In this document: in pieces, positions 1-64,000 of the stretch
How the letters are laid out: every line of letters begins with the position of its first letter
Position numbering within the stretch: position 1 is the stretch's first letter
From: an uncultured Bacteroidales bacterium
Lineage (GTDB): Bacteria > Bacteroidota > Bacteroidia > Bacteroidales > Paludibacteraceae
Reading direction: 5' to 3'
DNA length: 64,000 nt
Assembly (NCBI GenBank): GCA_902800215.1
Contig: CADCDS010000012.1
Span: forward strand, 34,808 to 98,807
Notes under the pieces: model-generated
What the model saw: the letters and a program-made list of their open reading frames with translations, nothing else
Told to the model about the DNA's origin: nothing
Database searches by the model: none
Program-made: the position numbers and the translations under genes

Positions 1-1670
1 AAGCGCCGATTATTGCGTTGACTGCGACGGCGACGCCGAAGGTGCAGAAAGACATCCAGAAGAACTTAGGTATGCTGGAGGCGACGGTATTCAAGAGCAG
101 TTTCAACCGTCCGAACCTGTATTACGAAGTACGTCCGAAAACAGCGGACGTAGATAAGGATCTGGTGCGTTTCATCCGAGGCATGGAAGGCAAGAGCGGT
201 ATCGTCTATTGTTTGGCACGCAAGGAGGTGGAAGATCTGGCGGAGGTGCTGAAGGTAAACGGAATCAGTGCCCGTCCGTACCATGCGGGCATGGATGCTC
301 AGACGAGGTCTGAGAACCAAGACGCATTCTTGATGGAAGAGTGCCAGGTTATTGTAGCGACGATCGCTTTCGGTATGGGTATTGACAAGCCGGACGTGCG
401 GTTTGTGGTGCATTACGATATTCCAAAGAGTTTGGAGGGATATTATCAGGAGACGGGTCGTGCCGGTCGCGACGGAGGTGAAGGAATCTGTCTGTGTTTC
501 TACAGTCCGGATGATATTGAGCGATTGAGACGTTTCCAGAAAGACAAGACGCCGAAGGAGATCGGAATCGGCAATCAGTTGCTGTTTGAGACGCAGAGTT
601 ATGCGGAGAGTACGATCTGTAGGCGGAAACTGTTGCTGCACTATTTCGGAGAGGAATACAACGAGGAGAAGTGCGGTAATTGCGACAACTGCCGGAAGAC
701 GTATAAGCAGATCGATGCGAGTGAGTTGTTACAGATCGCGCTGGAGACGATTCAGCAGGTGAACGAGCACCATAAGGCCGAACATATCGTAGATATCCTG
801 CATGGTAACCAGACAGCAGAGGTGATGAGTTACCATCACGACGAGCTGGATAACTTCGGAGCGGCAAGTGACGTGGAAGAGAGTACGCTGCATGCCATCC
901 TGCGACAGGCGCTGTTGGTAGGAATGATCAAGAAGGATGTGGACAGTTACGGCGACCTGAAACTGCAGAAAGACGGACTGAAGTTCATTCGCAAACCGGG
1001 TAAGTTCGAAGTGCCGATTGAGGTGCAAGACGAGGATGAGATCGATATGGACGGTGCAGGAGCAACCTGCGCGGCTGCCGACGAGGTGCTGTATGCGATC
1101 TTAAAGGATATCCGTAGGAAGGTAGCGAAGAAGAACGATGTTCCGCCGTTTGTGATCTTCCAGGATCCGAGTCTGGAGGCGATGGCGACGACGTATCCGA
1201 TCACGATGGAAGAGTTACTGATGATTCCGGGTGTGGGTGTGGCAAAAGCCAAGCGGTACGGTGATGAGTTCCTGCATATTATTAAGGAGTACGTCGATGA
1301 GAACGAGATCATCCGTCCGGAGGATCTGCGGATACGAACTGTTGCGAAGAAGAGTACCCGCAAGAAACAGATTATTCAGGCGATCGACCGGCGTGTGGAT
1401 CTGGACGACTTGGCCGAGAGTAACGGTATGTCGATGGAGGAGATGATGGATGAGTTGGAGGCGATCGTGTTCAGCGGTACCAAGATCAACATCAATTACT
1501 TCATCAAGGAGGTAGTGGATCCGGATGAGGAAGAAGAGATCTACGACTACTTCAAGAACGCCGATGACGATAATATCAAGAAGGCGATGGAGGAGTTAGG
1601 CGAGGATTACTACGACGAGATGCATGTACGGTTGGTACGATTGAAGTTCCACTGCGATTTAGGAAACTAA
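1..1670 (+). CDS. recQ: ATP-dependent DNA helicase RecQ, 5' end cut by the window edge
   Basis: RecQ is a 3'-5' DNA helicase used in recombination and repair of stalled forks. The reading frame is open from base 3 and enters in the motor after the DEAH box, at the ALTATAT motif, so the N-terminal part lies outside the window. Seen in order are the second motor lobe with GMGIDKPDVR and QETGRAGRDG (motifs V and VI), the RQC zinc module (one Cys before LLLHYFGEEY, then CGNCDNC), and an HRDC domain at bases about 1080-1290 containing LLMIPGVGVAKAKRYG. A further acidic tail of about 120 residues follows. The stop overlaps the rimO start (TAATG). The TTG at base 18 is an internal codon, not a start. 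Confidence 0.95.
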   Translation, partial: APIIALTATATPKVQKDIQKNLGMLEATVFKSSFNRPNLYYEVRPKTADVDKDLVRFIRGMEGKSGIVYCLARKEVEDLAEVLKVNGISARPYHAGMDAQTRSENQDAFLMEECQVIVATIAFGMGIDKPDVRFVVHYDIPKSLEGYYQETGRAGRDGGEGICLCFYSPDDIERLRRFQKDKTPKEIGIGNQLLFETQSYAESTICRRKLLLHYFGEEYNEEKCGNCDNCRKTYKQIDASELLQIALETIQQVNEHHKAEHIVDILHGNQTAEVMSYHHDELDNFGAASDVEESTLHAILRQALLVGMIKKDVDSYGDLKLQKDGLKFIRKPGKFEVPIEVQDEDEIDMDGAGATCAAADEVLYAILKDIRRKVAKKNDVPPFVIFQDPSLEAMATTYPITMEELLMIPGVGVAKAKRYGDEFLHIIKEYVDENEIIRPEDLRIRTVAKKSTRKKQIIQAIDRRVDLDDLAESNGMSMEEMMDELEAIVFSGTKININYFIKEVVDPDEEEEIYDYFKNADDDNIKKAMEELGEDYYDEMHVRLVRLKFHCDLGN

Positions 1671-2983
1671 TGGTTAAAGGGCAGGTAGATTTTATAACGC
1701 TGGGGTGTTCGAAGAATTTGGTGGATGCCGAGCGGGTGATGCGGCAGTTGGAGGCGGCAGGTTGGAGGTGTGTGCATGACCCGGAGGAGCCGAAGGGCGA
1801 AGTATGCGTGATCAACACCTGCGGATTTATCGGTGACGCGAAGGAGGAGAGTGTGAATATGATCCTTCAGATGGCGGAGCGGAAGAAGAAGGGGAAGTTG
1901 CGGACGCTGATTGTGATGGGCTGTCTGAGTGAGCGGTATCGGGCAGAGTTGGAGGAAGAATTGCCGGAAGTCGATGAATATTACGGGAAGTTTGATTTTG
2001 AGAACATGGTAGAGAGACTCGGTATCCCGGAATCCCGGAATACCGGAATACCGAAGCAATATGAGCGGAAATTGACGACACCGAAGCATTATGCGTATTT
2101 GAAGATCAGCGAGGGATGTAACCGGTTCTGTTCCTATTGTGCGATACCGCTGATTACGGGACGGCATACGAGTAGGCCGAAGGCGGAGATATTAGAGGAA
2201 GTGCGGTGGCTGGTTAGTCAAGGCGTGAAAGAGTTGAACGTGATCGCACAGGATTTGAGCAGTTATGGGCTGGATTTGGAGAAACGGCATATGTTACCGG
2301 AGTTAGTGGATGAGATGGCGCAGATAGAGGGTGTGGAATGGATACGATTGCATTACGCCTATCCGACGGATTTTCCGGAGGAGTTGTTGGATGTGATGGC
2401 GAAACATGCGAATGTGTGCAAGTATCTGGATATTGCGTTACAACATTGTACGGACCATATGTTGGGTTTGATGAGACGGCATATCAATCGGGCGGAACAG
2501 GACGCGTTGATTAAGAAGATCCGGGAGAAAGTGCCGGGCATCTGCATTCGCACCACTTTGTTGGTAGGTCACCCGGGTGAGACGGAAGAAGATTTTGAGG
2601 AGTTGAAGGCGTGGGTGAAGGAAATGCGTTTTGACCGAATGGGTTGTTTTGCGTACTCGGATGAAGAAGGAACGTACGCCAATAAGCATTATACCGACGA
2701 TGTGCCGCAAGAGGTGAAGGAACGGCGTGTGGAGGAGTTGATGGCGATTCAGCAGGAGATCAGCGGTGCGTTGATGGCGCAGAAAGTGGGCACGGTTCAA
2801 CGGGTGATTGTGGATCGGAAAGAAGGCGATTATTGGATCGGAAGGACGCAGTACGATAGTCCGGAGGTGGATTGTGAGGTTCTCGTTGAGAACATTGGAA
2901 ATTGGAAATTGGAAATTGGTGACTTTGTCAATGTTCTGATTACCAAAGCAGAAGAATTTGATTTATACGGAGAGATATGTTAA
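1670..2983 (+). CDS. rimO: Ribosomal protein S12 methylthiotransferase RimO
   Basis: RimO is a radical-SAM enzyme that adds a methylthio group to an Asp of ribosomal protein S12. The 437-residue product has the usual order: an N-terminal MTTase domain starting VDFITLGCSKNLVDAERV, then the radical-SAM core with the CxxxCxxC cluster motif in GCNRFCSYCAIP, and a C-terminal TRAM-like domain. The ATG overlaps the recQ stop by one base, and the end overlaps the next HU gene by 7 bp, so it belongs to the same transcription unit. Two short tandem arrays interrupt it, one in the linker before the radical-SAM domain (2026-2056) and one in the TRAM part (2894-2919). Both keep the frame open. Confidence 0.95.
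   Translation: MVKGQVDFITLGCSKNLVDAERVMRQLEAAGWRCVHDPEEPKGEVCVINTCGFIGDAKEESVNMILQMAERKKKGKLRTLIVMGCLSERYRAELEEELPEVDEYYGKFDFENMVERLGIPESRNTGIPKQYERKLTTPKHYAYLKISEGCNRFCSYCAIPLITGRHTSRPKAEILEEVRWLVSQGVKELNVIAQDLSSYGLDLEKRHMLPELVDEMAQIEGVEWIRLHYAYPTDFPEELLDVMAKHANVCKYLDIALQHCTDHMLGLMRRHINRAEQDALIKKIREKVPGICIRTTLLVGHPGETEEDFEELKAWVKEMRFDRMGCFAYSDEEGTYANKHYTDDVPQEVKERRVEELMAIQQEISGALMAQKVGTVQRVIVDRKEGDYWIGRTQYDSPEVDCEVLVENIGNWKLEIGDFVNVLITKAEEFDLYGEIC
2026..2056 (+). repeat. 8-bp tandem array inside rimO
   Basis: Units are CCCGGAAT, CCCGGAAT, ACCGGAAT and a partial ACCGAAG. The array encodes part of the linker between the MTTase and radical-SAM domains. Confidence 0.8.
2894..2919 (+). repeat. 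7-bp tandem array inside rimO
   Basis: Three exact ATTGGAA units and a partial fourth. Because 7 is not a multiple of 3, the units are read in three frames within the TRAM-like domain. Confidence 0.85.
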
Positions 2984-3255
2984 CAAAAGAATTGATCGGC
3001 TTGATCGGTAACGAAACAGGGCTGAGTAAGAAAGACACAGAGCAGTTATTGGCGACGATGACGGCCATCCTGCGCGAGAATCTGATGGCAGGCAAGACCA
3101 TTCAGCTCCAGGGCATCGGCACGTTAGAAGTGAAAGAGCGCAAGGAGCGTGTGATTGTTCACCCGAAGACGGGTAATCGCACGGTTTCGCCGAGCAAGAA
3201 GCAGATTGCGTTCAAGCCTGTAGCTAACATGAAGGACCATTTAAAAAAGATCTAA
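2977..3255 (+). CDS. HU-family DNA-binding protein
   Basis: This 92-residue product has the length and layout of an HU/IHF subunit: an N-terminal helical part (LTKELIGLIGNETGLSKKDT) followed by beta strands (IQLQGIGTLEVKERKERV) and a basic arm region with NRTVSPSKKQIAFKP. HU proteins bend and compact DNA as dimers. The ATG lies 7 bp inside rimO, and only 3 bp separate its stop from the next gene, which carries a second HU-like domain. Co-transcription makes a heterodimer between the two possible, but that is inference. Confidence 0.9.
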   Translation: MLTKELIGLIGNETGLSKKDTEQLLATMTAILRENLMAGKTIQLQGIGTLEVKERKERVIVHPKTGNRTVSPSKKQIAFKPVANMKDHLKKI

Positions 3256-3258
3256 GTT

Positions 3259-4383
3259 ATGGCAGAGAAACTAAGTTGGACCGAGTTACGCCGTGCGCTG
3301 GCGAGTCGTGCGGGTGTAAGTGAAAAGAGCGCAGGGGCGTTCTTGAACAGTTTCAATGCCCAGCTGATCGAGGCATTGAAGACGGAGAAACAAGTGAAGG
3401 TGAATGGTCTTGGTACGTTTAAGTTACAAGCGGTTGCCGCACGTAAGAGTGTGAACGTGAAGACGGGTGAGGAAATCACTATTCCGGGTTATAACAAAAT
3501 CGTTTTTGCGTCTGAAGCGGGTGTGAAGGAGTTAGTGGAGAGTAATGGCGAAGGGCGAATGGCGAATGGCGAAAGGCCAATGGAGAAGGGCGAAGGGATA
3601 GAGAACGATCCGTTGAAGAAGTTAGGTGTTCAGGCGGCAGAGATTGTAGATATTTTGGGCGAGTTAGGACAAAGTCCTAATACAGAGGCTAATGGCGAAA
3701 GGTTAGAGGCGAAAGGCGAAGAGCCTGTTGTGGAACCGGAACCGGTCGTAGAACCTGAGCCGGTAGTAGAGATAGAACCGGTAGTAGAACCGGTAGTAGA
3801 GCCTGTAGCGGAGCCGGTTAAAGAAGAGCCTCAGCCGGAAGAGCCGAAGAAAAAGAAAAAACATCATTTCTGGCGGGACACGCTGATTTGCGTGGTTTGT
3901 TTGCTGATTGTGTTAGTGATTGCGTTCTTCTTCTTTCGGAGTGAGATCAGCAGTTGGATCAAGTCGTTTGTAGAAGAGAACAAGACGGAGATTGTGGTGC
4001 CGGCAGAAGAGCAAGAGACGCCTGTGACTGTGACCGAAGAGGTGACAGAGACACCGGAAGTAGTGCAAGAACCGGAGGTTGTTATTGAGCCGCAGGTAGA
4101 ACCGGAGACAGCCGTTGAACCGGACTTGTCCCGTTACAAAGGATTGATCAAGACGGAAGAGATTACGGAAGGTAGTCGTCTGGCCTGGATTGCGAAGAAG
4201 TACTATGGTGACCAAGCTTACTGGCCGTACTTGTACGACGCAAACAAGGACCGTATAGATAATCCAAGTAAGATTACGATCGGCACGCCGATTCGTGTGC
4301 CGAAGTTGACGAAGGCGCAAAAGGATACCACGACAGTGGAGTTTTTGGAACTGAAACGAATCGCAGAAGAAGCGATAAGGTAA
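3259..4383 (+). CDS. HU-like domain / transmembrane / LysM fusion protein
   Basis: The 374-residue product joins three parts that normally occur apart. Residues 1-95 form an HU/IHF-like DNA-binding fold (KLSWTELRRALASRAGVSEKSAG, then VKVNGLGTFKL). Residues 95-195 are a low-complexity linker made of two tandem arrays and PEPVVE repeats. A KKKKK cluster precedes one membrane segment at about 207-227 (LICVVCLLIVLVIAFFFF). A Glu/Val-rich stretch follows, then a LysM domain at about 295-350 (LAWIAKKYYGDQAYWPYLYDAN, IGTPIRVPKL), a fold that binds peptidoglycan. The positive charges before the membrane segment predict the HU part inside and LysM outside. A role as a nucleoid-to-wall tether is inference; the domain order is seen. 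Confidence 0.85.
   Translation: MAEKLSWTELRRALASRAGVSEKSAGAFLNSFNAQLIEALKTEKQVKVNGLGTFKLQAVAARKSVNVKTGEEITIPGYNKIVFASEAGVKELVESNGEGRMANGERPMEKGEGIENDPLKKLGVQAAEIVDILGELGQSPNTEANGERLEAKGEEPVVEPEPVVEPEPVVEIEPVVEPVVEPVAEPVKEEPQPEEPKKKKKHHFWRDTLICVVCLLIVLVIAFFFFRSEISSWIKSFVEENKTEIVVPAEEQETPVTVTEEVTETPEVVQEPEVVIEPQVEPETAVEPDLSRYKGLIKTEEITEGSRLAWIAKKYYGDQAYWPYLYDANKDRIDNPSKITIGTPIRVPKLTKAQKDTTTVEFLELKRIAEEAIR
3543..3598 (+). repeat. 7-bp tandem array in the HU-LysM linker
   Basis: Eight units close to AATGGCG or AAGGGCG. They encode the linker residues around GEGRMANGERPMEKGEG. Confidence 0.85.
3691..3725 (+). repeat. Second 7-bp array in the HU-LysM linker
   Basis: Units AATGGCG, AAAGGTT, AGAGGCG, AAAGGCG and AAGAGCC, the same word family as at 3543-3598. 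They encode ANGERLEAKGEEP. Confidence 0.75.
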
Positions 4384-4408
4384 AGGTTATAGGTGATAGG
4401 TGATCGGG
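4381..4408 (+). repeat. 7-bp tandem array joining the HU-LysM stop and the uvrA start
   Basis: Units TAAAGGT, TATAGGT, GATAGGT and GATCGGG. The first unit contains the TAA stop of the upstream gene and the array contains the GTG start of uvrA. Confidence 0.75.
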
Positions 4409-7141
4409 GAAGATTTTATCCATATTGAAGGGGCGGACACGCACAACTTAAAACATGTGACGGTAGACATACCGCGGAATGAGTTGGTGGTAGTGACGGG
4501 AGTGAGCGGCAGCGGCAAGAGTTCGTTGGCGTTTGACACCTTGTATGCGGAGGGTCAGCGGAGGTATGTAGAGAGTCTGAGTGCGTATGCGCGTCAGTTC
4601 ATGGGTAGGATGCAGAAGCCGGAGGTGGATAAGATCGAAGGTATTCCTCCGGCGATTGCCATTCAGCAAAAAGTGACGAGTCGCAATCCCCGTTCCACCG
4701 TAGGCACGGTGACGGAGATTTACGACTATTTAAAGTTATTATACGCGCGCGTAGGTCACACGTACTCGCCTGTGAGCGGAGAGGAAGTGAAGAAGAACAC
4801 GATCCGGGACGTGGTGCGTTACATGGAAGAACAGGAGATCGGTACGCGTCTGTATTTGATCAGTCCGATTATTCTTCCGGAAGGCCGCACGTTAGAGGAG
4901 CAGTTGGCGTTATGGCAAGGGCAAGGTTTCAGTCGTCTGCTGATTGATGGTGACACAGTGCGTTTGGACAATGAGGCCTGGCAGAAAGCGGAAGGTCACG
5001 AGGCGTATCTGTTAGTGGACCGTATTATAGTGGATCACGAGCAAGCGACGAGTAACCGTTTTGCGGACAGTGTGCAGACAGCGTTTTTTGAGGGGCACGG
5101 AGAATGCCGGATCTGGGTGGACAAGAAGGAGAAAGTGTTCTCCGAGCGTTTTGAGGCGGACGGGATTCAGTTTATCGAGCCGAGTGAGCACTTGTTTGAT
5201 TTCAATAATCCGGTAGGTGCGTGTCCGGAGTGCCGCGGTGTAGGTGTGGTTACGGGTATTGATGAGGATCTGGTTATTCCGGACAAGTCGAAATCGGTTT
5301 ATGAAGGTGCTGTTGCCTGCTGGCAAGGCGAGCAGATGCGGAGTTGGCAGGAGGCATTGGTGTATAATGCCAATAAGTTCGGTTTTCCGATCCACACGCC
5401 GTTCTACGCGTTGAGCCAGGAGCAGAAGATGCTGCTGTGGACAGGGAATGAATGGTTCAAGGGTCTGCATGCATTCTTTAAGGAGATTGAGGAGAAGCAG
5501 TACAGCAAGATCCAGTATAAAGTGCTGTTAGCGCGCTATAAAGGAAGGACGATTTGTCCCGTTTGCCGCGGTTTTCACTTGCGTCCGGAGTCGGAATATG
5601 TGCGTGTGAAGGGAAAGAGTATCCAACAGTTGTGTTCGATGCCTATCTCGGAGTTACAGGCATGGTTCGGGTCAGTGGAATGGACGGATATCGAAAAGAA
5701 GACGATTGATATTGTGCTGACGGAGATCAATAGTCGTCTGCAGTTCATGCAAGATGTGGGTTTGAGTTATTTGACGCTGAACCGGCAGAGTAATACCTTA
5801 TCGGGCGGCGAGAGTCAACGCATCCAATTAGCGAAGAGTTTGGGCAGCAGTTTAGTGGGGTCGCTTTATGTATTGGATGAACCGTCTATCGGATTGCATC
5901 CGAGGGATACGGAACGGTTGATTCGGGTGCTGAAGGAGTTACGGGATCTGGGCAATACGATTGTGGTGGTGGAGCACGACGAGGATATTATTGCTGCTGC
6001 GGACCATATTATTGAGATCGGTCCTAATGCAGGAAGGCATGGCGGTGAGATTGTGTATGAAGGTAAACCGCGTCCGGAGTTGGTGCATTTCGACATTCCG
6101 AAACAGAGAAGGCATTGGAACAACTATATCGAGGTAGAAGGAGCATGTGAGAACAACCTAAAGAACCTAACGGTTCGTTTTCCGCTGCATGTGATGACAT
6201 GTGTGACGGGTGTGAGCGGAAGCGGAAAGAGCAGTCTGGTTAGCAAAGTACTCTACCCTGCGTTGAAGAAACACTACGGTGGGTCGTATGCAGAGCACAC
6301 GGGTGATTTCGGCCATTTGAAAGGGAGCATGCACCTGATGCGTGACATTGAGTTTGTAGATCAGAATCCGTTGAGTAAGTCGAGCCGTTCGAATCCGGTG
6401 ACCTACCTGAAGGCATATGACGAGATACGAAGGTTGTATTCGGAGCAGGCGTTGTCGCATCAGTTGGGATTCACTCCGGCACATTTCTCGTTTAACGTGC
6501 CGGGCGGTCGGTGCGAGACGTGTCAAGGGGAAGGAACGATCACGATTGAGATGCAGTTTATGGCAGACTTGGTGCTGGAATGCGAGCAATGTCACGGAAA
6601 ACGGTTCAAGCAAGACGTCTTGGATGTGCATTACCGGGGGAAGTCAATTTACGATGTGCTGTGTATGACGGTGAATCAAGCGGTGGAGTTTTTTGGAGAA
6701 GATCCACAGTGCGATAAGATCGTGAAGCGACTGAAGCCGCTGCAAGATGTGGGTTTGGGTTATCTGCAGTTAGGTCAAAGCAGCAGTACATTATCGGGCG
6801 GTGAGAGTCAACGCGTGAAGTTAGCGTCGTTCCTGGCTCAGGAAGATAACACCCCGACGATTTTTGTGTTTGACGAGCCGACGACGGGTCTGCATCACCG
6901 CGATATAGAGGTGCTGTTACTGTCCTTGAACCGCTTGGTGAACAACGGTCACACGGTGCTGATTATTGAGCATAATCCGGCTGTAATACTGGCAGCGGAC
7001 CATGTGATCGATTTAGGAAAAGAAGGAGGAATAGAGGGCGGAAATATCGTTTGTACCGGTACTCCGGAAGAAGTAGCGGCTTGTGAAGAAAGTTATACCG
7101 GCAAGTATCTTGCCAAAATTATAGAGCAATATGGCAAATAA
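4400..7141 (+). CDS. uvrA: Excinuclease ABC subunit A
   Basis: UvrA is the damage-recognition ATPase of nucleotide excision repair. The 913-residue protein has two ABC modules: Walker A GVSGSGKSS near residue 34 and again TGVSGSGKSSL near 610, two LSGGESQR signatures, and Walker B motifs in YVLDEPSIGLHP and FVFDEPTTGLHHRD. Cysteine pairs remain in GACPECRGVG, TICPVCRG and GRCETCQGEG/CEQCHGKR. The CxxC that usually opens the first zinc module of the E. coli protein is absent here (the segment reads FEADGIQFIEPSEHLFDFNNP), and the region after LYARVG has SPVSG rather than a Cys pair. Translation starts at a GTG inside a 7-bp repeat array. It overlaps the next gene by 11 bp. Confidence 0.95.
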   Translation: MIGEDFIHIEGADTHNLKHVTVDIPRNELVVVTGVSGSGKSSLAFDTLYAEGQRRYVESLSAYARQFMGRMQKPEVDKIEGIPPAIAIQQKVTSRNPRSTVGTVTEIYDYLKLLYARVGHTYSPVSGEEVKKNTIRDVVRYMEEQEIGTRLYLISPIILPEGRTLEEQLALWQGQGFSRLLIDGDTVRLDNEAWQKAEGHEAYLLVDRIIVDHEQATSNRFADSVQTAFFEGHGECRIWVDKKEKVFSERFEADGIQFIEPSEHLFDFNNPVGACPECRGVGVVTGIDEDLVIPDKSKSVYEGAVACWQGEQMRSWQEALVYNANKFGFPIHTPFYALSQEQKMLLWTGNEWFKGLHAFFKEIEEKQYSKIQYKVLLARYKGRTICPVCRGFHLRPESEYVRVKGKSIQQLCSMPISELQAWFGSVEWTDIEKKTIDIVLTEINSRLQFMQDVGLSYLTLNRQSNTLSGGESQRIQLAKSLGSSLVGSLYVLDEPSIGLHPRDTERLIRVLKELRDLGNTIVVVEHDEDIIAAADHIIEIGPNAGRHGGEIVYEGKPRPELVHFDIPKQRRHWNNYIEVEGACENNLKNLTVRFPLHVMTCVTGVSGSGKSSLVSKVLYPALKKHYGGSYAEHTGDFGHLKGSMHLMRDIEFVDQNPLSKSSRSNPVTYLKAYDEIRRLYSEQALSHQLGFTPAHFSFNVPGGRCETCQGEGTITIEMQFMADLVLECEQCHGKRFKQDVLDVHYRGKSIYDVLCMTVNQAVEFFGEDPQCDKIVKRLKPLQDVGLGYLQLGQSSSTLSGGESQRVKLASFLAQEDNTPTIFVFDEPTTGLHHRDIEVLLLSLNRLVNNGHTVLIIEHNPAVILAADHVIDLGKEGGIEGGNIVCTGTPEEVAACEESYTGKYLAKIIEQYGK

Positions 7142-9086
7142 ATTTATGAATGAAATACGTCATTCCGACATTTTCTCTCATCTGCCTCAGATGCATTATA
7201 TGCCGCGTTGGGGTGTGCTGTTGCTGGACTTGTTTCTGTGCACGATCGCTTTTTGGGTGAGTGTATGGATCGGTAGCGGTTTTTTCAACTACATGAACGT
7301 AGGTGAAACCAGTTTATCCATCGGACTGCACTATCTGATTGTGATGGGAATGCAGTTGGTGATGTTCTGGGCGTTCCATACCTATTCGGGTATTCTTCGT
7401 TATTCAACGTTTATTGACACGACGAAGGTGCTGTTATCGAATGTGATGACGGGTCTGGCGCTGGTAGCATTGAACTTGATTTTGGATAACACTTCGGGTA
7501 GCCATCCGTTATTAAACACCGTGATCGCTATCTATGTACCGATGTCGTTTGTGCTGCTGTTCACGTTGCGTGTGGGTGTCAAGACCTTGAGTGAGAACTT
7601 AGAACACAGTACAGGCAGTCCCCAGGTGATGATCTACGGCACGCAGACGGCTGGTGTTGCTATTGCCAAGATGCTAAGGGCGTCGGGTAATAATCCTTAC
7701 CGTCCGGTGGGCTTTATTGCCGATGAGAACGATCGTCACGGATATGACTTGGCGGGTTTGCATGTAAGGCCGTTGAATGAGTCGCTGTTTGCGTGGATGG
7801 AGAAGCAGGGTGTGAAACATGTGATTGTGTCTCCGTTAAAAATGAGGGCGCTAAATCCGGCGAAGGATTTGCAGATTTTTATTGATCACAATGTTCGCAT
7901 TCTAACCACCCCGTATTTCACCCAAATGGACAATACGGACGAAATCGATGCCCAACGTATCGGTCGAATTGATGCGATTCATATTGAAGATTTGTTGGAG
8001 CGTCCACAGATCAACATTAATATGGAGAATGTGCGTCAGTTGATCCAGAAGCGAGTGGTGCTGGTGAGCGGTGCGGCAGGAAGTATCGGAAGTGAGTTGG
8101 TTCGTCAGATACAACAGTTTAAGCCGCAGGTGACGATCTTGTTAGAGATTGCGGAATCGCCGTTGCATGACCTGGCGTTGGATCTGAAAGAGCATTTTCC
8201 GAAGTCCCGTTTCATACCGGTTATAGGCGATGTCCGAAACCGGGAACGCATGGAGCAGGTTTTTGGAGAGATGCGACCGGATATCGTTTTCCATGCAGCC
8301 GCGTACAAGCATGTGCCGTTGATGGAGAGTTTTCCGAACGAAGCCATTCAGGCGAATGTGTTGGGAACGAAGAATATGGCGGATATGTCGGTTAAGTACG
8401 GCGTGCAACGCTTTGTGATGGTTTCGACGGACAAGGCAGTGAACCCGACGAATATCATGGGTGCCAGCAAGCGCATTGCGGAGATTTATGTGCAGTCGCT
8501 ATTTAGGAAGTTGCAGAAAGAGAATCCGAACAGTACCAAATTCATCACGACGCGTTTCGGCAATGTGTTAGGCAGTAACGGTTCGGTGATACCCTTCTTC
8601 CGTAAGCAGATTGCGGCAGGCGGCCCGGTAACGGTGACTCATCCGGATATCATCCGTTATTTCATGACGATTCCGGAAGCTTGTTGTCTGGTGATGGAAG
8701 CCGGTACGTTAGGTGAAGGCGGTGAAATCTTTGTTTTCGACATGGGTCAGCCGGTGAAGATTCTGGATTTGGCGCGTAATATGATTCGTCTGGCAGGCTA
8801 TACACCGGAGAAAGATATCCGCATTGTGTTTACGGGTTTGAGACCGGGTGAGAAGCTGTACGAGGAATTGCTGAACCAAAAGGAGACGACTATTCCTACG
8901 GCCAACGAGAAGATTATGGTAGCCAGAGTGCGTGAGTTTGAGTTTGACGAGGTAAGCAAGGCGGTGGATCAACTGATCGAGACGAGTCGTCACTCCAAAC
9001 CGTTCACGACGGTGACGCTGATGAAGAAGCTGGTGCCGGAATTTATCAGCAACAACTCTATTTATGAACAATTAGATCCTCAGTAA
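7131..9086 (+). CDS. Membrane-bound sugar-nucleotide 4,6-dehydratase (CapD/PglF/WbpM type)
   Basis: Enzymes of this family dehydrate UDP-GlcNAc-type substrates to start synthesis of modified sugars for capsules, O-antigens or glycoproteins. The 651-residue protein starts with about four membrane helices (residues 20-145). A first Rossmann-like domain follows (MIYGTQTAGVAIAKML), then the NAD-binding SDR domain with VSGAAGSIGSELVRQI near residue 312. The catalytic region reads VSTDKAVNPTNIMGASKR, with Met where classical SDRs have Tyr, as is typical of this dehydratase group. It overlaps uvrA by 11 bp, and its TAA overlaps the ATG of the wecA-like gene, so sugar donor and lipid-carrier steps are coupled. 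Confidence 0.9.
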   Translation: MANKFMNEIRHSDIFSHLPQMHYMPRWGVLLLDLFLCTIAFWVSVWIGSGFFNYMNVGETSLSIGLHYLIVMGMQLVMFWAFHTYSGILRYSTFIDTTKVLLSNVMTGLALVALNLILDNTSGSHPLLNTVIAIYVPMSFVLLFTLRVGVKTLSENLEHSTGSPQVMIYGTQTAGVAIAKMLRASGNNPYRPVGFIADENDRHGYDLAGLHVRPLNESLFAWMEKQGVKHVIVSPLKMRALNPAKDLQIFIDHNVRILTTPYFTQMDNTDEIDAQRIGRIDAIHIEDLLERPQININMENVRQLIQKRVVLVSGAAGSIGSELVRQIQQFKPQVTILLEIAESPLHDLALDLKEHFPKSRFIPVIGDVRNRERMEQVFGEMRPDIVFHAAAYKHVPLMESFPNEAIQANVLGTKNMADMSVKYGVQRFVMVSTDKAVNPTNIMGASKRIAEIYVQSLFRKLQKENPNSTKFITTRFGNVLGSNGSVIPFFRKQIAAGGPVTVTHPDIIRYFMTIPEACCLVMEAGTLGEGGEIFVFDMGQPVKILDLARNMIRLAGYTPEKDIRIVFTGLRPGEKLYEELLNQKETTIPTANEKIMVARVREFEFDEVSKAVDQLIETSRHSKPFTTVTLMKKLVPEFISNNSIYEQLDPQ

Positions 9087-10165
9087 TGCAAGATTTTTTT
9101 CTATCTCATAGTTATCTGATCGGACTTGTCAGTTTTCTGTTAGGCTGGCTGGGTATGCCGTTGGTTATTCGCATTGCCAAAGCGAAAGGTTTTGTGGTAC
9201 GACCGAACAAACGAATGAGTCACACCGGTGAAGTTCCGAATATCGGAGGCCTGAATATCTGTTTCAGTTTTATTTTGAGTTACCTGCTGTTTGAGTTTAA
9301 CCAGTTGGACCAAAACCAGTTCTTCTTAATTGGTCTCTTTGCCATTATGGCCGTGGGGTTCATCGACGATGTGCTGGTACTTACTCCGTTGGCCAAACTG
9401 ATCGGAGAGACCTTAGCGGGTATTGCGTTAATCGGTTTTGCGGATTTGCGGATCACGCATTTGCATGGTCTGTTCGGTATCGGCGAGATCGGTATCGTAC
9501 CGAGTTATCTGATCTCGTTTTTTATCCTGATAGCTATTATCAATGCCGTGAATCTGATAGACGGTATTGACGGTTTAGCGAGTGGGTTGGGTATCTTGTA
9601 CTGCCTGTTTTTTGCCACCTATTTCGGTTTGGCCGGTGACACAAGCTGGTCTATTCTCGGTATCTGTATGATCGGTGCTTTGGCGGTATTCTTTATTTAT
9701 AATGTGTTTGGCCGCAGGGGAAAGATCTTCATGGGTGATTCCGGCAGTTTGTTGTTAGGCTATCTGTTGACAGCATTTGTTTTTCACTTATGCGAGGTGA
9801 ATGCGTATGGAGAAGTGCCGGCTTGGTTACATATGCAGGCTGCGCCGGCGGTATCTATCTGCGTTCTCACTATTCCTATTTTTGATACTATTCGCGTCAG
9901 CATCACACGACTGAAGAAACACCGCAGTCCCTTCCAGCCGGACAAGAACCATATTCACCATCTGTTGCTGAGTACGGGTTTGAATCACCTGCAAACGACT
10001 TGTGTGCTGTTGTCCGTGAGTGTGCTGTTTATCGGTTTGGCTATATTGGGATGCAATTGGAATATGTGGGTTTTGCTGATCGTTGACTTTAGTTTAGCGA
10101 CCATACTTACCCTACTCTTGTGGCGTGTGATTAACAAAAAACTTTACGGTCATGCTGAGCATTGA
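9086..10165 (+). CDS. Undecaprenyl-phosphate N-acetylhexosamine-1-phosphate transferase (WecA/TagO type)
   Basis: This polytopic membrane enzyme loads the first phosphosugar onto undecaprenyl phosphate for surface polysaccharide synthesis. The 359 residues form about ten to eleven hydrophobic segments and carry the family motifs: GFIDDVLVLTP (the Asp pair), NLIDGIDGLASG, KIFMGDSGSLLLGY and the cytoplasmic HRSPFQPDKNHIHHLL (His-rich loop). The start ATG overlaps the previous stop by one base and the end overlaps the ABC-F gene by 14 bp. Placement after the 4,6-dehydratase suggests that the two supply the first lipid-linked sugar of a glycan; the exact sugar cannot be told. Confidence 0.9.
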   Translation: MQDFFLSHSYLIGLVSFLLGWLGMPLVIRIAKAKGFVVRPNKRMSHTGEVPNIGGLNICFSFILSYLLFEFNQLDQNQFFLIGLFAIMAVGFIDDVLVLTPLAKLIGETLAGIALIGFADLRITHLHGLFGIGEIGIVPSYLISFFILIAIINAVNLIDGIDGLASGLGILYCLFFATYFGLAGDTSWSILGICMIGALAVFFIYNVFGRRGKIFMGDSGSLLLGYLLTAFVFHLCEVNAYGEVPAWLHMQAAPAVSICVLTIPIFDTIRVSITRLKKHRSPFQPDKNHIHHLLLSTGLNHLQTTCVLLSVSVLFIGLAILGCNWNMWVLLIVDFSLATILTLLLWRVINKKLYGHAEH

Positions 10166-11960
10166 ACATCTGTCGATGGAGTTCTCCTCCCGTCCGGTAT
10201 TGGATGATATCACGTTCCTCATCAACCGCAAGGAACGCATTGCGCTGGTGGGGAAGAACGGAGCCGGGAAGACGACGCTGTTGCGTCTTATTGCCGGTGA
10301 ATACCAGCCGACAGCCGGACGGATCAGTAAGGAGAGCGACATGACAATAGGATACCTGCCGCAGATGATGTTGTTTCAAGATGACCGCACGCTGAAGGAA
10401 GAGACGATGACCGTTTTCAATGGAGAAGACGAGGCTCGGTTCATCGCCGAAATGGACCGTACAATTATCGGTTTGGGATTTGAGCGGAAGGATTTTGGCA
10501 GACCCTGTTCGGAGTTCTCCGGTGGATGGCGAATGCGTATTGAGTTAGCAAAGATTCTGTTGAGACATCCGGATCTGTTGCTGTTAGACGAGCCGACGAA
10601 CCACTTGGATATCGAGTCCATACAATGGTTAGAGGATTTTTTGAAGAGCAGTCCGTCGGCTGTGCTGATGGTGAGTCACGACCGGGCGTTTATCGATAAT
10701 GTGTGCGGTAGGACGATCGAGATCACCTTAGGGCGGATATACGATTATAATGTCAACTACAGCCGATTTGTTGAACTGCGAAAAGAGCGTCATGAGCAGC
10801 AAGTGAGAGCGTACCAGAATCAGCAGAAGATGATTCAGGACACGGAGGAGTTTATTGAGCGTTTCCGTTATAAAGCGACCAAGGCGGTACAGGTGCAAAG
10901 CCGAATCAAGCAGTTGGAGAAACTGGAACGGCTGGAAGTGGATTTAGAGGACACATCCCGTTTGAACCTTCGTTTTCCGCCGGCACCGAGAAGCGGTGAT
11001 TTTCCGCTCATCGTGGAAGATCTGAGAAAAGACTTCGGGGAACATAACGTGTTTCATGACGTGACGTTTACGATACGAAGGGGCGAGAAAGTGGCTTTTG
11101 TGGGTAAGAACGGAGAAGGTAAATCGACGCTCGTCAAATGTATCATGGGACAGTTGGACTACTTGGGAAACTTGAAGATCGGTCATAACGTGAAGATCGG
11201 TTATTTTGCGCAGAACCAAGCGGCTATGTTGGATGAAGACAAGACGGTTTTTGAGACCATTGACTATGTTGCCGTAGGAGATATCCGCACAAAAATACGC
11301 GATATACTCGGTGCGTTTATGTTCGGCGGCGAAGCGTCCGACAAAAAAGTCAAAGTTCTCAGCGGAGGAGAACGTAGCCGTCTGGCGATGATACGGTTGT
11401 TACTCGAACCCTGCAACGTACTCATTCTCGATGAGCCCACCAACCACTTGGACATGCAGTCCAAAGATGTACTGAAAACGGCCCTTCAGGCCTTCGATGG
11501 CACTCTTATATGCGTCAGTCACGACCGTGATTTCCTCAACGGACTCGTCACCAAAGTGTATGAATTCGGCGGAGGACGCGTCAAAGAGCACCTCGGTGGC
11601 ATATACGATTTCCTGCGCACGAAAAAAATGACTAACCTCAATGAGTTAGAGATTAGGCAAAAAACTATTCTCACCGACGGTCAACCGACGGTCAACCGAC
11701 AGTCAACGCCAAGATCACCCCAATCTGGTGCCTTGGACTATGCAGCCCAAAAAGCCGCAGCGGCAGAGAAACGCAAGAAAGAGCGGCAGATAGCCGAAAC
11801 GGAAGACGCCATCACGGCCTTGGAGAACCAGCAGGCGGAGATAGAAGCATTGCTGGCCATCCCGGAAAATCAGACGCCGGAGATGTTTCAGAAATACGAG
11901 ACTATCAAACACCAAATAGAACAAAAGATTTACGAATGGGAGTTGTTAAGCGAAGAGTAG
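10152..11960 (+). CDS. ABC-F family ATP-binding protein
   Basis: ABC-F proteins are soluble twin-ABC ATPases that act on ribosomes rather than in transport. The 602 residues hold two modules: Walker A GKNGAGKTTL near residue 37 and GKNGEGKSTL near 322, signatures FSGGWRMR and LSGGERSR, and Walker B LLLLDEPTNHLD and LILDEPTNHLD. A charged interdomain linker with QVRAYQNQQKMIQDTEEFIERFRYKATK lies between them, and a coiled-coil C-terminal tail (about residues 535-600) follows an 11-bp tandem array. No membrane segments are present. It sits in the glycan gene chain by overlap (14 bp before, 25 bp after), but its own job is probably translational. Confidence 0.92.
   Translation: MLSIEHLSMEFSSRPVLDDITFLINRKERIALVGKNGAGKTTLLRLIAGEYQPTAGRISKESDMTIGYLPQMMLFQDDRTLKEETMTVFNGEDEARFIAEMDRTIIGLGFERKDFGRPCSEFSGGWRMRIELAKILLRHPDLLLLDEPTNHLDIESIQWLEDFLKSSPSAVLMVSHDRAFIDNVCGRTIEITLGRIYDYNVNYSRFVELRKERHEQQVRAYQNQQKMIQDTEEFIERFRYKATKAVQVQSRIKQLEKLERLEVDLEDTSRLNLRFPPAPRSGDFPLIVEDLRKDFGEHNVFHDVTFTIRRGEKVAFVGKNGEGKSTLVKCIMGQLDYLGNLKIGHNVKIGYFAQNQAAMLDEDKTVFETIDYVAVGDIRTKIRDILGAFMFGGEASDKKVKVLSGGERSRLAMIRLLLEPCNVLILDEPTNHLDMQSKDVLKTALQAFDGTLICVSHDRDFLNGLVTKVYEFGGGRVKEHLGGIYDFLRTKKMTNLNELEIRQKTILTDGQPTVNRQSTPRSPQSGALDYAAQKAAAAEKRKKERQIAETEDAITALENQQAEIEALLAIPENQTPEMFQKYETIKHQIEQKIYEWELLSEE
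11673..11706 (+). repeat. 11-bp tandem array in the ABC-F gene
   Basis: Three units of ACCGACGGTCA, the last with one change. They encode the linker before the C-terminal coiled coil (DGQPTVNRQSTP). Confidence 0.8.
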
Positions 11961-13117
11961 AAGAGATCGTGGAATATATCCTCACGTGGCTCTGTTACGG
12001 GGATGCTCAAGCGGCATCCCGTGTAGCGTACACCAATGACGAGCGCGCATTGGAGGATCACGATGTGATTATTATTCCGAACGGTCGGTTAGGCAATAGT
12101 ATCGTATTGCCGGAGTTCAGTGCGGCCAAAGTGGAACAACCGGCGAAAGGCAAGGCCATAATCCGCACCGACATTGTGTACAACACGTTCTTCTTCATCT
12201 CCCGTGCGGAAGAGACATACCAGACGGAGCGTGACGAGCATAATCGGTTTCTGGCAAAATACTCGTGCTTAGGAAACAACAACCGCCTGCAGATACCGAT
12301 GCTGGATGAGCATGCCCGACTGCTGCTGAAATTACTGAACGAACCGCTGCCACAACCGGGTTTCAACACCGTTTACCTGACCCATGACATCGATGCTATC
12401 ACGCAATATCGTCATCTGCGCGGTGCGATAGGCGGTATCCGGAGAGGAGAACGAAAAGCGGTGTGGGCGGCCTTACGGGATATCCATAAAGATCCGTTAT
12501 ATACCTTCCCTTGGATGGTTCGGCAAGATGCCAGAGTAAAGGATGCTAAAGTGCTCTATTTTGTTAAAGAGACCAAAGGAAAGGGCTATGACTATCCGCA
12601 ATATAACCTGCACGGACAGGATTTCACCCGCCTGCAACAGATGTTATTGGACAAGGGAGCAGCGTTTGGAATTCACGCCAGTTATTATGGTGATCTAAAA
12701 GCGATAGACTACCGGCTCAACAACATCAAACACACCTACCACCGTGCCCATTACCTGACCGGAAACATCCGACAGATGCAGAAGTTGGTTTCCGCCGGTT
12801 TTACAGATGATTTCACAATGGGTTTTGCGGATGAAGCCGGATTCCGCTTACAGACCACTCGTGCCGTCCGGTGGATCGATCCCGTCAAAATGCGGTTGAC
12901 GAATCTTACTCTTCATCCACTTATTATCATGGATACAACACTTAGTAACACCAACTACATGCACCTGGATGAGGAAGAAGCGTATTTCTTATGCGAACGG
13001 TTGATAGACAAAGTGCGCATGCATCACGGTGACTTGTGTCTGTTGTGGCATAATAGCAGTTTTACACCCGATACGTATCATAAATCCTTGTATGCAAAGG
13101 TTATTAATTGTATCTGA
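11936..13117 (+). CDS. Polysaccharide-deacetylase-like protein
   Basis: The 393-residue product resembles the Bacteroidota proteins annotated as polysaccharide deacetylase family with an N-terminal extension. It has YLTHDIDAITQYRHL (the THD-type metal motif) near residue 145, FGIHASYYGD near 240, and LTLHPLIIMDTTL near 325. No signal peptide or membrane segment is visible, so it is probably cytoplasmic. Neighbours are two glycosyltransferases downstream (26-bp and then 4-bp overlaps), which fits a role in making or editing a surface glycan. The ATG chosen lies 25 bp inside the ABC-F gene; an internal start a few codons later is possible. The substrate is unknown. Confidence 0.7.
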   Translation: MGVVKRRVEEIVEYILTWLCYGDAQAASRVAYTNDERALEDHDVIIIPNGRLGNSIVLPEFSAAKVEQPAKGKAIIRTDIVYNTFFFISRAEETYQTERDEHNRFLAKYSCLGNNNRLQIPMLDEHARLLLKLLNEPLPQPGFNTVYLTHDIDAITQYRHLRGAIGGIRRGERKAVWAALRDIHKDPLYTFPWMVRQDARVKDAKVLYFVKETKGKGYDYPQYNLHGQDFTRLQQMLLDKGAAFGIHASYYGDLKAIDYRLNNIKHTYHRAHYLTGNIRQMQKLVSAGFTDDFTMGFADEAGFRLQTTRAVRWIDPVKMRLTNLTLHPLIIMDTTLSNTNYMHLDEEEAYFLCERLIDKVRMHHGDLCLLWHNSSFTPDTYHKSLYAKVINCI

Positions 13118-14177
13118 TCCACCTGCCAAACCGGGTTATTTACCCCGTTTGCGATATCTGTGCGACTATCTCGTGCGGAAAGGGTATGACGTGACCTTAC
13201 TGACGGAGGCGTACCAGGAGTTGCCGTTTGCGCACACCTACCCTATTGAGCAGATCAAGATGTACAACGGATCGGCGTTTGATTGGTTTATAAAGACCGT
13301 TTGGACGCTCATCACCGACTGGCACAACCGTGTTTTTGCCCAACGGGCGTTGGCGAAAATGGAAGGAAGATATGATGTGGTGGTATGTACCGCGTTCAAT
13401 GATTTTCCTTTGGGAGCGGCCCAACGAATCGCTAAAGCATGGGGAGTTCCTTTGATATGCGACATACGCGATTTGGACGAGCAGGTGGATGACTCAACGT
13501 ATCAGTACAAGCATCAGAATAAATGGTTGATGCCTTTTAGAAGGCTATACCGTGCCGTGCATATCCGCAGAAGAAATAGGGTCTTGCGGTCAGCGGATGC
13601 CGTGACGACCGTTTCTCAATGGCATGCGGATTTCATCAAACCGTTGAATAGCAATGTGCATGTGGTGTATAACGGATATGATCCGACGGTATTCTATCCT
13701 CAAGATACACCTACCGACACGTTCCGTGTTTCATATATCGGCAGTCTATCGGCTTGGCAACGTCCGGCATTGGAGAAGATACAAGCGGTAACGGAAGTGG
13801 ATTTACATACTCCGACACAAGCGCCTGTCTCGTTTGACAAGATGGGTAATGCCATTCGGCAAAGTAGCGTGATGGTGGTACTGACAGACACCCATACGCA
13901 TGGGATGCTGACCACTAAGTTCTATGAAGCCTTAGGATGCGAAAAACCAATCTTATGTGTGCCGTCAGACGAAGGGGAGTTGGCGCAGATGATTGCGTAC
14001 ACTCAAGCCGGGATTGCGACGAACGATACGGAAAAGATACAGGCCTTTATCGATGAGCAATATAAGGAATGGAAGGCCAAAGGCTACACCAGACAGCAGA
14101 CCATGCATCGGGAACAGTTCTCCCGGGAGACGCAATGCGAACTTTTTGAACAAATCCTAAAAACCGTTATCCCATGA
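13092..14177 (+). CDS. Glycosyltransferase, GT-B fold (family 4-like)
   Basis: The 361-residue product begins MQRLLIVSDPPAKPGYLPRLRYL and has two Rossmann-like halves. The first contains YDVVVCTAFNDFPLGAAQRIA and the acceptor-side segment LICDIRDLDEQV. The second has VSYIGSLSAWQRP and a donor-binding stretch TKFYEALGCEKPILCVPSDEGELAQMI. This is the general layout of retaining GT-B enzymes. The frame is open further upstream, but the ATG at 13092 matches the start of the fold. It overlaps the deacetylase-like gene by 26 bp and ends in an ATGA overlap with the next glycosyltransferase. Donor and acceptor cannot be named from sequence. Confidence 0.82.
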   Translation: MQRLLIVSDPPAKPGYLPRLRYLCDYLVRKGYDVTLLTEAYQELPFAHTYPIEQIKMYNGSAFDWFIKTVWTLITDWHNRVFAQRALAKMEGRYDVVVCTAFNDFPLGAAQRIAKAWGVPLICDIRDLDEQVDDSTYQYKHQNKWLMPFRRLYRAVHIRRRNRVLRSADAVTTVSQWHADFIKPLNSNVHVVYNGYDPTVFYPQDTPTDTFRVSYIGSLSAWQRPALEKIQAVTEVDLHTPTQAPVSFDKMGNAIRQSSVMVVLTDTHTHGMLTTKFYEALGCEKPILCVPSDEGELAQMIAYTQAGIATNDTEKIQAFIDEQYKEWKAKGYTRQQTMHREQFSRETQCELFEQILKTVIP

Positions 14178-14884
14178 TTAGCATTATCGTTCCTATCTAT
14201 AACGCGGCAAGCTATCTGAACGAATGCGTAGATAGTCTGTTGATGCAGACGGAGCAAGATCTGCAGATCATCCTTGTGGATGACGGTAGTTTGGATAACA
14301 GTCCGGCGCTGGCTCAACGTTATGCAGCAAAAGACCGACGCGTTGAGTTGCATACCATCCCTCATGCAGGGCAGTCGGCAGCACGCAATGAAGGTCTGAA
14401 ACATGTCAAAGGGGAGTTTGTTGCTTTTGTTGACGCCGATGACCGTCTGGCACCCGAATGGTGTGCTCGGCATCTCAAAGCGATTGAGGGAGTACAATAC
14501 GTGCAAAGCGGATACCGAAGATGCAAGCAGGAGGAAGTCAGTCGACCTAACTATCCGTGCAATGCCTATCAGTTCACATCGCCCTGCATGCGTTTGTATC
14601 GTCGGGAAGCAATAGAGAAATTGCGTTTCACCGAAGGGATGATTTATGAAGATGTGCTGTGGTCCGTCGATCTGTGGCTCAGCGGTGCAGTGTGCCGTAA
14701 GATCCGCTATGCCGGCTATCTCTACACCCTCAATCCGAAGAGCACCACGTCTCAACGGCATCCCGAAGCCGAAAAACGGGTGTTCGGAGAACTTAGAAAA
14801 CGTGTAGACAAAGCTTCACGTAAAGGGAAATGGATCCTTTTTTACACCCTTATACGATTGAAAATTCATTTTTTGTTATCATGA
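14174..14884 (+). CDS. Family 2 glycosyltransferase
   Basis: This 236-residue GT-A enzyme starts MISIIVPIYNAASYLNECVDS, the standard GT2 N-terminus. It has the nucleotide-binding VDDGSLDNSP, GQSAARNEGLKHVKGEFVAF and the metal-binding VDADDRL. There is a short helical C-terminus but no clear membrane segment. It starts within the previous glycosyltransferase stop (ATGA) and ends the same way with the beta-helix gene, so all three are likely translated in a coupled way. It probably adds one sugar to a lipid-linked or surface glycan. Confidence 0.88.
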   Translation: MISIIVPIYNAASYLNECVDSLLMQTEQDLQIILVDDGSLDNSPALAQRYAAKDRRVELHTIPHAGQSAARNEGLKHVKGEFVAFVDADDRLAPEWCARHLKAIEGVQYVQSGYRRCKQEEVSRPNYPCNAYQFTSPCMRLYRREAIEKLRFTEGMIYEDVLWSVDLWLSGAVCRKIRYAGYLYTLNPKSTTSQRHPEAEKRVFGELRKRVDKASRKGKWILFYTLIRLKIHFLLS

Positions 14885-16956
14885 AAAGATACCTCACACT
14901 CATCGCTTTAGCGATAGGCATTACATCGCTTCAAGCGGCTACGTATTACGCGACGAACACCGCGACCTTTGCTACAGGTTTGTCCTCTCTTCAAAACCCG
15001 GGAGACACCCTGTATCTGCACGGAGGAACCTATGAGTTCAGCGACAAGGTCAGTGTCAACAAACAAGGTACAGCAGCAAAGCCCATCGTCATTATCGGCT
15101 ATCCGGGCGAGAAAGTGATTCTTGACTTTCACAAAGTAGCTTACGGCACACGCGGTCTGACTATCCATGCCAACGCACTTTACGTGCACGTAAAAGACCT
15201 GACGATCGCATGGTCAGGAAAGAATAACCTCTATTGCGAAGGATCTTACTGCCTGTTCGAAAACCTTGATATCTACGGCTCTGCAGACACCGGATGCCAG
15301 ATGAAGAAAGGCGGTAATAACGTCATTAAAAATGTGGACAGTCATGATAACTTCGACTATGAGGAGGGATTCGCACCATCAAAAGGTCAGAATGGTCCCG
15401 CTAACTTTGGTGGCAATGCGGACGGTTTTGCCGACAAGCAGTTCACCGGAGCGGGCAACCACTACATTGGTTGCCGCGCGTGGAATAACAGCGACGACGG
15501 ATGGGATTTCTTCCAGCGCGTCAGCACATCGAATACCATTATCGAGAACTGTATCTGTTACCAGAACGGTAAGCCGTACTATGACATGACCCAAAACCCC
15601 AGAGCGTCTGGCGTCGATAAGGCGTGGTTTGACCAATACGTTGGCACATCTGTTATTGATCGATATGGTAATACCATACAAATATCCCTCGAACGTTTCC
15701 CTAATTTAGGAAACGGGAACGGCTTTAAGATGGGGGGAAATTACACGGACCATAAGATCCTGATTCATCACAGTCTGGCGATCGGTAACTACGCACGTGG
15801 TTTTGACCAGAACAACAACGGCGGCACGATGTGGGTGTACAACAACACCGCTTATGACAATAATGTCAACTACGGTTTCACTACGGCCTACGGTACCAAC
15901 ACCATTCAAAACTGCATAAGTTTTGCGACCCAAAACAGCGATGCGTACAAGTCGCAAAATGTAGTTACAATTGATCATAACTCCTGGAACAACGGATTCT
16001 CCGTTAGCAAGAATGATTTTCAGTCTCTGGATACCACGCAGATTCTGGCACCGCGTCAAGCGGACGGATCGTTGGCGGAAAGCACTTGTCTGCATCTCAA
16101 ATCTTCTTCCGCACTCATCGATGCCGGCATTGATGTGAACCTTTGGTATAACGATAACGCGCCCGATCTGGGTTGTTATGAATACCCGGGTGAACGCCAT
16201 GATCCTATACCGGAAGACACTGTGCCAACGGTACAACCGGAAGGCACCCATAAGGTTGCTTTTGTCACTATTCCGGGTTGTGCGGAAGACAAACCCTTAC
16301 TGCGTTATCTGCGGCAGAATGATAGTTTGTGGATTGTGGAGACCGAAGCCGCAGACGCAACAGTGGACTACAGCAAATATGAGGTGATCGTGTTAGGCAA
16401 TAAACCTGCCTCCTCGGCAGCCGGTTTTGCAGCACTCAAGGGGTATAACAAACCCATGGTTTTACTCAAACCGTGGTTACTGAAACCCGGCGCATGGAGC
16501 TGGGGGACTGCGATTAACACTGCCGATGCCGCCGTTACCGTCAGTAACACCGATCACCCGCTTTTTGAAGGATTGAACATTACTGATGGTAGTCTCACCC
16601 TCTTTAATAGCGTCAGCACCAACGGTGTCACGGCTATCTCCGAATGGAGTAACACCGAGCTCTCCGTGCAGACATTGGGTTCTCCCGTGTCTGTTCCCAC
16701 GGCATCATCGGTCGCCATCTTATCCAATGACATCATCATGATCGGTGTCAGCGAATATTCGATGACGGATATCTCGGAAGACGGGAAACGGCTTATCGAA
16801 AATGCGATTCTGCTTCAACTCGGTATCCGCATGCCGGAAAGCATTGAAAATCCAAAATCACAGATCAAAAATCAAAAATTTATAAATAATGGTACATTAT
16901 TTATTGAAGCGTCTGGTGTTGTGTATGACGCTTATGGTCGTTGCATTCAGCGCTAA
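14881..16956 (+). CDS. Secreted right-handed beta-helix protein, pectate-lyase-like
   Basis: The 691-residue product has a signal peptide (MKRYLTLIALAIGITSLQAA). A parallel beta-helix of about residues 20-440 follows, with the run NADGFADKQFTGAGNHYIGC then RAWNNSDDGWDFF, typical of pectate lyases of the PL9/PL1 kind. A second domain (about 470-650) has LLRYLRQNDSLWIVETEAADATVDYSKYEVIVLG and resembles a glutamine-amidotransferase-like or plain alpha/beta fold. The last residues (NGTLFIEASGVVYDAYGRCIQ) look like a short type IX secretion tail. The ATG at 14881 overlaps the glycosyltransferase stop. The 3' end contains a 7-bp array and overlaps the next gene by 68 bp. Activity on pectin is inference. 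Confidence 0.8.
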   Translation: MKRYLTLIALAIGITSLQAATYYATNTATFATGLSSLQNPGDTLYLHGGTYEFSDKVSVNKQGTAAKPIVIIGYPGEKVILDFHKVAYGTRGLTIHANALYVHVKDLTIAWSGKNNLYCEGSYCLFENLDIYGSADTGCQMKKGGNNVIKNVDSHDNFDYEEGFAPSKGQNGPANFGGNADGFADKQFTGAGNHYIGCRAWNNSDDGWDFFQRVSTSNTIIENCICYQNGKPYYDMTQNPRASGVDKAWFDQYVGTSVIDRYGNTIQISLERFPNLGNGNGFKMGGNYTDHKILIHHSLAIGNYARGFDQNNNGGTMWVYNNTAYDNNVNYGFTTAYGTNTIQNCISFATQNSDAYKSQNVVTIDHNSWNNGFSVSKNDFQSLDTTQILAPRQADGSLAESTCLHLKSSSALIDAGIDVNLWYNDNAPDLGCYEYPGERHDPIPEDTVPTVQPEGTHKVAFVTIPGCAEDKPLLRYLRQNDSLWIVETEAADATVDYSKYEVIVLGNKPASSAAGFAALKGYNKPMVLLKPWLLKPGAWSWGTAINTADAAVTVSNTDHPLFEGLNITDGSLTLFNSVSTNGVTAISEWSNTELSVQTLGSPVSVPTASSVAILSNDIIMIGVSEYSMTDISEDGKRLIENAILLQLGIRMPESIENPKSQIKNQKFINNGTLFIEASGVVYDAYGRCIQR
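16847..16881 (+). repeat. 7-bp tandem array near the 3' end of the beta-helix gene
   Basis: Units AAAATCC, AAAATCA, CAGATCA, AAAATCA and AAAATTT. They encode the linker just before the short C-terminal sorting-like tail. Confidence 0.75.
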
Positions 16957-18601
16957 AGCTGCGCAAGCACAGTATCAGGATATATTCTATGAGATAGACC
17001 CGGCTCATCTGACGGCTGAGGTCAGTTCTAATCCACGGGTAGTAGGAGATATCATCATCCCCTCTTCCATTGTGGTCGGACAAGACACGTACACCGTTAC
17101 CTCTATCGGAGATAAGGCGTTCAAAGGATGTAAAAGTCTCACTTCTATCGTGCTTCCCCCTACCCTTGAACGTGCCTATCGTTCGGCGTTTGAGGGTACC
17201 GGTATCATGGCCGATAAAAACAACTGGAATGAAGGTTGTCTTTTTATCGACTCCATCCTCATAGCCACGGACAAGAACATCAAGTCGCGTTATGTTGTGC
17301 CTGCTTCCACCCGTTTCATCGCAGCAGGTGCTTTTCAGGGAAATAAGGTCATCACGCGTGTGGAACTTCCGGAAGGACTGAAACGCATTGATCATGAGAC
17401 CTTCCGGGATTGCAAGGCGCTGCAAAAGGTGACTATCCCTATTTCTGTCACTTCTATCGGTGAGGATGCTTTTACCGGTTCCGGTCTATACAACAACGAG
17501 AACAAATGGAAGAAAGGAGCGTTCATTATCGATGACTGTTTGATTGCTACCAACGCAGATCTGCCGGCTAAGTATATCTTCAAGAACAAGATTCCTATCC
17601 GTTTGATTGCAGAACGGGCGTTTGCGAACAGTAAAAGTCTCAAGACCATTGTTATCCCGGAGACCGTTACCGCCATTCCTACCGCGGCTTTCTACGGTTG
17701 TGTGAACCTAACCGACGTAACGATTCCGAGCACCGTTCGCACCGTGGGTAACTTCGCTTTTTACAACTGTGCTAAACTCAAAAACGCACTGTTGCCGGCT
17801 GATCTCGAATCACTCGGTGCCGGTGCTTTCTACGGCTGTGAGAACCTCAGCCAACAAGTGCTGTCTGACCAACTGAAGATTATTGACCGTGGTACGTTTA
17901 TCATGTGTCGCAGTATCAAGAACATCATCTTGCCTTCCCATCTTGAGCGCATTGAAGACGGTGCATTCGCCGGATGCAATAACCTGGAAGCAATTGAGTT
18001 GCCGGCTACCCTTACCTACCTCGGAGAACAGGCTTTTGCCGGCTGTGCTACCCTTCGACGCGTCACTATTCCCAAAGGGATCGGATCGTTGTCCAAACAG
18101 GTGTTTAAAGACTGCACACGGCTTTACCGCGTCGATCTGCCGGAAGGCATGTACGCGATCGGTGAAGAAGCTTTGGATAACTGCCTTTCTTTGGAGATCA
18201 TCAACATTCCAAAGGATATGTTCCGCATTGGTGCACGGGCGTTTAACAACTGCCAGCAGTTGAGCGGCATTAACCTGGTGGATCATATCCAACTGATTGA
18301 AGAAGGTGCTTTCATGGCATGTAAGATGTTACAGGACATCACCCTTCCGGCTATGCTGCAAAAACTGCACCGAGGTGCGTTTGCACAGTGTATCGGGATC
18401 CGGTCTGTTACCCTTAACAAACGACTGAAGGAGATCGGAGAAGGAGCTTTCTGTCAATGCCGCAGTCTGAAAGAAGTAGAATGGAACGACAGTTTGAAGA
18501 TCATCGGTGCTGACGCTTTCTTAGAATGCAAATACCTGCGAACACCTCATTTTGACGCTTCCGTGGAAATCGGTAAGAATGCATTCAAAGGATGCAAGTA
18601 A
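16889..18601 (+). CDS. BspA-type leucine-rich-repeat secreted protein
   Basis: The 570-residue product has a signal peptide (MVHYLLKRLVLCMTLMVVAF, cleaved near AQAQ) followed by about twenty LRR_5 repeats of 23 residues with the pattern IGExAFxxCxxLxxVxIPxxL, for example IGDKAFKGCKSLTSIVLP and LGAGAFYGCENL. Such proteins are surface-exposed adhesins or scaffold proteins in Bacteroidota. The array runs to the last residue (GKNAFKGCK) with no sorting domain. The start lies 68 bp inside the previous gene in another frame. The later Met13 would remove the basic n-region of the signal peptide, so the long start is preferred. It is the last gene of the plus-strand chain. Confidence 0.85.
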   Translation: MVHYLLKRLVLCMTLMVVAFSAKAAQAQYQDIFYEIDPAHLTAEVSSNPRVVGDIIIPSSIVVGQDTYTVTSIGDKAFKGCKSLTSIVLPPTLERAYRSAFEGTGIMADKNNWNEGCLFIDSILIATDKNIKSRYVVPASTRFIAAGAFQGNKVITRVELPEGLKRIDHETFRDCKALQKVTIPISVTSIGEDAFTGSGLYNNENKWKKGAFIIDDCLIATNADLPAKYIFKNKIPIRLIAERAFANSKSLKTIVIPETVTAIPTAAFYGCVNLTDVTIPSTVRTVGNFAFYNCAKLKNALLPADLESLGAGAFYGCENLSQQVLSDQLKIIDRGTFIMCRSIKNIILPSHLERIEDGAFAGCNNLEAIELPATLTYLGEQAFAGCATLRRVTIPKGIGSLSKQVFKDCTRLYRVDLPEGMYAIGEEALDNCLSLEIINIPKDMFRIGARAFNNCQQLSGINLVDHIQLIEEGAFMACKMLQDITLPAMLQKLHRGAFAQCIGIRSVTLNKRLKEIGEGAFCQCRSLKEVEWNDSLKIIGADAFLECKYLRTPHFDASVEIGKNAFKGCK

Positions 18602-18606
18602 AAAAA

Positions 18607-18643
18607 TAAATCCCGCTGCCTCAAAAAGGTAGCGGGATTATTA
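18607..18643. terminator. Bidirectional terminator between convergent genes
   Basis: A stem AATCCCGCTGCC / GGTAGCGGGATT (one wobble) with a 7-base loop is flanked by A-rich sequence on the left and T-rich sequence on the right. It serves the LRR gene and fusA2. Confidence 0.85.
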
Positions 18644-18658
18644 TATAACCTCGGTTGA

Positions 18659-20815
18659 TTACTCTTCCTCGGTCTGCGAAGCAGCGTATGCTGCCAACAG
18701 TTTCTCTTGTACATCTGCCGGAACGAGCTGGTAGCTGTTGAACGCCATCGTGAACGTTGCACGTCCACCGGTGAGCGAACTGAGGGTCGTAGAATACGAC
18801 GAGAGCTCTTTCAAAGGCACTTGTGCTTTGAGGCGGGTGAAGCTCTTCTCGGTCTCCATACCCATTACCATACCGCGACGGCCGTTGATATCAGACATGA
18901 CATCACCCATGATTTCCGACGGAACGAATACCTCGAGGTCATAAACCGGTTCCAATACCTTCGGGTTTGCTTCCTTGAAGGCCTGAGCGAAGGCGTTACG
19001 TCCAGCCAGACGGAAGGATATTTCGTTCGAATCAACCGGGTGCATCTTACCATCATAAATGATCACGCGTACGTCACGAGCATAAGAACCGGTGAGCGGT
19101 CCTTGCTCCATTCGATCCATGATACCCTTTACGATAGCAGGGATGAAGCGTGCATCGATCGCACCGCCGACGATGGAGTTGATGATGATGAGTTTACCAC
19201 CCCACTCGAGGTTGATCTCCTGTTGATCTTTAACGGAGATCTTGTACTCCTGGTTACCAAATTTATAAGTCTCCTTAACCGGCATACCTTCCTCGTACGG
19301 CTCAACGATGAGGTGCACCTCACCGAACTGACCGGCACCACCGGATTGTTTCTTATGGCGATAGTCTGCACGAGCAGCCTTGGTGATCGTCTCACGATAC
19401 GGGATCTTCGGTTCTATGAACTCGATCGGCATCTTATCGTTATTCTCCAGACGCCATTTGAGGGTACGGAGGTGGAACTCACCCTGACCGGAAACGATCA
19501 TTTGGCGAAGCTCTTTGGATTGCTCAACGATCCAAGTCGGGTCTTCCTCGTGCATACGGGTGAGGAGGGCAGCGAGTTTCTCGGCGTCAGACTCAGTAAC
19601 CGGCTTAATAGCACGGCGGTAACGCGGCTGCGGATAACTGATCGGCGCATATTGCAGATCGCATCCCTTTGCATTGAGGGTGTTACCCGTACGGGTATCT
19701 TTCAGTTTCACGGTTGCACCGATATCACCGGCTGCCAGTTCATCCACAGCGGTACGGATAGAACCGGCTACCTGATACAACTGCGAGATACGCTCTTTCG
19801 AGCCACGCTCCATGTTCTCCAGATCATCGCCGTTATGGATCGTTCCTTGCATTACGCGGAAGTAGTTCACCTCACCGATATGCGGTTCAACGGAAGTCTT
19901 GAAGACATAAACGCTTGTCGGCGCCTTAGCATCCGGACTGATCTTCTTACCATCTACTGTCGGATAACTGAAGTTAGCCGGCGACGGAGCCATGTTATTG
20001 AGGAAGTCCATGAGACGACGAATACCCATATCTTTGAGACCCGAGCAGCAGAGCACCGGATACATCGAACCGTCGGCATATACGCCCTTCAGACCCTGCA
20101 TAATCTCTTCGTCGGTCAGGCCTTCGCCTAAGAACTTATCGAGCAGCGTCTCATCTGCTTCAGCGGCAGCCTCGGAGAGTTGCGAACGCATTTCCTCTAC
20201 TTTGTCTGCGTATTCAGCGGGGATGTCCTTGAGTTCCGGAGCACCGCCTTCAGCCTTCCATACGAGCATCTTACCCTTCAGCACATCAATCACGGCATTG
20301 AAACCTGCACCGGCGTTTACAGGGAATTGGATAAGCGTACACTTATTGCCAAAGTTATCTTTGAGTTGGTTGAACGTGCGCTCGAAGTCTGCGTTCTCGT
20401 GGTCACACTTGTTGATGATGAAAGCCAAAGGTTTGTGTGCTTTCTCTACGAGACGGAAGTTATTTTGCGTTCCTACCTCGACACCGCCGTTAGCGCTGAG
20501 TACTACCAGCGCCGAACCGCACATCTGCAGTGCAGCAACGGTACCGCCGCAGAAGTCATCGGAACCTGCGCAGTCAATGATATTGAGTTTCTTGTTCTCG
20601 AACTCGATGTTACAAACCGTGGAGAAAACGGAATAACCGTACTCTTTCTCTACCGGGAAATAGTCGCACACGGTAGATTGTGCATCAATCGAACCGCGGC
20701 GTTTGATCACCCCGCACTCGAACAACATCGACTCCATCAGAGTCGTTTTACCGGATCCCGAGCCGCCTAACATAGCGACATTCTTGATCTCATTTGCTTG
20801 ATAAACTTTAGCCAT
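18659..20815 (-). CDS. fusA2: EF-G paralogue of the EF-G2 type with altered GTPase motifs
   Basis: The 718-residue product has all five EF-G domains but a degenerate G domain. The P loop reads GGSGSGKTTL (residues 17-26) instead of the usual AHIDAGKTT form. Switch I has YGYSV where EF-G has RGITI. The G3 motif is DCAGSDDF (81-88) in place of DTPGHVDF, so the catalytic His is Ser. G4 is NKCD. Domains II to V follow normally, with RQMIVSGQGEFHL and YRETITK. In Bacteroides thetaiotaomicron a second EF-G, EF-G2, is reported to support translation without GTP hydrolysis and to be induced on carbon starvation; this protein matches that type. It has its own promoter and is divergent from groES. Confidence 0.85.
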   Translation of the reverse strand: MAKVYQANEIKNVAMLGGSGSGKTTLMESMLFECGVIKRRGSIDAQSTVCDYFPVEKEYGYSVFSTVCNIEFENKKLNIIDCAGSDDFCGGTVAALQMCGSALVVLSANGGVEVGTQNNFRLVEKAHKPLAFIINKCDHENADFERTFNQLKDNFGNKCTLIQFPVNAGAGFNAVIDVLKGKMLVWKAEGGAPELKDIPAEYADKVEEMRSQLSEAAAEADETLLDKFLGEGLTDEEIMQGLKGVYADGSMYPVLCCSGLKDMGIRRLMDFLNNMAPSPANFSYPTVDGKKISPDAKAPTSVYVFKTSVEPHIGEVNYFRVMQGTIHNGDDLENMERGSKERISQLYQVAGSIRTAVDELAAGDIGATVKLKDTRTGNTLNAKGCDLQYAPISYPQPRYRRAIKPVTESDAEKLAALLTRMHEEDPTWIVEQSKELRQMIVSGQGEFHLRTLKWRLENNDKMPIEFIEPKIPYRETITKAARADYRHKKQSGGAGQFGEVHLIVEPYEEGMPVKETYKFGNQEYKISVKDQQEINLEWGGKLIIINSIVGGAIDARFIPAIVKGIMDRMEQGPLTGSYARDVRVIIYDGKMHPVDSNEISFRLAGRNAFAQAFKEANPKVLEPVYDLEVFVPSEIMGDVMSDINGRRGMVMGMETEKSFTRLKAQVPLKELSSYSTTLSSLTGGRATFTMAFNSYQLVPADVQEKLLAAYAASQTEEE

Positions 20816-20848
20816 AATTGTGTTATATTTGGTATTTCAAAAACGCTG

Positions 20849-20880
20849 CAAAGGTACAAAAAAAAGTTGATATACGCAAA
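20849..20880 (-). promoter_or_regulatory. Bacteroidota-type promoter of fusA2
   Basis: On the minus strand the -33 box TTTG (20877-20880) and the -7 box TACCTTTG (20849-20856) are 20 bp apart. The predicted start near 20842 gives a leader of about 27 nt. Confidence 0.85.
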
Positions 20881-20931
20881 TTTATTTTCATTTTTTTTCA
20901 TATACTGACATTTTGGCAGTATTTATCGCTT

Positions 20932-20946
20932 TGGCACAGCATTTGT
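20932..20946 (+). promoter_or_regulatory. Possible sigma-54-like promoter of groESL
   Basis: The sequence TGGCAC-AGCAT-TTGT has the -24 GG and a -12 GT exactly 10 bp apart, close to the sigma-54 pattern TGGCAC-N5-TTGC. A similar TTTGGCA lies 18 bp upstream (20912-20918). No TAnnTTTG box with the correct spacing is visible on this strand. Confidence 0.45.
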
Positions 20947-20965
20947 CATAGACAAGGTGGTGAGA

Positions 20966-21005
20966 CGTTAAACCGTTAAGCCGTTAAATTGTTAAATCGT
21001 TAAAT
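20966..21005 (+). repeat. 8-bp tandem array in the groES leader
   Basis: Five units: CGTTAAAC, CGTTAAGC, CGTTAAAT, TGTTAAAT and CGTTAAAT. The array ends 12 bp before the groES ATG. Confidence 0.9.
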
Positions 21006-21017
21006 AAAAAATATAGT

Positions 21018-21293
21018 ATGGCAAAGATTCAACCTTTAGCAGATCGTGTGCTGGTGAAACCGGCCGCTGCAGAAGAGAAGACTGTTGGTGGAATTATTAT
21101 TCCTGACAGTGCAAAAGAAAAACCGCTGCGCGGTGAAGTGCTGGCAGTAGGTAACGGGACGAAAGATGAAGAAATGGTTCTCAAAGCCGGAGATCAGGTG
21201 CTGTACGGCAAGTATGCCGGTACGGAACTGGAACTGGACGGAGAAAAGTTCCTTATTATGAGACAAAGCGACGTGTTGGCGAGAATCAGCTGA
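21018..21293 (+). CDS. groES: Co-chaperonin GroES
   Basis: This 91-residue protein is the lid of the GroEL folding chamber. It shows the family landmarks [32 protein letters not shown] (mobile loop), [10 protein letters not shown] and [26 protein letters not shown]. It lies 38 bp before groEL. The leader carries five 8-bp repeats and a possible sigma-54-like promoter. The gene is divergent from fusA2. Confidence 0.98.
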
Positions 21294-21295
21294 CG

Positions 21296-22960
<1,665 letters not shown>

Positions 22961-22980
22961 TAAAGGCTAATAGTTAAAGG

Positions 22981-23011
22981 AAAACGACACCCGAAAGGAT
23001 GTCGTTTTTTT
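22981..23011. terminator. Bidirectional terminator between groEL and dnaA
   Basis: The stem AAACGACA / TGTCGTTT is extended by CC/GG across one mismatch, with a GAAA loop, followed by T7 on the plus strand and by A-rich sequence on the other side. Confidence 0.85.
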
Positions 23012-24377
23012 AGTTCATGATCGCGTTTTCCAATTGTTGGATATGTTGGCGCAGGACTGCATCGAACTCCATCTGTTCCTTGACGATCTGTACCGAGTGC
23101 AGTACCGTTGCATGCGTTCTGCGACCCATCTTAAAGCCGATCTCGGATAAGGAGGAGTTGGTTAACTGCTTGCTTAGATACGTAGCGATATGACGGGCTT
23201 GCGTAATCTCACGGGAACGGTTCTGCGCCGTGATCGAGCGGTCGGTAATTCCGTAATGTTTGGCTACCTTCGAGATGATCATATCTACCGTAACCACCTT
23301 CGGCTGGATAGCCACAATACGGCTTACCACCTGTTCTGCCAACGCCAAGTCGATTTCCTTGTCTGTTAAGGTGGAATGCGCTAACAACGATGCGAGAATA
23401 CCTTCCAAATCCCGAACGGAGTCACGGACGTTCTGCGCGATAAAATCCACGACGTCATCACTCAAGGTAATACCATCCCGGCGCATCTTACTCAGTAAGA
23501 TATCTTTGCGCAGCTGATAGTCCGGTTTGAGGATCTCTGCCGATAAGCCCCATTTGAAACGGGTCAACAGGCGTTCCTCAAGATCCTTGAGTTCTACCGG
23601 CGGACGGTCGGAAGTCAAGATCAACTGCTTATGACTCTGCTGCAGATAGTTGAAGATGTGGAAGAAGGTATCCTGCGTACCTTTGAGTCCTGCAAAATAC
23701 TGGATATCATCCACGATCAGCACATCAACGGACTGATAGAAATTGAGGAAATCGGGGATGCGGTTACTGCGTGCGGCCTCGGAATATTGTATTTTAAAGG
23801 TATTCGCGCTCACGTACAACACGCGTGCCTGCGGATACATTGCTTTCACTTGCAGACCGATCGCATTGGCCAAGTGGGTCTTACCTACTCCGCTACCACC
23901 GTAGATGAACAAGGGGTTAAAGGCAGTGTATCCCGGTTGTTTGGCAATTGCCAGACCGGCAGTACGAGCCAACTTATTCGGTTCACCCGCCACAAAGGAA
24001 TCGAAGGTATAGACCAAGTTCAACTGCGATTCAAAATCCGTGTTCGGCTGCTGGGGCAAAGAATTGCTTTTCACCGGTGTCTGCACCCCTGCAGAGGGTA
24101 ACATTGTGGCAGCACCCGACTGCGAATCAATCAATGCCCGGTACTCGAGACGGGTACCTTGCCCGAATACGCGCACGATCGCGCTCGATAATAAAGGAAG
24201 ATAGTTCTCCTCGATGTATTCCGCTACAAACGTCGATTTGACCTGTAACACCAACTTCCCCTCTGCATACTGGAGGGGTACGATGGGAGCGAACCAAGTC
24301 TGGTACGCACTGCTTGTCATGTTATCCGCGAGGATGGTTTGACATTGAGCCCATTGTTGTTGGAGTTTTTGAGTCAT
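23010..24377 (-). CDS. dnaA: Chromosomal replication initiator DnaA
   Basis: DnaA opens the origin and loads the replicative helicase. The 455-residue product has domain I (MTQKLQQQWAQCQTILADNM, then WFAPIVPLQY), a variable linker, the AAA+ domain with Walker A GGSGVGKTHL and Walker B VLIVDDIQYF, and the domain IV helix-turn-helix with REITQARHIATYLSKQL and MGRRTHATVLHS. The frame is open up to 24479, but the promoter lies at 24420-24451, so that start is excluded. The ATG at 24377 fits domain I and gives a leader of about 36 nt; an ATG at 24401 is a second choice with a leader of only about 12 nt. Confidence 0.95.
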   Translation of the reverse strand: MTQKLQQQWAQCQTILADNMTSSAYQTWFAPIVPLQYAEGKLVLQVKSTFVAEYIEENYLPLLSSAIVRVFGQGTRLEYRALIDSQSGAATMLPSAGVQTPVKSNSLPQQPNTDFESQLNLVYTFDSFVAGEPNKLARTAGLAIAKQPGYTAFNPLFIYGGSGVGKTHLANAIGLQVKAMYPQARVLYVSANTFKIQYSEAARSNRIPDFLNFYQSVDVLIVDDIQYFAGLKGTQDTFFHIFNYLQQSHKQLILTSDRPPVELKDLEERLLTRFKWGLSAEILKPDYQLRKDILLSKMRRDGITLSDDVVDFIAQNVRDSVRDLEGILASLLAHSTLTDKEIDLALAEQVVSRIVAIQPKVVTVDMIISKVAKHYGITDRSITAQNRSREITQARHIATYLSKQLTNSSLSEIGFKMGRRTHATVLHSVQIVKEQMEFDAVLRQHIQQLENAIMN

Positions 24378-24419
24378 TTTTGAGTCTAAAAAATTCGCCA
24401 TTTTTAGCGAAAGCGAGTG

Positions 24420-24451
24420 CAAAGGTACTGCTTTTTTTTGACATACGCAAA
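24420..24451 (-). promoter_or_regulatory. Promoter of dnaA
   Basis: -33 TTTG (24448-24451) and -7 TACCTTTG (24420-24427), with a 20-bp gap. The block from TTGCGTATGTC through the -7 box is almost identical to that of the HATPase gene promoter at 61688-61719. Confidence 0.85.
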
Positions 24452-24732
24452 TTTTGCCGATTTTGCCTATATTCCCCAATTCCGTAAGTTGCCTATTTTT
24501 AGCGAGTTATACTTAAACAACTGAATAACAGCATATTACAAGAGTTTTCAACATGTAAGACACTGATTATTAGCACTTTCGACATTTGCAAGAGTAGTTT
24601 ACATTTTTTTGTTAATAAAATGCGTAACATGCGGAATTTTCGGCATGTTACGCAGGATGAAAAATATTTGCAATTTAGAAACTATACAAATTGCGAAACA
24701 TATGTTTCACGGAAAAATGCACTATAAAATGG
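24452..24732. other. AT-rich non-coding region between dnaA and the amidase gene, with several dyads
   Basis: No gene is visible here. Three dyads stand out: a 12-bp perfect inverted repeat at 24621-24654, GCAATTT/AAATTGC at 24670-24694, and the perfect 14-bp palindrome GAAACATATGTTTC at 24695-24708. TGTTAATAA at about 24610 matches a DnaA box except at one position. An origin function is possible because the region adjoins dnaA, but no cluster of good DnaA boxes is seen. Confidence 0.5.
24621..24654 (-). terminator. Probable terminator of the amidase gene
   Basis: Perfect 12-bp arms TGCGTAACATGC and GCATGTTACGCA enclose 10 bp. On the minus strand the second arm is followed by TTTTATT. A regulatory dyad is the alternative. 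Confidence 0.6.
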
Positions 24733-25821
24733 TTACATTTTCCTTTCCACCTTGATGATCCAGCAGTCGGGGAAGAGGGCCTTGAGTTCCGGCAGTTTTT
24801 GTGCGACTTTAGAGCGGTCAGGATCGGGTGCGGTGAAGTATTTGATCCATTCGCCTGCGTGTATGGTATCGCAGGTTTGTCCTTTCAAACGGGGGTCATT
24901 GGGAGCCAACTCCGCCTTGGACGCACATATCTGGATGGCGTAGAAGGTTTTTGGGGCTTCCGTAATCGGTTTTGCAGGCTGTTCTACCACCGATTCTTTT
25001 ACCGGTTCAACGGTCGGAGTTGCCGTTTGTTCCTTTAATTCCTCGGTTTTCACTACGCCTTCTTTCTTAACGGCTTCCCGATGGGTGTAGGCGGCAAAAG
25101 CATTTACCAAGGCGTTGGCCATCTGGGCGATAGAAGCCGGTTGATTCAGGTATTTCTCTTCTTCGGGATTCGAGATAAAGCCCATTTCGAAGAGGACGGA
25201 CGGACAGGCGGTCTTGAGAAGCACCAGGAAAGCCGCTTGGCGGACTCCCCTATCCTCACGGTTGAGGTGGCCGACAAATCGTTTCTGTACCTCTTCGGCA
25301 AAGAGGAGGGACTGCTCCATGTGACTGTTCTGCATGAGTTCAAACATGATATAGGAGTCAATGGAGTTGGGGTCAAAACCCTGGTAGGTCGTGTTATAAT
25401 CCGCCTCCAGTTTGATCACGGCGTTTTCTCGCATGGCGACGTCGAGGTTCTTCTCCATCTTATCCGTTCCCAGGATAAAGGTCTCCACACCACGCGGTTC
25501 CTTGCGTTCGGCGGCATTGGTATGGATGGAGAGGAAGAGATCGGCGTTGTTCTTGTTAGCGATGTCGGCACGTTTCTGGAGAGGGATGAAGACGTCTGTA
25601 GAACGGGTGTAAACCACTTTAACATCCGGGTACTGCTGACCGATCAGTTCGCCTACTTTGAGGGCTAACTTCAGGTTCAGATCTTTCTCCTTGGAAAACT
25701 TACCCGTTGCACCGGGATCATCACCTCCGTGACCAGCATCTATGACCAGAGTAAAGGTCTGCTCCGCCATCACCGGCAGGCAGCAAAACAACGCTATTAG
25801 TAGGAATATTCGCGTACGCAT
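24733..25821 (-). CDS. N-acetylmuramoyl-L-alanine amidase with a SPOR-like C-terminal domain
   Basis: This enzyme cuts the bond between MurNAc and the peptide stem in peptidoglycan. The 362-residue product has a signal peptide (MRTRIFLLIALFCCLPVMA) and an Amidase_3 domain with the zinc ligands in IDAGHGGDDPGATG and SIHTNAAE, and the catalytic Glu in VLFEMGFISNPEEE. A low-complexity Lys/Glu/Val/Pro linker follows, then a SPOR-like domain of about 70 residues (FYAIQICASKAELA, then KYFTAPDPDRSKVAQKLPEL). The longer frame to 25848 runs through the -7 box, so the start is placed at 25821. It lies between dnaA and a divergent plus-strand operon. Confidence 0.93.
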   Translation of the reverse strand: MRTRIFLLIALFCCLPVMAEQTFTLVIDAGHGGDDPGATGKFSKEKDLNLKLALKVGELIGQQYPDVKVVYTRSTDVFIPLQKRADIANKNNADLFLSIHTNAAERKEPRGVETFILGTDKMEKNLDVAMRENAVIKLEADYNTTYQGFDPNSIDSYIMFELMQNSHMEQSLLFAEEVQKRFVGHLNREDRGVRQAAFLVLLKTACPSVLFEMGFISNPEEEKYLNQPASIAQMANALVNAFAAYTHREAVKKEGVVKTEELKEQTATPTVEPVKESVVEQPAKPITEAPKTFYAIQICASKAELAPNDPRLKGQTCDTIHAGEWIKYFTAPDPDRSKVAQKLPELKALFPDCWIIKVERKM

Positions 25822-25845
25822 ATAAGTCAAAATCCAAATCGGCTG

Positions 25846-25877
25846 CAAAGGTACAAAAAATATGCCACATATGCAAA
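25846..25877 (-). promoter_or_regulatory. Promoter of the amidase gene
   Basis: -33 TTTG (25874-25877) and -7 TACCTTTG (25846-25853), with a 20-bp gap. It is followed by CAGCCGATTT, which is also found after several other -7 boxes here. The predicted leader is about 18 nt. Confidence 0.85.
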
Positions 25878-25924
25878 TTTTGAGGAAGGATTTTATGGGA
25901 ATTTTTCATAAAAAGTACATTTTA

Positions 25925-25956
25925 TTTGCATATATGCAAAAATTTTTGTAATTTTG
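25925..25956 (+). promoter_or_regulatory. Promoter of the six-repeat protein operon
   Basis: -33 TTTG (25925-25928) and -7 TAATTTTG (25949-25956), with a 20-bp gap. The -33 box lies in a perfect 16-bp palindrome TTTGCATATATGCAAA. The predicted start near 25963 is only about 3 nt before the ATG. Confidence 0.85.
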
Positions 25957-25965
25957 CAGCCGATT

Positions 25966-26430
25966 ATGAGTAAATTAAGACACATAGCGGCAGTTGTACT
26001 ATTATTAATAGGAGTGACAAGTATGGCACAGACGTATCTCTATCGCGGAAAATCCAATTACAGCAGCGATATACTGTACACCTTCGACGGACAGTATATT
26101 TATCACGGGAAATCGACTTACACAAGCGATATTTTATATAGTTGGAACGGGCAGTACGTATATAAGGGTACGTCCAATTACACGAGTGATATCCTCTATT
26201 CCTGGGACGGAAAGTACCTCTATAAGGGGAAATCGAATTACAGCAGCGATATATTGCTGACTTTTGACGGACAATATATTTACAGGGGCAAATCGACTTA
26301 CAGCAGCGATATTCTTTATACCGTCAGCAGAGGATACCTCTACCGAGGTAAATCGACGTACACCAGCGATATACTCTTCTCGTTTGACGGGATTATTCCG
26401 ATACCGCTTTTAATTATGATGATGCAATGA
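25966..26430 (+). CDS. Secreted protein made of six 20-residue repeats
   Basis: The 154-residue product has a signal peptide (MSKLRHIAAVVLLLIGVTSM, cleaved near AQT), six consecutive 20-residue repeats and a short hydrophobic end (IIPIPLLIMMMQ). The repeat consensus is YxYxGKSxYxSDILYxxDGQ. Regular aromatic and Gly spacing suggests a closed all-beta solenoid or flower-like fold, as in the small Bacteroidota beta-flower families, but I do not recognise the family and assign no function. The frame opens at a TTG at 25954 inside the promoter; the ATG at 25966 is the real start. It is first in an eight-gene operon and shares an ATGA overlap with the TPR gene. Confidence 0.8.
   Translation: MSKLRHIAAVVLLLIGVTSMAQTYLYRGKSNYSSDILYTFDGQYIYHGKSTYTSDILYSWNGQYVYKGTSNYTSDILYSWDGKYLYKGKSNYSSDILLTFDGQYIYRGKSTYSSDILYTVSRGYLYRGKSTYTSDILFSFDGIIPIPLLIMMMQ
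26035..26394 (+). repeat. Six tandem 60-bp coding repeats
   Basis: Six in-frame units of 60 bp encode the repeats of the secreted protein. Variation between units is mostly at positions 3, 8, 10 and 16-19 of the 20-residue unit. Confidence 0.9.
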
Positions 26431-27134
26431 AAAAGATTCTTTTTTTGCTGTTGGCTGTTGGCTATTGGCCTTTGGCTTTTGCACAAGAGACAGGTGATGC
26501 ATATGCCGATCGGTTTAACGAGCATCTGAATGCGGGACTGCAGTCGAGCATCACGATGTCGGTGGAGTTACCGCTGTATGCTTACAACACCCAGGTGCTC
26601 ACGCTGCAAGACACGACGACCGGTGGGCCGGCAGGCTTTGTGTATCAAGGCTACTTTATTACGGATTCGGCGCAAGTGGACTCGGCGGTGATGACGTTGC
26701 AGGAAGGTATCCGGAAGTTTCCGAATCGTCTGGACCTGTATTTCGGTTTGGCAGCTACGTACCTGTATACCGACCAACCGGATAAGATGATCGGCATCGT
26801 AGAAAAAGCGATGAAGCAGGAGAAGAAGAACAAAGGCAATTGGTTATGGTCCGAAGACGAGATCTTACCGGACGTGACAGATTATATGTACGAACGGGTA
26901 CAGGAAGATTTTGCACGGTTCTGGGAAGCGGAAGACTTGGAGCGCACCGAACGTGTGGCGAAGATGGCCGTGAAATACTATCCGAAACGTGCAGAATACT
27001 GGAATAACATGGGTGCCGTGACGATGTGGAAGAACGACAAGAAGAAAGCGATGAAGTATTTCAAAAAGGCACTCAAGTTGAACCCGGATGACGAACTCAT
27101 CAAAGCAAATATCGAATATATCCAATCATTATGA
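26427..27134 (+). CDS. Periplasmic TPR-repeat protein
   Basis: The 235-residue product has a signal peptide (MKKILFLLLAVGYWPLAFAQ), part of which is encoded by a 7-bp tandem array. The mature part is helical, with TPR-like units at about residues 85-115 (FPNRLDLYFGLAATYLYTDQ) and 185-225 (AEYWNNMGAVTMWKNDKKKA, MKYFKKALKLNPDDE). TPRs bind protein partners. It overlaps the repeat protein and prfB by 4 bp each (ATGA), so it is translated with both. No specific role can be named. Confidence 0.8.
   Translation: MKKILFLLLAVGYWPLAFAQETGDAYADRFNEHLNAGLQSSITMSVELPLYAYNTQVLTLQDTTTGGPAGFVYQGYFITDSAQVDSAVMTLQEGIRKFPNRLDLYFGLAATYLYTDQPDKMIGIVEKAMKQEKKNKGNWLWSEDEILPDVTDYMYERVQEDFARFWEAEDLERTERVAKMAVKYYPKRAEYWNNMGAVTMWKNDKKKAMKYFKKALKLNPDDELIKANIEYIQSL
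26451..26482 (+). repeat. 7-bp tandem array encoding a signal peptide core
   Basis: Units TTGGCTG, TTGGCTA, TTGGCCT, TTGGCTT and TTGC. They encode the hydrophobic core and cleavage region of the TPR protein signal peptide. Confidence 0.85.
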
Positions 27135-28237
27135 TAACAATAGAACAATTAAAAGACGTACAACAACGTGCAGACAAGCTGAAGGCGTACTTGCAGATCG
27201 ACGAGAAGCGTATTCAGTTGGAGGAAGAGGAGTTGCACACGCAGGCACCGGGATTCTGGGATGATGCCAAAGCTGCCGAGGCGCAGATGCGCAAGGTGAA
27301 AGGTATCAAGCGCTGGATCGAGGGATATGAAGGTGTTCGTGCCGCAACGGAAGAGTTAGCACTCAGTTTTGAGTATTACAAAGAGGAGTTAGTGACCGAG
27401 GAAGAGGTGGATGCCGCTTACGCGAAGGCCTTGAACGAGGTGGAGGATCTGGAGATGAAGAACATGCTTTCGCATGAGGAAGACCAGATGCCGGCAGTGC
27501 TGAAGATCGTGTCGGGGGCAGGTGGTACCGAGGCGCAAGACTGGGCAGAACAATTGATGCGTATGTACATGCGGTACTGCGAGAAGCACGATTATAAGGT
27601 GACGATCGAGAACCTGCAGGAAGGCGATGAAGCCGGTATCAAGACCGTGACGTTCAATATCGAAGGCGACATGGCTTACGGATACCTCAAATCCGAAAAC
27701 GGTGTGCATCGTCTGGTACGTGTGAGTCCGTATAACGCGCAGGGTAAACGAATGACTTCGTTTGCGTCGGTGTTCGTGGTGCCTTTGATCGACGATACGA
27801 TTGAGGTGGAGGTCAACCCGGCGGGTATCAGTTGGGATACCTTCCGCAGCTCGGGTGCCGGAGGTCAGAACGTCAACAAAGTCGAGTCCGGTGTGCGGTT
27901 ACATTATAAGTTCGTGAACCCGTTAACGGGTCAGCCGGATGAGATCGTGATTGAGAACACCGAGACGCGTGACCAGCCGAAGAACCGTGAGAATGCCTTG
28001 CGGCACTTGCGGAGTCAGTTGTACGAGTTGGAGTTGGAGAAACGGCGTCAGGCACAGGCGAAGGTGGAAGCAGGGAAGAAGAAGATCGAATGGGGTTCGC
28101 AGATCCGTTCGTATGTCTTCGATGACCGCCGTGTGAAGGACCACCGCACCAATTATCAGACGAGTAATGTCAATGCCGTGATGGATGGCGATATTGACGC
28201 GTTTATTAAAGCGTACCTGATGGAATTTCCCGAGTGA
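27131..28237 (+). CDS. prfB: Peptide chain release factor 2
   Basis: RF2 ends translation at UGA and UAA codons. The 368-residue product has the GGQ loop (SSGAGGQNVNKVESGVRL) that drives peptide release, and the anticodon-like region VHRLVRVSPYNAQGKR, with SPY at the place of the SPF tripeptide of E. coli RF2. The C-terminus contains WGSQIRSYVFDDRRVKDHRT. The frame is continuous through the segment KLKAYLQIDEK, where many bacteria have a programmed +1 frameshift at UGA, so no autoregulatory frameshift is present. The start overlaps the TPR gene by 4 bp. Confidence 0.96.
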   Translation: MITIEQLKDVQQRADKLKAYLQIDEKRIQLEEEELHTQAPGFWDDAKAAEAQMRKVKGIKRWIEGYEGVRAATEELALSFEYYKEELVTEEEVDAAYAKALNEVEDLEMKNMLSHEEDQMPAVLKIVSGAGGTEAQDWAEQLMRMYMRYCEKHDYKVTIENLQEGDEAGIKTVTFNIEGDMAYGYLKSENGVHRLVRVSPYNAQGKRMTSFASVFVVPLIDDTIEVEVNPAGISWDTFRSSGAGGQNVNKVESGVRLHYKFVNPLTGQPDEIVIENTETRDQPKNRENALRHLRSQLYELELEKRRQAQAKVEAGKKKIEWGSQIRSYVFDDRRVKDHRTNYQTSNVNAVMDGDIDAFIKAYLMEFPE

Positions 28238-28242
28238 AATTC

Positions 28243-28282
28243 CGTTAAAACGTTAAATTGTTAAAACGTTAAATTGTTATGT
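28243..28282 (+). repeat. 8-bp tandem array ending in a start codon
   Basis: Units CGTTAAAA, CGTTAAAT, TGTTAAAA, CGTTAAAT and TGTTATGT. The ATG of the C1 peptidase gene is in the last unit. Confidence 0.9.
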
Positions 28283-29463
28283 TACTGAGTATTATAGCAG
28301 CATTAATGCTGGACAGTGCAGCGGTGGATACCGCGAAAGTAGATAGCGGATTTGTGTTCACGACGGTGGACAGTGTAGCCATCACGCCGGTGAAGGATCA
28401 GCATAGAAGTAGTACGTGCTGGGCATTCTCGACACTTGGATTCTTGGAGTCGGAGGTGCTGCGCACCAAAGGCAAAGAAATTGATTTGAGCGAGATGTTC
28501 GTGGTCAGTAAGACCATGATCGACCGCGCGACGTACTGCGTGCGCTTGTATAACGAACCGCATTTTGCGCCGGGCGGTAGTGCGTATGACGTGATCTATT
28601 GCATGAGTCATTATGGTCTGGTGCCGCAGGAAGCGATGCCGGGTATCCGGTACGGCTGGACAAAGAACGATACCCTACCCGTTCATGCGGAATTGGACCG
28701 TGTGGCAGGTGGATACCTGAATGGTCTCAATGGATTGAAGAAGATCAGTCCGGTGTGGAAAGAGGGTCTGCAGGCGATCTATGACACGTATCTGGGTAAG
28801 TGTCCGGAGGAGTTTGAGTATGAAGGTAAGAAATACACGCCGAAATCGTTCGTGCAGATGTTAGGTCTCAATGAAGACGACTACGTGTCGATCACCAGTT
28901 ATACGCACCATCCGTTTTATGAGAAGTTTGCGTTAGAGGTGCCGGACAACTGGCGCATGGATCAGATGTACAATGTACCGATGGAGGATATGATGCGGAT
29001 TATCGACAACGCGATTGAGCACGGTTATACTTTGGCTTGGGGTGCCGACGTGAGTGAACTCGGTTTTACCCGCAAAGGTATCAGTGTGGTGCCGGACGAG
29101 GATAACGGTGCGGACCTTACCGGCAGCGATATGGCGAAGTGGGTCGGCATGAGTAACGATGAGAAGAAGAGCAAGTTAACGGAGAAACCCTTACCGGAGA
29201 AGACGATCACGCAGCAGATGCGGCAGGATGCGTTTGACAGTTGGGAGACGACGGATGACCATGGCATGCAGATCTTCGGTACCGCCAAAGACCAGAACGG
29301 TAAGAAATACTACATGATCAAGAACAGCTGGGGTGCGATCCGTTCCGACTACAAAGGTATCTGGTACGTGAGTGAAGCGTTTATGCAATATAAGACGAAT
29401 GACATTCTTGTGCACAAAGACGCTCTTCCGAAAGATATTCGGAAGAAGTTGGGTCTTCGTTAA
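28279..29463 (+). CDS. C1-family cysteine peptidase (aminopeptidase C / bleomycin-hydrolase-like)
   Basis: The 394-residue product has the catalytic Cys in ITPVKDQHRSSTCWAFSTLG near residue 50, the catalytic His in TTDDHGMQIFGTAKD and the Asn in KYYMIKNSWGAI. This is the spacing of the C1B group (PepC, bleomycin hydrolase). The N-terminus MLLSIIAALMLDSAAVD is hydrophobic but lacks the usual basic n-region of a signal peptide. An in-frame TAA lies at 28255 in the 8-bp array, so no longer start exists. The last codon and stop (CGT TAA) are the first bases of the next array. The array may have replaced the original 5' end; this is inference. Confidence 0.88.
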   Translation: MLLSIIAALMLDSAAVDTAKVDSGFVFTTVDSVAITPVKDQHRSSTCWAFSTLGFLESEVLRTKGKEIDLSEMFVVSKTMIDRATYCVRLYNEPHFAPGGSAYDVIYCMSHYGLVPQEAMPGIRYGWTKNDTLPVHAELDRVAGGYLNGLNGLKKISPVWKEGLQAIYDTYLGKCPEEFEYEGKKYTPKSFVQMLGLNEDDYVSITSYTHHPFYEKFALEVPDNWRMDQMYNVPMEDMMRIIDNAIEHGYTLAWGADVSELGFTRKGISVVPDEDNGADLTGSDMAKWVGMSNDEKKSKLTEKPLPEKTITQQMRQDAFDSWETTDDHGMQIFGTAKDQNGKKYYMIKNSWGAIRSDYKGIWYVSEAFMQYKTNDILVHKDALPKDIRKKLGLR

Positions 29464-29493
29464 ACCGTTAAACTGTTAAATTGTTAAACTGAT
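29458..29493 (+). repeat. 8-bp tandem array from stop codon to next start
   Basis: Units CGTTAAAC, CGTTAAAC, TGTTAAAT, TGTTAAAC and a decayed TGATAGTG. The first unit holds the peptidase stop TAA and the last abuts the GTG start of the YigZ-like gene. Confidence 0.9.
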
Positions 29494-29494
29494 A

Positions 29495-29848
29495 GTGGCA
29501 TCTGAAGGCATCTATAAGGATCGGGGCAGTAAGTTCTTAGGGTTCGCAGAGCCGATCAAGGACGAAGAGGAAGCAAAAGCCCGGATTGCATGGTATAAGA
29601 AGAAGTACCATGACGCCCGGCACGTGTGTTATGCTTACCGTCTGGGGCCTAATTTATGGCGAACAAAGGACGACGGAGAACCGCACGGTACGGCCGGCGC
29701 ACCGATCTTACGATCCATCGATGCACGCAATTTGGATAATATATTAGTGGTAGTGGTGCGCTATTTCGGAGGTACCTTATTAGGTACCGGTGGCCTGATG
29801 GTAGCGTACCGGGAAGCAAGTAAAGCAGCATTGGAAAACTATGGATAA
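29495..29848 (+). CDS. YigZ/IMPACT-family N-terminal domain protein, short form
   Basis: The 117-residue product covers only the IMPACT/UPF0029 N-terminal domain: EGIYKDRGSKFLGFAEPI, HDARHVCYAYRLG, DDGEPHGTAGAPIL and VVVVRYFGGTLLGTGGLMVAYREA. Family members are often about 200 residues with a C-terminal DUF1949-like domain, which is missing because the next gene starts here. The start is a GTG right after an 8-bp array, and the usual dozen residues before SEGI are absent. The family is linked to stress and translation control, but the bacterial role is unclear. Confidence 0.8.
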   Translation: MASEGIYKDRGSKFLGFAEPIKDEEEAKARIAWYKKKYHDARHVCYAYRLGPNLWRTKDDGEPHGTAGAPILRSIDARNLDNILVVVVRYFGGTLLGTGGLMVAYREASKAALENYG

Positions 29849-30848
29849 AGACGATAAAGAATATCGATTTAGGGAAATTCGTGCCTACCGTGTGGGGTGG
29901 TTATTGGCAATTGTCGATTGGTTGCTCGTGTTCCCTGTTCTGCAAGTATGGGTATGGCGGACTACCAAAAGTTTCCGCTTGGACTATTTAGGCGACAAGA
30001 AGCAGATTGAGAAAGATATCCGTCACGGAGCATTCTTTATGACGAACCACCGCGACATCGTGCTGGACGCAGCGTGGCTGTCTTACCTCTTACGCCGTTG
30101 GTACGGTACCCGTCCGTTCATTGGGGTTGGTGACAACTTGTTTGTCAAACGATGGATTGAGATCCTGATGCGGTTCTTGCGGTGCTTTGCCGTCAAACGC
30201 GGCGGAGGAGCGCATGCGCAATTAGAGAACGCCAAGCAACTTTCGGCATATATCAAGCACCTGAGAGGTCAAGGCAAATCGATTTGGCTGGCTCAACGGG
30301 AAGGACGTGCCAAGGACAGTAATGACCTGACGCAGCCCAGCGTGCTGCATATGTTAACGCTGGACGGAGAGGATTTCTTTGAGGAAGTTAAAAAACTGAA
30401 CATCTGTCCGATCAGTATCAGTTATGAGTACGATCCGTGTGACTACCTCAAGGCGGCGGAACTGCAACTCAAACGCGATAATCCCAACTGGCGGAAGTCC
30501 AAGAAGGATGACCTCACGTCTATGCACACGGGTATCCGCGGTAAGAAAGGTCACGTCGTCTATCGCATGACCGCCAGCATCAATCCGGAGATAGACGCGA
30601 TGTTGGAAGCACATCCGGAGTTACGCACCGCTCCTACCAAGGAGAAACTGCAGTCCGTCTGCGATATTATTGACCGTCATATCCATCAAGCCTACGAGAT
30701 CTATCCGCGTGGCACGGAATTTGATGAGTATATAGAAAGCCGTCTGGCACTGATCGATATTCCCAATAAGGACGAGATCTTTTTGAGAGCAAAACTATAC
30801 GAAATGTACAACAACCCTGTAATCAATCATAAAAAAGCATATGAGTAA
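29841..30848 (+). CDS. PlsC-like acyltransferase
   Basis: The 335-residue product resembles 1-acyl-glycerol-3-phosphate acyltransferases. It has an N-terminal hydrophobic segment (WLLAIVDWLLVFPVLQVWVW), the acceptor motif region FFMTNHRDIVLDAAWL (the His-Asp spacing is HRDIVLD rather than a strict HX4D), VGDNLFVKRW and the donor loop IWLAQREGRAKDSNDLTQPS. A long C-terminal extension of about 130 residues follows. It overlaps both the YigZ-like gene and coaD by 8 bp, linking lipid and CoA synthesis in one transcript. Confidence 0.85.
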   Translation: MDKDDKEYRFREIRAYRVGWLLAIVDWLLVFPVLQVWVWRTTKSFRLDYLGDKKQIEKDIRHGAFFMTNHRDIVLDAAWLSYLLRRWYGTRPFIGVGDNLFVKRWIEILMRFLRCFAVKRGGGAHAQLENAKQLSAYIKHLRGQGKSIWLAQREGRAKDSNDLTQPSVLHMLTLDGEDFFEEVKKLNICPISISYEYDPCDYLKAAELQLKRDNPNWRKSKKDDLTSMHTGIRGKKGHVVYRMTASINPEIDAMLEAHPELRTAPTKEKLQSVCDIIDRHIHQAYEIYPRGTEFDEYIESRLALIDIPNKDEIFLRAKLYEMYNNPVINHKKAYE

Positions 30849-31293
30849 AAAAGCGATATTTCCAGGATCCTTTGATCCGTTTACCGTAGGCCATTACGAC
30901 ATCGTAAAACGTGGCCTGGAGTTATTCGACGAGATCGTGATCGGTATCGGTCGGAACAGTACCAAGAAAGAGACCTTCCCTATTCGTGAACGGGAGGAAG
31001 CAATCCGTAAGATCTTTGCGGACGATCCCCGTGTGCGTGTAGCGATATACGACTGCCTGACGGTGGACTTCGCCCAAGAACAAGGCGCACAGTTCATCTT
31101 ACGTGGCATGCGTTGTATCGGTGATTTCGAGTACGAACGGAACATGGCCGAAGCCAATAAGCAGTTAACCGGTATCGAGACCGTGATCTTATACACCCGT
31201 CCGGAGTACGCCCATATTTCTTCCACTTTAGTACGTGACTTATACGCCTATGGAAAAGACGTTAGTGACTTTGTTCCTAATACTCTGCGTTAG
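30841..31293 (+). CDS. coaD: Phosphopantetheine adenylyltransferase
   Basis: CoaD makes dephospho-CoA from phosphopantetheine and ATP, the fourth step of CoA synthesis. The 150-residue protein has the nucleotidyltransferase T/HxGH motif in FPGSFDPFTVGHYDIVKRG, the substrate-binding stretch FILRGMRCIGDFEYERNMA, and TRPEYAHISSTLVRDLYAYG, the second ATP-binding region. It overlaps the acyltransferase by 8 bp and the following peptidase gene by 44 bp. Confidence 0.97.
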   Translation: MSKKAIFPGSFDPFTVGHYDIVKRGLELFDEIVIGIGRNSTKKETFPIREREEAIRKIFADDPRVRVAIYDCLTVDFAQEQGAQFILRGMRCIGDFEYERNMAEANKQLTGIETVILYTRPEYAHISSTLVRDLYAYGKDVSDFVPNTLR

Positions 31294-32851
31294 TCTTACA
31301 CCGCAAGCGCAGGAACGGAAAGCGACTTCACGTGCCGACGAATGCATCACGATCTTCAACGATGTGTTACGGCAGGTGGATGTCTACTATGTGGACACGC
31401 TGAACTACGAGTCCTTGACGGAAACGGCGATTAATGCAATGTTAAAGCAGATCGATCCCTACACCGTCTATTATCCCAAGGAGAAAGACCGGGATCTGCG
31501 TATGCTGACCACCGGCAAGTACGGCGGTATCGGTTCTATTATCCAGCAGCGTCCGTTGCCTAACGGGAAAGCGAAAGACTCGCTGGCGACGTTTATCGTG
31601 AATCCGTATGAAGGCAAACCGGCCCAGAAAGCCGGTATCTTAGCCGGTGACCGGTTGCTGAGTGTGGACGGAAAGAAGACCAAGGGTTTGACGGTCAGTG
31701 AGGTAAGCAATAACCTGCGCGGTGTACCGGGTACGACCGTCGTGCTGGAGATCCAACGGGAAGGGGTGACCAAACCCTTTAAGGTGGAGATCGTACGCGA
31801 AGATATCCATATGGACCCGGTTCGTTATTACACCGTTTTCACAGCGGATAGTCTCTTCGAACCCGTCGGATACATCGCTTTTGATGAGTTCACGGACGGT
31901 TCGGCACAGGCTTTTACCAATGCTTTGGATGAACTCTATTACACTCACGGTGCACGCAAACTGATCATCGACCTGCGTGGTAACGGAGGCGGTATCGTGA
32001 GTGAGGCCATTCAGATCCTCAACCTCTTTGTAGAAGAAGGACAGACGGTAGTAGAAGTGAAAGGAAAGAACAATAACAGCAACTACACCTACCGCACGCG
32101 GAACACACCGCGGTACAAAGACCTGCCGTTGATTGTGATGGTGGACAAGAACTCCGCTTCGGCCAGTGAGATTGTGGCCGGTGCCTTGCAGGACTTAGGC
32201 AGAGCCAAGTTGATCGGTCAACGGACGTACGGAAAAGGTCTGGTGCAGAACATCCGTTCCGTTGCCTACGGCGGACATATCAAGGTGACCACCAGTAAGT
32301 ATTACCTGCCGTCCGGCCGATGCATTCAGGCGATTGATTACAGCGAACGGCAGAAAGGACATGAGTTGAAGAAAGACACGGCGGGCGGTATTCTGCCGGA
32401 TATCGTGATCAGCGACTCCGCCAAAGTGGATATCACCTATGCGCTCTATATCGGTCACTATTTCTTTGACTACGCTACCCGGTACCACCGTATGCATGAG
32501 CGGATTGCCGAACCGGGCGTTTTTGAACTGACGGACGAAGATCTGGAAGATTTCTGTGCGTTCCTTGACGAGCGGAAGTTCGAATACGAAACCGAGACCG
32601 GTAAGTACTACGCGGATATGATCAAGATGGCAAAAGCGGAAGATATCGATGAGGCGACCCTGCAGCAGTTGGAACAACTCAAATCGCTGCTTACCCCTGA
32701 TTTCCGGGAAGCGATTCGGCGCAACAAAGAGGAAGTGAAGAAGTTCTTAGGTTCCGAGATCGTGCTGAGGTACTATTACCAGAAAGGCCAAGCGGCCTAC
32801 GACATCCGCTTCGACAAAGAGATCAAGCGTACGTTACAGGAAATGAAGTAA
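31250..32851 (+). CDS. S41-family carboxy-terminal processing peptidase
   Basis: The 533-residue product has a signal peptide (MEKTLVTLFLILCVSLTPQA), a short helical region, a PDZ domain at about residues 85-175 (GKYGGIGSIIQQRP, KPAQKAGILAGDRLLSVDG) and the S41 peptidase core. The Ser-Lys dyad is seen in VDKNSASASEIVAGALQDLG and TYGKGLVQN. The C-terminal 120 residues are helical. Such tail-specific proteases trim periplasmic proteins. The frame is open 15 bp upstream, but this Met starts the signal peptide. It is last in the operon, followed by a 7-bp array and a terminator. Confidence 0.93.
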   Translation: MEKTLVTLFLILCVSLTPQAQERKATSRADECITIFNDVLRQVDVYYVDTLNYESLTETAINAMLKQIDPYTVYYPKEKDRDLRMLTTGKYGGIGSIIQQRPLPNGKAKDSLATFIVNPYEGKPAQKAGILAGDRLLSVDGKKTKGLTVSEVSNNLRGVPGTTVVLEIQREGVTKPFKVEIVREDIHMDPVRYYTVFTADSLFEPVGYIAFDEFTDGSAQAFTNALDELYYTHGARKLIIDLRGNGGGIVSEAIQILNLFVEEGQTVVEVKGKNNNSNYTYRTRNTPRYKDLPLIVMVDKNSASASEIVAGALQDLGRAKLIGQRTYGKGLVQNIRSVAYGGHIKVTTSKYYLPSGRCIQAIDYSERQKGHELKKDTAGGILPDIVISDSAKVDITYALYIGHYFFDYATRYHRMHERIAEPGVFELTDEDLEDFCAFLDERKFEYETETGKYYADMIKMAKAEDIDEATLQQLEQLKSLLTPDFREAIRRNKEEVKKFLGSEIVLRYYYQKGQAAYDIRFDKEIKRTLQEMK

Positions 32852-32852
32852 G

Positions 32853-32880
32853 CTAAGAGCTAAAAGCTAAAAGCTAAGAG
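32853..32880 (+). repeat. 7-bp tandem array after the S41 peptidase stop
   Basis: Units CTAAGAG, CTAAAAG, CTAAAAG and CTAAGAG, between the stop codon and the terminator. Confidence 0.85.
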
Positions 32881-32884
32881 CAAA

Positions 32885-32914
32885 AAATAGAGCCTTTCGG
32901 GGCTCTATTTTTTT
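32885..32914. terminator. Bidirectional terminator
   Basis: The stem AAATAGAGCC / GGCTCTATTT with a TTTCGG loop is followed by T7 on the plus strand and by A-rich sequence on the other side. It serves the convergent S41 and SDR operons. Confidence 0.9.
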
Positions 32915-33740
32915 AATGCATAAACTTAGCCAGTTTCTTCTGAGCGAAGAACAGCAACCAGTCCGGCGTATGTACGAGCAGCGGTGTGCTGAGCCAGTTG
33001 ATGAATCCCGGCGTGTCCGCTTTCTTGTTACGGAACATCTTCTTCAGCGCCCGTTTGACCAGTTTCTCCGGTGGGATACTTACCGTCAGGTTCACCGCTA
33101 ACTTCCGCAAGTTCGGTGCCAAACCAAAGAGACTGGTATCGACGGCACCCGGTGCCATGACGGTGATACCTACGTTCTTCGGTTTGAACTCATACCACAG
33201 CGACTTGGAGAAGTTATAGATAAAGGCCTTGGAGGCATTGTAGGTCTGAATACCCGGCATCGCCATCCATGCGGACATGCTACTCATATTTAATATATAT
33301 CCGCGCATGCGCTTGTGCCTGCATATGCGCGTATTGGCTTCTTCCTCCGTCAGTTCCCGCTGCATCATATCTTCGGCAAAGAGACGGGTCAGTTTCGCTA
33401 CTGTCATGACGTGCAGTTGCAGCATCAGTTCAATGCGTCGCATGCTGGTCTCGCAGTAGGGATTGAAGAAGAAGACACCGGCGTTGTTGATGAGGATATC
33501 CACCACGTAACCGTTCTCTTCCACCCAGCTATGCAGGTTCTCCGCCGCATCCGTCAGACTGAGGTCTGCAAAATGGGCCACAGTCTTGATACCGTAGGTG
33601 TTTGCCAGATCAGCAGCTACTTCATCCAGTTCTTTCTGCTGGTTACTTACCAGCAAGAGGTCGCAGTGATAATCACGCGCCAAAGCCGTGGCATACTGCA
33701 GACCGATTCCGCTACTTGCGCCCGTTACTAATCCTAGCAT
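32913..33740 (-). CDS. Short-chain dehydrogenase/reductase, candidate hydroxysteroid dehydrogenase
   Basis: The 275-residue product is a classical SDR with the cofactor loop LVTGASSGIGLQYATALA at its start, ILINNAGVFF (NNAG) and the catalytic Ser/Tyr/Lys in LNMSSMSAWMAMPGIQTYNASKAF. A longer C-terminus ends in a basic, partly hydrophobic stretch. Overall it resembles the 17-beta and 11-beta HSD-like SDRs. The Met at 33740 starts the Rossmann fold; the frame upstream overlaps the flavin reductase gene. It is third in an operon after a 5-alpha-reductase-like and an old-yellow-enzyme-like gene, which makes a 3-hydroxysteroid dehydrogenase role plausible. The substrate is inferred from context only. 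Confidence 0.85.
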   Translation of the reverse strand: MLGLVTGASSGIGLQYATALARDYHCDLLLVSNQQKELDEVAADLANTYGIKTVAHFADLSLTDAAENLHSWVEENGYVVDILINNAGVFFFNPYCETSMRRIELMLQLHVMTVAKLTRLFAEDMMQRELTEEEANTRICRHKRMRGYILNMSSMSAWMAMPGIQTYNASKAFIYNFSKSLWYEFKPKNVGITVMAPGAVDTSLFGLAPNLRKLAVNLTVSIPPEKLVKRALKKMFRNKKADTPGFINWLSTPLLVHTPDWLLFFAQKKLAKFMH

Positions 33741-34992
33741 TGTTCTCCAGTTTTTCAATCTCCTTCTTGATACGCGGTGCAATGACTTCGCCGTCACGTT
33801 CTACGCACTCATGACACTTCATATCCTTGCTGTACATACGGCCGACGCAGTAGTTGGAACGGCCGCAGCCGGCATGGTAATGCGGATTCTCCTGCACATG
33901 CTTGACGAAATCCGGATCCTTGATGAGCACGTGTGCGATCTGGAAGAGTTCCAATCCTTCGTCCATGATCTGCTGGCAGTTATCACCACTCTGCACACCG
34001 CCGACGTAGATCAGCGGAATATCGATATCCTTCAGTGCCTCTTGGAAAATTTTCGCTTTCTCCATGAAATAGAGCTCATGGAAAGGTGAAGTCGGTGTCA
34101 TCACGGCAGCTACGCCGGGGATGTTCAATGCAGCCTTAAGCCACCAGAAGGACTTCATGTCCATGTAATGGGCCAAGGTCTTATGGGGCATAGCGCCGCT
34201 TAAGATCGTCATCGGACTGCGGCTGACCGTACCACCGGACAGCACAATACCATGCACTTTGTGCTTGGCAATCTCCTTAGCGATAGTGATACCTTCTTCG
34301 ATCGACACACCGCGCCAGCAGTCGTCCCACATGTTCGTCTTCACGACGATGGCCATGTCGTTACCTGCATGCGCCATCACCTCATCCAGGATCTCGTTCA
34401 TGAACCGCATCCGGTTCTCCAGACTACCGCCGTACCGGTCACAACGATGATTGGTACGTTTGGCCAGGAACTGCGAGATCAGATAAGCATGACCGGCGTG
34501 AATCTCGACGCAGTCAAAACCGCACTTACGGGCGAAGTCCACTGCCTCACCGAATTTCTTAACCAGGCGCTGGATCTCCGAGATCTTCAGACGACGGTGA
34601 ATGGTCGGACTATAGAGGTTAAAACCACTCGACGCACTAACCGGCATACAATGACAGGTGTAGAAATGCGTCATGTTTCCGCAGTGACCCATCTGAATAG
34701 AAGCCTTGGCACCCTCCGCATGGATGGCGTCCGTCATCTTCTTCATCTCCGGGATGATCTCGTCGTTCACATATAACTGTCCGTCAAAAGACACACCGCT
34801 CAGATCGACTGCACAATAAGCGACGGTGGTCATTCCGACCCCACCGCGTGCTACCGACACGTGATAGTCCTGCAGTTCTTGTGTAGGACGGTTGGCACGT
34901 GCCATATTCTCAAAAGCAGCGCTGCGGATAATACGGTTCCGCAGCGTGATAGGCCCTAATTGAAAGGGCGTAAATAATTTGCTATTGGCCAT
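33712..34992 (-). CDS. NADH:flavin oxidoreductase, old yellow enzyme family
   Basis: The 426-residue TIM-barrel flavoenzyme starts LFTPFQLGPITLRNRIIRSA and has ASIQMGHCGN, the substrate-binding EIHAGHAYLISQFL, RCDRYGGSLENRMRF, IVLSGGTVSRSP and IYVGGVQSGDN. Enzymes of this family reduce activated C=C bonds; BaiCD-like members act on 3-oxo-delta-4 steroids. The C-terminus carries four Cys (CGRSNYC and CHEC), so an iron-sulfur site is possible, but the NAD(P)-binding halves of the larger 2,4-dienoyl-CoA-reductase-like proteins are missing. The first codons (MANSK) are encoded by a 7-bp repeat array. It lies 22 bp after the 5-alpha-reductase-like gene. Confidence 0.88.
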   Translation of the reverse strand: MANSKLFTPFQLGPITLRNRIIRSAAFENMARANRPTQELQDYHVSVARGGVGMTTVAYCAVDLSGVSFDGQLYVNDEIIPEMKKMTDAIHAEGAKASIQMGHCGNMTHFYTCHCMPVSASSGFNLYSPTIHRRLKISEIQRLVKKFGEAVDFARKCGFDCVEIHAGHAYLISQFLAKRTNHRCDRYGGSLENRMRFMNEILDEVMAHAGNDMAIVVKTNMWDDCWRGVSIEEGITIAKEIAKHKVHGIVLSGGTVSRSPMTILSGAMPHKTLAHYMDMKSFWWLKAALNIPGVAAVMTPTSPFHELYFMEKAKIFQEALKDIDIPLIYVGGVQSGDNCQQIMDEGLELFQIAHVLIKDPDFVKHVQENPHYHAGCGRSNYCVGRMYSKDMKCHECVERDGEVIAPRIKKEIEKLENNARISNGRK

Positions 34993-35012
34993 TTGCTATT
35001 AGCTGTTAGCTG
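34978..35012 (-). repeat. 7-bp tandem array containing the flavin reductase start codon
   Basis: Plus-strand units TTTGCTA, TTGGCCA, TTTGCTA, TTAGCTG and TTAGCTG. The ATG (34990-34992) lies in the second unit. Confidence 0.85.
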
Positions 35013-35014
35013 TT

Positions 35015-35824
35015 TTAGTAAATAAAAGGAATTATTCGTTTCAGTTTCTTACGATCAAACTCATCGGGGAACTCTTCCTCGTATTTCTTGTAGATCGCAT
35101 TGCTTCTCGGAACCAGGTTGCAGCAGCTGAACCAGAAGAACAGCAGACCGGCAAACGACCAGGTCAGGATCGCAAAACCGAGCCATTCCGTGATCTCACC
35201 TAAGTAGTTGGCACTTGTTACGTACTTGTACATACCTTTCTTGGGCAAGTAATGGTTCGTGTCACCTGGTTTACGCAGATGACGGATCACATGGTCCGAA
35301 TGCATGTTAATGATCCAACCGGTGAAGAAGATTGCCGTACCGATGATGAATCGGGGATCCATCAACCATTCCGAAGTGTATAACTGGGAGTAAAACTCAT
35401 CCGCCGGAGCGATGTGGAAGAGGAAATGACCCTGGATATAACCGTTAATCACATTCCAGACCACAGACAGCAACATGATTGCAAACGGCATCTTGCTCTT
35501 ACCTTTCAGCAAGAAAGGGAAGATGAACGAGCGCTGGAAGTAATGGAACTCAAAGATCAGGAAGAAGATCCAGTACGGCGCTTGCTGTACCCGGTCCGCT
35601 ATCTCCGGATCGCCGAAGGCCTTGAAGTACTCATAGAGCACCACAAAGAAAACAGGACACTCCATCAGCAGCCATCCCGCCTTGTTGTTCATCGCCGGTC
35701 CCCATTTCTCCGAACGCATCTTACCATATCCCGCATCTACGAAATAAAGCGAGATAAAAACGACCAAGCCCACAATGAACATGATGAACAAGAGGTCGCT
35801 AAAAGAGGAGTTTAAAATACCCAT
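35015..35824 (-). CDS. Steroid 5-alpha-reductase-like membrane protein
   Basis: The 269-residue product has about six or seven membrane segments and the C-terminal signature of 3-oxo-5-alpha-steroid 4-dehydrogenases: GWIINMHSDHVIRHLRKPGD, then YLPKKGMYKYVTSANYLGEI, EWLGFAILTW and NAIYKKYEEEFPDEFDRKKL. The family reduces a delta-4 double bond with NADPH in the membrane. The promoter sits 40-70 bp upstream and carries a palindrome between its boxes. As first gene of a set with an OYE-type reductase and an SDR it matches the 5AR/5BR/HSDH arrangement reported for bile-acid conversion in gut Bacteroidales. Fatty or sterol-like substrates other than bile acids remain possible. Confidence 0.87.
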   Translation of the reverse strand: MGILNSSFSDLLFIMFIVGLVVFISLYFVDAGYGKMRSEKWGPAMNNKAGWLLMECPVFFVVLYEYFKAFGDPEIADRVQQAPYWIFFLIFEFHYFQRSFIFPFLLKGKSKMPFAIMLLSVVWNVINGYIQGHFLFHIAPADEFYSQLYTSEWLMDPRFIIGTAIFFTGWIINMHSDHVIRHLRKPGDTNHYLPKKGMYKYVTSANYLGEITEWLGFAILTWSFAGLLFFWFSCCNLVPRSNAIYKKYEEEFPDEFDRKKLKRIIPFIY

Positions 35825-35863
35825 ATCGTTTGTTTGTTATATTTTCAAAACAAAAAAAGCGTA

Positions 35864-35895
35864 CAAAGATACGAAAATTCTTTCGTATACGCAAA
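35864..35895 (-). promoter_or_regulatory. Promoter of the steroid-reductase-like operon
   Basis: -33 TTTG (35892-35895) and -7 TATCTTTG (35864-35871), with a 20-bp gap. It begins only 6 bp after the EamA stop codon. The predicted leader is about 33 nt. Confidence 0.85.
35869..35888. promoter_or_regulatory. Candidate operator palindrome inside the promoter spacer
   Basis: Perfect 8-bp arms ATACGAAA and TTTCGTAT with a 4-bp centre lie between the two boxes and touch the -7 box. The position suits a repressor site. Confidence 0.55.
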
Positions 35896-35901
35896 TAAAT
35901 C

Positions 35902-36849
35902 TTAATAATTGGTAATTTTTTCTTTCTTTTGGCATATAAACAAGCCAAAAATGATTAATCCGATGCCTATCCATTTACCGATCGGAAGTTGTTCTCCGAA
36001 GAACGCCAACATCCAGATGGCGGTGAAAGCCGGACGGATATTATTGAACGCATTCGCCTGGGTCACACCGATCTTACGCAGCGCAAAGCAGAAGAGGATG
36101 AATGCGATCACCGATGCAAAAACGGTCAGATACGCCACACATAACAACGCTGTTGTTATCTGTGCATTGGTCATTGTACATTGTACATTGTACATCGCTT
36201 GCGGTCCTTCTTTGATGAGCCAGATGGGGATGAAGAAGCAGAGACTGATCAACTGGGCATAGAAGATGAAGGAAAGGGAACTGTATCGCGTCGGCACTTT
36301 CCGCATCATGATCGAGTCCACGACCGCTGCAGACACGGCGGCGAAAGCCAAGAGGATGCCCCAGTAGTTTCCGATATCGTAGTTCCGGCTACCGATAAGC
36401 GTTAATGCAAATACACCGCCTGTGGAGATGAGGATACCGAATATATTGTATTTCGTCACCCGTTCCTTAAGCAGCACAGCGGCAAACACCGGACTGAGTA
36501 AGGGCGAAGTGGATAAGAGCGTCTCGGCAATCGTCGGACTCTCCAAGGCATCGTAGGTGAAGGTCTCCAGAAGATAATATAAAAACGGTTGACAGAATCC
36601 GGCGATCAGGAACAGTGGCAGGTCTTTTCGATCCATCTTCTGCAGACCCAATAGCGGACTATTACGAAAGATCAGACCGATGACGAGCATCAGCAGCACC
36701 GCCGGCACGAAACGCATGATGATCATCGTGAACGGCGGCAGAACCTCCAAAGCATGCTTGATCGCTATTCCGCTCACCGACCAGATGAGCATCGATACGA
36801 TCAGAGCGATGACGGCCAGGTATTGTGTGTTATGCCTGCTAATCGACAT
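35902..36849 (-). CDS. EamA-family (DMT superfamily) transporter
   Basis: The 315-residue product has ten hydrophobic segments in two EamA halves, with LIWSVSGIAIKHALEVLPP in the first and VIAFILFCFALRKIGVTQAN and NNIRPAFTAIWMLAFFGEQL in the second. The family exports small metabolites and amino acids. A 7-bp array in the loop between the halves adds MYNVQCTMTNAQ. The start overlaps the acyltransferase gene by 49 bp in another frame. It is the last gene of the LuxR-led operon. The substrate is unknown. Confidence 0.88.
   Translation of the reverse strand: MSISRHNTQYLAVIALIVSMLIWSVSGIAIKHALEVLPPFTMIIMRFVPAVLLMLVIGLIFRNSPLLGLQKMDRKDLPLFLIAGFCQPFLYYLLETFTYDALESPTIAETLLSTSPLLSPVFAAVLLKERVTKYNIFGILISTGGVFALTLIGSRNYDIGNYWGILLAFAAVSAAVVDSIMMRKVPTRYSSLSFIFYAQLISLCFFIPIWLIKEGPQAMYNVQCTMTNAQITTALLCVAYLTVFASVIAFILFCFALRKIGVTQANAFNNIRPAFTAIWMLAFFGEQLPIGKWIGIGLIIFGLFICQKKEKITNY
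36165..36195 (-). repeat. 7-bp tandem array inside the EamA gene
   Basis: Plus-strand units CATTGGT, three exact CATTGTA and CATC. They encode the inter-half loop. Confidence 0.9.
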
Positions 36850-37685
36850 ACGGTCTCATGCGTCAAATTTAACAATCGTTCGGTCTCCACGGCTCGTGGC
36901 TGCGTGGTATCCGGATAGATCGGTTTACCGATGATCACTTGCGTCAGCGGTTCGTCTTTGGGTCCAAACAGTCGCCAGATACCCGTTCTGGGTCGATAGG
37001 TGACCGCAAACGGGATGATCGGTTTGTTGTACTTATAGGCCATGGTGAACGCTCCTTTCTGGAACGGTCGCACGGGTTTGTACCAGTCCCAGCGTTTCGC
37101 TTCGGGGAAGATATGAAACCAATAACCGCGGCGATGGAACTCATCGAAAGCGGCATTGAATGCTTTCATCGCACTCAGCCCGGCTTCCTGTTCCGGAATA
37201 GGTATTCCGCCGACGATACGGAGATAGAACTGATCCTTGGTCTTGAAGTTCGGCGCAAACATCGGAATGCGGGTGTTATGCGAAGCATGGAAGGTGGTTA
37301 ACACCGACGCACAGTCATGGCGGTAACAGTGGTTTGCGACGGTAATCGCACCGCGGCTCAAGTCAAACTGCTTTAACCACCGGCGCACACCGCAACTGGA
37401 TCTGCGCCAACCTTTCTCTCCTTCTATCTTCCATCGTAAACCGTATTTGAGTCGTAAGATCCATCCTAAGGGACGGAGCACAAAGATATAACCCAACCGG
37501 ATACGCCGTTTGTTCGCCGGCGTGTCATCCACATACGGATAGTTTGCATCCACTTCCGGAAACGGCCGGTCATAGACGGGTTTGTACAAACCCACATACG
37601 GATCCTCTTCCGGATAATCCATCATCACTGGCGGCACATACGTACCTTCCGTCACTTCTAAATTTTGATATCTTTTATTCGTCAT
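36801..37685 (-). CDS. PlsC-like acyltransferase
   Basis: The 294-residue product has the HX4D acceptor motif in TVANHCYRHDCASVL, the FPEAKRWDWYKP donor-site region and RPFQKGAFTMAYKYNKPIIP, all typical of lysophosphatidate-type acyltransferases. A Pro/Tyr-rich N-terminal segment of about 55 residues precedes a hydrophobic patch. It lies between a HAD phosphatase and an EamA transporter in the operon headed by the hemerythrin-LuxR regulator and the GH3-like enzyme. That suggests a lipid or acyl-conjugate pathway, but no product can be named. The start codon is in an 8-bp repeat array. Confidence 0.83.
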   Translation of the reverse strand: MTNKRYQNLEVTEGTYVPPVMMDYPEEDPYVGLYKPVYDRPFPEVDANYPYVDDTPANKRRIRLGYIFVLRPLGWILRLKYGLRWKIEGEKGWRRSSCGVRRWLKQFDLSRGAITVANHCYRHDCASVLTTFHASHNTRIPMFAPNFKTKDQFYLRIVGGIPIPEQEAGLSAMKAFNAAFDEFHRRGYWFHIFPEAKRWDWYKPVRPFQKGAFTMAYKYNKPIIPFAVTYRPRTGIWRLFGPKDEPLTQVIIGKPIYPDTTQPRAVETERLLNLTHETVCRLAGITHNTWPSSL

Positions 37686-37708
37686 GTCGTCATGTCGTCA
37701 TTACGACA
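37680..37708 (-). repeat. 8-bp tandem array over the HAD stop and acyltransferase start
   Basis: Plus-strand units CGTCATGT, CGTCATGT, CGTCATTA and CGACA. It includes the acyltransferase ATG and the HAD stop codon. Confidence 0.85.
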
Positions 37709-38231
37709 CTTTTAAATAATTTGCTCCTACTGCTTTGGCCGCCGCACCGTCTTTCTCTTCCCGGTCGCCTACGAACAACGTGGTCTTCGGATCGGCTTTT
37801 AGTGCTGCCAACACTTTCTCTGCGCAGGCTTTGGAGGGTTTGAGTCCACCTAACTGCGGTGCCGTAAAGATAGCATCAAAACGTTTGAAATCGATACCGA
37901 GTACAGTCAGTTTCTCTTCCACGCAGGCATAGTCGGAATAGATGGCGGTCTGCAGACCTTTCGCCTTGCAGTCTTCAAATAATTTCACCACCTCCTCTTT
38001 GCGTGGACAGGTGGTGCGTATCAAGTCCGTCATCGTTTTGAGATACACGTTCCGGTGCCATCTCGTTGTTACGATCCAGCGCCAAAGGGGGCCTTTGGAA
38101 ACGCGGTCGATGATTATCAACGGCAGGCACCACCATAAGCGGCGTACCATCCGTTTGGACAGCCCGTGTTTATCGTAAAACGTACCATCCAGATCGAAGA
38201 TAACGGTTTTTATGTTATTTAGCTCCTTCAC
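37701..38231 (-). CDS. HAD-superfamily hydrolase
   Basis: The 176-residue product starts near VKELNNIKTVIFDLDGTFYD, the HAD motif I with the Asp nucleophile. It continues with LQTAIYSDYACVEEKL (motif II Ser) and GGLKPSKACAEKVL (Lys) and FVGDREEKDGAAAKAVG (motif IV). A small helical cap lies between motifs I and II. HAD enzymes of this kind dephosphorylate small metabolites. The likely start is the GTG at 38231, inside the repeat-rich 3' end of the GH3-like gene (17-bp overlap); an ATG at 38294 is an alternative. Confidence 0.82.
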   Translation of the reverse strand: MKELNNIKTVIFDLDGTFYDKHGLSKRMVRRLWWCLPLIIIDRVSKGPLWRWIVTTRWHRNVYLKTMTDLIRTTCPRKEEVVKLFEDCKAKGLQTAIYSDYACVEEKLTVLGIDFKRFDAIFTAPQLGGLKPSKACAEKVLAALKADPKTTLFVGDREEKDGAAAKAVGANYLKVS

Positions 38232-40083
38232 CTTTCGCCTTTCTTCCTTCGGCCTTCGCCTTCTCTTTCGCTCTCCTGCGTCTCCGTTCGTCATACCGGT
38301 TAGCACTATTAAGAATGCCTTCGTAAACGGTATCGAAACCGGACTCCAGACGTTGGAACATGTTGAATTTTGACCGACGTTTCTCATCCTGCATCAGCAA
38401 GTTGAACTTGAACTGTCCGTCTCGGAAGCCGTCCTTCAGACAAGCGGCTTTGAAACGCGCATAGGCATTGGACAGCAGGATATGCGTCTCCGGTTCATGA
38501 AGACGGAACGACTGCCGTTTGGATTCATATTCGAGATTGATATGCTGCAGTTTTTCGTCCACCACTTTCGTGAATTCCTCCGCCTGCGCCTGCTTGATCT
38601 TCTCGTTCTCAAACTCGTAGTAGAAATGGTATTTGGACTCCTCCACATCGGCAAAGCCTACGAAGAACTTGGTCTTGATACCGGTCTCATCCTCCGCCTG
38701 GTGCACGGCGTCCATGAACTGCGGTTCGTACAGTTTCTCGCCCGTCATCGACACGATACCGTTCACCTTGCTGACCATATGCACGGTAGGCGTGTTCTTG
38801 AACTTTCCGCCCACTTCCACCAAGTCGTTCATGTTATAGCGGTAGAGTCCGGAATAGGTGGTTACATACGCACAGTACCGTTTCCCGAGTTCCAGTTCAT
38901 CAATCTGCAGGAAGTGTTTGCGGGGACTGCTCAGTTCACTCTCTTCCACGAACTCATAGTAATGGAACTGCGGGAAGAGCACCGACTCGTTCGTGTCGTC
39001 CAGCGAGAAACCGAAACGGCACTCCGTGGCGATATAACCCAACTCTTGATAGAAAGTCTTGTCCCAGTTGAACTGGTCCATGTACTTATCCATGTAGATC
39101 TTGGTGTTACCGCATTTCCAGGTGCTCAGGTATTGTAACCAAGGCCAGAAATCTTTCGGGTACAGATGCCCCGTTTCTGCCAGTATCTTCCGTAACTCTT
39201 CGGCTCGTTCGGGTCGCGGTGATATATATTCGTCCAACTCCGAGCGAATCTCGAACGGGATATCAAAGACATCGCTGATCGTACCTTTCTCGATGTCGTT
39301 GATCATCTCCTCGGTGTTTTCGTTAAGGGCTCTTAACAACTCCAATATTGTGGAAGGGTTCGCCGTTGCCCACAGCGTCACGTCGCGGTGCTGCAAAGCC
39401 AGACGCATGAGCACGTAGTTACGCGTTCCGTAATCGGGAATGGACATGACCGATGCCGGCGCCGTATAATGCTTCTTGATGATCTGCGGGATGTCACGCA
39501 CCAGCACACCGCTCACCGCACCAAACAAGGTGCCATCCGGCGCATAGCCTTCGCATTCCTTACCTACGGTGGTGAAGATATGTCCGCCGAAGATACGACT
39601 GCGGTGCTTGACGAAGTTCCAGGTCCAGATATGACTCATCTTGCCATAGACATCCTTGAGGTACTTATGCGTCATCGGAATCCATTTGGGTTCGGAGGTC
39701 GTACCGGACGTCGTAGCATACATATCCGGTTTACCGGGGAAGAGCACATCTTCCTCACCATGTTTATGCCGCTCTACGTAGGGCCGTAAGGTCTCAAAAC
39801 TGTCATTCACGGGTACATACAGACGGTACAGACGGAAGAAATCCTCGGCGGTCGTGGCACTAAGGATACGGTCAAAATGGTGTTCTTTTCCATAGACCGT
39901 GTCCCGAGAAATGGTCAAAATATCCCGTAAAGTCTTCTCGGCGATATGCCGTGGCTTGCGGCTCCAGAACTTCAGACGAACAGTCTGACTACCGCCTACC
40001 AGCCAAAGAATAAAATTGATTAGAAACGGGTAAGGTAACGCCCTACCCTCGTTGTCCAAATACGGTTTTATTTTCTTAGCCAT
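38215..40083 (-). CDS. GH3-like acyl-adenylating protein
   Basis: The 622-residue product matches the bacterial branch of the GH3 auxin-responsive family, enzymes of the ANL fold that adenylate a carboxylic acid and pass it to an amine. The ATP-binding P-loop-like motif is in MYATTSGTTSEPKWIPMT, followed by VTLWATANPSTILELLRAL, YIATECRFGFSLDD and YCAYVTTYSGLYRYNMNDLVEVGG. Bacterial members are poorly characterised. It follows the hemerythrin-LuxR gene by 11 bp and overlaps the HAD gene. Its Lys/Glu/Ala/Arg tail is encoded by a 7-bp array and is probably disordered. Confidence 0.85.
   Translation of the reverse strand: MAKKIKPYLDNEGRALPYPFLINFILWLVGGSQTVRLKFWSRKPRHIAEKTLRDILTISRDTVYGKEHHFDRILSATTAEDFFRLYRLYVPVNDSFETLRPYVERHKHGEEDVLFPGKPDMYATTSGTTSEPKWIPMTHKYLKDVYGKMSHIWTWNFVKHRSRIFGGHIFTTVGKECEGYAPDGTLFGAVSGVLVRDIPQIIKKHYTAPASVMSIPDYGTRNYVLMRLALQHRDVTLWATANPSTILELLRALNENTEEMINDIEKGTISDVFDIPFEIRSELDEYISPRPERAEELRKILAETGHLYPKDFWPWLQYLSTWKCGNTKIYMDKYMDQFNWDKTFYQELGYIATECRFGFSLDDTNESVLFPQFHYYEFVEESELSSPRKHFLQIDELELGKRYCAYVTTYSGLYRYNMNDLVEVGGKFKNTPTVHMVSKVNGIVSMTGEKLYEPQFMDAVHQAEDETGIKTKFFVGFADVEESKYHFYYEFENEKIKQAQAEEFTKVVDEKLQHINLEYESKRQSFRLHEPETHILLSNAYARFKAACLKDGFRDGQFKFNLLMQDEKRRSKFNMFQRLESGFDTVYEGILNSANRYDERRRRRAKEKAKAEGRKAKGEGAK
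38225..38266 (-). repeat. 7-bp tandem array at the 3' end of the GH3-like gene
   Basis: Plus-strand units CCTTCAC, CTTTCGC, CTTTCTT, CCTTCGG, CCTTCGC and CTTCTCT. They encode the tail KAKAEGRKAKGEGAK and the 5' end of the HAD frame. Confidence 0.75.
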
Positions 40084-40094
40084 AAGCTATCTGT

Positions 40095-40958
40095 TTATTC
40101 CAAACTATTGATGTCCACCAACTTGTTCACGATGGCATAGATCGTCAAACCGGCCGTGGAATGGATGTTCAATTTTCGACTGATATTCTTGCGATGGGTG
40201 ATGACGGTGTGGGTCGAGATAAACAGTACCTCAGCGATCTCTTTGTTACTCAAACCCTTCACGATCTGCACCAGCACATCTTTCTCCCGTTCACTCAACT
40301 CCTCTTGTTCGCCATTCGCCTTTCTATTTTCGCCCTTCGTCCTTCGTCCTTCGCCTTTCGCCATTAAAAGCGCCGGTCGCAATATATCATCCTCGATGGC
40401 ACAGTGGTCGGCAAAATCCAGTTCCGTATGCCATAGGTCACTCATCACGCTCAGCAGCGCATACGAGGTACCGGGATAGTATTTGATGATCAGGTTCTTA
40501 ATCTCCGTCAGTTTATCGGTGATCCGTTCGTCGTCATGGGCATGCTCTTCAAACAAACCGGCATTCTCATGCTCGATATGCGTCCGGATCTCGGACACAA
40601 ACTCATCGTAGCAACGGAGGATCAGCATCGGGATCTTACTGGACGACTCCGCCGGACGGATGGCGTCGATCAGGCTCTCCCGGATCTTCGGCAAACGGAA
40701 ATCGAGGAAATAGGTATGGGCGTTCTTGAGGTACCGCTGCAGCGTTTCCAGATCGATATCTGCCGGCAGTGCTTTTTGCTTGAACACCTTATAATTCACG
40801 ATAGCAAGGAAAGTAGGCGTATGCACACCATGCGCAGTACAGACCTCAGCGATGGTATGGTCCCCTACTCCCATCTCCAGTCCGAAACGACTGATAATCT
40901 GAATCGCATCTTCCTCATGCGCCATCAGATCGCATATCTTATCACTCTCCTGATACAT
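40095..40958 (-). CDS. Hemerythrin-like domain fused to a LuxR-type DNA-binding domain
   Basis: The 287-residue regulator has an N-terminal helical part of about 200 residues with well-spaced His and Glu (HTYFLDFRLPKI, THIEHENAGLFEEHAHDDER, WHTELDFADHCAIEDDILRP), the pattern of hemerythrin/RIC-like di-iron domains. A Lys/Gly/Glu-rich linker made by a 7-bp array follows. The LuxR helix-turn-helix is at about 222-287 (LSEREKDVLVQIVKGLSNKE, HTVITHRKNISRKLNIHS). Di-iron binding and sensing of oxygen or NO are inference. It has its own promoter and heads an operon with GH3-like, HAD, acyltransferase and EamA genes. Confidence 0.83.
   Translation of the reverse strand: MYQESDKICDLMAHEEDAIQIISRFGLEMGVGDHTIAEVCTAHGVHTPTFLAIVNYKVFKQKALPADIDLETLQRYLKNAHTYFLDFRLPKIRESLIDAIRPAESSSKIPMLILRCYDEFVSEIRTHIEHENAGLFEEHAHDDERITDKLTEIKNLIIKYYPGTSYALLSVMSDLWHTELDFADHCAIEDDILRPALLMAKGEGRRTKGENRKANGEQEELSEREKDVLVQIVKGLSNKEIAEVLFISTHTVITHRKNISRKLNIHSTAGLTIYAIVNKLVDINSLE
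40308..40370 (-). repeat. 7-bp tandem array in the LuxR regulator linker
   Basis: Nine units close to TTCGCCA or TTCGTCC on the plus strand. They encode MAKGEGRRTKGENRKANGEQ, the same word family as at 3543-3725. Confidence 0.9.
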
Positions 40959-40977
40959 GTTTCACCATTTTGCGCTG

Positions 40978-41009
40978 CAAAATTACAAAAAAAATATGAC
41001 ATACACAAG
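40978..41009 (-). promoter_or_regulatory. Promoter of the LuxR/GH3 operon
   Basis: -33 CTTG (41006-41009) and -7 TAATTTTG (40978-40985), with a 20-bp gap. The -33 box is in the loop and 3' arm of the upstream terminator. The predicted leader is about 13 nt. Confidence 0.8.
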
Positions 41010-41021
41010 AGTGTATGCCAT
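40987..41021 (-). terminator. Terminator of the porin gene, overlapping the next promoter
   Basis: On the minus strand ATGGCATACAC and GTGTATGTCAT (41021 to 40996) pair over 11 bp with one G-U, around a TCTT loop, then T8. The stop of the porin gene is 23 bp upstream. Confidence 0.75.
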
Positions 41022-41043
41022 TTTTTGTAAAATTTGTACAATT

Positions 41044-42405
41044 TTAGAAATTGTACTTGGTCATAAGCTGCACGCGGTGGTTGGTCACCCAATGCAGACC
41101 ATTCAGCGCCAGACCGTGATTGTCCACCGGGCCTTGACCGTACTGCACGGAAGTGATTTCGTACTCGCAACCCAGTTGGAACTTACCGATCGTCCATACG
41201 AGGGTCGGACTCAGACGCCACATCTGGTGCATATTACTCGGACGCGGCGTGTAGAGTGCACCCACCAGTTCATCCTTCGTACCGAAGTTATGGATGTAAC
41301 CTCCAAAGAGGATACCCTGTAACTTCTGCGGATGTTTGTCTTCCTGACGGCCTACTTTACCGCCATAGACGATGCTGATCCAGGTGGAGCTGTTCCGTGT
41401 CGGGGTGTATTCATATGAACCGTCTGCGTTGATCTTGCTCACACCGTATCCGCCGTTAAGGTTCATGTGTTCTCCGGCCGAAGCAAAGATCGACTTGGCC
41501 TTGAACGAGAACTCACCCTGCTTGTACTGCAGATAGACGAAGGGGGAAGCGGTCGTGATACGATCGTTCACCTTCACTTTTTCTCCTGCTGCATCCGTTC
41601 CCAAATGCCGCGGTTTGATGCTCAGCACATCGGCACCGGCACGGAAGAGCCAACCTTTGTCATGCACCGAGATACCCACATATGCCTCAGGGGTCTTGCT
41701 GTAACCGATATACTCCGCCGATTGACCTTCCGGACCCGTCGAGTTGTACTGCATCTGCCAGATACCGGCAGCGGTCAGGGTGAAATACTTGCCCAAACGG
41801 GCATCCATCTTCACCTGCGGTGTACGGCTGAACGGACCGAACGGTGCGCCTGAGTTCAATGCGATGGCGTCACAGAGGTCTGCTGCCATCGGGTGCCAAG
41901 CCTGACCAATCAACAGATCCACACGTGCATAGTCTTTACCCATCTTCAGACTGTCCCAACCCAAGGTCAGGTACGCCTGACGAAGACGGAACTGCGCCAC
42001 ACCCGAAACGGAGTGTGTCTGAGCGGTCTTGGTACTCAATCCTGCATAGAAATCGGCTTCAATCTTACCGCCGAACTCAGTCTTGCCCCATTGGTAACCG
42101 ACGATATTCAGTCCCACACGGGTGGTCAGACTCAGAAAACGGAACGTCGAGATAGCATTCAGGTCATCCCCGTACGCATTCAGGCTCTGATCCTTCGGCT
42201 GGTAGTTATACAAGTCACCCGTTCCCGAGATAGACTCCCGGCTGTCGTAGGTGAAATAGTTACGAATGAACCCGTAGGGTTTGAAATGCTGCTTGAGATG
42301 ACTCTTAGCCGCTTCTTTCATAGCGTCTTTCTTCACTTCCTGCGCCGATACAGGAACACAGACCAAAAGGCTAATAGCAAATAGCCAACAGCTAACATGT
42401 TTCAT
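41044..42405 (-). CDS. Outer-membrane beta-barrel protein, porin-like
   Basis: The 453-residue product has a signal peptide (MKHVSCWLFAISLLVCVPVS, cleaved at AQ), partly encoded by a 7-bp array. Many amphipathic strands follow, such as FKPYGFIRNYFTYDSRESIS, FRLRQAYLTLGWDSLKMGKD and FQLGCEYEITSVQYG, and the last residue is Phe (TKYNF), as expected for an outer-membrane barrel. It starts 2 bp after the DASS symporter stop, so the pair is co-expressed: the barrel may let the anion through the outer membrane and the symporter take it in. The ligand is unknown. Confidence 0.82.
   Translation of the reverse strand: MKHVSCWLFAISLLVCVPVSAQEVKKDAMKEAAKSHLKQHFKPYGFIRNYFTYDSRESISGTGDLYNYQPKDQSLNAYGDDLNAISTFRFLSLTTRVGLNIVGYQWGKTEFGGKIEADFYAGLSTKTAQTHSVSGVAQFRLRQAYLTLGWDSLKMGKDYARVDLLIGQAWHPMAADLCDAIALNSGAPFGPFSRTPQVKMDARLGKYFTLTAAGIWQMQYNSTGPEGQSAEYIGYSKTPEAYVGISVHDKGWLFRAGADVLSIKPRHLGTDAAGEKVKVNDRITTASPFVYLQYKQGEFSFKAKSIFASAGEHMNLNGGYGVSKINADGSYEYTPTRNSSTWISIVYGGKVGRQEDKHPQKLQGILFGGYIHNFGTKDELVGALYTPRPSNMHQMWRLSPTLVWTIGKFQLGCEYEITSVQYGQGPVDNHGLALNGLHWVTNHRVQLMTKYNF
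42368..42395 (-). repeat. 7-bp tandem array encoding part of the porin signal peptide
   Basis: Plus-strand units AGGCTAA, TAGCAAA, TAGCCAA and CAGCTAA. They encode the hydrophobic core of the signal peptide. Confidence 0.8.
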
Positions 42406-42406
42406 A

Positions 42407-43855
42407 TCAGAACGGGAATAAGAGTAATACACCATAACTGAGGGCGATACCGGTGATACCGATTATCAGACCCACTTTCATCATCTCATTCGTCTTGATC
42501 AGACCCGTCGAGCAAGCAATGGCATTCGGCGGTGTAGAGATCGGGAAGAGCATTGCAAACGAGGTCGAAGCTGCGATACAAACGAGCAGGGTCGTCAGAC
42601 CGCCAAAGGCCTCGAGACTCGACATATGCGCACCTACGATTGCCAAGATCGGCACTAAGAGGTTCGCCGCTGACGAGTTTGCGATGAAGTTAGACAGCAA
42701 CCAACCTACAAGACCGGCGATGATAAGCACTACGATAGCGGACCATTCGCCAAACGGAATGGCATTCACCATGACGCTGGCTAACTCGGTTTTGTTCAGC
42801 GCGGTACCTAAGGCAAAACCACCGGCTACCATCCAAAGTACGTGCCAGTCCACTTTTGAGAAATCGTCGCGTTTGAAGATACCCAAAACGGCAAAGATAG
42901 CGAACGGTAAGAGGGCGATGATGTTGGAGTTTAACTTCGTTAACTCTCCGGTCATCCAGAGGAGGATCGTTCCTAAGAAAGTAACGGTTACCACCCAGAA
43001 ATGCCAGTCTTTCTTCACATCTCCTTCGATCTTAATCTCAATCTTTTGGGCCTTGAACGGATAGAGGGTACGCAGTAAGAACCAGGCAAAAGTGATCATG
43101 ATGATTACCACCGGCACCATACGCATCATCCATGCGCCGAAACCGATTTCCGTACCGCCCCAGATCTCTTCTCCGGTAGCCGGATCAATGATCTGTTCCT
43201 TTAACTGGCCGATTGCAATGGCGTTAGGCGGTGTACCGATAGGTGTACCCAAACCACCGATGTTAGCGGCAATAGGAATAGCCATCGCCAGACTCATACG
43301 ACCACCACCGTCAGGCGGTAAGGTCTTGATGACCGGCGCCAGGAAGGCCAGCATCATCGCAGCGGTAGCGGTGTTACTCATGAACATGGACATCACGCTG
43401 ATGAGCACTAAGAAACCCAATAAGACGTACTTCGGTTTGGTGCCGAAAGGCTTCAGCAAGACACGGGCCAAGTACAGGTCGAGACCCACTTTGCTGGCCG
43501 CAATCGCTAACACAAAGCCGCCCAAGAAAAGCATGATCGTCGGGTCCGCAAACGCGGCCATCAGGCTCTTGTAATCCACTAATTTACCCATCTCGGGTGT
43601 CGTAAATCCTTTGTTTGAAATGGCAAAAAGCAAGAGCACGATCGTGCTGACAGATGTTGCCCAAGCCGGGATAATCTCAAACATCCACATCAACGCAGCA
43701 TACGCAAAAATAGCAACGGTACGCTGCTGAATCACCGTCAGACCTTCGATAGGAATGAACCACAACGCCAGCACGGTTACGATCACTAACGGAAGCAGGA
43801 TCCAGTGCTTGATGCTGAATGAAGGTCGTTTGATTCGAATGTTAAAAATCTTCAT
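42407..43855 (-). CDS. DASS (SLC13) family sodium/anion symporter
   Basis: The 482-residue protein has about 11-12 membrane segments. It carries the SLC13 landmarks FMSNTATAAMML and NIGGLGTPIGTPPNAIA (first hairpin SNT motif and its neighbour), plus the second set LLSNFIANSSAANLL and MLFPISTPPNAIACSTG. Relatives carry dicarboxylates such as succinate, or sulfate, together with sodium. The gene is transcribed from a promoter embedded in the terminator of the TonB receptor gene, with a leader of about 67 nt, and is followed directly by the porin-like gene. Confidence 0.93.
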   Translation of the reverse strand: MKIFNIRIKRPSFSIKHWILLPLVIVTVLALWFIPIEGLTVIQQRTVAIFAYAALMWMFEIIPAWATSVSTIVLLLFAISNKGFTTPEMGKLVDYKSLMAAFADPTIMLFLGGFVLAIAASKVGLDLYLARVLLKPFGTKPKYVLLGFLVLISVMSMFMSNTATAAMMLAFLAPVIKTLPPDGGGRMSLAMAIPIAANIGGLGTPIGTPPNAIAIGQLKEQIIDPATGEEIWGGTEIGFGAWMMRMVPVVIIMITFAWFLLRTLYPFKAQKIEIKIEGDVKKDWHFWVVTVTFLGTILLWMTGELTKLNSNIIALLPFAIFAVLGIFKRDDFSKVDWHVLWMVAGGFALGTALNKTELASVMVNAIPFGEWSAIVVLIIAGLVGWLLSNFIANSSAANLLVPILAIVGAHMSSLEAFGGLTTLLVCIAASTSFAMLFPISTPPNAIACSTGLIKTNEMMKVGLIIGITGIALSYGVLLLFPF

Positions 43856-43928
43856 TGTTTGTTATATTTTTTATACATTATATACGCTCCGAATGCGCCA
43901 AAACGGCACTTTTGGGCAAAAACGGCCG

Positions 43929-43960
43929 CAAAATTACAAAAAAATTCCCACATACGCAAG
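43929..43960 (-). promoter_or_regulatory. Promoter of the DASS/porin operon
   Basis: -33 CTTG (43957-43960) and -7 TAATTTTG (43929-43936), with a 20-bp gap. The -33 box lies in the loop of the upstream terminator stem. Confidence 0.8.
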
Positions 43961-43972
43961 AGTATATGGGAA
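43938..43972 (-). terminator. Terminator of the TonB receptor operon, overlapping the next promoter
   Basis: On the minus strand TTCCCATATAC and GTATGTGGGAA pair over 11 bp with one U-G, around a 6-base loop, then T7. It is 53 bp after the receptor stop. Confidence 0.75.
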
Positions 43973-44025
43973 AAATAATTTGTCTTTTTAATATTTGCAA
44001 ACTCAACCCTACAAAAAGCGGTTTT

Positions 44026-46116
44026 TTAGTCCTCTTTTTTCTCTAAATCGTACCGAAAACCGATGTAGGCTTTCCATCCGGTGGTGGGTCCGCATACCAT
44101 GGATGCATCGAAGTCAGCACCCCAAGGATGAAAAGAATCCACAATGGACGGATCTTGCCGGAAATTGGTCATGTTCTCTGCGCCTACATAGATGCTGCAG
44201 GTACGGAAATACTTAGTGATCTGCGCCATGAGTTGCGGATACCAGGTGAAGGGTTGTTCAAACCCGTCCGGAACCCGGCTGACGCCGTTAAACTGCGCCG
44301 TGAGATCAAACTGCCATTTCTTGAGCGGCGTCTGGTAACTCGTCGTGATGATGCCTTTGAAACGGTTCGTGAGCGCTTTGGTGCGTAACCGGGCTATACC
44401 GTCGCTACCGATCGTGGTCTGTTTCACGTCCGTGTAGCGGAAAGCAGCGGTCCAGGTCCATCCTCTGAGCACCTCCATTGACGCTTCGATCTGCGCACTG
44501 TGCGCAAACGATTTCGCGCCCGGCAGATCGGTCTGGTTGTAGAAATAGACGGCATGTTTGTCCCTATCCAAATCGACGATCAGCGAGTTCAGGAAATGCG
44601 TGTAGTAATACTCCATGCTCAGTTGCAGTTCCCGCTTTCCCATCGGGATATAGAAAGTCGTTGAGAGACCGGCATTCACCGCTTTCTCTTGTTCTAACTC
44701 ATGCGTCATATGACTTATATCCGCAGGTGTGCCGTCAAAACGGTCGAAATACATCTGCCGATTGGAAGGCAGGATAAAGGCATTGTCCGAAAGCACGTAA
44801 GGAGTCCGGTACCCCATACCGACACTACCTCGGAGTGTCCACCATTCGAAAGGCGTATAACGGATATTCATTCGCGGCGTGAAGAAGAAACCATAATGCG
44901 GTGACCAATCCGCTCGCACACCGGCTACGAGACTCAGCATCTCGTCGTATTTGAGGTTATATTCGGCGAATAGACCCGGCACAACATCCAAATGGCTGAA
45001 ATCGGTACCACTGACATAGTTTTGTCTGGACGCATTATACACACCCAGCCAATCGTAATAAAGATCCATATTTACGGACAAACCGGCAGTCAGACGGTGG
45101 TCATTATCCACTTCACCGATACCTTCAAAATTGCCTTGCCACATGGCGTTGATGTATGCATTCCACTCATGTGCCCGTCTGTGACGCAAACCGTACAGGT
45201 TATCGAGGTTATGGTAACTGAGTGCAGCGATGACGGCGATAGACGAACCGCTCTCCGGATCATAGACGTAGCCGTTCTTGATATATCCGTCTATGCGCCA
45301 AGTGTTGAGGTTGATGCGGTAGGGATTAGCAATCGAATCGGCTAACTGACCACCGCGACGACGGTCATACAGACCTCTTACAAAAGCCTGGAAGGTATAA
45401 TCACCTTTACGCAGCACCCATCGGTTCGCCAGGTTGGCATTTTGAATTAACGGCATATCGACGAACGAGTCCTTGTTGCCATCCATCGGCATGAAACTGC
45501 CGCCGTAATGCGCCAGCACACCGGTGTATAACCGTTCGCCATTCGCCTTTAACCGTTCGCCGTTAATCTCCCAACCGCCCATCAGGTTCGCTTCCGCCAT
45601 CAGTTCGGAATTGAACATGAGGTTAATGGACAGCGGATTCTGGATCTGCGGTTTGAGTAACTCCACGTTGATCTGTCCCGAAGTGGCTTCGTATCCGTTG
45701 ACGACGGAGGACGTACCTTTACTCACCTGAATCGACTGCATCCACGGACCGGGGATATACTCCAGACCAAAGGTCTGCGCCAGGCCTCTGACGGCAGGAG
45801 TGTTCTCCTGAATCAACTGCACATACGTACCGCTCAGACCCAACAGACGGATCTGCTTGGCACCTGTCGCCGCATCGGCATACGCTACATCGACGGACGC
45901 ATTGGTTTCAAAAGCTTCGCTTAGGTTACAGCACGCCGCACGGCAGAGTTCATCGGAGTTGAGTTTCTCCGTGTCAAAGGCTTCGGTACGGCTCTTCACC
46001 TTCCCTTTCTTACGCTGCACAACGGTGACCTCCTCCAGTTGGAAGTCACTCGCCTCCTGCGCGTACGCAGGTGCGCATAAAATAATTATAAGGAATAGAT
46101 AGATGCTCCGTCTCAT
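44026..46116 (-). CDS. TonB-dependent outer-membrane receptor, probably for a metal or metal complex
   Basis: The 696-residue product has a signal peptide (MRRSIYLFLIIILCAPAYA), a TonB-box-like segment LEEVTVVQRKKGK, a plug with the Cys cluster ELCRAACCNLSEAFETNASV, KQIRLLGLSGTYVQLIQENT and NGYEATSGQINVELLKP, and a 22-strand-type barrel ending in a basic KKED tail. The N-terminal carboxypeptidase-like domain common in SusC proteins is absent, so it is not a SusC-type glycan importer. The ATGA overlap with a heavy-metal-domain gene upstream points to a metal, perhaps copper. A 7-bp array in the barrel adds INGERLKANGERLYTG. Confidence 0.88.
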   Translation of the reverse strand: MRRSIYLFLIIILCAPAYAQEASDFQLEEVTVVQRKKGKVKSRTEAFDTEKLNSDELCRAACCNLSEAFETNASVDVAYADAATGAKQIRLLGLSGTYVQLIQENTPAVRGLAQTFGLEYIPGPWMQSIQVSKGTSSVVNGYEATSGQINVELLKPQIQNPLSINLMFNSELMAEANLMGGWEINGERLKANGERLYTGVLAHYGGSFMPMDGNKDSFVDMPLIQNANLANRWVLRKGDYTFQAFVRGLYDRRRGGQLADSIANPYRINLNTWRIDGYIKNGYVYDPESGSSIAVIAALSYHNLDNLYGLRHRRAHEWNAYINAMWQGNFEGIGEVDNDHRLTAGLSVNMDLYYDWLGVYNASRQNYVSGTDFSHLDVVPGLFAEYNLKYDEMLSLVAGVRADWSPHYGFFFTPRMNIRYTPFEWWTLRGSVGMGYRTPYVLSDNAFILPSNRQMYFDRFDGTPADISHMTHELEQEKAVNAGLSTTFYIPMGKRELQLSMEYYYTHFLNSLIVDLDRDKHAVYFYNQTDLPGAKSFAHSAQIEASMEVLRGWTWTAAFRYTDVKQTTIGSDGIARLRTKALTNRFKGIITTSYQTPLKKWQFDLTAQFNGVSRVPDGFEQPFTWYPQLMAQITKYFRTCSIYVGAENMTNFRQDPSIVDSFHPWGADFDASMVCGPTTGWKAYIGFRYDLEKKED
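45527..45568 (-). repeat. 7-bp tandem array in a loop of the TonB receptor
   Basis: Plus-strand units TATAACC, GTTCGCC, ATTCGCC, TTTAACC, GTTCGCC and GTTAATC. It encodes two ANGER-type motifs. Confidence 0.8.
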
Positions 46117-46436
46117 GGTTGCTTCGTCTGCTGTTCATCTGTTTTCTGTTCACCGCTGTCCAGCACGGTAGCGGGTTTCTTGATGCGTTCAAAGGCCTTG
46201 AGCAGTGTCTCCAAGTCCGTCTTGGCGGCATCGAACGTGACGGTAACGGTCTTGCTTTTCAGATCGCAGATGATATCCTTCACGCCTTTCTCAAAGGCGA
46301 TATTCTTCATGATCTTATCGCAGCATCCCTGACAATGCAGGTCGCAGGAAAGCACCACCGTCTGCCGGTCCGCCTTAGCAGCATATATCCCGATAAACGG
46401 CATTAAAGCTACTATCAAAACAATGATTTTTTTCAT
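46113..46436 (-). CDS. Secreted heavy-metal-associated (HMA) domain protein
   Basis: The 107-residue product has a signal peptide (MKKIIVLIVALMPFIGIYAA) and one HMA/copper-chaperone fold. The metal loop reads LSCDLHCQGCCDKIMKNIAF, a CxxC (CQGC) preceded by His, and the fold continues with KGVKDIICDLKSKTVTVTFD. A polar Gln/Lys/Thr tail follows. The longer frame to 46496 overlaps the promoter and is excluded. It overlaps the TonB receptor by 4 bp. A role in passing a metal to or from the receptor in the periplasm is inference. Confidence 0.87.
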   Translation of the reverse strand: MKKIIVLIVALMPFIGIYAAKADRQTVVLSCDLHCQGCCDKIMKNIAFEKGVKDIICDLKSKTVTVTFDAAKTDLETLLKAFERIKKPATVLDSGEQKTDEQQTKQP

Positions 46437-46465
46437 AATTTTAGTCACAATATCAAAATCGGCTG

Positions 46466-46497
46466 CAAAATTACTGCTTTTAAAGCACATATGCAAT
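46466..46497 (-). promoter_or_regulatory. Promoter of the HMA/TonB receptor operon
   Basis: -33 ATTG (46494-46497) and -7 TAATTTTG (46466-46473), with a 20-bp gap. The spacer contains the palindrome TGCTTT-T-AAAGCA (46475-46487), a possible operator. The leader is about 23 nt. Confidence 0.8.
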
Positions 46498-46528
46498 ACC
46501 TAAAAATAGGGAAAATGCCAATAAACAC

Positions 46529-46558
46529 AAAAAAAACGCACCCGAGGTGCGTTTTTTC
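46529..46558 (-). terminator. Terminator of the OmpA-family gene
   Basis: The stem AAAAAACGCACC / GGTGCGTTTTTT has a 3-base loop, and a T-run follows on the minus strand. Confidence 0.9.
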
Positions 46559-46575
46559 TACTTTAGCCATTCGCG

Positions 46576-48006
46576 TTATTCAAACTGAATAACAGCGCGG
46601 CGGTTCTGGGCACGGCCTTCACGGGTGTTGTTGGGAGCGATGGGCTCGGTCTGACCCTTAGAAGCGCAACGTATTTGGTTAGCGTCTACACCTTGTTTAA
46701 CCATATAATCGCGGAGCGACTCTGCACGGCGGATACCGTAGAACTCGAGGTTCTGACGCGGGTCACCGAGGTTATCGGTATGACCGGTGATGACGATCTT
46801 GATGGACTTGTCGGCTTTCATCTTTTCGCACAGTTCGTCCACTACCGCTTTCTCTGCCTCCGGAATATTCAGTTTAGCACCTTCTACAGCGAAGTGAACG
46901 GAGATGGCTTCTACGCGCTGTTTGAAGGCCTTCTCTGCAGCGATACGCTCTGCTTCAGCTTTCTCAGCCGCTGCTTTCTCGGCTGCGATACGCTCCGCTT
47001 CTGCTTTTGCTGCAGCTGCTTTCTCTGCAGCGATACGCTCTTGTTCTGCTTTTTCTGCGGCGAGTCGTGCAGCCTCTGCTTCGGCTGCTGCCTGTTCAGC
47101 GGCGAGACGCTCTGCTTCTTGATCCACAGCCGGCTCTTTCTTCTTGTCGTTCCATCCAAGGTCAATAGCGATCTTGAGACCTGCGCGCAGCAGGTTCGCT
47201 TTGCCGGTCTCATTCGAATCGAAGGTGCCGCGGTAGTCGATCTGAGCGGAGTTGGTCGGATTAACCAAAACCATCTCTTCGGTCATAGACTTATCGAGCA
47301 GGTTGGTGAAACCGTAACCGGCATAGACACCGAAGTACATACCCCAGTTATCATTCAGCGCCACGCGTACGCCGAGGTCACCGATTACCGATCCGCCTAC
47401 CTTAGCGCGATTATTGATCTTGGCGTCCTGAGTGGTAGTATAAGTGCTAAAACCGTGCTCCGGCATATTCTCGATGTAGTAGTCACCTAAATCAGGGAAC
47501 ATACCCGCGGTCTTGTAGCTACCGCTCTTCGCGTAGTACTTACCATGGATCGGCAGGTCCAGACTCAGACCTACACCTCCGATAAGCGTAACGCGCTCAT
47601 TAAACGCTTTGCGGAAGAGAACCTCTACAGGAATGCTGAGCACACCTATGTTCTGACGCTCTTGGAAGTTATCAAAACTCGTGGTAAGCGTATAATCGAT
47701 ATACGGGTTAGAAGCGTGCTTAAGACCGGTCGTTACTTCGTTCCAGTTATAGGTTGTATACGCATTCGCCCAGGAGTAATTCAACCCTACCCCCAGACCG
47801 ACGGTCTTGTTAAAGAACCGTCCGTAGAAGAGGGCTGCATCAAAGCCGAAGCCTACTTGCTGCTGACCGTTAGCCGGCTTATACAGCATCGTATTAAGGC
47901 CGCCACCGAACGATACACCGAAATAGTTATCGTGCGCCGCTGTCTGCGCGCCGGCACTAAGGGCCAGCGTCGCAGCAGCGATGATTGAAAATAATCTTTT
48001 ATTCAT
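46576..48006 (-). CDS. OmpA-family protein with N-terminal barrel and Ala-rich coiled coil
   Basis: The 476-residue product has a signal peptide (MNKRLFSIIAAATLALSAGA), a beta-barrel of about residues 25-285 (FGVSFGGGLNTMLYKPANG, VALNDNWGMYFGVYAGYGF), a 70-residue Ala/Glu/Lys/Arg coiled coil with repeats like AAEKAEAERIAAEKA, and an OmpA C-terminal domain (residues about 365-476) with VITGHTDNLGDPRQNLEFYG and GRAQNRRAVIQFE. OmpA domains hold the outer membrane to peptidoglycan. The coiled coil probably spans the periplasm. It follows the giant surface protein gene by 47 bp, which are mostly an 8-bp array. Confidence 0.93.
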   Translation of the reverse strand: MNKRLFSIIAAATLALSAGAQTAAHDNYFGVSFGGGLNTMLYKPANGQQQVGFGFDAALFYGRFFNKTVGLGVGLNYSWANAYTTYNWNEVTTGLKHASNPYIDYTLTTSFDNFQERQNIGVLSIPVEVLFRKAFNERVTLIGGVGLSLDLPIHGKYYAKSGSYKTAGMFPDLGDYYIENMPEHGFSTYTTTQDAKINNRAKVGGSVIGDLGVRVALNDNWGMYFGVYAGYGFTNLLDKSMTEEMVLVNPTNSAQIDYRGTFDSNETGKANLLRAGLKIAIDLGWNDKKKEPAVDQEAERLAAEQAAAEAEAARLAAEKAEQERIAAEKAAAAKAEAERIAAEKAAAEKAEAERIAAEKAFKQRVEAISVHFAVEGAKLNIPEAEKAVVDELCEKMKADKSIKIVITGHTDNLGDPRQNLEFYGIRRAESLRDYMVKQGVDANQIRCASKGQTEPIAPNNTREGRAQNRRAVIQFE

Positions 48007-48023
48007 AATGCTTGTGATTTTTT

Positions 48024-48051
48024 CGTTATTACGTTATTACGTCATTACGAA
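48024..48051 (-). repeat. 8-bp tandem array between the giant surface gene and the OmpA gene
   Basis: Plus-strand units CGTTATTA, CGTTATTA, CGTCATTA and CGAA. The words are close to those at 37680-37708. Confidence 0.85.
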
Positions 48052-48053
48052 GG

Positions 48054-51000
48054 TCATTTCTTCATTACCTTAACTACGATACCGTCAACCGAGATCATGT
48101 AGTTACCTTGCGGATAAGCGCTCATCTCGACGTTGGTCTCGTTGCCCTCGAAGGTCGTGTTCATTACTTCGGCGCCCATGAGGTTGACGATACGGATGTT
48201 ATGGATCCATTCGATCGAGTTCTCGATGGTAACAGTCGTGCTGTTTACAACCGGGTTCGGGTAAGCACGAACGACCGGAGCCTCTGCTTGCTGACCTGCG
48301 CCATAGAGGGTCTCCATGTCGGTCTGACCGCAAGTGTAGGTAGGCTCACCGTTCATCTTCGCAGAAACGAAGTACTCACCGGTCAGTTTACCATCCACGT
48401 GGTAGTAATAACCGTTTGCGCCCTCGATCGGTTGCCACAGCTCGGTGCTGTTCGCACGCCAGTACCATTGGATATCGGTCAGGCAGTGGCAGGTATCAAC
48501 GAGTGCGATCACGTTGTCGAAGAGCGGACGCACGTAGGTCTCCGGCAGGTTGACATGGAACGTCACGTTGAACTGACGGCTCTCGAGCCAGTCGAAGCGG
48601 CTGTCACGGAAGTAAACGGTCATCGTGTAGTCACCCGTCGGCAGATCTACCGGAATCTCAATATCGATCGTTCCGTCCTTGCCGGTAATCACGAGGTTCG
48701 TCCAATCGACGTCTGTGAAGCGGCTGTCTTCGAAGTCAATCTTGTATTGATCCGGGTTACCGCTCTCCAGATGGTACTTGAGGCTGTAGCCGCTACCGTC
48801 GCAATAACCGTACGCATAGATCTCGATACCCTCATTGACCTTTGCCTCCTCATCTTCCGGTTTTTCTTCGTTGTCCGGGATGAACGGCTCGATGATGACA
48901 CCTTCGGTGGTGAAGATATCGGAGGTCGGATCGAGGTTGTAGTTATTGAGCAGAGCGGCATCACCGGTCAGTTCGTAGAAGAGGGTGATCGTCAGATTCT
49001 CAGCTACGTCTGCACTGCTGAAGGCAGCGGTGGTGACGTGTGCAATCGGATCGTTGAGCTTGATGCCGTTGAGTACACCTTGCTCGAGTACTACTGCGTT
49101 AGCGTGTCCGTCCGCGAACTTAGCAATCTGAGCCTCTGCGCCGGATACATAGACGTGTGCTTTGTTGACCGTCAGTGTACCATCGACGAAGGTGATTGCA
49201 TAGTCGTATGCATCCACATCCTTCGGCGTGATAGCGTAGGTACCGATCGGGCTGCCCGGTGCATATACGCAGTCATAAGCCTGTGTACCGAGGATCACGC
49301 TCTCGTCATCATTACCGAACCATCCGTTGTACGAAACGGTGAATGCAGGAGCTACGTCGCCGTAGATCATCGCTGTGTCATTCGCGGTGATGGTGAGCGG
49401 AGCTTTGTTGATCGTGAAGTCAACAGTCAGCGTATCGATATAGTTACCGATGAACGCTACGATAGCCGTGTAGTCACCTACATGCGTCGGAGCGGTTTCG
49501 GACTCTGCATACGGAGTTTGGTCAGCCGCTACACCCGTGAAGGTCAGTACATAGTCTTGCGCTTCTGTCAGCACAAGAGTGGTATCCTTCACTTGGATAG
49601 TCGGACGGTTAGCCTCTGCATCGTAAACGAGTTTCTCGTTATCAGCCTGTTTAGCCGCGATGTCTGCGCTCTTAGCGGACTTGCGGTTAACAGTCAGCGT
49701 ACCGTTGACGAAGGTGATGGCATAGTCGTGTGCATCCACACCGCTCGGGATGATGATGTAGTCACCGATCTGGTTGCCGCGTACGTACTCACATGCGTAA
49801 GCTTGGCTTCCGGTCAGTACGGTAGCGGTGTCGTTACCTTGCCATCCTTCGTACGAAACAGTGAACTCAGGAGCGAACTCACCGAAGGTCACTTCTTTGT
49901 CATCAGCCGTGATGGTGAGCGGAGCTTTGTTGATCGTGAAGTCAACAGTCAGCGTATCGGTATAGTTACCGATGAATGCTACGATAGCCGTGTACTCGCC
50001 TACATGTGCAGGAGCCGTTGCGCTCTCCGCATATTCGGTATCACCGCGACCGATGAAGGTCAGTTTGTAATCCGTATCCTCGACGAGCGTCTTGGTCGTA
50101 TCCTTCGCTTGGATAGTCGGTTTGTTAGCCGCAGCATCGTAAACGAGCATTTCGTTATCAGCCTGTTTAGCCGTGATGTCATCGCTCTTAGCGGACTTGC
50201 TGTTAACAGTCAGCTTACCATTGACGAATTCGATCGTGTAGTTATTCGCATCTACACCACTCGGGGTGATCACATATTCGCCAACCGGATTACCCTTCAC
50301 GTACTCGCATGCATAAGCGATTTGACCGGTCAGTACTGTAGCATCGTCGTCGCCTTGCCATCCGGCGTAGGTAACGGTGAACTCAGGAGCGAGGTCGCCA
50401 TAGATGATGCTCTTGTCATCTGCCGTAGCAGTGAGCGGAGCCTTGGCGATCGTTACAGCTATCGGATCAACAGCCGTCGAATCGAGGTGGTTGAGGTCAC
50501 CCTGTACGCGGTAATAAACATTGTATGTTCCGGCAGCCATCGCCTGCAGCAGTTCAGCCTTCCAGCTATCCAACAGGGTCGGATCGAGACTGTACTCGAA
50601 GGTACCGTCTTGTGTCTGACCGGCTGCGATGAGGGTCTGGTTAGATGCGGTATAAACGAGCGTGTCGTAAGCCGTCGGAGCCACGTAGGTTACCGGCACT
50701 TTGGCGATAGTAGCCATCGTCGGTTCCGGAGCGATATAATCCGCATGTCCTTCGCGCACGAGTTTATAATAGATCGCATATACGCCCGCGATAGTAGCCT
50801 TCGGCAGTTCTGCGCTCCAGCTCTCCGACTCTTCCGGATAGAGACTATACTCAATATGACCTTCCTTAGCTTCACCGGCTTTAACCAGTTCTTGTGCCAA
50901 GCCGTTGTATGCGAGCGTGTCGAAGCCTTGCGGGTTGGCGGTGATGATCGGTGTATAAACAGCCTTAACACGGAGACCTTCTTCAAGGAAGTCGCCTGCT

Positions 51001-54000
51001 TTGACATCCCAGCGAACGAACTCGTAACCGTTGAAGTCCGGAGCCGGATCGGGGATATGGAGCAATGCTACTTTCTCATTCTTCAGTTCGCCGTCCTTAC
51101 CCATATAGCTTACGTTGTGCTCAATCTTCGCAACGAGGATAGCCCATGCTTCCTCTGCGTTGGTGAGTTTTGCTACTACTTCGTCATCTACCAGTTCTTT
51201 CGAAGCATCGCTCAGTGCGTCGTATTTCTCGCGAGCGGTCTCGATAGCAGCTTTGATAGCCGGGTCATAAACAATCTCAGCCGGTATTGCCTCGATTGCT
51301 GCGATAGCCTCCAGGGCTGCATATTTGGTGGCAGCGTCGTTCAGTTTCTGTACGTCAGCGGCATCGAGCGCACCCTTGGCAGCGTCGCTCAATTCGTTGA
51401 ATGCGTTGAGAGCTGCTTCGATAGCTGCGCCGCTTGTCGGATACTCAACCGGAGTCGGGATTGCATCAATCAGGTCTTTGACAGCCTGAGCCGAATCCAG
51501 CGGAGTAGCAGGTGGTACGCCCGGGTTCTTTTCTGCAAGAGCAGTCTCAGCGTCGAGCAGGGTCTGATAGTTGCTTACCAGCGCCTGTTGAGCTGCGTTC
51601 AGAGCGTCGTACGCGTCGCGCGCGTTCTTTATAGAATCGCGCGTAGCGAGCTTGAGCTCTACCGGCGTCGGGATGTTGTTAATCTTAGCGATTACCTCGT
51701 CAGCCTCGGCTTGGTTGAGAGCAGTCAGAGCTGCCTCAGCGTCGGTCAGTTTCTTGACGGTAGCTGCATCAAGGGCACCCTGAGTAGCGTCGCTCAGTGC
51801 ATCGTAAGCATCACGTGCTGCCTGAATAGCGTTCACGCAAGCATCATCGAGCGTTACCGGAACAGGGATTGCATCAATCAGGTCTTTCACTGCCTGCGCT
51901 TGATCCAGCGGAGTAGCACCTCCACCTTCAGTTACCAGACGGACCATGCAACCATACGCGCGATTGGTGCCGGTACAAGCGCTTTGAGACTGATTGTAGT
52001 AAATTGTGAATACACACGAAGTATCATTATTCAACGAGGTGGAACTGCTATATTTAGCATCATTTGCTATCAATGCATATACACCATTGCGAGCAGGGCC
52101 AGAAGGCAGGAACACCGCACCGGCGTTCTCCATAGCGGTCCAGTCGTCGCCGGAATAGACATTCGTTGTAAAGTTGTCCGGATCAGGGGTAAAGGCCGGG
52201 CCGCTCCAATCGTTCGGAAGGAAGATATAGCCGCTCTTGTCGTTTACGGTAGCCCTACCCTTGGTATTATTTTCAATCAGATAATTCCATTCATCTTTCG
52301 TGAGTGTACGCCAACCGGCACCCATGTTGGATCCCCAATCGACAAAATCTCCGATATAATCGACGGCCTTATAGCTATTATTGATACCATAGTAGGTAGC
52401 GGCCGTACTCCAACCGAACAGATCCACCGTACCATTCTCAGAAACGGTTCCGTTGCCGTTAATCTTGCTATTCGCTACGACAATACCAAGGTAATTCCAT
52501 TGGTTAGCAGCAAAGCCCCAAGTCCAATGTTCACCGTTATCTTCGGTCGTAGCCTGCAAGTTACCTTTCGCGAATGCGATTTGGTCACCGCCGGCATTAA
52601 TCGTGAACTTACCGTTCAGAGCATCGGCAGGCATTCCACCACCCGGGTTCAGTGCTGCAAGAGCAGCCTCAGCATCGAGCAGGGTCTGATAGTTGGTTAC
52701 CAATGCTTGCTGGTCAGCAGTGAGGGCATCGTATGCCGCGCGTGCGCTTTCAATAGAATCGCGCGTAGCGAGTTTGAGCGTAACCGGCTGCGGGATGTTG
52801 TTGATCTTAGCTTTCACCTCGTCTGCGCCGGCTTGGATCAATGCCGTGTAATCAGTGATAGCCTGATTCAGTTTCTGTACCGTAGCATCATCGAGTGCAC
52901 CCTTGGTAGCGTCGCTCAGCGCGTTGTAAGCGTCGCGTGCTGCCTGAACAGCGTTCACACAAGCGTCCTCCAAGGTTACAGGCATCGGAATAGCCTCAAT
53001 CAGGTCTTTCACAGCCTGTGCGGAATCCAGCGGAGTAGGACTTCCTGTATGTGCCGTTACCAGACGGACAGAGTGACCGGGGACGCGGTCGCCATAGTCC
53101 GGACTGAGGTCCGGAAGGAACCTGACTCGGTACGCAAACTTCTCATAATACGTCGTAGACGTCCAGTACATACCGTACTCACCGACATAGTTCACATTCG
53201 TGGTGAGGCGACTACCCGCTGCAGGCAAAAAGGCTACGCCATTAGCTTCGTATGCCGCCCAATCCTCGGCACTGATGATATTGTCGCTCCAATCACTGCG
53301 GTCCGCGTTGATAGCAGTTCCTTTATAGGAATCCGGTAGTACAATGATACCATGAATACCGGCAACCGTTGCACGTCCATACTTGCTGGCAGCATCGGTA
53401 CGAGTTTCAAACAGATAGTTCCATTCATCTCGCGTCAACGTACGCCAACCTTCAGCTATTGTCTCTCCCCAATCGATAAAATCTCCGGGATGCTTACCGC
53501 TAACATTGGAGTTGTTGATGCCGTAATAGGTTGCAGCAGTACTCCAACCGAAGAGATCAATGGTTCCGTTAGTAGATACAGTCTTATTTCCGGTGATGGC
53601 AGTATTGGCTACTGCATTGCCGACGTAATCATATTGGTGAGCAGCAAACGCCCAAGTCCAAGTTTCACCAAGGTTAGCAGTCGTAGCCTGCAAGTTACCC
53701 TTCGAGAAGGCAATCTTGTCGCCACCTGCGTTAATGGAGAACGCGCCAGTCAGGGCTCCTTCCGGCAGCGGAGCACCGCCACCCGGGTTCAGAGCTGCGA
53801 GGGCAGCCTCAGCGTCGGTCAGAACAGTATAGTTGCTTACCAGCAGTTTCTGCTCAGCGTTGAGTGCCTCGTACGCAGCGCGCGCGCTTTCAATAGAATC
53901 GCGCGTAGCGAGTTTCAGCTCTACCGGCGTCGGGATGGCATTGATCTTAGCAACCACCTTGTCTGCCTCGACTTGATAGAGAGCCGTCAGGGCTGCCTCA

Positions 54001-57000
54001 GCATCAGTCAGTTTCGCTAAGGTAGCTTCGTCGAGCAAACCCTTAGCTGCCACACTCAGTTTGTTGTAAGCCTCGCGGGCATCATTGATTGCCTTCACGC
54101 AAGCGTCTTCCAATGTGATTTCTGCCGGAATAGCCTCAATCATGTCTTTCACTACCAGCGCCGAATCCAGCGGAGTAGAGGCTACGGGAGCATTGTTGCT
54201 GACGAGACGAACAGATAAGCCGTGAGAACGATAGCGGTCGTTATTCGGAACCACATTCGAACCCATGAATCCCATGAAATAGGATGCTTGATAACTCATG
54301 GGGGTACTCGACCAATAGAAGCCGGTGCCTTCGTTGACAGTCATCGTAGTACCGTATCGTCTGCCTGCGGCGGGCATGAATACCGCACCTGCGGCTTCCA
54401 TCGCCTCCCAGTTGCCACCGGTGGTATAGACATTGGTAGAGTATCCTTTGTCTACATTTTGCGGTATAAATGCTTTGTTGCCTTTATTCTTCATTGGGTC
54501 GGTAAATGCATCCGGAATGATGATGACACCGTTCACACCACCAACTGTCGCATATCCATATTTAGATGCGGCATCTGTTCTTGTTTTAAACAGATATACC
54601 CATTCATCATTGGACAATATGCGCCAGTCGTTATAGCCGCCGATGTTCGCATCGTTGGCTGCAACACCCCAGTCTCCCTTCAGGGTTTCGGTTTCACCGA
54701 GGCCGTAATCGCTGACATTTGTACTATTGCTGACACCGTATTTGGCGACGCCGCTTGTCAAAACAGTACTCGAGTTGGCTACCCAGCCAAAGAGATCCAC
54801 TGTACCAGCGCCGGAAAGCGTACCGTTGCCATTGATGATGATGTTGCCGGAAGTATCTCCTATATAGTCATACTGATGCGCAGCAAATACCCAACTCCAA
54901 TTGGAGCCGTTGTAAGTGGCCTGCAAATTACCATGTGCGAAATAAACCACTTGACCTTCTCCTACCGAGAACGGCTTGGAGAGTTTCTCGTTCGCACCAC
55001 CGATAGCAGCGAAAGCGGCCTCAAGGTTGGTGAGTTTAGACAAGTTGGTTACGGCTGCTTGTACCTCTGCAGAGAGGGCGTTGTAAGCAGCGCGGGCAGC
55101 TACCATTAAATCATAAGTAGAGAAATAGGTAGAGAGTTTGATAGCCGTCGGCAGCGCTTCAATTTGCGCAATTACCGGAGCAGCAGCTGCTGCTGCCAAT
55201 GCCGCGTAATCCGTCTCAGCCTGAGTCAGCGTAGCGCTATTGGTTACGAGATCTTTGTCTGCAGCGCTCAGCGCATCGTATGCCGTGCGAGCAGCATCGA
55301 TTTTCGCTTTGCACTCTGCGGTGAACTCTACCGTACCGATGGCGTTAATCAGCGCCATCACATCAGCCGGAGTCAGATTAGCAGACAGATATCCGCCTGC
55401 GCCGACATAAGCTTTGTCGACGCCAGTTGCTTCACTATCATAATTAGGAAGATTAGTGCAACCATAGAACATAGCGGATCCGTTTGTAACAGCAGAAGTA
55501 TTCCAACCGTCGCCTACGTAGATGGTAGTCAAATTAGAGCATCCGTTGAACATTCCCTTCATATCCGTCACTTTCGCCGTATTGAACGAACTTAGATCAA
55601 GAGAAGTCAGAGCCTTACAATCATAGAACATATAACGCATACTCTCAACGTTCGCCGTTGCCAAGTTTTCAAGACCATTGATGGTAGTCAAACCACTGAA
55701 AACATAGAAGAGATTATAGAATGACGTCAGCGTATGATTCTGACATGACTCATCGATAGTAAGTGTCGTGATATACTTACGATCACTATATTGAATAGCG
55801 TCTCCGTCATACACAGGATTGCTTCCTGCTAAACCCCATTTCAAGGTACCTGCTGTGCCATCCACCTCCATGTAGAGTTGGTTGGCCGGAGCGGAACCTT
55901 CCACCTCAAACTCTATCAGCGATATGCCACAGATATCTCCTTCGAAACCAACGGTGTTGGCAGAACCCGACCACTTTTTGTAGTTGCCGTCGTACGACCA
56001 GTTAGGATCCGAGAATGTGCCGTATTCATTCAAAATAACAATGCGCTTAAATACTTTTCCTTCAGGAGCCACGAACTGTACTCCGTCTTCATCGGAACTA
56101 TCAAAGTGTACGCCAAAACCGGAATCCGTATTATAAACGCCGTTATTGACCTTGACCGTAACATCTTTGTAAACCTTCTGGTCGCCGGAAGACATATCCG
56201 AGAATGTCTTGAGATCACTTTTCCGCCAGAGCACCCATTCAGAATTGCTTGCCTCTGTCGGAGCTTGGAAAGAAACCGCTGCTTGTCCGAAAATCTGACT
56301 TGCGTTCTCTGCGGTAATCACAAAGGTGGATTCTACGCCATTGGTATAATCTACACCTTCTACAAGATGCGAATGCGATTCCCAGAACAAGTCTTCGTGG
56401 CCATGTGCCACCATATCATCATAGTCTTTTTGATCATATGGGTCCTTAAATGAATAGCCGGCAGGGATATGACCTTTAGCACCTGTCGGGATAGTGACCG
56501 CAAAATTATTTTCAAGGCCGCTAAACCACTTTCTCTCAAACACCGTTGTAGCCGGCATATTGAAGATCATATTCACCGGACTTCCATAATTATCTATAAT
56601 CTGGCTGTTTACGTCTACTATACCCGGTGCAGTAATGGTAATGGTGACAGCGCCGTCTTGCTGATAGGTAATACCACCACCGGAAGATCCGGAAAACATT
56701 ATAGGAGCTACACTATTAATCTCAATTGTCTCTAATTGTGAGGTCTCAGTATAACATGCGAACCACATATAGTCAAGACCATATACTTCACAGTCTTCTG
56801 CAAAGCGGATGTTCTTAACCGAGGCGCCAAAACCTCCGTCCCAGTTAGTAAACGCCTGTCCCGGCAGCGCACCGCTACCACTAATCTCAAGCAAACCGTT
56901 GTCATAGAATGTGTATGACATACCGCCTTTTGTTCCGCTGCTCGCAATGCCCGCTTGAGCATAGCTCATCCCTACGCTTGCTACTATAGCAAGAAGTAGG

Positions 57001-57032
57001 ATAAAAAATCTCTTTATCATAGTATATATCAT
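48054..57032 (-). CDS. Giant multi-domain surface protein (2992 residues) with a type IX secretion tail
   Basis: After a signal peptide (IKRFFILLLAIVASVGMSYA) come an N-terminal beta region, a DUF285/BspA-like segment at about residues 410-535 (MRYMFYDCKALTSLDLSSFN), and ten helical modules of about 55-60 residues (ARAAYDALTADQQALVTNYQ type). Interspersed are three Fibrobacter-major-paralogue-like domains (about 677-960, 1087-1334, 1464-1707). Next are an InlB-like repeat, MBG-type repeats including three close copies about 173 residues apart (2195-2630), and an Ig-like region. The end is a type A sorting domain (RAYPNPVVNSTTVTIENSIE). It is likely exported and anchored at the cell surface. 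ATGA overlap couples it to the InlB-repeat gene. An ATG at 57020 is an alternative start. Function is unknown; adhesion is a guess. Confidence 0.85.
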   Translation of the reverse strand: MIYTMIKRFFILLLAIVASVGMSYAQAGIASSGTKGGMSYTFYDNGLLEISGSGALPGQAFTNWDGGFGASVKNIRFAEDCEVYGLDYMWFACYTETSQLETIEINSVAPIMFSGSSGGGITYQQDGAVTITITAPGIVDVNSQIIDNYGSPVNMIFNMPATTVFERKWFSGLENNFAVTIPTGAKGHIPAGYSFKDPYDQKDYDDMVAHGHEDLFWESHSHLVEGVDYTNGVESTFVITAENASQIFGQAAVSFQAPTEASNSEWVLWRKSDLKTFSDMSSGDQKVYKDVTVKVNNGVYNTDSGFGVHFDSSDEDGVQFVAPEGKVFKRIVILNEYGTFSDPNWSYDGNYKKWSGSANTVGFEGDICGISLIEFEVEGSAPANQLYMEVDGTAGTLKWGLAGSNPVYDGDAIQYSDRKYITTLTIDESCQNHTLTSFYNLFYVFSGLTTINGLENLATANVESMRYMFYDCKALTSLDLSSFNTAKVTDMKGMFNGCSNLTTIYVGDGWNTSAVTNGSAMFYGCTNLPNYDSEATGVDKAYVGAGGYLSANLTPADVMALINAIGTVEFTAECKAKIDAARTAYDALSAADKDLVTNSATLTQAETDYAALAAAAAAPVIAQIEALPTAIKLSTYFSTYDLMVAARAAYNALSAEVQAAVTNLSKLTNLEAAFAAIGGANEKLSKPFSVGEGQVVYFAHGNLQATYNGSNWSWVFAAHQYDYIGDTSGNIIINGNGTLSGAGTVDLFGWVANSSTVLTSGVAKYGVSNSTNVSDYGLGETETLKGDWGVAANDANIGGYNDWRILSNDEWVYLFKTRTDAASKYGYATVGGVNGVIIIPDAFTDPMKNKGNKAFIPQNVDKGYSTNVYTTGGNWEAMEAAGAVFMPAAGRRYGTTMTVNEGTGFYWSSTPMSYQASYFMGFMGSNVVPNNDRYRSHGLSVRLVSNNAPVASTPLDSALVVKDMIEAIPAEITLEDACVKAINDAREAYNKLSVAAKGLLDEATLAKLTDAEAALTALYQVEADKVVAKINAIPTPVELKLATRDSIESARAAYEALNAEQKLLVSNYTVLTDAEAALAALNPGGGAPLPEGALTGAFSINAGGDKIAFSKGNLQATTANLGETWTWAFAAHQYDYVGNAVANTAITGNKTVSTNGTIDLFGWSTAATYYGINNSNVSGKHPGDFIDWGETIAEGWRTLTRDEWNYLFETRTDAASKYGRATVAGIHGIIVLPDSYKGTAINADRSDWSDNIISAEDWAAYEANGVAFLPAAGSRLTTNVNYVGEYGMYWTSTTYYEKFAYRVRFLPDLSPDYGDRVPGHSVRLVTAHTGSPTPLDSAQAVKDLIEAIPMPVTLEDACVNAVQAARDAYNALSDATKGALDDATVQKLNQAITDYTALIQAGADEVKAKINNIPQPVTLKLATRDSIESARAAYDALTADQQALVTNYQTLLDAEAALAALNPGGGMPADALNGKFTINAGGDQIAFAKGNLQATTEDNGEHWTWGFAANQWNYLGIVVANSKINGNGTVSENGTVDLFGWSTAATYYGINNSYKAVDYIGDFVDWGSNMGAGWRTLTKDEWNYLIENNTKGRATVNDKSGYIFLPNDWSGPAFTPDPDNFTTNVYSGDDWTAMENAGAVFLPSGPARNGVYALIANDAKYSSSTSLNNDTSCVFTIYYNQSQSACTGTNRAYGCMVRLVTEGGGATPLDQAQAVKDLIDAIPVPVTLDDACVNAIQAARDAYDALSDATQGALDAATVKKLTDAEAALTALNQAEADEVIAKINNIPTPVELKLATRDSIKNARDAYDALNAAQQALVSNYQTLLDAETALAEKNPGVPPATPLDSAQAVKDLIDAIPTPVEYPTSGAAIEAALNAFNELSDAAKGALDAADVQKLNDAATKYAALEAIAAIEAIPAEIVYDPAIKAAIETAREKYDALSDASKELVDDEVVAKLTNAEEAWAILVAKIEHNVSYMGKDGELKNEKVALLHIPDPAPDFNGYEFVRWDVKAGDFLEEGLRVKAVYTPIITANPQGFDTLAYNGLAQELVKAGEAKEGHIEYSLYPEESESWSAELPKATIAGVYAIYYKLVREGHADYIAPEPTMATIAKVPVTYVAPTAYDTLVYTASNQTLIAAGQTQDGTFEYSLDPTLLDSWKAELLQAMAAGTYNVYYRVQGDLNHLDSTAVDPIAVTIAKAPLTATADDKSIIYGDLAPEFTVTYAGWQGDDDATVLTGQIAYACEYVKGNPVGEYVITPSGVDANNYTIEFVNGKLTVNSKSAKSDDITAKQADNEMLVYDAAANKPTIQAKDTTKTLVEDTDYKLTFIGRGDTEYAESATAPAHVGEYTAIVAFIGNYTDTLTVDFTINKAPLTITADDKEVTFGEFAPEFTVSYEGWQGNDTATVLTGSQAYACEYVRGNQIGDYIIIPSGVDAHDYAITFVNGTLTVNRKSAKSADIAAKQADNEKLVYDAEANRPTIQVKDTTLVLTEAQDYVLTFTGVAADQTPYAESETAPTHVGDYTAIVAFIGNYIDTLTVDFTINKAPLTITANDTAMIYGDVAPAFTVSYNGWFGNDDESVILGTQAYDCVYAPGSPIGTYAITPKDVDAYDYAITFVDGTLTVNKAHVYVSGAEAQIAKFADGHANAVVLEQGVLNGIKLNDPIAHVTTAAFSSADVAENLTITLFYELTGDAALLNNYNLDPTSDIFTTEGVIIEPFIPDNEEKPEDEEAKVNEGIEIYAYGYCDGSGYSLKYHLESGNPDQYKIDFEDSRFTDVDWTNLVITGKDGTIDIEIPVDLPTGDYTMTVYFRDSRFDWLESRQFNVTFHVNLPETYVRPLFDNVIALVDTCHCLTDIQWYWRANSTELWQPIEGANGYYYHVDGKLTGEYFVSAKMNGEPTYTCGQTDMETLYGAGQQAEAPVVRAYPNPVVNSTTVTIENSIEWIHNIRIVNLMGAEVMNTTFEGNETNVEMSAYPQGNYMISVDGIVVKVMKK
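49150..50445 (-). repeat. Three near-identical MBG-type coding repeats of about 518 bp
   Basis: Copies begin near 50440, 49923 and 49405 with APLTATADDKS, APLTITADDKE and APLTITANDTA. Segments such as 49406-49450 and 49918-49962 are almost identical at the DNA level, which suggests recent duplication. Confidence 0.8.
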
Positions 57033-58747
57033 TTAGCAGTTTGAAGAATATACTCGTTCTCAGCGCCTTCCTTGCGGATAAGTGTGAACTTACCTACTTG
57101 TTTCTTGGGCGCACCCGAAGGTTCGTTCTCGGCATAGACAGCCTGGAGCTTGATACCTTCGCTCAGCGGGCCTTCCACTACCTCCCAGCGGACGAACGTG
57201 AAGCCTGCTACCTCCGGAGCCTCCGGACGGTTGAAAGCCACACTCTCTTGCGCTACAGTCTGACCGAGGCTGTCGAGATACTGAACCTGCGTACTCGGGT
57301 TGATTTCCCAATTAGCGGTATAGTTCTTGTCGCCCGTCGAGCCTTTGGCAATCGTGACAATCGTCTGCGGAGTTGTTCCGTTCGAACCGGTCCAACCGAG
57401 GAAGGTATAACCCAAACGGGTCGGAGCGGCCAGTTGGAAGGTAGCTGTCTCGACGTCGTAGCTCTCTACGTTGAAGCCACTACCGCCTGCGTAGTCGTAG
57501 GAGATGGTATAGGTGAGTTTCTCCCAGTTAGCGGTGTAAGTCTTGTTACCCGTCGAACCCTTCGTTATCTGTACGGACGTCTGCGGCGTGTTGCCGTTCG
57601 AGCCCGTCCAGCCCTTGAAGGTATAACCGTTCTTCGTCGGGTTGTTGAGCGTAATCGTGTTCGTCGCGATGGTATAACTCGTCGGGTTAGTGCTTACGCT
57701 ACCGCCGTTCAGCGTATAGCCGATGGTGTAGTTCACCGCCGTCCATTTCGCATAAAGGGTCACATTGGCATTGGCGGTGTAGTTGGCACCGGCTGCATAG
57801 TTGGTACCTGTTCCACTATTATTCGTGTTCCACCCATTGAAGGTATAACCCGTACGGGTCGGCGTGGTAGTGCTCAGTTTGAGCGTAATATCCTGCGCCT
57901 TTGTCTGACTACCCGGAGCACCGGTTCCGTTGTTGGCGTTGTAGCTAACGGTGTACGGAGCACTAACGGTAACCGCCTTCACTTTACCGCTTGCGTCCGA
58001 ATACCCTAGATTAGGGTTGCTAATGCCTTGTTTGTCCAAGGCAAACACGCGAACGTAATAGGTACCCGGGTTGAGGTCGGTGATGCCCACGTTAAAATCG
58101 AAACCGTGCATCGTGCCGTGTCCCATCGACGCCAAATCAGGACGACTGATGTTGGCTGTACCGGCGTTGATACCCTTTTTCGCTTTGCCCAAATCGGTCT
58201 CCGTGGCATTGTCGAACAAATACACGTGAATGGTCACAGCATAACTGTCTTCAGCATCAGGATCGAGAGCCCATCCCCAGACACGGAACGAACCGTTCTT
58301 GCCGGTGAGACCGTCAACCGAACCACTCGGTTCTTCAACCTTGTAGAAAACCCTTATCTCATCGATTTTGTATGCACCACCGGTGCTCAATGTGACAGAA
58401 GTGCTGTTGACATCATCAAGGTAAACGGTAGCATCACTTTTAGGCGTGCTGTTACTTAACGATCCCTTCGTAGCGGTGATAGGGGTTCTACTAACATCGT
58501 CATAAATCCTAAATACAACACTGGTAATACTATATCCCGCCGATACGGAAATAGTAATATCGTTATTGTTTCTCAAGTAAGCATCATTATTGCTAACTGA
58601 CGCGCAATTCACAGTAACCGGACTCTGTGTATTATTGCCTTGATTAAAGGAGTAGAAATCCCTTTGGTCTGCCCGGATTTGCCCGGTCGAGGCGAGCATC
58701 ATCGCCGCCAGGGCAAAGAATAGTGTAAAAAACTTTCTTTTTTGCAT
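57029..58747 (-). CDS. Secreted InlB-repeat protein
   Basis: The 572-residue product has a signal peptide (MQKRKFFTLFFALAAMMLAS), an N-terminal beta region and a module with GKNGSFRVWGWALDPDAEDS and GHGTMHGFDFNVG. Four InlB/Listeria-Bacteroides repeats of about 75 residues follow, for example YTVSYNANNGTGAPGSQTKA, RTGYTFNGWNTNN and NGYTFKGWTGSNG. The end (FTLIRKEGAENEYILQTAK) has no clear type IX tail. The frame upstream of 58747 runs into the promoter and is excluded. Its stop overlaps the giant surface gene (ATGA). A joint role at the cell surface is inferred from the coupling. Confidence 0.82.
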   Translation of the reverse strand: MQKRKFFTLFFALAAMMLASTGQIRADQRDFYSFNQGNNTQSPVTVNCASVSNNDAYLRNNNDITISVSAGYSITSVVFRIYDDVSRTPITATKGSLSNSTPKSDATVYLDDVNSTSVTLSTGGAYKIDEIRVFYKVEEPSGSVDGLTGKNGSFRVWGWALDPDAEDSYAVTIHVYLFDNATETDLGKAKKGINAGTANISRPDLASMGHGTMHGFDFNVGITDLNPGTYYVRVFALDKQGISNPNLGYSDASGKVKAVTVSAPYTVSYNANNGTGAPGSQTKAQDITLKLSTTTPTRTGYTFNGWNTNNSGTGTNYAAGANYTANANVTLYAKWTAVNYTIGYTLNGGSVSTNPTSYTIATNTITLNNPTKNGYTFKGWTGSNGNTPQTSVQITKGSTGNKTYTANWEKLTYTISYDYAGGSGFNVESYDVETATFQLAAPTRLGYTFLGWTGSNGTTPQTIVTIAKGSTGDKNYTANWEINPSTQVQYLDSLGQTVAQESVAFNRPEAPEVAGFTFVRWEVVEGPLSEGIKLQAVYAENEPSGAPKKQVGKFTLIRKEGAENEYILQTAK

Positions 58748-58825
58748 AATTGTTTTGATTTTAGTTAATATTGTTGATTTGATTTGTATTCTTGGTATTT
58801 TTGAACGATTTTTCAAATTCGAGCA

Positions 58826-58857
58826 CAAAATTATAAAAAAATATGCACGTACGCAAT
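58826..58857 (-). promoter_or_regulatory. Promoter of the surface-protein operon
   Basis: -33 ATTG (58854-58857) and -7 TAATTTTG (58826-58833), with a 20-bp gap. The leader to the ATG at 58747 is about 72 nt. Confidence 0.8.
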
Positions 58858-58868
58858 ACGCACGTGCA
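58844..58868. promoter_or_regulatory. Dyad centred on the -33 box of the surface-protein operon
   Basis: On the minus strand TGCACGTGCG and CGTACGTGCA pair over 10 bp with one G-U, around a 5-base loop, followed by a T-rich run. It may be a second terminator or an operator. Confidence 0.6.
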
Positions 58869-58872
58869 AAAA

Positions 58873-58920
58873 TTTACGCAGACTACCCTTTTTAGGTCAT
58901 TTTTTTACGCAAACTACCCT
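58873..58920. repeat. Pair of 17-bp direct repeats upstream of the surface-protein promoter
   Basis: TTTACGCAGACTACCCT (58873-58889) and TTTACGCAAACTACCCT (58904-58920) differ at one base and are 31 bp apart. They lie just upstream of the -33 box, as an activator site would. Confidence 0.7.
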
Positions 58921-58946
58921 AACGCGTCAATTTTTCCACATAAATG

Positions 58947-58975
58947 CAAAAAAAACGCACCCGAAGATGCGTTTT
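58947..58975 (-). terminator. Terminator of hipBA
   Basis: The stem AAAACGCA / TGCGTTTT is extended across one mismatch by C/G and has a T-run on the minus strand. Confidence 0.85.
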
Positions 58976-58979
58976 GGGG

Positions 58980-59007
58980 CATTCAGCATTCAGCCGTCAG
59001 CATTCAG
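58980..59007 (-). repeat. 7-bp tandem array over the hipA stop codon
   Basis: Plus-strand units CATTCAG, CATTCAG, CCGTCAG and CATTCAG. The stop codon of hipA (59004-59006) is in the last unit. Confidence 0.85.
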
Positions 59008-60104
59008 AGGGAGCGCAGTTGTTTGTTTGTCAACTTTATCATTTCGTCGTAAATAACCGCTGCTTGTTTGCCATCTAAACCGACCTTTTCTGCTAATAAC
59101 AGGACGTCTGCGCGTTCCGGTAATGGGTTGTCATTAACGGAAGTCGTGTGGAAATCTCCGGCAACACCGCAAGGTAACAAATCGAATGCCGGAGCAAATC
59201 GCCATCCCTTATCATAGACGAAAGCAAAGTTCTTGGCGTGGTCATCTCGGTTGCCAATCAACACATTAAAGCACATCAACCGATATATCTTCCATAACTC
59301 ATCCATCGAGTGCGACAAGCGTGCAGAAATGGTAAACAGATGCATATAGTCAATACTCGGGATTTGATAATCGGCCTGCAAGAGACCGGACGCGCTGACC
59401 ACATGCAGCTTGTGACCATTCACTCTGTCAAAACGTTTTACTCCGAACCATTGATCTTCAAACAGCCTCGTTTCCGGCATCTCAATGCCGCATTGCTTGG
59501 CTAAAAGTGAATAACGATATTCTTCACGTCCGACAGATTTTTTATCATTCTTGGCACGGAACTTAATGAGCCATTCATCACCGCCTTGCTTCATAAAAAT
59601 CTTTGGCCGCGCACCGCCGGGCGAACCGCCTCGCTGAATCAACTCGGCGATATGTTTGCCGGCATAGTTGTCATCTTCAAGGATAGAGAACGATTCCGCT
59701 GCTATCTGCGCCAAATCCATATATTCCTGCGTGTTTCGGACACTCTCATCCGGACGATATTCCAATGCACCGCGGCCATTACAGCCAACCAAACAGAGTT
59801 GTTGTAACGGATTGAGAGATAGACTATTGATGCCTTGCATCGCTAAATGACGATGCAAGATCAGTTGCCCCCAGCCGTCCGGCAGACTATCGGAGAATAC
59901 ACCGAAATGTCCGTCAAAAGGTTTGTAAGGCGCAATCTTTAAACCCGGTGTCAACGGTAACTCAAAAGGCGAGATACTAAATCCCTCTTGCAACCACTCC
60001 GCTGTATACTCAAACGCGCAGGTCTGCGGACGTTGCGGAGTCAGTGCCATCCGGCCTACCTGACGACCGTGCATCCATACTTCAATTTGCCGAACATCAA
60101 TCAT
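59004..60104 (-). CDS. hipA: HipA-like serine/threonine kinase toxin
   Basis: The 366-residue product has the HipA N-terminal subdomain (IEVWMHGRQVGRMALTPQRP, DGHFGVFSDSLPDGWGQLIL), the nucleotide loop RGGSPGGARPKIFMKQG, and the kinase core with the catalytic FNVLIGNRDDHAKNFAFVYD and the metal-binding AFDLLP. HipA toxins phosphorylate a target such as a tRNA synthetase and cause growth arrest; the partner HipB neutralises them. The ATG at 60104 overlaps the antitoxin gene by 8 bp; the Met at 60113 is an alternative. All catalytic residues look intact, so it is probably active. Confidence 0.88.
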   Translation of the reverse strand: MIDVRQIEVWMHGRQVGRMALTPQRPQTCAFEYTAEWLQEGFSISPFELPLTPGLKIAPYKPFDGHFGVFSDSLPDGWGQLILHRHLAMQGINSLSLNPLQQLCLVGCNGRGALEYRPDESVRNTQEYMDLAQIAAESFSILEDDNYAGKHIAELIQRGGSPGGARPKIFMKQGGDEWLIKFRAKNDKKSVGREEYRYSLLAKQCGIEMPETRLFEDQWFGVKRFDRVNGHKLHVVSASGLLQADYQIPSIDYMHLFTISARLSHSMDELWKIYRLMCFNVLIGNRDDHAKNFAFVYDKGWRFAPAFDLLPCGVAGDFHTTSVNDNPLPERADVLLLAEKVGLDGKQAAVIYDEMIKLTNKQLRSL

Positions 60105-60396
60105 GGCGGACACGTTTGGCGGGTTTTACTTGTGCTAACATTTCATCCATCGTAGCCCATGACTGCGACGCAAAAAGCGCATCGAAATCACTCAGGCAAT
60201 CTAACGCAAAAGCGATTTGCAGCAAACCGGAAAAGGCTATCTGACCTTTTGTTTCGAAAAGCCGATACGTAGCCAACGGTATCCCTGCCTTCTGCGCCAA
60301 TTCTACTTGGGTGAGTCGTAACGCCAACCGGCGCTGTTTTACGCGACTTGCTACTGCCTGAGCTACAGATAAAGGGGTCTCAAAAGCGTCTATCAT
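60097..60396 (-). CDS. hipB: HipB-like XRE-family antitoxin
   Basis: The 99-residue product has a helix-turn-helix at about residues 16-70 (SRVKQRRLALRLTQVELAQK, AGIPLATYRLFETKGQIAFS) and a short C-terminal tail ending KRVRHD. It lies just upstream of hipA with an 8-bp overlap, the usual antitoxin-first order. The frame is open to 60450, but this includes the promoter. Two identical GCTAA-N4-TTAGC elements sit directly upstream of the -33 box, so autorepression is likely. Confidence 0.85.
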   Translation of the reverse strand: MIDAFETPLSVAQAVASRVKQRRLALRLTQVELAQKAGIPLATYRLFETKGQIAFSGLLQIAFALDCLSDFDALFASQSWATMDEMLAQVKPAKRVRHD

Positions 60397-60419
60397 ACTA
60401 CATACGTTAAAATCCGCTG

Positions 60420-60451
60420 CAAAGGTACAACTTTTTTCTGACATATGCAAA
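60420..60451 (-). promoter_or_regulatory. Promoter of hipBA
   Basis: -33 TTTG (60448-60451) and -7 TACCTTTG (60420-60427), with a 20-bp gap. The leader is about 17 nt. Confidence 0.85.
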
Positions 60452-60453
60452 TT

Positions 60454-60515
60454 TAAGTGCTAAAATATTAGCAGTTAGTGCATTTTTTTGCTATAAGTGC
60501 TAAAATATTAGCAGT
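60454..60515. promoter_or_regulatory. Two candidate HipB operators
   Basis: The 22-bp sequence TAAGTGCTAAAATATTAGC plus AGT occurs at 60454-60475 and 60494-60515, 40 bp apart. Each contains the inverted repeat GCTAA-N4-TTAGC. The first is 2 bp from the -33 box. Confidence 0.7.
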
Positions 60516-60537
60516 AAAAATGAAACTTGCAAATAAA

Positions 60538-60567
60538 TTAGTAATAAAATTATTAGTAATAAAATTA
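60538..60567. repeat. 15-bp direct repeat
   Basis: TTAGTAATAAAATTA occurs twice in tandem, in AT-rich non-coding DNA. Confidence 0.8.
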
Positions 60568-60665
60568 TTACAATCCTAACTTACTGATTTTATGCAATAT
60601 ATCTAAAAATAAATAAAAGTAAACCTATGTAAGAGAATTTGGTCAAAAAAGTCCCAAAATATTTC

Positions 60666-60700
60666 AAAAAAAAAATCCCTGCCATCAGTGACAGGGATAG
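60666..60700 (-). terminator. Terminator of the HATPase/STAS-like operon
   Basis: The stem ATCCCTG / CAGGGAT is extended by CA/TG across one mismatch, followed on the minus strand by a run of nine or more T. Confidence 0.9.
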
Positions 60701-60722
60701 AAGATATTATCGAAAACGAAAA

Positions 60723-61013
60723 TTATACGATTGCAATATGTCTCCTTTGGAGTGCAGTTAGTACACTTTCTGATGCAATCGGATTAAGACCGCGAAAAGT
60801 AGTGCGACTCTTGAGTTCGGAGAGCGGCATGGTCAGCAACAATTTGGCAATACATTCATCCGCGAACGAATTGCTCACTACGTCCACTCCTGTAAAATCA
60901 AGGACAACACGGTCGTTTTGTTCCAATAACGGCATCAACTCTTCACGAACGCGCTGACCTAACGGACGCGTACCGAGATTTTCTCCATATTCTCTAAAAC
61001 TGAATGTTACCAT
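60723..61013 (-). CDS. STAS-like protein of the DUF4325 type
   Basis: The 96-residue product begins VTFSFREYGENLGTRPLGQR and has VVLDFTGVDVVSNSFADECI, the strand-helix element of STAS-like DUF4325 proteins, with Ser at the place where anti-sigma antagonists are phosphorylated. It starts 7 bp inside the HATPase gene, so the two are made together, like an anti-sigma kinase and its antagonist. No sigma factor is present nearby. The target is unknown. Confidence 0.78.
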   Translation of the reverse strand: MVTFSFREYGENLGTRPLGQRVREELMPLLEQNDRVVLDFTGVDVVSNSFADECIAKLLLTMPLSELKSRTTFRGLNPIASESVLTALQRRHIAIV

Positions 61014-61660
61014 AATTCCTCCAATTCGTTATCGTTTAAAAATGCCTCATTATATTGTTCCGCAATATTCGTGCGGTTGGCAACCACCTCTGCAGGGTCG
61101 ATCTCCACATCTGTTCGAAGTTGCATATAAACAATCGTGCCCTGCCAGAACTCACTTTCTTTGGTTGTCACCACATCGTTTTTCACCTGCATCGTGTGAC
61201 CTCCGGAACGTACTTCATACAACAATCCTGCTTTTTGGGCAAGTAATGATGAGGAATACAAACCAAAGCCCATTCCTTTACCATCAGTAACCATATCTTG
61301 GATGCAAATCTTCAAAGCCTCCGGCTCGGAAATATCGCGATATTTCTCATTTTCAGTCAGCGAAGCATGCACACCTATACCGTCATCAGCGATAAGAAAA
61401 CTAAGCACATGGTTCGCCGCATCGTATTGCGTAATGACTGTTCCTAATTCCTTGCCAGAGTGGATCAAGACGTTATCCAACATCTCATAAAAGCAATAAC
61501 TCATTCCGCGAAGGATGCTGATCTCAATATCCATATGTTGCGTTAAAACACTAACGACACGTTGATAGACATTGTAAATATTTTTCTCATCGAACACATC
61601 GATTGTCACATCTCCATTAGACGCGTTAAAGTATTGTTTTATGAGTATTGACAGGTTCAT
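61007..61660 (-). CDS. GHKL (HATPase) ATP-binding protein
   Basis: The 217-residue product has an N-terminal alpha/beta part of about 60 residues and a GHKL fold with the N box YEMLDNVLIHSGKELG, G1 box LIADDGIGVHAS and G2 box GKGMGFGLYSSSLL. No dimerisation/phosphoacceptor domain or membrane segment is seen, so it is a stand-alone kinase-like ATPase of the anti-sigma type rather than a classical sensor kinase. It precedes the STAS-like gene with a 7-bp overlap, and its promoter is nearly the same as that of dnaA. Partner switching is inference. Confidence 0.8.
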   Translation of the reverse strand: MNLSILIKQYFNASNGDVTIDVFDEKNIYNVYQRVVSVLTQHMDIEISILRGMSYCFYEMLDNVLIHSGKELGTVITQYDAANHVLSFLIADDGIGVHASLTENEKYRDISEPEALKICIQDMVTDGKGMGFGLYSSSLLAQKAGLLYEVRSGGHTMQVKNDVVTTKESEFWQGTIVYMQLRTDVEIDPAEVVANRTNIAEQYNEAFLNDNELEELW

Positions 61661-61687
61661 ATTCTTGTGTCTTTGCAAATTCGGTTG

Positions 61688-61719
61688 CAAAAGTACTGCT
61701 TTTTTTTGACATACGCAAG
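61688..61719 (-). promoter_or_regulatory. Promoter of the HATPase/STAS-like operon
   Basis: -33 CTTG (61716-61719) and -7 TACTTTTG (61688-61695), with a 20-bp gap. The leader is about 21 nt. Confidence 0.85.
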
Positions 61720-61729
61720 GATTTGCACG

Positions 61730-61758
61730 AAAAAAGTGCCCACGAGGAGCACTTTTTT
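61730..61758 (-). terminator. Terminator after the small peptide gene
   Basis: The stem AAAAAAGTGC / GCACTTTTTT has a 9-base loop, with T-rich sequence on the minus strand. Confidence 0.85.
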
Positions 61759-61760
61759 CT

Positions 61761-61795
61761 GCTAACAGCCAATAGCTAACAGCTAATAGCCAACG
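61761..61795 (-). repeat. 7-bp tandem array after the small peptide stop
   Basis: Plus-strand units GCTAACA, GCCAATA, GCTAACA, GCTAATA and GCCAACG. Confidence 0.85.
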
Positions 61796-61799
61796 TCAT

Positions 61800-61958
61800 T
61801 TACCACTGATCGCCGGGGATGTCGGTGTGAACACCCATGGTGTTAGCAGGGCTGGCTGCCTGCATGAGACCCATCGAGGCGAATTGTGCTACCTGCACAG
61901 AGGGATTGATATAATGCTTCTTCTTAGCCACGAGGGCACGATTAACTTCGTTTTTCAT
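61800..61958 (-). CDS. Small 52-residue peptide of unknown function
   Basis: The frame runs from ATG at 61958 to TAA at 61800. The product begins MKNEVNRALVAKKKHYINPS, continues VQVAQFASMGLMQAASPA and ends HTDIPGDQW. The basic start, the YINPSVQVAQF core and the acidic/Trp end resemble the short Bacteroidota peptides that start with M-K-K followed by Y-x-x-P and a hydrophobic stretch, whose role is not known. It has no clear signal peptide. The 5' leader is an 8-bp array, and a 7-bp array and terminator follow. It lies 37 bp after the beta-helix gene and is probably co-transcribed. Confidence 0.65.
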   Translation of the reverse strand: MKNEVNRALVAKKKHYINPSVQVAQFASMGLMQAASPANTMGVHTDIPGDQW

Positions 61959-61961
61959 AAT

Positions 61962-62001
61962 TCTTAACAATTTAACCGTTTAACAATTTAACGATTTAAC
62001 G
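61962..62001 (-). repeat. 8-bp tandem array from the beta-helix stop codon to the small peptide leader
   Basis: Minus-strand units CGTTAAAT, CGTTAAAT, TGTTAAAC, GGTTAAAT and TGTTAAGA. The first unit contains the last codon and stop (CGT TAA) of the beta-helix gene. Confidence 0.9.
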
Positions 62002-64000
62002 TACAATCTGTCCATTTACGTTATACTTCACCCCATTGCGGATAATGATGAGTTGTCCGTTCTCGATGCGTTTCTCGGCCTTGATATCTGCGTTTGCGTT
62101 ATCAATGTCGGTTACCACCTGCTCTTGGTTGAAGACAAAGCGCATACGTTTCGGAGCGCTGTTCTGCAAACCTGCGTACTTCACATAAGCCTTATGTGCC
62201 TTGAGGTTCTCCGAGTTGATGCGATAGAAGCCTACACCGTATTGGTCGGTACCACTCAGTACGTAGCAGTTAGTGGTTGTCAGACCGTCGATCGATGTAA
62301 CGGCGGTAATAGCATCCACACCTTCGAGATCGTTATTTGCGGTGAAGGAAACCGGTACTTCGAAGCTCGGGATGAGGTTGAAGTTCTGTACACTCGCCTT
62401 GAAGATAACCGCTACGTTAGCCGGTAGCACTTGACCGGCGCCTGCGATCTTCGTCAGAAGGAGGTCGTTACCGCTCAGGTCCGCTACGTATGCCTCTACG
62501 CCAGCTGGCAACAGATACTTATTCGCGCTATCGAAGAATGTGCTGTAATATATGTTTGCGTTGTTCGGATCTTCGTTGGCAACAATAGCCACCTCGGTCG
62601 TATAGTCATCGTAATCCGGCATAACCGGTTGGATGTAACCATAAGTGCTCAAGCCTGCTATTGCTTCGTCGATGCTAACCTTATCACCATCCGCATTGAT
62701 CTGTACCACTGCTTGTGCGTTGAAGATAACCTCTCCGCCGATAGCCGGGTTGCTTGTCGTAGCCGTGTTGCCCTTGATCAGACCACCGGTCATCCAGAAA
62801 CCTTGCTCACCGCCGTTGTTGTAAACACCACCGCCGATAGCTGCTGCATTGCCCGTGATCTCACCGTCATAGAGCGTAAAGATACCGTTGTTCAGCACAC
62901 CACCACCGTTGCCGGTTGTCTTACCACCGGAGATCACACCGTTAGCCAGTTCACTGTTGTCTACGATAGCCAAGGTACCGTTGTTCACAATCACGCTACC
63001 GTTAGCTTCAGCATCAGACATACCGCGGTCGATCGTATGACCGTTCAGGTCGAGGACTACAGTCTTGCCTGCCGGAATCTCCAGAGGAGCATCACCGCCT
63101 ACGATGTCGTTCGTCAGTTTGATAACGCCACCGTTGTTCAGTGCGTTCTGCAGATCTGCCCAGGTAGCAATCGTACCATCGGTCTCTTTCTGCAGTTCGA
63201 TACCTGCGTTCTCACTATCCATCTCCGTGATCTCACCGTTGGCGTTCATCGTCACGTGCAAGGTCTCTGAGCCCATACCCGTCTGTGCAGGCAGGTTTAC
63301 TACCAAGGTATACGTGTGCGTTCCGTCACCGTTGTCCGCCTTGCTGACCGAGGTAAATGCCTCAAACGGCAAATCGAACGAGTACGTACCACCCATAAAG
63401 CTTGCATTAAAGGAGTTAGGCTCGGTGCCTTGGCTGTAACTGATCACACCCGTGTTAACACCATAACCCGTCCATACATCGTTGCCAAGAGCATTGTACA
63501 ACTCCAGCAAGAGTGTATAATCCGTCTCTAACTCATCGTAGTTTGGCATAACAGGTTTGATATAGCTGTATGTAGCCAGACCTGCGAGAGCTTGCTCAAT
63601 GGTTACCTGAGCACCCTGTGCGTCGATCTGTACGGCTGCATTCTCGTTAAAGATCACCGCACCACCGATAGCTGGATTGGAGGTAGCCGTATTGTTGTCG
63701 ATCAGACCGCCCGTCATCCAGAAGCCTTGTGCACCACCGTTGTTATATACACCACCACCGAGGGCTGCTACGTTGCCGGTGATCTCACCGCCGTACAGCG
63801 TAAAGATACCGTTGTTCAGTACACCACCACCGTTGCCGGTCGTCTTACCGCCGGTGATCACACCGTTAGCCAAGTCGCTGTTGTCGACGATAGCCAGCGT
63901 ACCGTTGTTCATGATGACACTACCGTTAGCGTCTGCGCTGGTCATACCGCGGTCGATCGTGTGACCATTGAGGTCAAGCACTACGGTCTTGCCTGCAGGG
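61996..64000 (-). CDS. Surface protein with duplicated polymorphic beta-helix units, 5' end cut by the window edge
   Basis: At least 668 residues are visible, and the frame is open at the right edge (codons for PAGKTVVLDLNGHTID continue outward). Two copies of a unit of about 309 residues contain VLDLNGHTIDRGM, GGGVLNNGIFTLYGGEITGN and GGGVYNNGGAQGFWMTGGLI, which is the Gly/Asn pattern of right-handed beta-helix repeats in adhesins. Between them is a beta region with FNASFMGGTYSFDLPFEAF. The end (KRIENGQLIIIRNGVKYNVN plus GQIVR) is a short type IX secretion-like tail. The stop lies in an 8-bp array. Its likely place is the cell surface; the ligand is unknown. Confidence 0.8.
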   Translation of the reverse strand, partial: PAGKTVVLDLNGHTIDRGMTSADANGSVIMNNGTLAIVDNSDLANGVITGGKTTGNGGGVLNNGIFTLYGGEITGNVAALGGGVYNNGGAQGFWMTGGLIDNNTATSNPAIGGAVIFNENAAVQIDAQGAQVTIEQALAGLATYSYIKPVMPNYDELETDYTLLLELYNALGNDVWTGYGVNTGVISYSQGTEPNSFNASFMGGTYSFDLPFEAFTSVSKADNGDGTHTYTLVVNLPAQTGMGSETLHVTMNANGEITEMDSENAGIELQKETDGTIATWADLQNALNNGGVIKLTNDIVGGDAPLEIPAGKTVVLDLNGHTIDRGMSDAEANGSVIVNNGTLAIVDNSELANGVISGGKTTGNGGGVLNNGIFTLYDGEITGNAAAIGGGVYNNGGEQGFWMTGGLIKGNTATTSNPAIGGEVIFNAQAVVQINADGDKVSIDEAIAGLSTYGYIQPVMPDYDDYTTEVAIVANEDPNNANIYYSTFFDSANKYLLPAGVEAYVADLSGNDLLLTKIAGAGQVLPANVAVIFKASVQNFNLIPSFEVPVSFTANNDLEGVDAITAVTSIDGLTTTNCYVLSGTDQYGVGFYRINSENLKAHKAYVKYAGLQNSAPKRMRFVFNQEQVVTDIDNANADIKAEKRIENGQLIIIRNGVKYNVNGQIVR

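Follow-up and report, generated by a model that had tools for sequence, protein, structure and literature searches.

Dispersed tandem arrays of 7-, 8- and 11-nt units in a Bacteroidales genome and its genus

Tandem heptamer repeats of cyanobacteria are known as STRR. Reports of bacterial genomes rich in heptamers go back to at least 2007 (as related in PMC4692102 and PMC4679880). Among LSSR with 5- to 11-nt units, heptamers were described as the commonest long class in most genomes, and a 7-nt polymerase contact was proposed as their cause (Mrazek et al. 2007, as cited in PMC4692102 and PMC4679880). Individual cases include GGGGAYT in Nostoc and GGGAATC in Xanthomonas (Rehm et al. 2015, PMC4692102), as well as the heptanucleotide repeats TDNGATT and NNTGAGT of the Nostoc tRNA-Leu intron (PMC4476775). 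TAACTGA direct repeats were reported in Beggiatoaceae, some cyanobacteria and five Bacteroidetes, including Paludibacter, and a binding-site role in 5' leaders was proposed for them in Beggiatoaceae (MacGregor 2015, PMC4679880). This last report contradicts the statement, made in a sequence-only reading of the DNA analyzed here, that no equivalent had been named in Bacteroidota.

Arrays in the window and genome-wide counts

The source genome (G000) is a draft of 1.96 Mb in 30 contigs, 85% complete, from a bacterium that is probably rumen-dwelling. We called arrays in a 64-kb stretch of it, referred to here as the window, using TRF (score of at least 30) plus an autocorrelation scan. The sequence-only reading had listed 23 arrays in the window, and they do exist: TRF recovered 22 of the 23, the one at 42368 having no TRF row. 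Eighteen gave autocorrelation values of 10 to 20, and five fell below 10 (those listed at 3691, 38225, 42368, 45527 and 61761). Those 23 arrays, together with the ones at 11673 and 60537, are as follows, each called by TRF unless stated otherwise.

2020 to 2053, plus strand: period-8 array CCGGAATA in the UPF0004/radical-SAM linker of a RimO/MiaB-type protein gene
2894 to 2919, plus strand: period-7 array ATTGGAA near the 3' end of the RimO/MiaB-type gene
3547 to 3597, plus strand: period-7 array GGCGAAN in a gene for an HU-like protein (Bac_DNA_binding), within the variable part that follows the HU domain
3686 to 3720, plus strand: weak period-7 array AGGCGAA in the same HU-like gene (TRF score 35, autocorrelation 7)
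4384 to 4404, plus strand: period-7 array AGGTGAT at the stop/start junction upstream of a uvrA-type gene
11673 to 11707, plus strand: period-11 array ACCGACGGTCA before the C-terminal domain in a gene with two ABC_tran domains, whose product we take to be of ABC-F type
16847 to 16879, plus strand: period-7 array AAAATCA near a gene overlap
20966 to 21005, plus strand: period-8 array CGTTAAAY, 12 nt upstream of a called start
21298 to 21332, plus strand: period-8 array GTTAAAYY, filling a called stop/start gap
26447 to 26481, plus strand: period-7 array GCTGTTG/GCTATTG
28243 to 28279, plus strand: period-8 (16) array GTTAAAAC/GTTAAATT in the gap between an ORF end at 28237 and an ORF start at 28279
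29458 to 29489, plus strand: period-8 array CGTTAAAC spanning the stop codon of the upstream gene
32850 to 32886, no strand assigned: period-7 array AGCTAAN between convergent genes
34977 to 35014, minus strand: period-7 array, sense NAGCYAA, at a gene start/stop junction
36161 to 36195, minus strand: period-7 array CATTGTA, intragenic
37679 to 37701, minus strand: period-8 array, sense ATGACGAC, across a stop/start junction
38225 to 38271, minus strand: weak period-7 array CCTTCG(N) (TRF score 30, autocorrelation 7)
40329 to 40362, minus strand: period-7 array, sense GGCGAAN, intragenic
42373 to 42397, minus strand: weak period-7 array, sense NAGCTAA (no TRF row, autocorrelation 9)
45532 to 45564, minus strand: weak period-7 array CCGTTCG (TRF score 38, autocorrelation 6)
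48024 to 48049, minus strand: period-8 array, sense CGTAATAA, in a stop/start gap
58979 to 59007, minus strand: period-7 array GCATTCA
60537 to 60570, no strand assigned: period-15 array ATTAGTA + ATAAAATT, possibly a 7+8 composite
61761 to 61794, minus strand: period-7/14 array GCTAACAGCCAATA (autocorrelation 8)
61964 to 62001, minus strand: period-8 array, sense GTTAAAYY, overlapping the upstream gene's stop codon, with 5 nt between its end and the next called start

These numbers exceed what shuffled sequence yields. TRF returned 14 period-7 rows in the window, compared to a mean of 1.20 (maximum 2) in 25 Markov-3 shuffles, and 9 period-8 rows, compared to a mean of 1.24 (maximum 4). At a score of at least 14, the window held six arrays of period 7, seven of period 8, one of period 11 and none of period 5, 6, 9 or 10, and no array reached that score across 30 Markov-5 and 30 Markov-2 simulations. 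The family is genome-wide and lies far above chance. The 837 kb of G000 covered by the count contained 143 arrays of period 7, 48 of period 8 and 20 of period 11, against just 5 of period 6, 12 of period 9 and 3 of period 10; two contigs chosen without regard to repeats (260 kb) gave 35, 7 and 4 arrays of period 7, 8 and 11. Heptamers predominate (143 of 240 arrays), few arrays have periods of 4 to 6, 10 or 13, and the median array is about four units long at each period. The observation is thus confirmed, and the choice of unit lengths, the shared vocabulary of words and the occurrence inside housekeeping genes are unusual.

Positions, words and differences between species

The bias toward gene boundaries noticed in the window held up genome-wide. 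Arrays were intergenic in 46/143 cases for period 7, 31/48 for period 8 and 19/20 for period 11, compared to 9% of random places, and 24 of the 48 period-8 arrays lay within 20 nt of a called start, compared to 5% of random places. The accompanying claim that arrays spare catalytic cores stands only in part: aligned examples of intragenic arrays fall in length-variable stretches, but 80 of the 143 period-7 arrays are intragenic (61 entirely within called genes, with no clear trend in the position of intragenic heptamer arrays along the gene), and among 22 sampled intragenic arrays, 13 lay within a Pfam domain envelope and 1 more within a lower-ranking one. The 20 host proteins sampled were mostly housekeeping enzymes, plus two TonB-receptor-like proteins; AlaRS, UvrD, GrpE, DHDPS and CoaE types were among the array-bearing proteins. 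Through these arrays, housekeeping enzymes also gain new stretches of peptide.

The period-7 arrays of G000 use 60 different words, and the recurrence of words between loci is far above chance (191 same-word pairs versus 6.2 in a controlled test). Arrays had been described as uniform inside, which did not hold: units do vary within arrays, and in 12 of 21 word families the variation is concentrated at a few fixed unit positions, with the same arrangement of constant core and free positions in intragenic and other arrays. Outside arrays, single copies of the words are not in excess, so what is made is the array and not the word. Favorite words differ between species (ATTGGAN in G000, AAAGTCG and AACACTC in G007, AACCATT in G002). 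G-quadruplex heptamers of the GGGNATC type were rejected as a description, as only 18 of the 143 period-7 words contain GGG or CCC, chiefly ACGGGTT (15 arrays).

We compared one genome per species (G002, G003, G004, G006, G007, G008 and G011 among them), covering sampled species of the genus and eight species from other Bacteroidales families. Most of the former carry arrays and the latter hardly any, and units in G000 and in most of these sampled relatives are nearly always 7, 8 or 11 nt long. The first-branching species, G011, had 13 arrays of period 11, 2 of period 8 and none of period 7 in 160 kb, and one relative, G008, is nearly without arrays. As anticipated, presence differs between species: an array was found at 10 of 42 orthologous places (9 with another word), compared to 0.56 at random places and 2.8 (maximum 8) at random gene boundaries, and the other 32 had none.

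In the window, the RimO linker place bears a different but related word, CTCGAAAT, in G002 and G004 and no array in G003, G006 and G007, and the array near the 3' end of the same gene recurs in G003 and is absent in G002, G004 and G006. At the place of the period-11 array, G002 has a close 11-mer relative, G003 and G007 have a 7-mer and G006 has nothing. G003 bears AAGAGTG-type units at the junction before the uvrA-type gene, an AATCACC/AATCAAA array near the junction at 16847, ATTTGAA at 36161 and the 7-mer array ATCAATT in place of the period-8 array at 37679; it lacks an array at the place matching 32850, as does G002 at that of 40329.

Intragenic length differences were a multiple of three in 28/28 comparisons, versus 5/14 elsewhere. 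Given that only one of the 23 nonzero intragenic differences (21 nt, L101:8021) is also a unit multiple, whole-unit steps are not the visible rule inside genes. The sole clear unit-multiple difference at a junction was seen at L057:9813, where the array exceeds the matching stretch of G002 by 24 nt (3 x 8) and G002 retains the seed CGTTAAATTGTTATG. At the AlaRS array (L094:16546), the units of G002 have diverged and the array is 33 nt long in both genomes. This pair and the RimO 3' end in G000 and G003 are the two intragenic cases in which an array is clearly shared, and in both the flank-to-flank length is identical, which is unlike fast slippage. Loss of mismatch repair does not explain the arrays, as mutS was found in 21/21 and mutL in 20/21 genomes searched.

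How the arrays may arise

We lean toward reading these arrays as STRR/LSSR-type short satellites that form in place and turn over slowly through a process that favors certain lengths and cores. A local stretch of 7, 8 or 11 nt would be duplicated in place, presumably by slippage, and would grow to about four units wherever extra DNA is tolerated: in intergenic gaps, at stop/start junctions and in length-variable protein stretches, where survival would be limited to frame-keeping lengths. Each array would then be homogenized within a lineage and would later decay, disappear or give way to another word; the related words at the RimO linker, CCGGAATA in G000 and CTCGAAAT in G002 and G004, are the outcome expected from such homogenization. 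The first duplication step may itself favor 7, 8 and 11 and not 10 or 13. Near-exact two-copy duplications outside arrays were in excess at lag 7 (33 observed/3 expected), lag 11 (21/3) and lag 8 (11/3) and showed no excess at lags 10 (3/3) and 13 (2/6). They were also raised at lags 6, 9, 12, 14, 15, 16 and 18, of which we tentatively read the multiples of three as coding repeats and 14 to 16 as compounds.

Plain slippage from random local seeds predicts neither the lexicon nor the fixed free positions, so an additional reader of sequence is needed. We propose that the core stays constant because it is read, whether by the machinery that duplicates the units or by a factor that binds nucleic acid. 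The position-specific constraint, which also holds in intragenic arrays despite the shift of frame between successive units, suggests such reading of the unit.

If the units were instead functional sites, each a core plus free spacer, bound by RNA- or DNA-binding proteins in places such as 5' leaders, the similar cores of intragenic and other arrays and the closeness of period-8 arrays to called starts would follow. Orientation also fits for GGCGAAN (15 sense, 1 antisense) and for GTTAAAYY, with 13 sense and 2 antisense among the 15 orientable arrays in stop/start gaps (10 and 2 in tandem gaps) and mostly within ~20 nt of a called start. However, AATNTCC occurs in both orientations (31 sense, 18 antisense), GTTAAAYY is mixed at 80 loci of other genomes, the words are not enriched as single copies, the arrays sit in assorted housekeeping genes and most orthologous places are empty or hold another word, which makes this account improbable. 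Less probable still is copying in trans, whereby an already amplified word would seed new arrays by template switching or gene conversion and each genome would build its own lexicon. Word sharing within the genome and species-specific favorites agree with it, but at the few alignable loci, including the RimO 3' end, part of the word is already present in other species, and a case of a transferred array was not found among aligned loci. Of the copying mechanism or slippage hot spot first suggested, in-place duplication is backed by a few examples, and transfer is not.

Hypermutable contingency loci, in which gain or loss of units of 7, 8 or 11 nt would shift the frame and switch genes on or off, would suit unit lengths that are not multiples of three and the many arrays that overlap or adjoin starts and stops. 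We consider them very unlikely given the arrays lying entirely within genes such as those of the AlaRS and UvrD types, where frequent frameshifts should be costly, the preservation of frame in every intragenic comparison and the lack of concentration in surface or contingency genes among the sampled proteins. An artefact of composition or metagenome assembly, for which the draft state of G000 might speak, is refuted for practical purposes by shuffles that yield essentially no arrays, by recurrence of these unit lengths in other genomes of the genus, where some arrays also occupy matching places, and by the rarity of the pattern in other families.

As a tentative and rather doubtful extension of the in-place reading, the genus may have dedicated array-making activities specific to unit length, at least one for 7 nt, a separable one for 11 nt and possibly a third for 8 nt. 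Each would recognize a short core, leave a few other positions unconstrained and build arrays of about four units in gaps and in the loops of essential enzymes. Judging from G011, the 11-nt activity would predate the 7-nt one, which would have been acquired within the genus, and G008 would have next to nothing of either. A genus with three coexisting unit lengths, one mainly 11-mer species and one nearly array-free relative is a natural experiment, so that the genetic determinant of unit length could be mappable by comparing a dozen small genomes. Identifying the reader of the unit would account for a class of repeats that is widespread and, so far, poorly understood.

Comparison with described heptamer systems

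This kind of repeat is already in print, including for five Bacteroidetes; we did not find a published description of the three lengths, a large lexicon or an 11-mer-dominated species. G000 has tandem 5- to 11-nt units above chance at many loci, with 7-nt predominance and a noncoding excess, as in STRR and heptamer LSSR, and the parallel to STRR drawn from the window alone was apt. The 7-nt predominance does not extend to G011, where 0/15 arrays of period 7, 8 or 11 are heptamers. Since 11-mers dominate in such species, a single 7-nt footprint, as proposed for LSSR, does not explain the arrays of this genus.

The heptamers described by Rehm et al. (PMC4692102) resemble the G000 arrays in their 7-nt tandem units, typically about four, in their noncoding excess, in having some free unit positions (GGGANTN, with positions 1 to 4 and 6 conserved) and probably in varying in length and sequence between related species. 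They differ in that the words of that study are G-rich, whereas G000 has dozens of words in three lengths (7, 8 and 11), with many of the arrays intragenic. The Nostoc intron repeats (PMC4476775) likewise combine a core with free positions, and their unit AATCTTC also occurs in G000 (canonical AAGATTG, 3 arrays); they are part of one RNA structure in one intron, whereas the G000 arrays are dispersed.

The TAACTGA repeats (PMC4679880) share with G000 short oriented arrays just upstream of start codons, and the phyla overlap, with other heptamer arrays alongside in some Bacteroidetes. Direct repeats oriented toward a start a few nucleotides downstream were seen in G000 for GTTAAAYY only. As described in that report, the TAACTGA system is one 7-nt word whose one-base variants are rarely repeated. 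In G000, by contrast, TAACTGA-class words account for 0/143 period-7 arrays, and GTTAAAYY octamers hold the position of TAACTGA within a large lexicon.

Arrays of three unit lengths

TRF recovered 22 of the 23 arrays that the sequence-only reading had listed in the window, the exception, at 42368, being weak. The excess over chance that this reading implied was borne out, with 14 rows of period 7 and 9 of period 8 versus a mean of 1.2 each in 25 shuffled windows. An autocorrelation scan of the window (match +1, mismatch -2; cut-off score ≥14) detected 6 period-7, 7 period-8, and 1 period-11 arrays, with none of periods 5, 6, 9, or 10, and the same scan found no arrays in 60 simulated windows. 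The shuffled and simulated windows rule out an artifact of composition or shuffling. No tRNAs or Rfam families were found in the window, which holds the following other features:

3721-3815: coding repeats of 18 and 12 nt (EPEPVVEP-like) beside the heptamer arrays in the gene for an HU-like protein, with separate versions in several relatives
26050-26252: 60-nt tandem repeat, 3.4 copies
about 32000: switch of gene strand from mostly + to mostly -, with a peak in cumulative GC skew, a pattern like that at a replication terminus
46931-47058: 45-nt repeat, 2.8 copies, within ORF 46576-48006, probably a coding repeat
48054-57032, - strand: a single ORF of 2992 aa

The source genome, G000, in which the window lies at C12:34808-98807, is a draft assembly (30 contigs, 1,963,562 bases, 85% completeness), and the thresholds used throughout are our own choice. 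At a score of 12, 836,957 bases yielded 240 arrays: 143 of period 7, 48 of period 8, 20 of period 11, 12 of period 9, 6 of period 12, 5 of period 6, 3 of period 10, 2 of period 5, and 1 of period 13. This sample consisted of the window plus 40 stretches, some of them from contigs with an octamer match (C3, C6, C18, and C20), a choice that may have slightly favored the period-8 count. In 260 kb of contigs C1 and C2, away from octamer matches, 35, 7, and 4 arrays of periods 7, 8, and 11 were found at a score of 14. Unit lengths are discrete. The median number of units per array in G000 was 4.4, 4.4, and 4.1 for periods 7, 8, and 11, the lower end of the range being fixed by the score threshold.

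We read periods 14, 16, 21, and 22 as mostly multiples. Periods 15, 22, and 23 were rejected as separate classes, since several of these arrays alternate 7- and 8-nt units (judged by eye) and the others are unrelated; in several period-15 arrays, the alternating units have a common core, e.g., ATTGACG/ATTGGACG and CATTTAC/CATTTGGT. The period-9 arrays were set aside, some being inverted arrays. Period-9 arrays in stretches L046 (5832-5878 and 6051-6098) and L239 (18408-18457) reverse on themselves as imperfect palindromes: (TGGCGANNN)n runs into inverted units, and (TGAGAANNN)n runs into (NNNTTCTCA)n.

Near-exact duplications outside arrays were also raised (observed/expected) at lags 7 (33/3), 11 (21/3), and 8 (11/3), and equal to or below expectation at lags 10 (3/3) and 13 (2/6). 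Some of them may be decayed or subthreshold arrays. Lags 6, 9, 12, 15, and 18 (22/3, 26/4, 20/4, 33/5, and 19/3) and lags 14 and 16 (27/3 and 12/3) were likewise raised, which may reflect coding repeats and compounds.

Placement and shared words

Gene calls, starts included, were made with our own simple hexamer-based caller (coding fraction, 0.90). The intergenic, straddling, and intragenic arrays of G000 numbered 46, 17, and 80 for period 7; 31, 12, and 5 for period 8; and 19, 0, and 1 for period 11, relative to 9, 2, and 89% of random places. The sequence-only reading had placed arrays at start and stop codons and had catalytic cores spared; the clustering at gene ends held up for period 8, with 24/48 arrays within 20 nt of a start (5% of random places; 13% within intergenic DNA) and 30/48 within 20 nt of a stop (6% and 11%), but the sparing of cores held only in part. 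Among 22 randomly drawn arrays (20 proteins), 13 lay inside a Pfam envelope by our tally (e.g., UbiE, DHDPS, RibD, CoaE, PrmC, AlaRS, and UvrD types), 1 only in a lower-ranking envelope, 5 outside, 2 at an edge, and 1 in a protein without a Pfam match. For the 76 period-7 and period-8 arrays that lie within genes, at least 30 nt from either end, position along the gene showed no clear trend. A sense-strand stop in some frame occurs in 10/61 intragenic period-7 words; a few of these genes may have been called wrongly, or the stop may fall out of frame. The translated arrays (ISNLQSPISN, IGNWKLEIGN, and similar) presumably resemble peptides of hypothetical proteins in other phyla.

Orientation depended on the word. 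GTTAAAYY was sense in 13 of 15 orientable cases in G000 and GGCGAAN in 15 of 16, TTRGCTN was antisense in 14 of 17, and AATNTCC was mixed (31 sense, 18 antisense).

The recurrence of words between loci was confirmed: disregarding rotation and strand, the 113 period-7 arrays of G000 (score 14) formed 191 same-word pairs, versus 6.2 (maximum, 13) for random genomic words. The corresponding counts were 39 versus 0.17 (maximum, 2) for period 8 and 4 versus 0 for period 11. Favorite words differ between species.

The arrays had also been described as uniform inside; compared with their own consensus, they instead vary, often unevenly over the unit positions. Deviations per position were 0, 0, 2, 0, 5, 7, 25, and 20 in GTTAAANN (19 arrays, 79 units) and 1, 1, 1, 37, 4, 15, and 4 in AATCTCC (34 arrays, 138 units). 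Of the 21 word families that have at least 4 arrays each in the genus, 12 showed position bias at P < 0.001, and 9 fell short, the AAAGTCG family showing none (P = 0.68). A family-free test gave 128 same-position pairs versus 53 (maximum, 73) for period 7 and 51 versus 26 (maximum, 44) for period 8; the 14 pairs versus 9 (maximum, 18) for period 11 were unexceptional. The chi-square P values are too small, because deviations were taken as independent and duplicated units are not, and the family-free test is equally affected; the stronger point is that the same free positions recur at separate loci. The pattern was alike within and outside genes in the four families checked, and codon constraint should not cause it, because the frame rotates with each 7-nt unit inside genes.

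Turnover between species and a proposed mechanism

At a score of 14, G000 held 164 arrays, 161 of them with sufficient flank for comparison. Both flanks were matched in 62 array-by-relative pairs, with some array at the place in 18 and none in 44. Presence and absence differ between species, as had been anticipated: with the segment limited to 200 nt, an array occurred in 10/42 orthologous pairs (34 arrays), versus 0.56 (maximum, 3) at random places and 2.8 (maximum, 8) at random gene boundaries. Among these 10 shared places, the word was the same in 1 under strict comparison and the period in 6. Window position 37679 has an 8-mer in G000 and a 7-mer in its relative G003, and position 11673 has an 11-mer and a 7-mer, respectively.

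Length differences were multiples of three in 28/28 intragenic pairs versus 5/14 others, which shows that the intragenic arrays really are translated. Only 1 of the 23 nonzero intragenic differences was also a unit multiple, so whole-unit steps are not the pattern inside genes. At locus L057:9813, the GTTAAAYY junction is 24 nt longer than in G002, where CGTTAAATTGTTATG is kept. The RimO linker carries CCGGAATA in G000, CTCGAAAT in G002 and G004, and no array in G003 and G006. The AlaRS array spans 33 nt in both G000 and G002, with most units keeping AGC..TT and differing at other positions. Alignment gaps of 18 nt lie inside genes at L101:10379 and L101:8899 relative to G002, and one of 24 nt, outside genes by our caller, lies at L058:9712 relative to G002 and G003.

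We propose that the arrays would arise by in-place duplication and growth of a local seed, and that seeds at gene boundaries would account for the sense-oriented octamers with TAA and TTATG found in stop/start gaps. In-place duplication fits the L057:9813 junction, the RimO linker, the steady unit number, the frame-keeping inside genes, and the lack of single-copy enrichment of words outside arrays (31 words or subwords; ratio, 0.59 to 1.32). This last result leaves unsupported the view of the words as ordinary dispersed regulatory motifs. A six-frame stop-codon insulator could be suspected as the purpose of GTTAAAYY, in which TTAA provides stops on both strands, and both-strand stops occur in 20/34 intergenic period-8 words, but the positions outside the stop codon are equally constant. 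Loss of mismatch repair was rejected, with mutS present in 21/21 genomes and mutL in 20/21. In-place duplication alone nevertheless leaves unexplained the three discrete lengths, the lexicon, the constant cores, and the intragenic differences that are not unit multiples. A reader of the unit, i.e., a factor recognizing its core, is needed; it could be either the machinery that duplicates the units or a protein that binds them.

Distribution and known relatives

Arrays were counted in relatives of the same genus and in other families, using one genome per species, from draft assemblies and samples of uneven size.

Arrays of periods 7/8/11 by genome (score 14 in the first eight rows)
G000: 113/38/13 in 837 kb
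G002: 28/13/15 in 480 kb
G003: 17/2/7 in 193 kb
G007: 29/4/8 in 440 kb
G006: 7/1/2 in 76 kb
G011: 0/2/13 in 160 kb
G008: 0/0/0 in 120 kb
Other Bacteroidales families, 8 species pooled: 0/0/1 in 330 kb
G009 (small sample): 3/0/10 in 47 kb
G012 (small sample): 0/0/3 in 36 kb
G005 (small sample): 1/0/3 in 15 kb
G004 (small sample): 0/1/1 in 20 kb
G001 (small sample): 2/0/0 in 4 kb
G010 (small sample): no arrays in 5 kb

Adding 40 kb to G008 (160 kb in total) gave 1 period-7 and 3 period-9 arrays. The first branch of the genus in a UvrA tree leads to G011 and the next to G008 with G010, with good support at both forks. G011, whose 160 kb hold 11-mers but not a single heptamer, argues against a 7-nt polymerase contact as what fixes the unit length. 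Many 11-mer words in G011 (L083:17614-17690), G002, G003, and G007 contain GGTGATT (AATCACC), itself a heptamer word, which may point to a common core for both classes.

A 23-nt repeat beginning AGACCGCT was seen in two species, G007 (L256:2746-2845) and G002 (L229:2091-2140, L030:17836-17891, and L031:7754-7797, the last on the other strand). The L229 and L031 copies contain GCGAAGC or its complement, which we take to be a mini-hairpin sequence.

Three tandem copies of GTTAAAYY matched 39 times in G000, overlapping matches included, and occurred in 3 of 394 other genomes sampled across the phylum. Named genomes contained the word in at least 116 stretches. Among the 80 matches listed, most were from Bacteroidota, many from rumen; Symploca, Chlorobiota, Verrucomicrobia, and Patescibacteria were also represented. 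The word is frequent in records of Paludibacteraceae and of rumen Bacteroidales, a weak hint at where G000 belongs. Orientation at these 80 loci was mixed (87 arrays: 28 ++, 19 --, 12 -+, 11 +-, and 17 at contig ends). Three Symploca contigs (20 kb) carried 9 seven-mers and 8 eight-mers, having been chosen for holding GTTAAAYY, which selects for the octamers counted. Two cyanobacterial plasmids of 100 kb each, which are poor comparators, had 0 and 2 period-7 arrays.

This kind of repeat is already known. The sequence-only reading knew of no named equivalent in Bacteroidota, yet the accessible text of MacGregor 2015 (PMC4679880) describes TAACTGA heptamer arrays before start codons in Beggiatoaceae, cyanobacteria, and five Bacteroidetes, including Paludibacter, and reports from Mrazek et al. 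2007 that heptamers are the commonest long SSR. Our literature searches turned up no account of arrays in these three lengths, of so large a lexicon, of so many arrays inside genes, or of the contrast between species. According to the accessible parts of Rehm et al. 2015 (PMC4692102), GGGANTN repeats in Xanthomonas, with similar ones in Nostoc, have conserved and free positions and most commonly four units, and in two Xanthomonas species mostly the same genes flank repeats that vary much in length and sequence. The Nostoc intron motif TDNGATT is likewise a core-plus-free heptamer in the part of PMC4476775 available.
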